DNA of 26,483 bases from a virus: the IMG/VR virus record IMGVR_UViG_3300025590_000552, positions 1 to 26,483 of that record; one strand, 5' to 3'. The notes beneath the pieces are model-generated. The model saw only the letters and a program-made list of their open reading frames with translations, was not told the DNA's origin and did no database searches. A program made the translations under genes and the position numbers. How positions within the stretch are numbered: position 1 is the first letter of the stretch; each line of letters starts with the position of its first letter. Positions 1 to 26,483 of the stretch are shown here, piece by piece.

Positions 1-755
1 TTTTGACTAATCCAACATACCAAGAAACCGACGCGGGTGTGGTTTGTAGAGATATTATCGCAGGTTCTTCATACGGTCCGCCGCTAGGAAAAATCTCAAC
101 ACAAACCCGAGTTATACTTCCCTCAAGTTTGGATTTGTCTAAGAAAAGTCGTCTCGATGCAATCCAAACAATACTCGATATTGTCAACAACACACCCAAC
201 CAAGTCATACTTCAAGCAGAGGTTAACGGGTACATTAATCTTGTGAGATTGAGGGAAGTTGATGATACAAGTTTGAAACCTTACATCGCCGGGAGACTGC
301 CAAAAACTTCTGTCCCACAGGATTTGTACCCGACTCAAATAACTAGAGATGAGGGAGATTTAGACTTCGTAAATAAAGTGTCAATCACAAACTCTGAAAT
401 CGGTTTGATAGCAACCGAACCTACAACACCTGTTCAAAATCCTGTTCATATTATTGTCGAAGAAACTGCGGCGACTGACGTTCCGACAGCCAAGTTCTTT
501 GCTCAACAAATATTGAATCAACAAGGTCGAGCAGGTTCTCGTTGGAATGTTCAAGCGCTACCGGAGAGGTTTGATATTATGCCGGGTCAAGTAGTTGACT
601 TCGCTTCCACTGATGGCGGTCTAGCAGGCAGGCAAAGAGTATTCGATGTATCAATAAAATACAGCCCGAGCGACGTATCAATGACGATGACTGTTGGTCG
701 TCAAGCCCCCGATTTGGTTGCCATGTTGAGATATGCAACAGGCGTTTCGCAATAA
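1..755 (+). CDS. Probable tail/baseplate virion protein, 5'-partial
   Basis: The reading frame is open from the left edge, with a TTG at base 3, to a TAA at 753-755, so it is probably the C-terminal 250 or so residues of a longer protein. The composition is beta-rich with few charged runs. Near the C terminus the pattern GRAGSRW, then DIMPGQVVDF, then GRQRVFDVSIKYSP and a final MTVGR resembles the end of phage baseplate-hub or late-control-D-like proteins. That resemblance is from memory and is not proven. A strong stem-loop follows within 25 nt, which fits the last gene of a structural operon, and the genes after it are replication genes. It could instead be another tail or fibre component. 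Confidence 0.6.
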   Translation, partial: LTNPTYQETDAGVVCRDIIAGSSYGPPLGKISTQTRVILPSSLDLSKKSRLDAIQTILDIVNNTPNQVILQAEVNGYINLVRLREVDDTSLKPYIAGRLPKTSVPQDLYPTQITRDEGDLDFVNKVSITNSEIGLIATEPTTPVQNPVHIIVEETAATDVPTAKFFAQQILNQQGRAGSRWNVQALPERFDIMPGQVVDFASTDGGLAGRQRVFDVSIKYSPSDVSMTMTVGRQAPDLVAMLRYATGVSQ

Positions 756-777
756 TCGGAGTTTTTATCCCCATCAT

Positions 778-806
778 TAGATTCCCCCCCTTTAGGGGGG
801 AATCTA
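778..806 (+). terminator. Perfect 12-bp inverted repeat (terminator-like)
   Basis: TAGATTCCCCCC at 778-789 pairs without mismatch with GGGGGGAATCTA at 795-806 around a CTTTA loop. It lies 23 nt after the tail-gene stop and separates the virion gene from the replication region. It lacks a clean U-tract, so it may act as an RNA 3'-end stabiliser or a bidirectional barrier rather than an intrinsic terminator. Confidence 0.6.
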
Positions 807-892
807 GTCTAAAGAATCGAACTGACTAACCCCCTAAGAGACATATAGTATAGTTGAACTGTATATACATCAGAGTATGAGTATGTTCGTTT

Positions 893-924
893 AATTAATT
901 AAGGTGGGATTAGCAGGGAATGAT
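893..924 (+). promoter_or_regulatory. Class A leaderless promoter
   Basis: AATTAATTAA runs into GGTGGGAT. The GTG at 904-906 is 21 nt before the ATG at 925, the same geometry as the other class A sites. The A/T stretch is in the TATA position for transcription starting at or near the ATG. Confidence 0.5.
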
Positions 925-1047
925 ATGGGCGCGGACACTCTTTTCCTTGAAAGCCCTGTTGTTGGGGCGTCGCGCCCATGGGGTTTTGTGTTATTTCTCC
1001 CCATTAATATGCGCCCCGATGATAGGCAACAAGCGACGGTGAAATGA
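925..1047 (+). CDS. Possible 40-aa small protein upstream of the 69-aa gene
   Basis: The ATG at 925 is placed 21 nt after the class A GTG and opens a 40-codon frame ending in TGA at 1045-1047, immediately before the ATG of the next gene at 1048. The product begins MGADTLFLESPVVGASRPWG and has no recognisable domain. A second frame opens at ATG 920, preceded by AGGG, and is also 40 codons long, ending at 1042; which frame is used cannot be decided. A 9-bp inverted repeat, ATGGGCGCG at 925-933 with CGCGCCCAT at 971-979, lies inside, so the stretch could instead be a structured leader of the 69-aa gene. Confidence 0.35.
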   Translation: MGADTLFLESPVVGASRPWGFVLFLPINMRPDDRQQATVK

Positions 1048-1257
1048 ATGGACTTTTTAGAATTAGAAACTACGACAGGATTAACGATGATTCGAATTGA
1101 TGACATTTCAGCAATCACACACATGGAATATTGTTGGGAGATTCATCTTCAATCGGGAACTATATTCAGAACAAACGACGAGAACAATCGTCTCCGTGAA
1201 TGGATGCACCGAAGTCAAGGCGGAACAATGTCTTACAACGGCATTCCGAAGAAATGA
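1048..1257 (+). CDS. Small hypothetical protein (69 aa), beta-rich
   Basis: The ATG at 1048 has GGTGA five bases upstream and directly follows the TGA of the preceding small frame, suggesting translational coupling. The protein alternates short strands: FLELETTTGLTMIRIDDISAITHM, broken here as FLELETTTGL then MIRIDDISAITHM, followed by WEIHLQSGTIFRT. This resembles the small 'set value, side-condition, glycine turn' pattern of FlbD-like phage proteins. A charged helix ends the chain. No catalytic residues are evident and the function is unknown. A second frame over the same bases (1097-1318) is judged a shadow because it lacks a ribosome site and has a poor composition. Confidence 0.6.
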   Translation: MDFLELETTTGLTMIRIDDISAITHMEYCWEIHLQSGTIFRTNDENNRLREWMHRSQGGTMSYNGIPKK

Positions 1258-1404
1258 GGAATCTGCGGTCAAGAGCCAACACCCGCCCCCCGTCGGGGGT
1301 GGAGCAAGCCAACTCTGATTTACGGGTTTACCCTACAGGTGGAAGGCCGGCCGGTGAAGTCGCCTATTCCGGCTGACTCTATCGCATTTGACCCTGTAGC
1401 CGTT

Positions 1405-1447
1405 TAGTTATAAACCTTTTCATTGATAACTCAAGACATTGATGAGG
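1405..1447 (+). repeat. First copy of class B box repeat, without a TATA box
   Basis: CATTGATA at 1421 and CATTGATG at 1437 are 16 bp apart, as in the other class B sites, but nothing like TTTATA follows at the expected position 1455. On the opposite strand TTTATA starts at 1414. A near-identical copy (about 1546-1589) is 142 bp downstream. This copy may be an accessory activator site or may serve minus-strand transcription. Confidence 0.55.
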
Positions 1448-1562
1448 CGGGGGAGCAACCCCCCATTTAGAATCAAGCCCGCAACCATGCGTGGGAATCG
1501 AACCTCTCGTAGCCCTCTTCTTCCTCAATCTAAGCGAACAGCCTTTGAGTTATAAATCTTTT

Positions 1563-1602
1563 TATTGATAACTCAAGACATTGATAGAACAAAACCTTTA
1601 TA
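1563..1602 (+). promoter_or_regulatory. Class B promoter (canonical) for the 78-aa gene
   Basis: TATTGATA at 1563-1570, CATTGATA at 1579-1586 and TTTATA at 1597-1602 show spacings of 16 and 18 bp, identical to the three other canonical copies. The A of the TATA core lies 26 bp before the ATG at 1626, so the transcript should be leaderless or nearly so. Confidence 0.7.
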
Positions 1603-1625
1603 TGCTGGAAGCCGTAGGACAGAAC

Positions 1626-1862
1626 ATGAGCGGCGAGACGACATTCACAACAGGCGAGACATACAGAGCAACATCAGTTTGCGATTCAAACTGTCATTGG
1701 TACTTTACAGTAGAGCGCCGAACAAACGCATCAGTATGGGTTTCAGAGCGTGGAGAAGAAGCAGTTCGCCGAGCAGTAAGAAATTACAATGGTGAAGAGT
1801 ATTTCATGCCTTTCGGAACTTACTCAATGGCCGCTCATTGTTCAGCGGGCAACGTCGCTTAA
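1626..1862 (+). CDS. Small hypothetical protein (78 aa) under class B promoter
   Basis: The frame is open from 1581, but ATG 1626 is chosen because the TATA box at 1597-1602 puts the transcription start at about this codon; an upstream start would lie inside the promoter. The product begins MSGETTFTTGETYRATSVCD, has three cysteines (CDSNC near the N terminus and one near the C terminus) and two histidines, and contains an aromatic strand HWYFTVERR followed by a basic helix RRAVRNYNGEEYF. The Cys/His arrangement could bind a metal, but no known zinc-ribbon spacing is met. It is the only protein gene here driven directly by a canonical leaderless class B promoter. Function unknown. Confidence 0.65.
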   Translation: MSGETTFTTGETYRATSVCDSNCHWYFTVERRTNASVWVSERGEEAVRRAVRNYNGEEYFMPFGTYSMAAHCSAGNVA

Positions 1863-1887
1863 TAACGTGGGAATCACCCCTCGTTCT
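1857..1887 (+). promoter_or_regulatory. Class A leaderless promoter for the XPD-like helicase
   Basis: CTTAATAACGTGGGAAT: the GTG at 1867 is 21 nt before the chosen ATG at 1888. The TATA-like part overlaps the stop codon of the previous gene. Confidence 0.55.
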
Positions 1888-3624
1888 ATGGGCATTACTA
1901 GAATCAACATACCAAGCAAAGCACCGCTTCCGGACTTGTGGGAGAAAGTTCGTCCGGACTTCCCAATGCCATCTCCGAGGAAATATCAAGACGAAGTTCT
2001 CAACGTAATTTATTGGGCGCTTGAAAATGACGACTTCGATAACATAGTCATCCAAGCACCTACCGGAATCGGGAAGTCGGCAATCGCCATGACTGTTCAA
2101 TCAAGATTTCAATCAGCATATCTTCTCGCCCCAAGTTTGGGATTGGCTCAACAATACAAAGATGATTACGGTCATGTTCTCAAAGAAGTTCGAGGCCGTT
2201 CCAATTTTCCTTGTTGGGTTCGTTCGGGTAATGCTGACGGAGCGCCTTGTCATGGTGTCAAGAAGTCCTGTCCTCACACGAAGCGGGAAGACCCTTGCCC
2301 GTACTACGAACAAAAATACGCGGCTACTGATGCTCGCTTGACGCTCTCGAATCCGGCATATATGTTCAGAGTCATACAGGGCGACCCAAACTTCGACCAA
2401 AGAAAGTTCGCAATAATTGACGAGGCTCACAACATGGAATCTTTCTTCATGGATTTGATGGAAGTAAAAATAACGACAAGAGATTGGCAAATGATTCACG
2501 GCGCTCGTACAGGTTTACCAATGGCTTACGCTCCCGAGGATTGGAAAACTCCGATGGAGAATCTTTTCAATGGCGCGAAGCGTTATCTCGAACTTGCGGA
2601 AAAGGATGAAGATGAGAAGGGTGTAGAAAATGGGCGCAAGTTATTGAGCCGATGTTCAACATTTTTGGAATTGCTAAAACAACCGAAGAGAGTTATTGTC
2701 GAAACCAAGAGCGACAGGAATGGGAAGTTCGTAGTTGCGAAGCCTATTCGTGTCAATAGTTTCGCGCTTGAACATCTCGAACGAATCAGCGAGAAAAGAA
2801 TATTCCTTTCAGCGACAATTTTGAATTGTGAAACCTTCCTCGACAATCTCGGACTTGGGCATCAGAAAACTCTGTATGTTAATGTCAACAAATCTCCATT
2901 CAATCCGGATAACTTCAATATCGTTTACGCTCCATGTGGTCCTATGTCTTGGAGCAAGCGTGATAATAGCGTCAAGAAACAAATCAAAGCGATAGCCGCA
3001 ATCATGGATAGAAATACAGACAAGCGTGGAGTCGTTCTGCCTCACTCACATTATATCCGTGAGAAAATTGTTGATGGACTTCGCGACTTGGGTTATGGAG
3101 ATAGGATTCTAACTCATGGTTCAGATGCGACAGGACGCAATATTGCGATTGACACTTTCTTCAAATCTCCGAGACAGGATTTAGTTCTCATCTCGACCTA
3201 CGTCGGTGAGGGATTCGATTTCAAAGGCCGGCTTGCTGAATGGTTGGTCATTTGTAAGATTCCATTCCTTCCTGTCAAAGACCCTCAAATCGAATTGAGA
3301 ATGAAAGAGGACGAGCATTCATGGAGACGAGACAACGAAGGAACTCCGGCTTGTCCGTATGAAGAACCGAATAAATATTCAAACGGAATGTGTTCATCAT
3401 TCAACTGCGCGAAACCTTGTCAGTCATGGTACAATCTCCAAACTGCTCTGAAACTTGTACAGGGCGCGGGACGAATTATTAGAAGTCAAGATGACAAAGG
3501 CGACCTGTACATCCTTGATGGGTCGTGGCAAAGGTGGGCGAGATGGAACAGTCATCTGTTGCCGTCATGGTTCAAAAACTCAATAAGAGAGATGAAGCCG
3601 TGGTTGAAGCGAGGGATTGCGTGA
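1888..3624 (+). CDS. XPD/DinG-family superfamily 2 DNA helicase
   Basis: This is an ATP-driven 5'-3' helicase of the XPD/DinG type. Walker A (APTGIGKS) is at about residues 57-64, and the DEAH box (IIDEAHNM) at about 176-183. Between them lie four cysteines (near 107-135: CWV, PCH, SCPH, DPCP) placed like the 4Fe-4S cluster of XPD. Motif V-like STYVGEGFDF and motif VI (GAGRIIRS, about 527-534) complete the second RecA fold. An extra cysteine-rich segment near 487-512 sits just before motif VI. The frame continues upstream to 1789, but class A promoter geometry favours ATG 1888; GTG 1867 is the alternative. Length is 578 aa, near the usual 600-700. It probably serves viral replication or repair. 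Confidence 0.9.
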   Translation: MGITRINIPSKAPLPDLWEKVRPDFPMPSPRKYQDEVLNVIYWALENDDFDNIVIQAPTGIGKSAIAMTVQSRFQSAYLLAPSLGLAQQYKDDYGHVLKEVRGRSNFPCWVRSGNADGAPCHGVKKSCPHTKREDPCPYYEQKYAATDARLTLSNPAYMFRVIQGDPNFDQRKFAIIDEAHNMESFFMDLMEVKITTRDWQMIHGARTGLPMAYAPEDWKTPMENLFNGAKRYLELAEKDEDEKGVENGRKLLSRCSTFLELLKQPKRVIVETKSDRNGKFVVAKPIRVNSFALEHLERISEKRIFLSATILNCETFLDNLGLGHQKTLYVNVNKSPFNPDNFNIVYAPCGPMSWSKRDNSVKKQIKAIAAIMDRNTDKRGVVLPHSHYIREKIVDGLRDLGYGDRILTHGSDATGRNIAIDTFFKSPRQDLVLISTYVGEGFDFKGRLAEWLVICKIPFLPVKDPQIELRMKEDEHSWRRDNEGTPACPYEEPNKYSNGMCSSFNCAKPCQSWYNLQTALKLVQGAGRIIRSQDDKGDLYILDGSWQRWARWNSHLLPSWFKNSIREMKPWLKRGIA

Positions 3625-3908
3625 AAGAATTACCCGAGTTCGTTCTTGCTCCGAAGCACAAGTTTGAAATGAATGGCGAGACTATTGACATCCCCTCAAG
3701 AAAAGTTCGAGTTTACGGTTATGCAAATTGGCCGTCATGTCCGAATTGTAAAAGAGAAGGACCTATGGATGGCTTTCTTCTCAAGCCCGAGGAATGGCCG
3801 AACGCTGTAATCATTTGCGGTGAACATCCGGGTTGCGGAATATTTTGGTGTCAGATTGGAGTTCCGCCCCAAGACCATACTTGGACGTATATCGAAAGTA
3901 ATGGTTGA
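3543..3908 (+). CDS. Hypothetical zinc-binding protein (121 aa)
   Basis: The gene overlaps the end of the helicase gene by about 80 bases in another frame. The start is uncertain: ATG 3543 is chosen because GGTG lies about seven bases before it; GTG 3525 and ATG 3567 are alternatives. The N-terminal third is charged and helical. The C-terminal half carries CPNC, then CGEHPGC and a further WC, a pattern consistent with a four-ligand zinc ribbon. No homologue is recognised. Overlap with the helicase suggests joint expression. A structured antisense region begins directly after its stop codon at 3906-3908. Confidence 0.65.
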   Translation: MEQSSVAVMVQKLNKRDEAVVEARDCVKELPEFVLAPKHKFEMNGETIDIPSRKVRVYGYANWPSCPNCKREGPMDGFLLKPEEWPNAVIICGEHPGCGIFWCQIGVPPQDHTWTYIESNG

Positions 3909-4147
3909 CGGGCATGAAGTTTCAAACGGCACAAGAAACTGCTTTTTATGAGTCCGCCTCTCTCTTCCTTGTGTTGTTCCATTATTCCAATCATGCCCTG
4001 TGAGTAAGATAGAAAGGCCGCTCCCAAATCGTCCGTTCGTTCGGGAACGCCTTTCGGCGAGAGAAGATTTCTGTCCTTCCAAGACCCCTGCGGTGGCGGT
4101 TCTGCCTCGTGCTTGAAGGGCGGTGTCGGAGTGGCTTTCTTCTCTGT
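3909..4147 (-). ncRNA. Probable structured non-coding RNA 1 (minus strand)
   Basis: A canonical class B promoter at 4169-4208 points leftward and predicts a start near 4147. No credible ORF follows, but the RNA would fold well. A distal stem (AGAAAG 4140-4135 with CTTTCT 4016-4011, extended by GCC/GGC) closes a domain holding CGCC-GAAA-GGCG, a GNRA-type hairpin at 4058-4047, and GUCUU-GGA-AGGAC. A second domain is closed by a perfect 8-bp stem (3991-3998 with 3910-3917), enclosing AGTTTC/GAAACT (3918-3923 / 3935-3940). The predicted RNA ends within a few bases of the stop codon of the convergent zinc-protein gene. The ends are inferred. It could also act as an antisense or convergent transcription stop. 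Confidence 0.5.
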
Positions 4148-4168
4148 ACTGTCGTAGGCACTTCCGGC

Positions 4169-4208
4169 TATAAAGGTTTCGGTTTATCAATGTCTCATTC
4201 TATCAATA
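4169..4208 (-). promoter_or_regulatory. Class B promoter (canonical), leftward
   Basis: Read on the minus strand: TATTGATA from 4208, CATTGATA from 4192, TTTATA from 4174. Spacings are again 16 and 18 bp, and the box before TATA reads CGAAACC as at 14295 and 21367. No ATG lies at the predicted start, so the product is probably RNA. Confidence 0.7.
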
Positions 4209-4215
4209 AAAAGAC

Positions 4216-4440
4216 TTATAAACAGACACCTATAGGGTCAAACAGCGAAAGTGGGTACGCCACCCACACAACAGAGGTTGTAAAATATTCATGTTGGGCA
4301 GTTCGCCGTCAGAAGACTGACGTTAAACAACGAGGAAGTACACGGCAGACCCCGGGCGAGGGGAAGTGGCAGAGGGTAGGGGCTGTCGCAACACGGATTA
4401 CACGGATTCGTGATAGTAGGTAGGGGCTATCACACACGAC
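4216..4440 (+). other. Intergenic hairpin-rich stretch, possible + strand RNA
   Basis: TTATAAAC at 4216-4223 could drive a rightward transcript from about 4244. Downstream are three perfect hairpins: GTGGGT-ACGCC-ACCCAC (4251-4267), CGTCAG-AAGA-CTGACG (4307-4322) and GTGATAG / CTATCAC (about 4410-4433). There are also two short direct repeats, GTAGGGGCT twice and CACGGATT twice (about 4376-4430). No class B spacing supports this start and no reading frame is convincing. It may simply be the leader or terminator region ahead of the ATPase gene. Confidence 0.35.
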
Positions 4441-4442
4441 TT

Positions 4443-4473
4443 TCTTATTAACGTGGGAATGTCCCATTTCAAT
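4443..4473 (+). promoter_or_regulatory. Class A leaderless promoter for the AAA+ ATPase
   Basis: CTTATTAACGTGGGAAT: the GTG at 4453 is 21 nt before ATG 4474. Confidence 0.55.
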
Positions 4474-6447
4474 ATGGACGGCGAAGTTAGGCAATCAGCG
4501 GACAGTGCAACAAGATTTGATGTGGTGGTTGAAGGACTCGAATGTTCACTGACATTTTTATCAGCCGCAAAAGGTCGAATGGACTTCGCGCTTGAGATAG
4601 ACGGTACACCGAAGGGTAAGATAAATGTCCTATCTCAACACTCACTTAGCCGGCTTGACAGTGGTTTAGAGGGTGATGCAAAAAAGAATTGGGCTAACAG
4701 AATGTTGGCTGTCGGAATTATTCTGAAAGATGGAACATATATTCCCGCTCCGATTGAGAAGCGAGAACTTGTTGAAGCATCAACTTACCACGGTGAGGAT
4801 TCAACTCTTGGGGCTATTGACGCCGATACGATTGAAGAGTTCCTAAAGAAAGAGGATTTGATTGACCGAGTGAATGAGATTCTACACGAATCAAGAGGAA
4901 CACCTTTTGTCGGTGATGATGCGAACTTGCTTCTCACGTTCTTAGTTATGTTGTCATGCAAAACCGGAAGTCCACTGAATCTTGAGATGATTGGTCAGTC
5001 AGCGTCCGGAAAAACATACATGACTCTAACTGCTAGGAACGGTTTTCCTAAGTCGATGGTTATGGTTCTAGCCGGTGCATCTCGTGAAGCATTGAAGTAC
5101 GATTATGATGAAGTCGATGAAGACGGGAACTTCATTGTGAAAGTCGATGGTAAATGTATTGTCGTTCTTGAGAAAGATGAATCAGAACCTTTCATTAGAA
5201 AGATGAAACCATTAATGTCCGGCGACGATTCAGAATTGGTTTGGAAAACTCCAATCAAAAATGAACTGACAGGAGAGATTGAGACAAGAGATTTCATTAT
5301 TAGAGGTCAACCAAGTTTCATAACGCTAACCACTAGAAATCCTAGGGAACAAGAACAAATCACAAGACAACTTCTGATGACTCCGGATATTACAAGCGAG
5401 AAAGTCGGAATGGTTGTTGAGAATCAATTACTCTCCAAAGCAAGACCCGAACAATTCAACGTCCATCCCGATGTGAAATTATTACAAGCGTCAATGCTGT
5501 CATTGAAAAATTACAAAGTTAGGAACATATTCGCTCCTATAATGTCGGACTTCTTCCCTGCTAAGAACGCTCAACATCAAAGAGACATAGCAAAAGTTCT
5601 GTCAATAATTGATTCAATCACTTTGTTGCATCAACATCAACGCCCGGTTGAAGTTTTCAACGATACAGAATATCTGTTGTCTTCTGTTGAAGATAATGTG
5701 TACGGATTAATCCTTGCCGACTTGGTATTGAGAGCGAGCCTGTCGGGTGTACCGGATGGTTCGTGGGTTATCTTCACCGAGATGACTGCGATGGAACAAT
5801 CGAAAAGACCACTCTCCGCTGACAATATTCTTCAATGGCTACACATCAATGCGTTCGCCTGCACCAAGAATGCTTTGCTCGAAAAACATTTGCCGACTTT
5901 AGAAGATGCCGGCTTGATAGAAGTAAAAGCAAGAGGTGGTGGCCGAGGCGGTGGGAGAAAGACATGGCGCTTGGTGAAGACCCGTAGCGGTTTAATGGAG
6001 ACATATGCCTTAACACCCCTATTCATTGAACACGCACGAAAAGCAATCCCTGTAATCCTCGAGGACTTCGCTGACGTGATTACTAGAGCAGGCAAACCCG
6101 CAAAGTTCAGACAGATAGATAAGAACGAAAAAGCAATTCTGAAATCGCTTGGATGTAAATCAAAGAAAGATTCGCAGGTTTGGCGAAGTTTGTTATTACC
6201 AAATTACATGAGAAAATCAAATCGAGATAGAATGCTTTGGGACATTATTGGCGTCAATAGGTCAAGAGACTCAATGTTCTCCGGCACAAGTTGGCTTGAC
6301 CAAACCAAGAAATCAACTGCGACTGAAAAGTTAGAAGCGCAAAAGTCTGTCAGAGAAACTATCAAGAAAGTGCAAATATCAGAGCATTCGAATGAAGGAT
6401 GGGAATCCTTGGCTGAATTATACATTGATGAATATGAAGATTCTTGA
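4474..6447 (+). CDS. P-loop (AAA+-like) ATPase with winged-helix C-terminal part, possible replicative helicase
   Basis: The protein has 657 residues from ATG 4474, placed by the class A promoter; an in-frame GTG at 4453 lies inside that promoter. The N-terminal 150 residues are unrecognised. Walker A (MIGQSASGKT) is near 172-181, Walker B-like CIVVLEKDES near 228-237, and a sensor-1-like TLTTRN follows. After the ATPase core, residues of about 445-510 (NALLEKHLPTLEDAGLIEV, then a glycine-arginine wing and KTWRLV) look like a winged helix. The order resembles MCM-like or phage primase-helicase ATPases, and no other replicative helicase is seen in the window, so a helicase role is inferred. 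It heads a run of replication and recombination genes that each have their own promoter. Confidence 0.75.
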   Translation: MDGEVRQSADSATRFDVVVEGLECSLTFLSAAKGRMDFALEIDGTPKGKINVLSQHSLSRLDSGLEGDAKKNWANRMLAVGIILKDGTYIPAPIEKRELVEASTYHGEDSTLGAIDADTIEEFLKKEDLIDRVNEILHESRGTPFVGDDANLLLTFLVMLSCKTGSPLNLEMIGQSASGKTYMTLTARNGFPKSMVMVLAGASREALKYDYDEVDEDGNFIVKVDGKCIVVLEKDESEPFIRKMKPLMSGDDSELVWKTPIKNELTGEIETRDFIIRGQPSFITLTTRNPREQEQITRQLLMTPDITSEKVGMVVENQLLSKARPEQFNVHPDVKLLQASMLSLKNYKVRNIFAPIMSDFFPAKNAQHQRDIAKVLSIIDSITLLHQHQRPVEVFNDTEYLLSSVEDNVYGLILADLVLRASLSGVPDGSWVIFTEMTAMEQSKRPLSADNILQWLHINAFACTKNALLEKHLPTLEDAGLIEVKARGGGRGGGRKTWRLVKTRSGLMETYALTPLFIEHARKAIPVILEDFADVITRAGKPAKFRQIDKNEKAILKSLGCKSKKDSQVWRSLLLPNYMRKSNRDRMLWDIIGVNRSRDSMFSGTSWLDQTKKSTATEKLEAQKSVRETIKKVQISEHSNEGWESLAELYIDEYEDS

Positions 6448-6459
6448 ACACACCCTGTC

Positions 6460-6489
6460 CTTTATATTGGTGGGGAATGAGGGTACGAT
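6460..6489 (+). promoter_or_regulatory. Class A leaderless promoter for the SSB-like gene
   Basis: CTTTATATTGGTGGGGAATG: GTG at 6470 is exactly 20 nt before ATG 6490. TTTATAT is a good archaeal TATA box about 27 bp upstream of the ATG. Confidence 0.65.
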
Positions 6490-7677
6490 ATGAGCAAATC
6501 TCAAACTGCATTACCCAAGATAGCAAAGAAACGCCTCGCACCATATATTGAGCGCGGCATAGTGAACGGCATTTTTACCGACGGAAAACCCGTCGCTGAA
6601 ATGTATCAGAGAAAAGCGAACGACCCTTCGTTGTCGCAAACCATCTCTGAACTCGGCGGAGCATCATCCGAACCGGCGCAACAATTCATAACCGAAACTG
6701 TATTAGTGGATTTATCCGCAATCCTTCGTCAGAAGAGATACACCGGCCACCTAGATATATGGGAAGTAAATCACCGAATCGTCGGTGTGGCTTCCGGAAA
6801 TCCTCGCCCTGTATGTTTCATCATGGGACAGGCAGTAGTTGAAGATGACGATGTTGAATCAGAACCTTCATTATTCAGACTTTCACTTTGGGACGCAGAC
6901 GCTTCTCTAGCAGATGACGTTGAAAGAGATGGAAAATATTCTCTAGCAATAACCTGCAAGAATCTTGACGCAGATATTCTTGACCTTCGACCAATGCAAG
7001 GTCTTGCTTCATTCGCTCAAGAAGAATACGAACATGGCGACCGTCAAGAATTACTCAAAGGATTATTCGACATAACAGATATTGCGGACTTGGAAGACAA
7101 TCTTTCAGTCGGAAACAACGACTTCCGTCTTATCGAAGCATCAGTATCTTACGCCGGAGTTCAAAACTCTCGTGCCGGAAATCAATTCGGAAAAATGCTA
7201 CTGAAAGACGACTCAACTATGACCATGGATGCAATTGAATCCGGTGAGAATCTACTTCTCAACTGTATGTGTTCAACTGCAATCGCTACACGATTCGGAA
7301 AATACTCAAAAATATTGGCTCTAGTATCTGTAAAGTCATCCAATGACTACGGATTATCAGCAAACATGGAATGTGCAATCGGTCTAGTGGTTGTTTCTCC
7401 ACCCGAACCCGAGACACCGAAAGGTGGCGATGACGACGATGATGATGCGGCGTCATATTTCAAAACGAATGTCCCGACAATAACTGACGATGATGACGAC
7501 GAAGAAGATGTGGCTTCTGAAACACCAACTGAAACTACTGCAATAGTTGAAGATTCCACGGCAGAGGAAACAGAAGAAGTTGTCGAGACACCTACTCCAA
7601 AGAAGGCTGAAAAAGCCGCTGAAAAAGCCGCTGAACCCGCTACAGATGGCGACGATGATTGGGACGATTGGGACTGA
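6490..7677 (+). CDS. Probable single-stranded DNA-binding protein with acidic tail
   Basis: The protein has 395 residues. The region of about 80-300 alternates beta strands with glycine turns (HRIVGVASGNPRPVCFIMGQ, FRLSLWDAD, DFRLIEASVSYAGVQ) in a way that suits one or two OB folds. The last 90 residues are strongly acidic, with runs of Asp at about 315-320 and 335-340, a Lys/Ala-rich stretch, and a terminal DDDWDDWD. An acidic tip with aromatic residues is the usual protein-docking end of SSB/RPA-like proteins of phages and bacteria. Its position between a helicase-like ATPase and a recombinase-like ATPase agrees. OB-fold assignment is inference, and a phage gp32- or gp2.5-like analogue is equally possible. 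Confidence 0.7.
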   Translation: MSKSQTALPKIAKKRLAPYIERGIVNGIFTDGKPVAEMYQRKANDPSLSQTISELGGASSEPAQQFITETVLVDLSAILRQKRYTGHLDIWEVNHRIVGVASGNPRPVCFIMGQAVVEDDDVESEPSLFRLSLWDADASLADDVERDGKYSLAITCKNLDADILDLRPMQGLASFAQEEYEHGDRQELLKGLFDITDIADLEDNLSVGNNDFRLIEASVSYAGVQNSRAGNQFGKMLLKDDSTMTMDAIESGENLLLNCMCSTAIATRFGKYSKILALVSVKSSNDYGLSANMECAIGLVVVSPPEPETPKGGDDDDDDAASYFKTNVPTITDDDDDEEDVASETPTETTAIVEDSTAEETEEVVETPTPKKAEKAAEKAAEPATDGDDDWDDWD

Positions 7678-7686
7678 TTGGAGTCG

Positions 7687-7715
7687 CTTAAATAGGTGGT
7701 AAATGAGGGATTGAT
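7687..7715 (+). promoter_or_regulatory. Class A leaderless promoter for the RecA-like ATPase
   Basis: CTTAAATAGGTGGTAAATGAGG: GTG at 7696 is 20 nt before ATG 7716. Confidence 0.6.
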
Positions 7716-8606
7716 ATGGCTAAGAAGAAGAAGACTGATTATTCAGCATTAATAGCAACGGCAGATACGGGAACATCAATGGCGGAGAGCAAACCACTTC
7801 GTCATATGAAATTACAGGCATTTCCGGGCGGTGGAAAATCACACTTCTCTCTGTCCTTTTTCGACCATGAAATGAAAACTGCCGGCTTGAAACCGGAAGA
7901 AGGATTGATGACTATTATTGATTGTGATTTAGAAGGCCAAAGAGATTTGGTTGCTCGAGATGACATACTATCTCCGGAACTTCGCCCACGACTTTACAGA
8001 AAAGTTTGCCGAACACCCGAAGAAGTAAACCAAATGGTTCTAGCATTTATCGACTTGCACCGACAACACGCCGAAGAACATCCGGATGGCGTCCGTGTAA
8101 TGTGTATGGAAAATGAAGGCGCGTATTATCTCGCTTGTCGTGATTATTACTCGATTGAAGTTCATGGAAAATCAGAGGCAGAACAATTACTATCTCGACA
8201 GGCTCAAGCAATTTCAGAAGGGAAGAAAACTCTCCCTATGTTTGCCGAAGGTCAAATGCACTCTTACAAAGTTATTAACAAAATGTTCTTTCAACCATAC
8301 GAGAGATTGAAGGTTGGTGCGGAGATTTACAAATATCATTTCATCTCCACCGTTCTTTTGAAATCTTACACCGAAGGATATGGAACTGCAAATGAGAATC
8401 GTGTAGTCGCCGCGGCCGGACGTGCTGATTTGACAGACCCTTTGTTTGATTGGATTATAGAATTGACTCAACAACAGAGGACAGTGAAGGGCGAATTAAA
8501 GACGCGCCACGTATCTGAAATCAGAAAATCAAGAACTTGTAAACCGTTCAGAATAGAGAACCCAACACAAGAGAAGTTTTGGAATGCCGTAAAAAAGCAA
8601 TCCTAA
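7716..8606 (+). CDS. RecA-like P-loop ATPase (Sak4/phage nucleotide-binding type)
   Basis: The protein has 296 residues. After a lysine-rich N terminus, the strand MKLQAFPGGGKSHFSLSFFD gives a Walker A (FPGGGKSH, about residues 34-41), followed by LMTIIDCDLEGQRDL, typical of the short single-domain RecA-like ATPases found in phages (Sak4, or 'phage nucleotide-binding protein'). VRVMCMENEGAYY is in the place of Walker B but lacks the usual terminal aspartates. It is followed by a RecB/Cas4-like nuclease, and the pair would fit single-strand annealing or strand-exchange recombination during viral replication. Exact family membership is inferred. Confidence 0.75.
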   Translation: MAKKKKTDYSALIATADTGTSMAESKPLRHMKLQAFPGGGKSHFSLSFFDHEMKTAGLKPEEGLMTIIDCDLEGQRDLVARDDILSPELRPRLYRKVCRTPEEVNQMVLAFIDLHRQHAEEHPDGVRVMCMENEGAYYLACRDYYSIEVHGKSEAEQLLSRQAQAISEGKKTLPMFAEGQMHSYKVINKMFFQPYERLKVGAEIYKYHFISTVLLKSYTEGYGTANENRVVAAAGRADLTDPLFDWIIELTQQQRTVKGELKTRHVSEIRKSRTCKPFRIENPTQEKFWNAVKKQS

Positions 8607-8625
8607 ACATCTCCGTTAGCGAGTT

Positions 8626-8666
8626 CTTCAAATAGGTGGCTAACAGCGAAAGGAATGTGAACAAAC
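8626..8666 (+). promoter_or_regulatory. Class A promoter with short leader
   Basis: TTCAAATAGGTGG matches the site at 7691, but the ATG at 8667 is 31 nt from the GTG (8636), so this mRNA should carry a leader of about 10 nt. It is the one exception to the 20-21 nt rule. Confidence 0.5.
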
Positions 8667-9866
8667 ATGAAAGTCCCGTACTTATCCGCATCCCGTTTGA
8701 AGACTGCACAAGATTGTCAACTATCTTACAAACTTCGTTATGACCCACCAAATGAAGAAGCAGTTCAAGTAAAATGGGCTAACGAACATCGCGACAATCT
8801 CGGACCTGCTCGTCTTGGCGGTAATATTCACAACGCTCTCGAAGAGTGGAGAAGACCAAATCCAAAGACAGGAAAAGTCAGACGCCCACGTCTTGACAAA
8901 CTGCTAGAACTTTACGACGCTGAATGCGCCAAAGCGGAAATTGATTTCGACCTCTATGAAGATGGAGTGAAAATGTTGACACGTTGGTTTCAGAAGAGAG
9001 GAACTGCACCTGTCAAAGTTCTTCACGTCGAGCAACAATTCGGTTCTCATAGAGCGCCGTACATTTTGTCAAATGGAGTTCCCGTCTTTGGGTTCATTGA
9101 TTTGACGCTTGAGATTGACGAGAACACAATCGAACTTGTTGATTACAAAACTCAACGAGCGCCAATCAAACAAGAGGAAGCAGATTCAAATGTACAGGCG
9201 GGAATGTATCTTTCAGTCGCTAAGGAATTATGGCCGGATAAGGATATTATATTCACTTTCGATTTGACTCGTTATGGAACTGTTTCAACTCGTTGGTCAG
9301 ATGAAAAGATTGACACTTTCAAAGCATTCTTGAAAACCAAATGGGAATGGATTAATTCAATTGAAGAACCAAAGGCAACAATCGGACCTGCCTGTAAATG
9401 GTGTGCGTTTACTGAAATCTGTCCGAAGGCTCAAAAACTTGTTCAGATGGGAGCGTGGGATATTGTTGTCGGAGCAACACCCGTTGATGATGACCCCGAT
9501 GAAATGTTAGACCAACTTCAAGGAATCAAGGCGGCTCAAGCAATTCTCACAAAGAAAAAGAAAGCAATCGAAGACCACATCAAGAATGAGTGGTTCGATA
9601 GACACGCCGCCGTAGGAGAAAATACTAGGATTACAGAGAAGTATGCGGTGAAGTGGGAAGATAGGAAAAACAAGAAGTATCTTCCACACGAAGTTCAGCG
9701 ATTAGTACCGGCCGGAGTTTACGGACAAATGTCAACTTTGTCAAATACAAATGTTGAACGGTTGTTGCCTGTTTTACCCGAGGATGTGCAAAAAGCCATC
9801 AGAGACACCGCAATATCTAAACCATTCAAAGCATTGACTATTCGTAAGAGACAAGATGCCAACTGA
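8667..9866 (+). CDS. PD-(D/E)XK nuclease, RecB/Cas4-like, with Fe-S cysteines
   Basis: The protein has 399 residues. The N-terminal LSASRLKTAQDCQLSYKLRY is the typical start of RecB/AddB/Cas4 nucleases and supplies the first cysteine (C17). GNIHNALEEW (His near 54), GFIDLTLE (Asp near 144), LVDYKTQ (DxK near 158-160) and QAGMY (near 177) are the PD-(D/E)XK motifs. CKWCAFTEICP near 242-252 gives the remaining three cysteines of a 4Fe-4S cluster. The C-terminal 140 residues are helical and basic. It likely acts as a 5'- or 3'-exonuclease making recombinogenic ends with the preceding RecA-like ATPase. There is no Cas1 or CRISPR array nearby, so a CRISPR role is not supported. Confidence 0.9.
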   Translation: MKVPYLSASRLKTAQDCQLSYKLRYDPPNEEAVQVKWANEHRDNLGPARLGGNIHNALEEWRRPNPKTGKVRRPRLDKLLELYDAECAKAEIDFDLYEDGVKMLTRWFQKRGTAPVKVLHVEQQFGSHRAPYILSNGVPVFGFIDLTLEIDENTIELVDYKTQRAPIKQEEADSNVQAGMYLSVAKELWPDKDIIFTFDLTRYGTVSTRWSDEKIDTFKAFLKTKWEWINSIEEPKATIGPACKWCAFTEICPKAQKLVQMGAWDIVVGATPVDDDPDEMLDQLQGIKAAQAILTKKKKAIEDHIKNEWFDRHAAVGENTRITEKYAVKWEDRKNKKYLPHEVQRLVPAGVYGQMSTLSNTNVERLLPVLPEDVQKAIRDTAISKPFKALTIRKRQDAN

Positions 9867-10188
9867 TGAAAATAACAGAGAAGTTCCATCATCAAAGTAC
9901 GGCAAGCGCCAATTCGGACGCATGGGCAAGACCGATGGCCGCAACGTAAAACGCCTTCATCGAGCCATGTTAAAAGCAGGCGCGGGGCATCCATCCGGGA
10001 CGGCATTGACTACAGGTCAGATTGTACAATTAGATGACCAACCATTTGAAATGCACCGTCTCACAAATCATCTCGCCAAGAAACCACATCTGTTCAAATG
10101 TGTAGGAACTGAAAGAGTCGCCGGAATTGATGGTCGAACTCGATACCCTCAAAAGTTGTGGCTTGCTAGGGAAGATGCCTACGAATAA
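9856..10188 (+). CDS. Small basic hypothetical protein (110 aa)
   Basis: The ATG at 9856 overlaps the end of the nuclease gene by 11 bases, so translation is probably coupled. The first 45 residues are very basic and glycine-rich (KYGKRQFGRMGKTDGRNVKR). The second half has LTTGQIVQLDDQPFEMHRLT, then NHLAKKPHLFKC and a short strand ending in KLWLA, which resembles the helix-turn-helix and wing order of small phage winged-helix proteins. DNA binding is likely from charge alone; the fold is a guess. It is the last gene before the candidate origin region, and a TATTGACGTCAATA palindrome starts at its stop codon. Confidence 0.65.
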   Translation: MPTDENNREVPSSKYGKRQFGRMGKTDGRNVKRLHRAMLKAGAGHPSGTALTTGQIVQLDDQPFEMHRLTNHLAKKPHLFKCVGTERVAGIDGRTRYPQKLWLAREDAYE

Positions 10189-10202
10189 TATTGACGTCAA
10201 TA
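10189..10202. repeat. Palindrome TATTGACGTCAATA, copy 1
   Basis: A perfect 14-bp palindrome starting at the TAA stop of the preceding gene; its core TTGACGTCAA recurs at 10447-10462. Probable binding site of a dimeric protein. Confidence 0.6.
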
Positions 10203-10280
10203 CCTTGACTACCAAGACTTCCTATAGGCTCTGTATTTTTACTCCTTATAGAACGACGCCGTTTTGAAGCCAAAATAAAT

Positions 10281-10312
10281 GTGCGCTTGCGGCTCAAAAA
10301 CGCACTTTTTTT
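10281..10312 (+). terminator. Intrinsic-type terminator
   Basis: GTGCG (10281-10285) pairs with CGCAC (10301-10305), followed at once by seven T residues (10306-10312). It would end the transcripts of the 4474-10188 gene run. Confidence 0.55.
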
Positions 10313-10446
10313 CTAGTGCAAAAAGTGTGCAAAAGTTCGATTAAAAAGAAACTATTTCCGGGCTATTGGTGTCAATATTCTGACACTACTTAACCTGTGC
10401 AAAATATCGCAAGTTTTTTTCTCAATATTATCCCCAATATACCCAC

Positions 10447-10462
10447 ATATTGACGTCAATAT
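10447..10462. repeat. Palindrome ATATTGACGTCAATAT, copy 2
   Basis: A perfect 16-bp palindrome sharing its central 14 bp with copy 1, 258 bp away. It lies about 40 bp upstream of the ATTGAT boxes of the next promoter. Confidence 0.6.
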
Positions 10463-10502
10463 ATTCGAAAATGTAAAGGAAGTAGGGAAAACGATGTCTT
10501 TT

Positions 10503-10550
10503 CATTGATAAAACCAAAACATTGATAAGGGGGAAGACATAGGACGAAAC
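10503..10550 (+). promoter_or_regulatory. Hybrid class B/A promoter
   Basis: CATTGATA occurs at 10503 and 10520 (17 bp apart). The second box continues into ATAAGGGGG, so it takes the place of the class A TATA stretch, 26 bp before ATG 10551. AGGACGAAACATG at the start resembles the end of the 78-aa gene's promoter region (AGGACAGAACATG). Confidence 0.5.
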
Positions 10551-10658
10551 ATGGAGATAAGTCCTAGTTTGATAGGACCAATCGTGGTATTGTTGCCACC
10601 TTTGGGAATGATAGTAGTCGGGTTGTTAATGACCGGAATGTTGACCGTTCGTCGGTAA
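10551..10658 (+). CDS. Mini membrane protein (35 aa), single transmembrane helix
   Basis: The ATG at 10551 is placed by the hybrid promoter, with the TATA-like A 26 bp upstream. The frame runs MEISPSLIGPIVVLLPPLGM and continues as a hydrophobic stretch to VRR and TAA at 10656-10658. Residues 7-32 form one long hydrophobic helix with a short polar N terminus and two terminal arginines, which predicts an inner arginine end. It is too short for routine gene callers. It stands immediately upstream of the sliding-clamp promoter. A role in membrane attachment, lysis or superinfection exclusion is possible but nothing in the sequence decides it. Confidence 0.5.
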   Translation: MEISPSLIGPIVVLLPPLGMIVVGLLMTGMLTVRR

Positions 10659-10673
10659 ATATACACCATTCAT

Positions 10674-10702
10674 TTCATAAAGGTGTGGAACGACGAAGAA
10701 CT
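10674..10702 (+). promoter_or_regulatory. Class A leaderless promoter for the sliding clamp gene
   Basis: TTTCATAAAGGTGTGGAAC: GTG at 10683 is 20 nt before ATG 10703. ATAAAGG is identical to the PolB and 52-aa gene sites. Confidence 0.6.
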
Positions 10703-11503
10703 ATGACCTTAACGCCGAATAGCAACGTGAGCAGAACGGGAATCGTTCGTGCCGAATCATCATCTCTGTCAACCGCACTTCGTCGAGCAGTTCTCGACAA
10801 TCCTTCAAATCCTGTGAAAGCATTATTCACCGAAGAAGGATTGAGTATTTGGACTCACGATATTGCTAAGACAGTTCAACTGATAATGACCAATGCAACA
10901 ATTGGCGGCTTGAAGGTAAAGAATCCTGTCATCATGTTGCTCGACCCGGAATCAATGGCTTCACTTTTAGATACTAAGTTCCCCGGTGAAATGGTCAAAC
11001 TTGAATGCAAACCAAACTCTCCAATTACCGTTTCATCTCGAAGCGGTGGAAATGTTGTTTATCATCCGGCTGATGAAGATGATTGTTTCGTCGTTCCCGA
11101 CCATTGGATTATGCCGAAAGATTCTGACGGTTGGTTTACAATTCCAATGAAGAATGGAGAAAAATGTACAACAAGAGTCGTACTTTCGAAACAAGAAATG
11201 CAAAACGGAATAGTTGACATGACTGTCGCCGGCGCTCCTTACGTTTCATTCGACTTCAATCAGAATGGTTCGACCTGCGAATCCGGACATTGGGGTTCAA
11301 AGACCAATCGTTCTATGACGCCGATTAATGCAACAGTCGAAGGACCTGCAATATCACTAAACTTCACCGAGAATCTTGGTGGAATCCTCGGTCGGCTTGA
11401 CGGTGAGAATTACGTTGTTCAGAAACATTCAGCGACTCCGTTCACAATTATTGAAAGTGGTTCGACTGTTGTCGTTGCTACAGAAGCGCAACGTGAGGGA
11501 TGA
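10703..11503 (+). CDS. Probable divergent sliding clamp (PCNA-like)
   Basis: The protein has 266 residues, close to archaeal PCNA (about 245-250). The start at ATG 10703 follows the class A rule; an in-frame GTG at 10685 falls inside the promoter. Near residues 40-60, ALFTEEGLSIWTHDIAKTVQ matches the PCNA pattern of a glycine turn followed by an aspartate and an 'alignment' helix edge. The whole chain alternates strands and short helices, with a second half of similar build and a strand-rich end FTIIESGSTVVVATEA. Sequence identity to cellular PCNA is evidently low, so the call rests on length, pattern and the presence of clamp-loader and PolB genes nearby. It would encircle DNA and tether the polymerase. 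Confidence 0.65.
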   Translation: MTLTPNSNVSRTGIVRAESSSLSTALRRAVLDNPSNPVKALFTEEGLSIWTHDIAKTVQLIMTNATIGGLKVKNPVIMLLDPESMASLLDTKFPGEMVKLECKPNSPITVSSRSGGNVVYHPADEDDCFVVPDHWIMPKDSDGWFTIPMKNGEKCTTRVVLSKQEMQNGIVDMTVAGAPYVSFDFNQNGSTCESGHWGSKTNRSMTPINATVEGPAISLNFTENLGGILGRLDGENYVVQKHSATPFTIIESGSTVVVATEAQREG

Positions 11504-11748
11504 TAATGTACGACCCGAATCATGGATTATATCAACGAGTGAAAGCAGAATCAGCGCTTGGTATTGACGAGGAAACTCGCGACCAAATTATGACTGCCGT
11601 CAAACTTGACTTACTTCTTGCTCATGCGGGAATCACTGACGATAAAATCGAATTGGCTTATGACGCCGCATTGAAAAATCAATTGGCTGATGTCAGAGAT
11701 GCTTTCGAAGCCCTCGTCGGGAAGGACGAGGATTTGGATGAGATTTGA
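11500..11748 (+). CDS. Small acidic helical protein (82 aa)
   Basis: ATG 11500 overlaps the clamp stop codon (ATGA); ATG 11506 is an in-frame alternative. The product is helical and acidic, with MTAVKLDLLLAHAGITDDKI and a tail ending EDLDEI. It overlaps the primase start downstream, so clamp, this protein and primase should be translated as a unit. No domain is recognised; a small accessory subunit of the replication complex is an inference from position only. Confidence 0.7.
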   Translation: MIMYDPNHGLYQRVKAESALGIDEETRDQIMTAVKLDLLLAHAGITDDKIELAYDAALKNQLADVRDAFEALVGKDEDLDEI

Positions 11749-12913
11749 TAATGAGAAAATGGAATTACTTCTCGAACATCTCGGGTTCAGACATTTCCCA
11801 AGGGCGATAGGAAATCCAAGACAAGAGTTCGTTTACTCAACCGATGAAGTTTATCCGAAACTTGTTCAGTGGGATGGTAATTCATCTTGCTTCATTTCAA
11901 CCGGCGGTTATGACGCGCTCAAGTGGGAAGTTGGAAATAAACAAAGTCCGGGTAAAATAATTCACGAGATGACTTTCTTTGACTTCGACCACGAGACGAA
12001 ACCGGAAAACGCATTTGCTGACGCTCAAAGATTATCTCAATTCTTGACGAAGATGAACATCGCACATTGGGTTCAGTATTCCGGAAGCAAGGGTTATCAT
12101 TTATTCATAATTCACAAACCTACGAAGTTCAAGTTCGACCATCGCGACGGTTCAGCGGATGCGTTGAAGAATCTTCTAAACCAAACTCAAACTCATCTCG
12201 GAAAAACACTTGGACTGAATACTTTGGATGAACAAACTACCGGCGACCCAAAACGCTTGTGTAGGATTCCATTCACTCGTCATGTAAATCGCTTGGGTAA
12301 ATTATCCGGCAGATATGCTGTTCCTGTTGACACGGAAAAACTTGACACAATTTCACACGAGGATATTGAAAAAATGTCCTATCGACCTCGATACGCTTTG
12401 CCTAACATCATCGGGAGAAGACTAACTTTGCGAGATTTCATTGTCGAACTTGGTGTTGAACTTCACCAACCCGAAACTCAACTTCGTGATATTATCAATT
12501 CCGATTTCGATTACAATCCATCAACGACAGCATTTCTAAAATCGCTTGAATACAGATGCCCGGGTGTGGTTAATGAGTTGAAGCGTAGGAATCCCCCACA
12601 CAACGCAAGGGTGTTTAGTGCGCTGTTCGGAAAAACATTAGGCTATGATGGGGGGAGATTCGAAGATATTTGGATGGAAATGGGGAAGACAATTGGTTAT
12701 GTGGACTTACACAATAAAGAGCATAGACTCTATCAAATGTCAACAATATTCGATGACCCGAAATGGCGGTCATTCCCGAACTGTACAACACTCAAAGCCA
12801 AGGGCTGTTGCATTGGTGAAACCTGTCCGAGATGGAAGACTTTTCAAGGTGGGGCAACTAACCAAGTTCGTACAATAAACAGGAAGTGGAGAAAGAAAAA
12901 TGGTAGCAAATAA
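11738..12913 (+). CDS. DNA primase, small-subunit (AEP) domain fused to large-subunit C-terminal Fe-S domain
   Basis: The protein has 391 residues. The N-terminal part carries the archaeo-eukaryotic primase motifs: FFDFDHE (catalytic DxD, about 80-86), YSGSKGYHLF (the SxH motif II, about 114-123) and LCRIPFTRH (motif III, about 174-182). The C-terminal 130 residues look like the PriL iron-sulphur domain: a first Cys in YRCPGVVNELKRRNPP, then HNARVFSALF, and FPNC near 348 with GCCIGETC near 356-362. Cellular archaea use two proteins, PriS and PriL; here both appear on one chain. ATG 11738 overlaps the preceding gene by 11 bases. It makes primers for PolB. PriL homology is inferred from residue order. 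Confidence 0.85.
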   Translation: MRFDNEKMELLLEHLGFRHFPRAIGNPRQEFVYSTDEVYPKLVQWDGNSSCFISTGGYDALKWEVGNKQSPGKIIHEMTFFDFDHETKPENAFADAQRLSQFLTKMNIAHWVQYSGSKGYHLFIIHKPTKFKFDHRDGSADALKNLLNQTQTHLGKTLGLNTLDEQTTGDPKRLCRIPFTRHVNRLGKLSGRYAVPVDTEKLDTISHEDIEKMSYRPRYALPNIIGRRLTLRDFIVELGVELHQPETQLRDIINSDFDYNPSTTAFLKSLEYRCPGVVNELKRRNPPHNARVFSALFGKTLGYDGGRFEDIWMEMGKTIGYVDLHNKEHRLYQMSTIFDDPKWRSFPNCTTLKAKGCCIGETCPRWKTFQGGATNQVRTINRKWRKKNGSK

Positions 12914-13781
12914 GACAGCGAAATATGACAAGATAATCGAAAACGAAGAATCGCTTGCGGCGTTCTTTGACGGCGAACCGAACCTTGGTCAACTTTTGGG
13001 ATTGTACAGATACTCGAAAAACTTGATTGAAGAAATGGCACTTTCGGGAACGAGACAGGATATGCCGGACCAAAATGAGTTCCTATTGACTTCAATAGAC
13101 CCATGGAAGTTAGAGAAAAAACTTGGGGAAATGATTCTGAACGAAATGGTTAGCCGACATCGAAAAGTTGACCATCGAGAACATTGGACGATGTGCGCGT
13201 ATCTCGGAGATTTAGGATTCGAAGTTGTTCATCTCAATACAGGAGAAGGAGATGTATCAAGTCGAAAAGTCAGTATCGAGAGAAAAGAGGACGACCTCGT
13301 TCCGTCTCTGTTCGATGGCAGAAGACTAAGACAACTAAGCGCCATGAGAGAAACTGCTGAATATTCATTTTTGATAGTTTCGAAATCATATACGGAAATC
13401 AAAAAGGGATTACAAGAGCGACAAGTTTCAGATAAAATCTTCACGTCGTTCATAGCAAGTTTGGCCGCTGTTGGCTATCCGCCGATGTTTATTGATGACA
13501 GATACGACGCCGCTCAAGTGATGCACCAATTAATCGGGAAGATTGAAGATGACAATCATCGACTCTATGTTCCCCGACCCAAAGGCGCTAACCCAACTGA
13601 TTTCCGAAATGCTATGGTCGAGGCTTTGCCGAAGGTTGGATTCAAAACACGCCGAAAATTAGTAGCCAAGTTTCCGAGCATAGCAAAATTAGTAGCCGCG
13701 AGTGTTGATGATATACAAGCGATTGAAGGAATTGGTCAGAAGACTGCCGAAAAGATTTGGCATTGTCTTCATGATGAATAA
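12900..13781 (+). CDS. XPF/ERCC4-family structure-specific endonuclease
   Basis: The ATG at 12900 overlaps the primase end by 14 bases. Residues of about 95-160 form the XPF/Mus81/Hef nuclease core: TGEGDVSSRKVSIERKEDDL contains the GD and ERK-x3-D catalytic residues, followed by SLFDGRRLRQLSAM, the standard 'dGR..QL..l' helix. A C-terminal helix-hairpin-helix pair (ALPKVGFKTRRKLVAKFPSI and IEGIGQKTAEKIW, about 240-290) provides DNA binding. The N-terminal 90 residues do not look like a helicase, so this is the short Hef/XPF type without the SF2 domain. It likely cuts branched or stalled-fork intermediates during viral replication or recombination. Confidence 0.92.
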   Translation: MVANKTAKYDKIIENEESLAAFFDGEPNLGQLLGLYRYSKNLIEEMALSGTRQDMPDQNEFLLTSIDPWKLEKKLGEMILNEMVSRHRKVDHREHWTMCAYLGDLGFEVVHLNTGEGDVSSRKVSIERKEDDLVPSLFDGRRLRQLSAMRETAEYSFLIVSKSYTEIKKGLQERQVSDKIFTSFIASLAAVGYPPMFIDDRYDAAQVMHQLIGKIEDDNHRLYVPRPKGANPTDFRNAMVEALPKVGFKTRRKLVAKFPSIAKLVAASVDDIQAIEGIGQKTAEKIWHCLHDE

Positions 13782-13783
13782 CA

Positions 13784-14268
13784 CCGGGGCTTTCAACTCT
13801 TCCTACTCAATGAGGCATCCTTCTTCCCTAGTGTTTTTATGAGAACAGTGCCTAAGTTTCGAGTCGGATGTTCTCAAGTTTTTCTTGTTTGGGTATGCTG
13901 TATGACCACTTATTGCCTCGGCTTCTTTATCCGCTAGTGGTTCAAAGGGTTGGGAATGGGATAGCCCGTCTGCTTAGGTGCGTGAGAATTACCTCGTTGC
14001 CCCCTATCCATCGCTACTTTCTTGCCTAATTTATCGTGGTCTGTTCATTACTATTCCATAGTGTTGTTTCCCTTCAAGGGGTTCTACCCAAGAAGTCTCT
14101 CTTCCGCTTCAATCACTCGCTGTTTTTCGCTTTAGCCGCATATGCCTATGTCTTTGTGATTTCGAAGAGAGGACAAGTCCTCGCCGCCGAGCCTTCCTCG
14201 GAAGCATCTTCGCTCATTCCCGGGAGTCCGCCTTTCGACGTCTCCCATGAGAGGCAACCTCTCACAAA
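13784..14268 (-). ncRNA. Probable large structured non-coding RNA 2 (minus strand)
   Basis: A canonical class B promoter (14290-14329) fires leftward with a predicted start near 14266-14268. The first bases form a perfect 7-bp stem, TTTGTGA (14268-14262) with TCACAAA (14159-14153). It encloses GAGAGG-TTG-CCTCTC, a stem GGGAG...CTCCC capped by CGUC-GAAA-GGCG, CTTC-CGAG-GAAG and GAGGAC-TT-GTCCTC. Further stems follow: CTATCC (14004-14009) with GGATAG (13959-13964), and GAGAAC (13841-13846) with GTTCTC (13870-13875). Only short, unconvincing ORFs exist on this strand. The 485-nt extent, to the stop of the XPF gene, is an upper estimate; the first 116-nt domain is best supported. Confidence 0.5.
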
Positions 14269-14289
14269 CTAATGAGGCAGGCTTCCACC

Positions 14290-14329
14290 TATAAAGGTTT
14301 CGGAACATCAATGTCTTGCTATATCAATA
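14290..14329 (-). promoter_or_regulatory. Class B promoter (canonical), leftward
   Basis: On the minus strand: TATTGATA from 14329, CATTGATG from 14313, TTTATA from 14295; spacings 16 and 18 bp. It abuts the rightward class A promoter of the RFC gene, so the two classes stand back to back here. Confidence 0.7.
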
Positions 14330-14335
14330 GTTTAC

Positions 14336-14365
14336 TTTTATTAAGGTGGGCATTGAGGATAGTTC
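14336..14365 (+). promoter_or_regulatory. Class A leaderless promoter for the RFC gene
   Basis: TTTTATTAAGGTGGGCATTGAGG: GTG at 14346 is 20 nt before ATG 14366. Confidence 0.6.
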
Positions 14366-15385
14366 ATGTGGACTGAAACCTATAGGCCGAATACGTTAGA
14401 TGATGTAATTGGTCAAGAACACATCACTCGCCGGATTAGATACATGATAGATGAACTTCACAAGAGTGGAGATGATGGCGCTTGGCCTCATATGATGTTC
14501 GCCGGACCTGCCGGTGTTGGAAAAACTTCCGTGGCTGTTGCCATGATGCGTTCTCTGTTCGGTGAAGATTGGTCGATGAATTATATTGAATTGAATGCTT
14601 CCGACTCGAGAAGTATCAATGACATTAGAACTACAGTCAAGGACTTCTCAAGAAAAGGAGTCATGGGCGTTTACTTGGTTGATGGGAAACCAAAACCAAT
14701 TCCATTCAATGTTGTATTCCTAGACGAATGCGACAATCTGACACCCGATGCTCAATCGGCTCTCCGTAGAATCATGGAACGGTTTTCGAAACAGACTCGA
14801 TTTGTTTTGTCTTGTAATTATCCGCATCAGATTATTGACCCGATTAAAGACAGGTGTGCTTTCAGCGATACTAGATTCGGACCTATTCCGGCCAAGACAA
14901 TTTATGGCGCTCTAAAGAACGTAGTAGCCAAAGAAGAAATCGAGATTACATCCGACGCTCTGAAAGCAGTCGCTAAACATTCCAATGGTTCAATGCGAAA
15001 AGGCTTGAACTTCTTATTTTCAGCAACAAGAGTTCCGGGCGAAGCAACAATCGAGGATGTCAATGAATTGATTGGTGAACTGAATAATGACAGAATGAAA
15101 CAATTGCTCGGCTTGGCGTTCGAAGCGTCAACTGAAACTGATTCCAAACAACTTAGGATATGGAGACAGATGGATTCGATGGTCGATTCATTTGCTGACA
15201 AGGGTTTGAGTGGCGCAGAGATTCTTGACGCCGTTTACAAAACTGCTTCCGAAGAAGACATTCCACCGAAGATTGCTAGAAATATTTATGCACATCTAGG
15301 AGAAGCCATATTCCATTGTGCCGCCGCCCAAGATGATATATTGGCGGTTAAGACATTCATAAGGAGATTGAGTATAGATGCCTAG
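14366..15385 (+). CDS. rfcS: Replication factor C small subunit (clamp loader)
   Basis: The protein has 339 residues, a normal RfcS length. It starts WTETYRPNTLDDVIGQEH, the RFC signature, followed by Walker A GPAGVGKTS (about 46-54), IELNASDSRSI, Walker B VVFLDECDNL (about 116-125; DECD in place of DEAD), the trans-acting helix LTPDAQSALRRIMERF, sensor 1 FVLSCNYPHQI, and IKDRC (arginine finger region, with DRC in place of the usual SRC). The C-terminal collar domain is complete. It loads the sliding clamp encoded at 10703, probably with the RfcL-like protein at 20483. Two small genes and PolB follow. Confidence 0.97.
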   Translation: MWTETYRPNTLDDVIGQEHITRRIRYMIDELHKSGDDGAWPHMMFAGPAGVGKTSVAVAMMRSLFGEDWSMNYIELNASDSRSINDIRTTVKDFSRKGVMGVYLVDGKPKPIPFNVVFLDECDNLTPDAQSALRRIMERFSKQTRFVLSCNYPHQIIDPIKDRCAFSDTRFGPIPAKTIYGALKNVVAKEEIEITSDALKAVAKHSNGSMRKGLNFLFSATRVPGEATIEDVNELIGELNNDRMKQLLGLAFEASTETDSKQLRIWRQMDSMVDSFADKGLSGAEILDAVYKTASEEDIPPKIARNIYAHLGEAIFHCAAAQDDILAVKTFIRRLSIDA

Positions 15386-15644
15386 TAAAGACGACAACGC
15401 TGAAATAATTAAAATGATAACCACTAGATTAGCGGTTGGTGAATTGACTTACGGTCATGGTTTCAGAGTCTTTGACGACACTCGAACTTGGGGAACACCC
15501 AACGACGATTGGGTTGAAATGGCGCTTGAAGAAGCAATAGATGGCGCTCTCTATCTTTGCGCTCAAATGTTGCGTATCAGAAAAACCCGACAAGAAATCG
15601 AACTTGCAGAGAGGAAGAAAATAAATGAGTCGGCCGAGGAATGA
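15378..15644 (+). CDS. Small helical protein (88 aa), possibly MazG-like
   Basis: The ATG at 15378 overlaps the RFC stop region by eight bases. The sequence GELTYGHGFRVFDDTRTWGT followed by DDWVEMALEEAIDGALYLCA resembles a small family common in phages. The EMALEEAIDG helix with paired acidic residues and a later aspartate recalls the metal-binding EExxD helix of MazG-type nucleoside triphosphate pyrophosphohydrolases. The protein is shorter than a full MazG domain (about 100 residues), so the enzymatic role is uncertain. The C terminus is a charged helix. Confidence 0.75.
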   Translation: MPSKDDNAEIIKMITTRLAVGELTYGHGFRVFDDTRTWGTPNDDWVEMALEEAIDGALYLCAQMLRIRKTRQEIELAERKKINESAEE

Positions 15645-15765
15645 TATTAGATTCCCCGCAAGTTCGAGAAGGACAAGAAAATGTGCGGAATGCCGAAGGC
15701 GAAAGAATCTTGCTTGGGACCCAAAAAAGAAATTATGTCATGACTGCCTCATAAAACACTCATAA
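15625..15765 (+). CDS. Mini zinc-ribbon protein (46 aa)
   Basis: ATG 15625 lies inside the end of the previous gene and opens a 46-codon frame ending in TAA at 15763-15765, which is part of the TATA stretch of the PolB promoter. The product is very basic. It holds CAEC (residues 20-23) and CHDC (38-41), with 14 residues between the two pairs, a standard CxxC...CxxC zinc ribbon. The flanking RRTRK and RRRKN suit nucleic-acid binding. It is too short for the usual length cut-off. It may be a small transcription or replication accessory factor. Confidence 0.6.
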   Translation: MSRPRNDIRFPASSRRTRKCAECRRRKNLAWDPKKKLCHDCLIKHS

Positions 15766-15787
15766 AGGTGGGTTGATTAGTAAAGAC
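15760..15787 (+). promoter_or_regulatory. Class A leaderless promoter for PolB
   Basis: TCATAAAGGTGGGTTG: GTG at 15768 is 20 nt before ATG 15788, which fixes the PolB start. Confidence 0.65.
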
Positions 15788-18406
15788 ATGGCGAATAGCA
15801 AAGTCCCTCATCTAGTGGTTTCAGTATCTTACACCGAATATACAAATCCGGCGAGAGTTGTAATGAATCTCCGTCTCAAAAACTTGCAGAATGAAACTGT
15901 CAACTTAGATGTTCACGGTTGTGTTCCTAGGTTTTGGTCAGAGCAAATGATTCCGGGAAAAGAATCTCGATTTACTTCTATAACAGGAACGCCACTTTCA
16001 GAGATTCGAGTTTCGACGCCTCAAGAAATTATGGATGTTCGCGGAGATTATTATCCGCACTATTGCGCCGACGTTTCATTCAACCAATTATGCCGATGGA
16101 TTTACGGTTGGACTACGGTTATTGACGTCGATAGTCATGCCCTACAAGGGTCCTACAAATGCACCCCGAAAAACATCTCACCGAGTCAAGAAAATATTGA
16201 TTCGTTCAAACTTGATGTGATGTGGTTTGATATTGAAACCGAGGATTCTCTTGATACCGAGAACACTGATGGAAGAGTAGTCAGTATTGCCCTGTTGCGT
16301 CCCGATGGAGCGCATGAAATAGGCACGACAGTACCAACGTCAGCGAGACAGGTCAAACGCTTCCTACAGTCTCAAAAGGCATTAGAATCGGTTGTCGAAC
16401 ATACCGAGCCAATACCCGGAGTTGAGGGAGATGTACACGTTCAAAACTTTGACCACGTTGACCCGGACACGAATGAAGCCGCTTTGATGTGGTGGTTCAA
16501 ACAGAGAATCGAAGAAATCAACCCGGACGTTATTGCAGGTCAGAACATCAAGGATTACGATAATCCATATCTAATCAATAGGTGCAGAAATCAGAATAAG
16601 GCGATGGCTAGACATTACCAACAAAGGCCACCGGAATATCATCGCTATCCAAACTTAGGTCCTGTAATCAGACACCGACTTCACTTTGATAGTAAGATTG
16701 CTTATGCAGAGCAAGTTCAAGGAGCGGCCACGACAACCGGCAGAGCAAGTTTGTCTTGGATGGCTACGAAAGAATTGGGATATGGTAAAGTTCCAAGAAC
16801 TAGAATCACGGACTTGATGAAAGACCCGTTGATGTTGGCGGTGTACAACGCATGGGATAATGTGGTAGCGGAGCGGGTCTGTACGAAACTTGACTTAGTG
16901 AACTTCTATATGATTAAGACAGGATTTCATAATTCGACATTGAGATATTCTCACTCGAACATGATGCTAGTCGAGGATATGATGGGTCATCTTCTGATGG
17001 AAGAAAATGTAATCATGCCATCCATCTCTGTAGTGAAAGAAAGAACGACCGGGATAATCGAGGAAGGTGGATTCGTGATGGATGCTCCGACCGGAGTTTG
17101 GAAGAATGCTTGCGAACTTGACAATTCAATGGAATATCCATCCGCAATTATATCCGGGAACTTTTCACCCGATACCAAAGTTGATGTGCGAGATTATCCG
17201 GATGGCGAATATCCATTCCCGATAACAATCACACCGGCAGGTCGAGTTTACAGAAGAGATTTCGAAGGCGTCATGCCGAGAGTTCTTCGAACCCTTGCTG
17301 AATTGAGAAGGAAAACACAGGCGCAAATGAGAGAAGCAAAGGCGGCAGGCAATCTGAAACTTGCCCACATTCTGAATCAGAAGCAGAGGGTTGCGAAGGA
17401 GAATATGAACTCGTGGTACGGAGTGTTAGGAAGTGGAGTCAGCGACAAAACAAAGAGTAGGCCGTTCAGAATGGTTGAACCTCAAATCGGTTCTGACATT
17501 ACTCAAATAGCGAGGCTTCACAATGATTGGAATAAGAATTGGATTAACGAAGCACATCTGACATTTACAAAAGAAGGAATTGAACCTCACAATCCGGATG
17601 AAGGATTCACTTTGAACTTTGAAGTTCTGTATCAAGATACTGACTCCTGTAAAGTTTCGATTCAGAATCATGACGAGGCCGAGCAGACAATTCGACCATT
17701 CACCGAAAAAGATGTCGTGGCAATAGCGAATCAATTGTGTATTGAACTCAATAGCACCTACGATGATTTCGTGTACAAGTTTTTGAGCATTCCGAAGAAC
17801 GAATATTTCTTGGTAAAACCCGATGCCTACTACGAGCGATATTTTTCATGGGGCGTCAAAAAGAGATATGCGTATCAAGAGTTTGACGGCAAGCAGAGTT
17901 TCCGAGGCGTAGAGATGAGACGGTCATCCGCTCCGCAAATAGTGAAGACAGCACAGGCACAAGTTTTCGACGCTATTCTAAACGGATGCAATAAAAAAGA
18001 ACTGAATAATTTACTAAGACAGATTCATTCTGATTTGATGGACGAAGAGAAAACTCCGAGTATTGATTTTGGAACACCGATGGGAATTAAGAAACCGGGA
18101 ACTCAACAATACAAAGCGGCGATGTGGAGCAATCGTCATCTCGGTCTTAACTTTGACATCGGAGATAAGCCGGTGATTTATCACGCCAAAGACACGAGGG
18201 CGGGTTTGCCTAGCAATCGTGTGGTTGCCTTAGAATATTCAGAGAGGCCGGAAGACCATGGCGTTTCAGTCGATAGAAAGAAATCATTCGAGAAACATTT
18301 CACGAACTCTAATTCTTGGATTGCGATTCTGAATGCTTTCAATACTTCATGGGGTCATGCACTATCCGGAATGAGTCATGACAGTTTTGAGGAATGGTTC
18401 AAATGA
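15788..18406 (+). CDS. polB: Family B DNA polymerase with 3'-5' exonuclease
   Basis: The protein has 872 residues from ATG 15788. The exonuclease motifs are MWFDIETED (Exo I, about 147), VIAGQNIKDYDNPY (Exo II, about 250-262) and YNAWDNVV (Exo III, about 352). The polymerase motifs are LDNSMEYPSAI (motif A), KENMNSWYG (motif B, the Kx3NSxYG helix) and YQDTDS (motif C; the usual residue at the second position is G). VKKRYAY follows as in archaeal and phage PolB. All catalytic acids are present, so the enzyme should be active and proofreading. The end overlaps the next gene by ATGA. With the clamp, loader and primase in the same window it forms a nearly complete virus-encoded replisome. Confidence 0.98.
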   Translation: MANSKVPHLVVSVSYTEYTNPARVVMNLRLKNLQNETVNLDVHGCVPRFWSEQMIPGKESRFTSITGTPLSEIRVSTPQEIMDVRGDYYPHYCADVSFNQLCRWIYGWTTVIDVDSHALQGSYKCTPKNISPSQENIDSFKLDVMWFDIETEDSLDTENTDGRVVSIALLRPDGAHEIGTTVPTSARQVKRFLQSQKALESVVEHTEPIPGVEGDVHVQNFDHVDPDTNEAALMWWFKQRIEEINPDVIAGQNIKDYDNPYLINRCRNQNKAMARHYQQRPPEYHRYPNLGPVIRHRLHFDSKIAYAEQVQGAATTTGRASLSWMATKELGYGKVPRTRITDLMKDPLMLAVYNAWDNVVAERVCTKLDLVNFYMIKTGFHNSTLRYSHSNMMLVEDMMGHLLMEENVIMPSISVVKERTTGIIEEGGFVMDAPTGVWKNACELDNSMEYPSAIISGNFSPDTKVDVRDYPDGEYPFPITITPAGRVYRRDFEGVMPRVLRTLAELRRKTQAQMREAKAAGNLKLAHILNQKQRVAKENMNSWYGVLGSGVSDKTKSRPFRMVEPQIGSDITQIARLHNDWNKNWINEAHLTFTKEGIEPHNPDEGFTLNFEVLYQDTDSCKVSIQNHDEAEQTIRPFTEKDVVAIANQLCIELNSTYDDFVYKFLSIPKNEYFLVKPDAYYERYFSWGVKKRYAYQEFDGKQSFRGVEMRRSSAPQIVKTAQAQVFDAILNGCNKKELNNLLRQIHSDLMDEEKTPSIDFGTPMGIKKPGTQQYKAAMWSNRHLGLNFDIGDKPVIYHAKDTRAGLPSNRVVALEYSERPEDHGVSVDRKKSFEKHFTNSNSWIAILNAFNTSWGHALSGMSHDSFEEWFK

Positions 18407-18873
18407 CTGACAAGTCAGCGGCGACAAAGATTTGGGATGTGCTTTCAAACGAGCCATTCAATTATTCATTCATACAAGTTCGACATTGTTTCGAGACATT
18501 CATCGGAACTGACATTCCGGGTTTCGACAATTGTGTTTATCAAAAAAAGAAAGCCGCCAAGCGCACATGGGAAAAGCCTGCGGAAATATGTGCAGTTCTT
18601 TCGATACGAGCCGGTGATAGAGAATTATCAAGCCGGCTCTTGCTTCAAGAAGTTTGGAAAAATTATCCGGACGGTCAACCGGATTGTGATTGGATATGTT
18701 CGAAACTTGCCGTTGACAAACTCGCGGCGGCTATGGAACTCAATAGGCGACAACATGATGCTCTTAGATTTGCAGTTTCGGAAAAAGTTAAGATTGAACA
18801 ATTGAGTATGGTGGAAAAGGAATGGGATGACCGAATGATTACGTCATATTTGAAACTCAAGAAATTGATATAA
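18403..18873 (+). CDS. Hypothetical protein (156 aa) coupled to PolB
   Basis: ATG 18403 overlaps the PolB stop (ATGA), so it is translated by coupling; an ATG at 18394 is possible. The protein is mainly helical and basic, with YQKKKAAKRTWEKPAEICAV, a run of helices, and a C-terminal ITSYLKLKKLI. It has five cysteines without a metal-site spacing. No domain is recognised. A DNA-polymerase accessory role is only suggested by position. Confidence 0.7.
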   Translation: MTDKSAATKIWDVLSNEPFNYSFIQVRHCFETFIGTDIPGFDNCVYQKKKAAKRTWEKPAEICAVLSIRAGDRELSSRLLLQEVWKNYPDGQPDCDWICSKLAVDKLAAAMELNRRQHDALRFAVSEKVKIEQLSMVEKEWDDRMITSYLKLKKLI

Positions 18874-18902
18874 CGAGACATTGATAGACCGATACATTGA
18901 TA
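18863..18902 (+). promoter_or_regulatory. Triple ATTGAT box array
   Basis: AATTGATA at 18863, CATTGATA at 18879 and CATTGATA at 18895 are exactly 16 bp apart. The last continues as AAGTAAAGATG, as in the second array at 18989. No TTTATA follows at the canonical place and only very short ORFs follow, so this may be an upstream activator array or a duplicated promoter. Confidence 0.5.
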
Positions 18903-18972
18903 AGTAAAGATGCACAGGACAGGATAAGAGGTGAGCCACGAGGACTGACATGAGAATATTGAGAAAGTGAGT

Positions 18973-18998
18973 GATTGAGAAATCAAAACATTCATAAG
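18973..18998 (+). promoter_or_regulatory. Degenerate class B promoter for the CobS-like gene
   Basis: GATTGAGA at 18973 and CATTCATAAG at 18989 keep the 16-bp spacing. CATAAG takes the TATA role: 26 bp after its central A is base 19020, which aligns with the predicted start at 21396 relative to the shared hairpin (4 nt in both). Confidence 0.5.
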
Positions 18999-19019
18999 TA
19001 ATGATGGACTCGTTCAGCC

Positions 19020-19056
19020 CGAAGGGTATAGCCCGAAAAAACGGAGAGAAAAAAAT
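19020..19056 (+). promoter_or_regulatory. 5' leader with GGGTATAGCCC hairpin (CobS-like gene)
   Basis: A leader of about 37 nt has GGGTATAGCCCG from 19024, then CGGAGAGA as ribosome site and ATG 19057. The same string and order occur before the CobT-like gene at 21396-21434. Confidence 0.6.
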
Positions 19057-20244
19057 ATGCAACTAGAAGATGCGATGAGAGATACAGTGAGAAGTGCAGG
19101 TGGTAGGATTTCAGAGACGGATTACGTCAATGGTATTCTTGCTACTCTACACGCAGACGGAGCGCAAACAACCGAGACGTCTGTAAGAGCGAACGCCTTT
19201 GCTAAAGGTAGAATGGATAAAGCAGGGGTCATAAGAGTTTCAGTGGGCGCGGGTAATACTGCGATAAAAGAGATATGGACTCAAAAAATGGCTAACGATA
19301 TGATGACAGGAAACATGGCTAACATCAGCGGTGGAAGCGCGGTTTCGTCAGTACAAACATCACAGACGCCTACATCAACTAAAGTTTGGTTAGGAATCCC
19401 TTACCAAAACCAAGAAGAATTATCAGAAGCGGCTTTAGCATTAGTGCCTAAAGTAGCACCCGGATTTATTTCATCACCTAACGATGAACTTGGTGGAATG
19501 GCTGACGCTTTCTTAGAAGGTGAACACATGATTTTCGAAGGACCTAAAGGATGCGGTAAAACTATCGCAGTCGCTCAATTCTGTTTCCACACAGGACTTC
19601 CAATGTACAGATTCAATTGTTCAGAAGGAATTACAGAAGACGACTTGGTTGGTTCAAAAGAAGCAATCGACGGCAACACAGTATGGGTTGACGGTATCAT
19701 TCCTCGTTGGGCTAAGACAGGCGGAATCCTGTTTGCTGATGAGTTCAATGGCGCTTCACCTTCTGTTATGCTATGGATGCACATGGGAATGGATTCCGGA
19801 ACTATCGTTCTTCCAACAGGCGAGAAAATCGACCTTCACCCAACTTGCAGAGTAGTAGCGGCAATCAACCCGCCGGAAGATTATGCGGGGCTTGAAGAAT
19901 TAAACGAGGCTACTCGTGATAGATATGCTCTAGGATTAGAGTTCGATTACCTGCCTGCTTCCGATGAGCAGAATGTAATCATGGACCAATCCGGCAACTT
20001 CGAATCACAATTGGCTCGAGAGATTGTTCAACTAGCAAACGACTTGCGTCGAATGAAGAAAGATAGAACTCTTTCTCGCGATACATCAACTCGTTCTCTA
20101 GTACAAATCATGAAACTTGCTAAGAGACAGAATCAAGAAAAAGCGGTTGAAAGAGCGCTTATCTCAAAGTTCGACAGAATGGAGAGAGACACGGTGCGTA
20201 CTGCTTGCAGAGCGCGTCTCTCAAACTTCGGAATAGTTCAGTAA
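19057..20244 (+). CDS. CobS/MoxR-like AAA+ ATPase
   Basis: The protein has 395 residues. The first 120 are a helical N-terminal domain (TVRSAGGRISETDYVNGILA) of unknown role. The AAA+ core has Walker A GPKGCGKTIA (about 162-171), FNCSEGITEDDLVGSKEAID (the MoxR-type segment after Walker A), Walker B ILFADEFNGA (about 225-233), sensor 1 VVAAINPPEDY and ATRDRY. These are the marks of the MoxR branch and of CobS. The cobaltochelatase reaction needs CobN and corrin genes, which are absent; such phage CobS/CobT pairs are thought to be general MoxR-VWA chaperone-like modules. Its leader hairpin matches that of the CobT-like gene at 21435. Confidence 0.9.
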   Translation: MQLEDAMRDTVRSAGGRISETDYVNGILATLHADGAQTTETSVRANAFAKGRMDKAGVIRVSVGAGNTAIKEIWTQKMANDMMTGNMANISGGSAVSSVQTSQTPTSTKVWLGIPYQNQEELSEAALALVPKVAPGFISSPNDELGGMADAFLEGEHMIFEGPKGCGKTIAVAQFCFHTGLPMYRFNCSEGITEDDLVGSKEAIDGNTVWVDGIIPRWAKTGGILFADEFNGASPSVMLWMHMGMDSGTIVLPTGEKIDLHPTCRVVAAINPPEDYAGLEELNEATRDRYALGLEFDYLPASDEQNVIMDQSGNFESQLAREIVQLANDLRRMKKDRTLSRDTSTRSLVQIMKLAKRQNQEKAVERALISKFDRMERDTVRTACRARLSNFGIVQ

Positions 20245-20245
20245 G

Positions 20246-20280
20246 ATTCCCAATCCGGGGGTCGGCTTGAGGTTGGGAAT
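20246..20280 (+). terminator. Terminator-like stem-loop after the CobS-like gene
   Basis: ATTCCCAA (20246-20253) pairs perfectly with TTGGGAAT (20273-20280) around a 19-nt GC-rich loop; the loop GGGGGTCGGC can alternatively pair with GCCGACTCCC further on. No T-run follows. Confidence 0.45.
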
Positions 20281-20310
20281 TACTCTCCATGCGCCGACTC
20301 CCACCTACCT

Positions 20311-20339
20311 TTCATAAAGGTGGGAATTGAGGATTCATC
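20311..20339 (+). promoter_or_regulatory. Class A leaderless promoter for the coiled-coil/RfcL-like pair
   Basis: TTCATAAAGGTGGGAATTGA: GTG at 20320 is 20 nt before ATG 20340. This is the clearest copy of the class A consensus. Confidence 0.65.
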
Positions 20340-20498
20340 ATGAACGACGAGAGGTTGACGGAAATCATAAGACAATTACAATACAGAATAGAAGTTCTTG
20401 AAGAAACTTTAGACAGAATACATAACTCAACGAACAGGCAGAATGTAAGAAGAGACAGGATGCAGAAGAGGATTGATTCTGAATGGCTGAAAGAATAA
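20340..20498 (+). CDS. Mini coiled-coil protein (52 aa)
   Basis: ATG 20340 stands 20 nt after the class A GTG, and the frame ends with TAA at 20496-20498, overlapping the next gene start (20483) by 16 bases. The product runs MNDERLTEIIRQLQYRIEVL and continues EETLDRIHN, with Leu/Ile at heptad-like spacing, then an arginine-rich tail. A short dimeric or trimeric coiled coil is likely. It falls below the usual length cut-off, but promoter and coupling support it. It may be a partner of the adjacent RfcL-like ATPase. Confidence 0.65.
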   Translation: MNDERLTEIIRQLQYRIEVLEETLDRIHNSTNRQNVRRDRMQKRIDSEWLKE

Positions 20499-21328
20499 GC
20501 GATTTGTATATTCGCAAATCCACGCTTGACCCTTTACTTTCTTGGTTGGAAGGTTGGAACTCTCCGACTGCTCCCGAAGCACATCCGTTCATCATAGTTG
20601 GCGAAAGTGGATGGGGGAAATCAACAATCTCAAAACTTGCGGCAGAGGCTACAGGATTTCATCCGACAATTAGCGAGGCAGGTTTCAGAGATAAGAACCA
20701 ACTCAAAAAATGGTTCGGACAAGTTCGAAGTCTTTCATTCGAAGGGCTGACTAGATTGGCAATTTTAGATGACGCAAGTTTTTTGAAGAAGGCCGAATGG
20801 AATTATATTGCTGACCAAATCAAAACGAAAGCATTTCCTCTCGTGATATGCGCTCAAACCGAGGCAGATATTCCATGGCCGATTCGTCGGGGTTCACCCA
20901 AACTCAAACTTGAGCGACCCAAACTCGAATCTGTTGTGAAGTATTTGCAGACTATCGAGCCGAATAGGAATGACCTTGGAATCATAGCGAAAGCCGCATC
21001 AAGTTTCAGAGCCGCAAAATTACTTTTACAAACCACACCCGAAAACTTGAATCCGGAAGCAAGTCCGAGAATCCCATCGCGAACAGGATTTGCAGAAGTA
21101 CAAGCGATTTTGTCCGGTAATTATCCGGCTTTGATTTTCGATTCGCATCCACTTTCGATTTTACAGACGGCACATCACAACGGAGCAAGTCCGACCGACA
21201 TTTCGAGAGGGATAGTTCTCCAAGGAATGTCATGGAAACACGAGGGATTGACGCCAATAGCCTCGGCTTATCTCTGTTCACTACGCACAAAAACTTGTGC
21301 CAAACCGCCATTTAGGAAGAGGAAATAA
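20483..21328 (+). CDS. RFC large-subunit-like clamp-loader ATPase (short)
   Basis: The protein has 281 residues. PFIIVGESGWGKSTISKLAA gives Walker A (GESGWGKS, about 40-47), followed by a helix and SEAGFRDKNQLKKWF, in the place of the RfcL ExNASDxR segment. LAILDDASFL is the Walker B-like strand, and VICAQTEADIPWP resembles sensor 1 plus the 'xN.....' loop. A lid-like region and a basic C-terminal tail (KPPFRKRK) follow. Archaeal RfcL is usually 450-500 residues; this one is truncated or minimal. With the RfcS at 14366 it would form a clamp loader. The call rests on domain order; another AAA+ family is not excluded. Confidence 0.65.
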   Translation: MAERISDLYIRKSTLDPLLSWLEGWNSPTAPEAHPFIIVGESGWGKSTISKLAAEATGFHPTISEAGFRDKNQLKKWFGQVRSLSFEGLTRLAILDDASFLKKAEWNYIADQIKTKAFPLVICAQTEADIPWPIRRGSPKLKLERPKLESVVKYLQTIEPNRNDLGIIAKAASSFRAAKLLLQTTPENLNPEASPRIPSRTGFAEVQAILSGNYPALIFDSHPLSILQTAHHNGASPTDISRGIVLQGMSWKHEGLTPIASAYLCSLRTKTCAKPPFRKRK

Positions 21329-21332
21329 TGTT

Positions 21333-21372
21333 CATTGATAAATCGGAATATTGCTACATCGAAACCTTTATA
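21333..21372 (+). promoter_or_regulatory. Class B promoter (canonical) for the CobT-like gene
   Basis: CATTGATA at 21333, TATTGCTA at 21349, TTTATA at 21367; spacings 16 and 18 bp, and CGAAACC before the TATA as in the two minus-strand copies. Predicted start is 21396. Confidence 0.7.
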
Positions 21373-21395
21373 GGTGATGCTTCACTCGTTAGTAC

Positions 21396-21434
21396 CGTAG
21401 GGTATAGCCCGACAGACATACCGGAGATAAAAAC
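21396..21434 (+). promoter_or_regulatory. 5' leader with GGGTATAGCCC hairpin (CobT-like gene)
   Basis: A 39-nt leader: GGGTATAGCCCG from 21400, then CCGGAGAT as ribosome site and ATG 21435. Order, offset and sequence match the leader at 19020-19056. Confidence 0.6.
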
Positions 21435-23603
21435 ATGGAACAATTAATTGAGACATCGAAGAAGGCATCACAGGGTGCGCTTGACAGGCAAATGCAACGC
21501 AGATTTTTACACGTCGCTAGAATCATGAGTGGCGAACTTGACGGGTTCGGTGCTAAGGTTTCTAAGATTGACATCAACGACCAAAACCGCGCTTGCACTG
21601 ATGGAAAATTAGTTTCAATTCCTTCTGACTTAGATGCAGACCCTCGCATCAATCTAATAATGCAAGAAGCAGTATTGGCTCACGAGGTTGCAGGGCATCA
21701 CCGATATACGGATTTCGTCGCATGGAATAATCTAGTCGTTCAAGAATCAAAGGCAGGTCGATGCGACCCTATGCTTCACGACTTTACAAACATAATCGAG
21801 GACGCAAGAATCAACCACTTGCTCTCTCAAGATTTCCCGGGTAGTGGGAAGAGAATGGATTTCACTCACGACATTTTCATGGGTCGCCATCAGAGTAAAA
21901 CTGACGAGAACGCATCTTTGAAGCAACAGGCTATGGTCGCAATCATGTCAGAGTGCATCGCTCACAAACCACATTGGTCAACTGCTCCCGAAGTTATCGA
22001 CTTCATGGATGAGGCTCGTCCAATCTTGACAAACGCAATCCGTCAACCGGACACAACTGCGGTTGTAAAACAAGCAAAGCGCTTGATAAAATTATTCAGA
22101 ACCGCATTCCCGGAAGACGATAACGAACTTGACCCGACCATGGGCGACTTCGATATGTCCGGAGAATCAGAATCACAATCAGAAGTTGAACAGGCGGCTC
22201 GTGAACAACAGAACCAAGGACGCAACCCCGAGAGAGTTTCAAAGAACAGATTCGATGAGATGCCTTCGCTAGAAGAACAGGCAGAAAAAGAAGCGGCTAA
22301 GAACGCTAAGAGCGAAGCACAGGGCGAAGAGAGCGAGGAATGTGATTCAGATTCCGGCGATGCCGGGTCAGAAGGCGAAGAAGCAGAAGGCGACGGCGAC
22401 GGCGACGAGAGTGGAGCAGGTGGGCTTGACAGCGATTCAGATTCAGATTCAGATTCAGATTCCGACGGTGAAGGCGAAGGCGATGCAGATACAGCAGGCG
22501 GCGACGCAGAAGCAAATCAAGGAAACGGAGACGAAGTAAATATCCCTAACGACGGTGAACATGAGTCAGAACTTTTCGAAGGCGGACGAGATTACAATCC
22601 GGAAGGAGATGCAGACTCAATGACTGAACTCAAAGAACACTACGCGAACTTGATTGCAGATGCTCACAACGAGATGATGTCTATGAACGACGCGGCAATC
22701 GAAGATGAGGTTTCTTTGAAAGAAGATGCAGAGAGAGCAATCGACTCTGTTGGTACTGAAAAAATTAGAATCGAAGGACACGCTATCGAAATCGTAGCGG
22801 GTGCATCCGATATGTTCCATCACGATTATGACTATCACAGAATGGCGCTTGACAACGGTCTTCAAACATACGATTCAGCAAAACTTGAGAACAACCAAGG
22901 AATCAGAATCTTGTCCGAGGAAATCAAGAGACAATTGAAAGGACGTAATTCACGAAACCAAACCGGCTTGAAGAGAGGTCGTGTAAACAACAAAGACATT
23001 TGGAAGGTTAACCAAACCGGAGCAAAGATGTTCAAGAAGAAGTTAATCCCGAAGAAGGTTGAGGCATCAGCAATCATCTTGATTGACTCGTCCGGTTCTA
23101 TGGGCGGTACAAAAGCGACTTGTGCGGCTAAGGCGGCGGTTGTGTTTTCAGAAGTTATGGAAACTTGTGGCGTTGACTTCGAAGTAATCGACTTCTCAAC
23201 TTCTTACGGTTCTTCTCTAAGAGTTAGAAAACCATTAGGCGGACGCCTCGGAGCAACTGAAAAATCTGTTATCGCTTCACCAACAGCAGGCGGATGCAAC
23301 GCTGACGGATATTGTGTACAGTGGGCAATCGACCGCTTGATGGCTCGTAGTGGTAGTAAAATGTTATTCGTTCTTTCAGACGGTCAACCAACAGACGGCG
23401 GACCTTCCGGAATGGATGCGTCAGAATGGTTGAAAAAAGTAGTTCGAAACTGCCCGAAGGAAATCGCAACTGTTGGGGTTGGAATCCAATCAAACGCAGT
23501 TTCTCGATACTATCCTAACCACGTAGTAATCCAAAACCCGAACGAACTACCGGATAAGATGATTCCAATCATGCGCCCAATGTTGAAGAGGATGGTTCAG
23601 TAA
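21435..23603 (+). CDS. CobT-like VWA-domain protein with acidic Ser-Asp region
   Basis: The protein has 722 residues. The N-terminal domain has LAHEVAGHHRYTDF (about 81-94) and NIIEDARINHLL (about 120-131), as in CobT-type and VWA-associated putative metallopeptidase-like domains; the His spacing is HExxxHH, not the standard HExxH. Residues of about 235-385 are low-complexity and very acidic, including a Ser-Asp repeat. The C-terminal VWA domain has the MIDAS DSSGS (about 551-555) and LSDGQPTDGG (about 648-657). It would pair with the CobS-like AAA+ protein, which shares its leader. In phages such pairs are of unknown function, and a role in assembly or remodelling is inferred. Confidence 0.88.
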   Translation: MEQLIETSKKASQGALDRQMQRRFLHVARIMSGELDGFGAKVSKIDINDQNRACTDGKLVSIPSDLDADPRINLIMQEAVLAHEVAGHHRYTDFVAWNNLVVQESKAGRCDPMLHDFTNIIEDARINHLLSQDFPGSGKRMDFTHDIFMGRHQSKTDENASLKQQAMVAIMSECIAHKPHWSTAPEVIDFMDEARPILTNAIRQPDTTAVVKQAKRLIKLFRTAFPEDDNELDPTMGDFDMSGESESQSEVEQAAREQQNQGRNPERVSKNRFDEMPSLEEQAEKEAAKNAKSEAQGEESEECDSDSGDAGSEGEEAEGDGDGDESGAGGLDSDSDSDSDSDSDGEGEGDADTAGGDAEANQGNGDEVNIPNDGEHESELFEGGRDYNPEGDADSMTELKEHYANLIADAHNEMMSMNDAAIEDEVSLKEDAERAIDSVGTEKIRIEGHAIEIVAGASDMFHHDYDYHRMALDNGLQTYDSAKLENNQGIRILSEEIKRQLKGRNSRNQTGLKRGRVNNKDIWKVNQTGAKMFKKKLIPKKVEASAIILIDSSGSMGGTKATCAAKAAVVFSEVMETCGVDFEVIDFSTSYGSSLRVRKPLGGRLGATEKSVIASPTAGGCNADGYCVQWAIDRLMARSGSKMLFVLSDGQPTDGGPSGMDASEWLKKVVRNCPKEIATVGVGIQSNAVSRYYPNHVVIQNPNELPDKMIPIMRPMLKRMVQ
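22434..22463 (+). repeat. Hexanucleotide repeat GATTCA x5
   Basis: Four perfect GATTCA units and a fifth GATTCC encode the Ser-Asp run of the CobT-like protein; prone to length change by slippage. Confidence 0.8.
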
Positions 23604-25172
23604 ATGCCTTGGGCTTCGCCTGCTCCAATGTTGGAGCAGTTTGTTGGGACTTTCACAAAGCCCGGCGCGAAGCGTATTGAGAAATTAGAATACCGAAAAA
23701 AGAAAATTGACATCGTAGATGATTATCGCTTGAGATGGCGAGATACAGTTCGAAAAGGAAAATATCAGAACGGCGCAGGTTGGTTGACTTCATTGGGTCA
23801 AGATGATATGCAGTTTTTTATTGACGAAGGAAGGAAACTTGTTGACGATTGTCCTAAAGCAAACTTGGATGGCTACTTTTCATCTCCGCTAAGATTGGTT
23901 CGCTCTAAGAAAAATGTGAGCGATAATTTTCCGTATGGAATATCTCCGCGCTTGATTAACATCGTTGATTATATTACTACCAATTCTAAGAAATGGGAAT
24001 CCGGTTGGATGAAACATTTTTCTTATTCATATCCTAAAGGTTTCGAAGATGATTGTTTTCACAATAGAACTGATAAACGCCAATGCGGTTTGTATGAAGT
24101 GTTCAGAGTCATAACTACAGACAACGACAACGCATATTGCATTCGGCAATTATACTCGATGGGTGTCGGCTTGAAATCAGTTATGAAAGAAAATCATCAA
24201 CTGAATGCCGAACTTGCTCGGCTTGTTAACGGTCGTGGTTATAATTTTCATCCGGAAGCCAAAATAGACGACGTTTGTAATTTACACCTTTTAGAAACTG
24301 ATACTGTCGGTCTAAGGTCAGCCCCATTTATTTATCCGGGTTTAGTAAAACCAAATGGCGTTCGCTCTGTATTCAAGAACTTGAAAGAGAAGATGATGAA
24401 TGAGTTTCCGTTGGAAGATTTCGAGGAAGAAAACTTGTCAGAAGGTCAAGATTTGTTCGCTATTCCACTCAATTTGATTACAATGAAAACAGGAGATATG
24501 TCGCCAATCGCGATAAGAAAACAGAAGGTTGACTTTGGCGATTATATTTGTTTAATTGGCGATATTGAAAATGAAGGATATGAAATAGGCGTTTCAACTA
24601 AGCAGAGAGTTGACAGAAGAGTTCACGACGTTGTGATTTCTCCGACTCGAGATAGTGGCTTTATTCATTTGAGTCAAATGGACGGTGCGTTCGGTACTAA
24701 CCGTAAATCACATTTACAAAAAGAGAGTCTGAACTTTTATTCCAAAGAAGCAATCGAGAGAGAAAGATTGTCGGGCGGAAGCCTGCCTTCTAAACCTACT
24801 CGAGTAATGGAAAATATGACAGCAGAAGAAATGGTGAATATGATGACAGGAATAAGTGTAGCAGATGCCGAAGGAATGGATATTGGGAAGACAACAGAGG
24901 ACATAACTGACCCGAATAGTCCGATAAAAATAGAGTTCATTCCGACTTGGAAGGACAACAGGAAAACGATTGAGATAAAGAAAGGAAGTGCATTTTCAGA
25001 TTATGTGAGATGTTATGTATGCAATCAAAAATATCTGATTAGTTTGCCTGCGAATAACAAAATAGAAGAAATGAAATGTACCGTTTGCCCGGCGACCGAT
25101 GGGTTAAAGGTGGGTCATCTAGTCGAAGGAAACCCGGGAATAGTGGTCAGTGGTTCGCGCCCATACAGATAG
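23604..25172 (+). CDS. Hypothetical protein with C-terminal zinc ribbon (522 aa)
   Basis: The ATG starts at the base after the CobT-like stop codon, so it is the next gene of the same operon. The N-terminal 300 residues are mixed and contain many aromatic residues. A middle segment (LFAIPLNLITMKTGDMSPIA, FGDYICLIGDIENEGYEIG) is strand-rich. The C-terminal CYVCNQKY and CTVCP (about 472-500) form a CxxC...CxxC zinc ribbon. No known family is recognised. Its fixed place after the VWA protein suggests it works with the CobS/CobT-like pair, perhaps as adaptor or substrate, but nothing in the sequence proves it. Confidence 0.75.
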   Translation: MPWASPAPMLEQFVGTFTKPGAKRIEKLEYRKKKIDIVDDYRLRWRDTVRKGKYQNGAGWLTSLGQDDMQFFIDEGRKLVDDCPKANLDGYFSSPLRLVRSKKNVSDNFPYGISPRLINIVDYITTNSKKWESGWMKHFSYSYPKGFEDDCFHNRTDKRQCGLYEVFRVITTDNDNAYCIRQLYSMGVGLKSVMKENHQLNAELARLVNGRGYNFHPEAKIDDVCNLHLLETDTVGLRSAPFIYPGLVKPNGVRSVFKNLKEKMMNEFPLEDFEEENLSEGQDLFAIPLNLITMKTGDMSPIAIRKQKVDFGDYICLIGDIENEGYEIGVSTKQRVDRRVHDVVISPTRDSGFIHLSQMDGAFGTNRKSHLQKESLNFYSKEAIERERLSGGSLPSKPTRVMENMTAEEMVNMMTGISVADAEGMDIGKTTEDITDPNSPIKIEFIPTWKDNRKTIEIKKGSAFSDYVRCYVCNQKYLISLPANNKIEEMKCTVCPATDGLKVGHLVEGNPGIVVSGSRPYR

Positions 25173-25198
25173 AAAATAAGGAAAAGGAAGTAGTAAAT

Positions 25199-25642
25199 AT
25201 GCCGAAAAAAATACCGAAGCAATTAAGGAAATCAATAATGAAAGCCCTAGTAAACTCAACAGAACCGTTGAGCGCCACTAACATATCTGAAAGATTGGAA
25301 GCAGATAAAGAACTCCCCCAATCTATGAAGAAACCACCGAGACAATTTACTTTCACGATGAAGCAATTTGCTCGAGAAGTAGGAATGATTCAATCTCATG
25401 TCATGGCTTCAAATGGAATCAGTCGCCATGGTTCGCCAAGAGTTAGAATTGGATATGCTTTACCGAGGTCAACAACATTAGCAGAAGCAGTCGAGGCCGC
25501 CGGTGTTATCGAGAAGCCAAACAAAGAATCGAGATTGATAACAGTCAGAATGTCTCTAACTAAGATTTCCGAACTTGAAGCAAAGTACCCGGGATTAACT
25601 ATTGAAGAGATATTATTAATGCCTCTTGAAACCGTAGAATGA
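25199..25642 (+). CDS. Small HTH-like protein (147 aa)
   Basis: ATG 25199 is chosen over an upstream in-frame start because GGAAG lies nine or so bases before it and MPKKIPKQLRKSIMKALV begins a typical basic helix. LSATNISERLEADKELPQSM is a likely helix-turn-helix, followed by FTMKQFAREVG and a strand pair GSPRVRIGYALP that could form a wing. The C-terminal 50 residues (RMSLTKISELEAKYPGLTIE) form helices and may be a dimerisation part. A transcription factor acting at one of the promoter classes is possible; this is inference. Confidence 0.65.
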   Translation: MPKKIPKQLRKSIMKALVNSTEPLSATNISERLEADKELPQSMKKPPRQFTFTMKQFAREVGMIQSHVMASNGISRHGSPRVRIGYALPRSTTLAEAVEAAGVIEKPNKESRLITVRMSLTKISELEAKYPGLTIEEILLMPLETVE

Positions 25643-25687
25643 TTTCATGCCCAACGGACAAAGACCATAAGTTCTCGCTGACGAGGT

Positions 25688-26359
25688 ATGGTTAGGTCGA
25701 AGCGCATGACAGGTTCATATATGCAGTTCAATGATTTAGTTAATCACGCTGACGTTGAGAGAATCCTAGAGTTGGGAAGCCGAGATGGTAAGGATGCGAT
25801 TCTTCTTAGAGATGAGTACGATGCGGAAGTAGTAGCATTCGAATGCAATCCGCCTCAAGTTCGAGTTTGCGAAAATCGCCTCAAGTTCGAAGATAGAATA
25901 GAATTAGTTCCGAAAGCGGTTTGGCACGAGACAGGAGAGATTCCTTTCTATCCTGTAGTTAATGGTAATACAGGCGCAAGTTCGGCATTCAAAGCAAACC
26001 CAAAATATCCATATGAAAATTATGTACAGGCAGAAGTGTCAGTTCCTTGCATCAGATTAGATGAATGGATATTGGAAAATGATTTCGTCCCGGACTTGGT
26101 TTGTATGGATTTACAGGGAAGCGAACTTGCGGCTCTTAGAGGAATGGGTAAGCAATTATCGAAAGTAAAACACATAATCACCGAAGTTCAATTCGAACCA
26201 CTTTATCACAACACACCAAAACTTTCTGATTTGAGCAAGTTTCTTGAGCCGTGGAATATGTTTGAACATACGACTATTGGGACGAATAGTTGGTTCGGTG
26301 ATGCTCTCTTCTCAAGGCGGCTGACTTCATCAGATTATCAACTACCATATACAGAGTGA
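25688..26359 (+). CDS. FkbM-family SAM-dependent methyltransferase
   Basis: The protein has 223 residues. ILELGSRDGKDAILLRD (about 27-43) is the SAM-binding motif I, VVAFECNPPQV the following acidic strand, and DLVCMDLQGSELAALRGM (motif IV region) the FkbM signature seen before the catalytic core; LDEWILENDF is also typical. FkbM enzymes methylate sugars or small molecules by O-methylation. In viruses they are often near glycan or virion-modification genes. Start ATG 25688 has GAGGT directly adjacent, which is very close; ATG 25706 is the alternative. No class A or B promoter precedes it. Confidence 0.88.
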   Translation: MVRSKRMTGSYMQFNDLVNHADVERILELGSRDGKDAILLRDEYDAEVVAFECNPPQVRVCENRLKFEDRIELVPKAVWHETGEIPFYPVVNGNTGASSAFKANPKYPYENYVQAEVSVPCIRLDEWILENDFVPDLVCMDLQGSELAALRGMGKQLSKVKHIITEVQFEPLYHNTPKLSDLSKFLEPWNMFEHTTIGTNSWFGDALFSRRLTSSDYQLPYTE

Positions 26360-26385
26360 ATAACCGAAACTTGTCTCTCTAAATT

Positions 26386-26483
26386 ATGAGCGGCAGAACG
26401 AACGTCATCGCAGTTTTTCTTTCACTGATGATATTTCTATCTCTGACCGGATTAATCATAACAACACCCGCTAGGGTCGTCGT
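26386..26483 (+). CDS. N-terminal part of a membrane or secreted protein (3'-partial)
   Basis: ATG 26386 begins a frame open to the window end (32 full codons): MSGRTNVIAVFLSLMIFLSL and then TGLIITTPARVV. A positively charged N terminus and a hydrophobic helix of about 20 residues make a signal peptide or membrane anchor. The rest lies outside the window, so no function can be assigned. Confidence 0.5.
   Translation, partial: MSGRTNVIAVFLSLMIFLSLTGLIITTPARVV

Follow-up and report, generated by a model that had tools for sequence, protein, structure and literature searches.

The 26,483-nt stretch of viral DNA analysed here (the window) carries short ATTGATA boxes, repeated at 16-bp intervals and set at fixed distances from TATA elements and start codons, in an arrangement that supports reading them as promoters of archaeal type that include a conserved element upstream. 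Their geometry, promoter-like placement, divergent TATA elements, fixed start distance, conservation in related viruses and absence from one sister clade were all computed directly. We consider it fairly probable that these boxes serve as an upstream activating sequence specific to the viruses, which would aid TBP/TFB and control small leaderless genes and non-coding RNAs (ncRNAs). The virus family was met here solely as metagenome contigs, and no described regulatory element was found for it; the tandem-box promoter would offer an initial entry point to how these probably archaeal viruses regulate their genes.

A common register of boxes, TATA elements and starts

A pattern search of the window finds the hexamer layout ATTGAT-N10-ATTGAT-N11-TTTATA exactly at 1564-1602 (plus), 4169-4207 (minus) and 14290-14328 (minus), and with a single mismatch at 21334 and 18864 (both plus). 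The sequence-only reading had listed four identical sites, at coordinates shifted by one relative to the actual positions; the layout is exact at three of them, while the second box of the site at 21334 is ATTGCT, with one mismatch. The looser copies that it had pointed out are genuine, but they are of several distinct kinds (1422, 10504, 18864 and 18958; Table 1). Written as 7-mers, the design ATTGATA-N9-ATTGATA-N9-CTTTATA is exact at two window sites and has one second-box mismatch at each of two more, the TATA element sharing the 16-bp register of the boxes, a point absent from that reading. Its judgement that such exact spacing is improbable by chance is borne out by shuffles of the window: allowing up to three mismatches, the hexamer pattern has eight matches, against a shuffle mean of 0.07 and a maximum of 1, and the six ATTGAT pairs at exactly 16 bp are equalled in none of 1000 dinucleotide shuffles, which never yield more than three pairs at any single spacing.

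Table 1. Box promoters of the window with their predicted products, and candidate factors; positions without a locus name are those of the window.
Feature	Position	Strand	Details
Leftward promoter	1408..1444	-	Reverse-facing TATA TTATAAA 1408-1414; boxes 1422-1428 and 1438-1444 (ATTGATG), 16 bp apart, without forward TATA; predicted RNA start ~1385 (minus)
Divergent promoter	1550..1602	both	Reverse TATA 1550-1556; boxes 1564-1570, 1580-1586; forward BRE and CTTTATA 1596-1602; predicted starts: forward, ATG 1626; reverse RNA, ~1527
78-aa ORF, predicted leaderless	1626..1862	+	30 nt exactly, counted from C of CTTTATA to ATG
Divergent promoter	4169..4221	both	Minus boxes 4207-4201, 4191-4185; TATA 4175-4169; plus TATA 4215-4221; predicted RNA starts ~4145 (minus), ~4244 (plus)
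Two-box form	10504..10527	+	17-bp pair 10504/10521; second ATTGATA at the TATA position
35-aa hydrophobic ORF, predicted leaderless	10551..10658	+	ATG 10551, 30 nt past the TATA-position ATTGATA of the 10504 promoter
Divergent promoter	14290..14344	both	Minus boxes 14328-14322, 14312-14306 (ATTGATG), TATA 14296-14290; plus TATA 14337-14344; minus side, apparent ncRNA with 5' hairpin, start ~14266; plus side, ATG 14366 of RFC-like clamp loader gene, likewise at 30 nt
5'-terminal hairpin of predicted ncRNA	14246..14266	-	TGTGAGAGG TTG CCTCTCATG; covarying-hairpin family, also at loci L052, L053, L051
ATTGATA triplet	18864..18902	+	Perfect 16-bp period, 18864/18880/18896; third at the TATA position
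Variant ATTGAGA, ATTGAGA, ATTCATA	18958..18996	+	18958/18974/18990; upstream of MoxR-type AAA gene (ATG 19057, predicted 5' UTR)
Promoter ATTGATA, ATTGCTA, CTTTATA	21334..21372	+	Predicted start ~21397
CobT/VWA gene	21435-23603	+	5' UTR between predicted start ~21397 and gene
Winged-helix protein, 147 aa, predicted	25199..25642	+	Weak candidate box-binding factor
Homologs of 25199 protein	L082:19152-19631, L102:19446-19919
Small CxxC protein	L072:21809-22048, L102:21943-22203, L090:21408-21725		Outside window

The same geometry recurs in eight related records, where ATTGAKA pairs are spaced by 16 bp in 26 cases and by 17 bp in seven, any other spacing occurring once or twice. The TATA element stands at +16 (19 cases) or +32 (17 cases) relative to a box, and a reverse TATA at the fixed spacing of -13/-29 or -14/-30 from the boxes. 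The sequence-only reading had made its case depend on whether related genomes are enriched for the spaced motif ahead of transcription units, and such enrichment is found. Among 42 near-clade sites, a list that partly holds register-shifted readings of one site, eight have their centre inside an ORF of 100 aa or more, even though ORFs of this size (called by simple rules, in relatives that are partly fragmentary) cover 83% of the sequence.

An ORF follows half of these sites (21); counted from the initial base of TATA (the C of CTTTATA), its ATG comes after 30 nt in 20 cases and after 31 nt in one. Thirty nucleotides is the usual archaeal distance from TATA to start, and the mRNAs are therefore predicted to be leaderless. 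Before leaderless ATGs of related viruses, ATTGAKA peaks at -46/-47, directly upstream of a BRE (CGAAR) that is followed by TATA at -30. Starts predicted to the base allow a direct listing of co-regulated genes, with 5' ends that can be tested in existing metatranscriptomes.

On the far side of the boxes, four window promoters have a reverse-facing TATA (Table 1) that the sequence-only reading had not mentioned. The sequence upstream of the boxes is often TTATAAA or TTAATAAA, which on the other strand is GAAA-NN-TTTATAA, an outward BRE/TATA at -13/-14 from the first box. Both cores are present at 21 of the box pairs examined, the forward one alone at 21 and the reverse one alone at six; 23 further rows with neither core include register-shifted and chance matches. 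By these sequence criteria the box pair would often sit between two divergent core promoters, and reverse-only sites such as 1408-1444 indicate that it can also accompany a lone reverse core.

Predicted genes and RNAs downstream of the boxes

Box promoters precede mostly small proteins of no assigned function. The 21 near-clade leaderless ORFs, some of which are orthologs of each other, encode 41-185 aa behind one common regulatory sequence. The 78-aa ORF of the window has neither a Pfam nor a PHROG match, and its orthologs in G062 (56%), G050 (47%), G007 and G006 each lie behind a box promoter; a 351-aa DUF6011 gene is found behind a box pair in G001 (where the pair is inverted), G050 and G062. 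In these two sets of orthologs, membership of the predicted regulon is conserved. In a simple scan with rough start positions, no box pair lies directly before the genes for the major capsid protein (MCP) and the portal; the same scan finds one that overlaps the G042 terminase start as annotated, and an inverted one within the first portion of the G062 protease ORF. The set fits a regulon of early or host-takeover genes, which is probably what it is. In Sulfolobus viruses, common early promoter regions are described as marking small anti-defence genes (PMC11065993, in the part concerned), and by the same approach the small proteins behind box promoters would be candidates for host takeover or anti-defence. 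Similar 5' UTRs are predicted for the MoxR (18990-19057) and CobT/VWA (21366-21435) genes, with GTAGGGTATAGCCCG or GAAGGGTATAGCCCG and a GGAGA close to the start codon.

The opposite-side product of divergent sites usually appears to be a non-coding RNA, a kind of product that the sequence-only reading had likewise overlooked. Where no ATG lies at +30, the downstream sequence starts with recurring initiators and often with a hairpin. The first 22 nt, beginning at the start predicted from the TATA, fold in each of eight distinct members into a 9-bp stem with all pairs formed. Two-sided changes affect four of the nine pairs, the covariation score is reached by none of 500 shuffles, and pairing drops to 43-65% when the stem is slid out of register. 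The members were chosen for showing the stem, and their loops were N-padded to align the arms, so that the 100% pairing is partly due to selection, and the predicted hairpin draws stronger support from the compensating changes.

In a second group of predicted RNAs, stems of 9-15 bp join the RNA start to a site 86-208 nt further on, and the 12-bp stems of G001 (AGACG/CGTCT) and L063 (AGTCG/CGACT) differ by one compensating change. Stems of 12-15 bp from the 5' end to 86-150 nt downstream are seen at L040:6234 (plus), L063:702 (plus) and L054:3572 (minus). In a simple test, 7 of 35 predicted RNA sequences beat their own shuffles at the 5% level, and structure is thus shown for part of them only; the records scanned contain no match to Rfam families and no tRNA. 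Box promoters may in this way also point to structured RNAs that protein-based annotation overlooks. The leftward RNAs predicted at 1260-1385 and 1440-1527 (both minus), in which ARAGORN finds no tRNA, contain a tRNA T-arm-like GGTTCGATTCC and GC-rich hairpins such as GGGGGGTTGCTCCCCC.

Distribution of the boxes among related viruses

The window is nearly identical to a segment of the 81-kb virus contig IMGVR_UViG_3300025816_000009 (G001): positions 1-26483 correspond to that record from ~49091, with a one-base shift between ~19000 and 21334. More distant relatives were gathered by motif search and by PolB. The family has genes for an HK97-type capsid, portal, protease and terminase, and the best matches of its PolB and RFC-like clamp loader among phage records are haloarchaeal tailed viruses. 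The hosts are probably archaeal, and the earlier magrovirus/Poseidoniales assignment is compatible with these findings.

In the near clade, ATTGAKA peaks at -46 and -61/-62 before ORFs. In distant relatives, with PolB 52-60% identical, it is found before 27 starts at -46/-47 and before 32 at -30/-31, and the -30 element varies among CTTTATA, ATTATA, CTTCATA and ATTGATA; the same positional count gives no ATTGAKA peak before ATG in box-negative relatives. The recurrence of the peak at -46 across relatives indicates that the constant element is a single box adjoining the BRE. This single box is probably the ancestral form, and the extra box of the window clade at -62 an elaboration. Of the two half-sites upstream of TATA that the sequence-only reading had proposed, the conserved upstream element stands, but the pair is dispensable, many relatives having one box, at -46.

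On the PolB tree, the presence or absence of boxes is strongly clustered, with three changes, a number as low being reached by none of 500 shuffles of the labels. Boxes are absent from one well-supported sister clade (14 rows) and also from L101, a distant row of which 15 kb are covered; L075 is a 14-kb locus from close kin of the box-positive L076. As the root of this tree is unsure, gain and loss of the boxes are not told apart with certainty. The strict two-box pattern has no match in a scan of ~85,000 prokaryote genomes, single-box use by hosts being outside the scope of that pattern. Several motif-search matches, for example in G003, G004, G008, G011-G013 and G021-G024, have no flanking consensus and were set aside as chance-like.

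Proposed mechanism and competing readings

In the activator model, the basic unit would consist of ATTGAKA at about -46, the BRE (CGAAR), TATA at -30 and the start at +1, which in most cases is the A of a leaderless ATG; the window clade would add a further box at -62 that keeps the 16-bp register. The pair would often be common to a second, opposite-facing core promoter and give divergent transcription, usually of a small leaderless protein gene one way and an apparent structured RNA the other way. We infer protein binding, activation rather than repression, timing and host identity; a DNA-binding protein, virus-encoded or host-captured, would bind the box or boxes and recruit TFB/TBP to the adjacent core. 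Several observations stand against this model. The box sequence itself occupies the TATA position in the promoters at 10504 and 18864 (third copy, 18896) and in many relatives, which a pure activator site does not predict. The pair is reversed relative to the second core, with a centre-to-centre distance of 13 bp instead of 16, and one protein would need to serve both geometries. Finally, the 16-bp spacing sets successive boxes on opposite faces of the DNA.

The position of the boxes resembles that of known archaeal activator sites. Archaeal activators typically bind just upstream of the BRE and help to recruit TBP or TFB, according to the relevant parts of two sources (PMC5512572, PMC5817253). 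The closest in layout include the hexanucleotide A(N)TTTC at -44 to -39 of Sulfolobus UV-inducible promoters, likewise short, non-palindromic, directly upstream of the BRE, at a nearly equal distance from the start and common to many co-regulated genes; however, it serves host stress genes, the portion of the source concerned reports neither a 16-bp tandem nor divergent sharing (PMC5817253), and ATTGAKA differs from A(N)TTTC, which places the boxes outside the UV box family. Several short consensus sites also lie directly upstream of the BRE in the Methanococcus fla promoter bound by EarA, where they are proposed to aid TFB recruitment at a weak BRE; there, a single host promoter has four 6-bp sites, with no divergent sharing reported in the passages concerned (PMC5512572). 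The Sulfolobus ara box and the Methanocaldococcus Ptr2 sites, also just upstream of BRE/TATA and acting in TFB or TBP recruitment, belong to host promoters and regulators, and are likened here by position, not by sequence (PMC5512572, same passages). In SIRV2 and other archaeal viruses, many small early genes have one conserved BRE/TATA promoter region, but these are different viruses, and the account given there mentions neither a tandem box at 16 bp nor a divergent ncRNA (PMC11065993, in part). In the parts of this literature that describe known archaeal elements, we found no counterpart of the box sequence, the 16-bp register with TATA, the divergent sharing or the pairing with an ncRNA. 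The earlier impression that no archaeal viral promoter of this layout has been described thus agrees with our non-exhaustive literature search, which found none.

The helix-turn-helix protein encoded at 25199, put forward by the sequence-only reading as a possible binder, is indeed predicted to be a winged helix; since relatives without boxes have it too, we regard it as a weak candidate for the box-binding factor. Its model has a pLDDT of 83, its top fold matches include several Fur-type regulators (E about 0.05), and it matches Pfam HTH_20 at E 0.02, below the family cut-off. Homologs are conserved over 26 loci, box-negative viruses included. Their C-terminal part, ribbon-helix-helix (RHH)-like by eye in several relatives, is missing from one box-negative subgroup; for this part of one homolog no solved structure was found by sequence, and a single-sequence fold of a homolog reaches a pLDDT of 44, too low to be of use. 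A small CxxC protein of 79-105 aa with conserved cysteines is present in box-positive viruses and in none of the box-negative relatives compared, and is the one clean case of such a distribution. Most other proteins that seem restricted to box-positive viruses look like antisense ORFs and were discarded.

A less likely reading takes the boxes as operators of a viral repressor of the SvtR/F55 RHH type, whose binding would silence the promoters, a box at the TATA position blocking TBP. The boxes found at that position and the RHH-like C-terminal segment would suit it, and archaeal viral DNA-binding factors have so far mostly been repressors acting on repeated sites, AvtR serving as both repressor and activator (PMC5569661). 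The operators of SSV1 F55, ATAGATAG, are similarly tandem short repeats at several viral promoters, but they overlap the start site or the BRE, repress, and have another sequence (PMC5569661). Here, the most conserved box is at -46, upstream of the BRE, where archaeal activators bind, and not over the start; some boxes lie at TATA, but many sites retain a canonical, box-free TATA.

We think it improbable that the boxes are alternative TATA elements, with a viral or host paralogous TBP-like factor reading ATTGATA and the 16-bp tandem copies holding several initiation complexes or raising loading. At exactly -30 ATTGATA does swap with CTTTATA, and one 16-bp register holds for all elements, BRE plus TATA measuring ~16 bp; however, the BRE-like CGAAR stands only before the -30 element, and the viral proteins scanned with Pfam, a part of the proteome, include no TBP or TFB match. 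Little credence is likewise given to a virus-specific initiation factor that would read ATTGATA and replace or precede TBP, the tandem copies, in one 16-bp register, being a bidirectional promoter for a small takeover protein one way and a structured regulatory RNA the other.

Replication or packaging iterons, intergenic by coincidence, are a very remote prospect. Iterons are short direct repeats at fixed spacing, a likeness that the boxes have in intergenic DNA, but the sites are dispersed over the genome rather than clustered in an origin array, each at a fixed distance to TATA and ATG, and this reading was rejected. Chance in A+T-rich sequence, for which the mild enrichment of the word ATTGAT by itself in the window (43 vs 31) might speak, has a negligible probability and is rejected by the shuffles and by the conservation in relatives.
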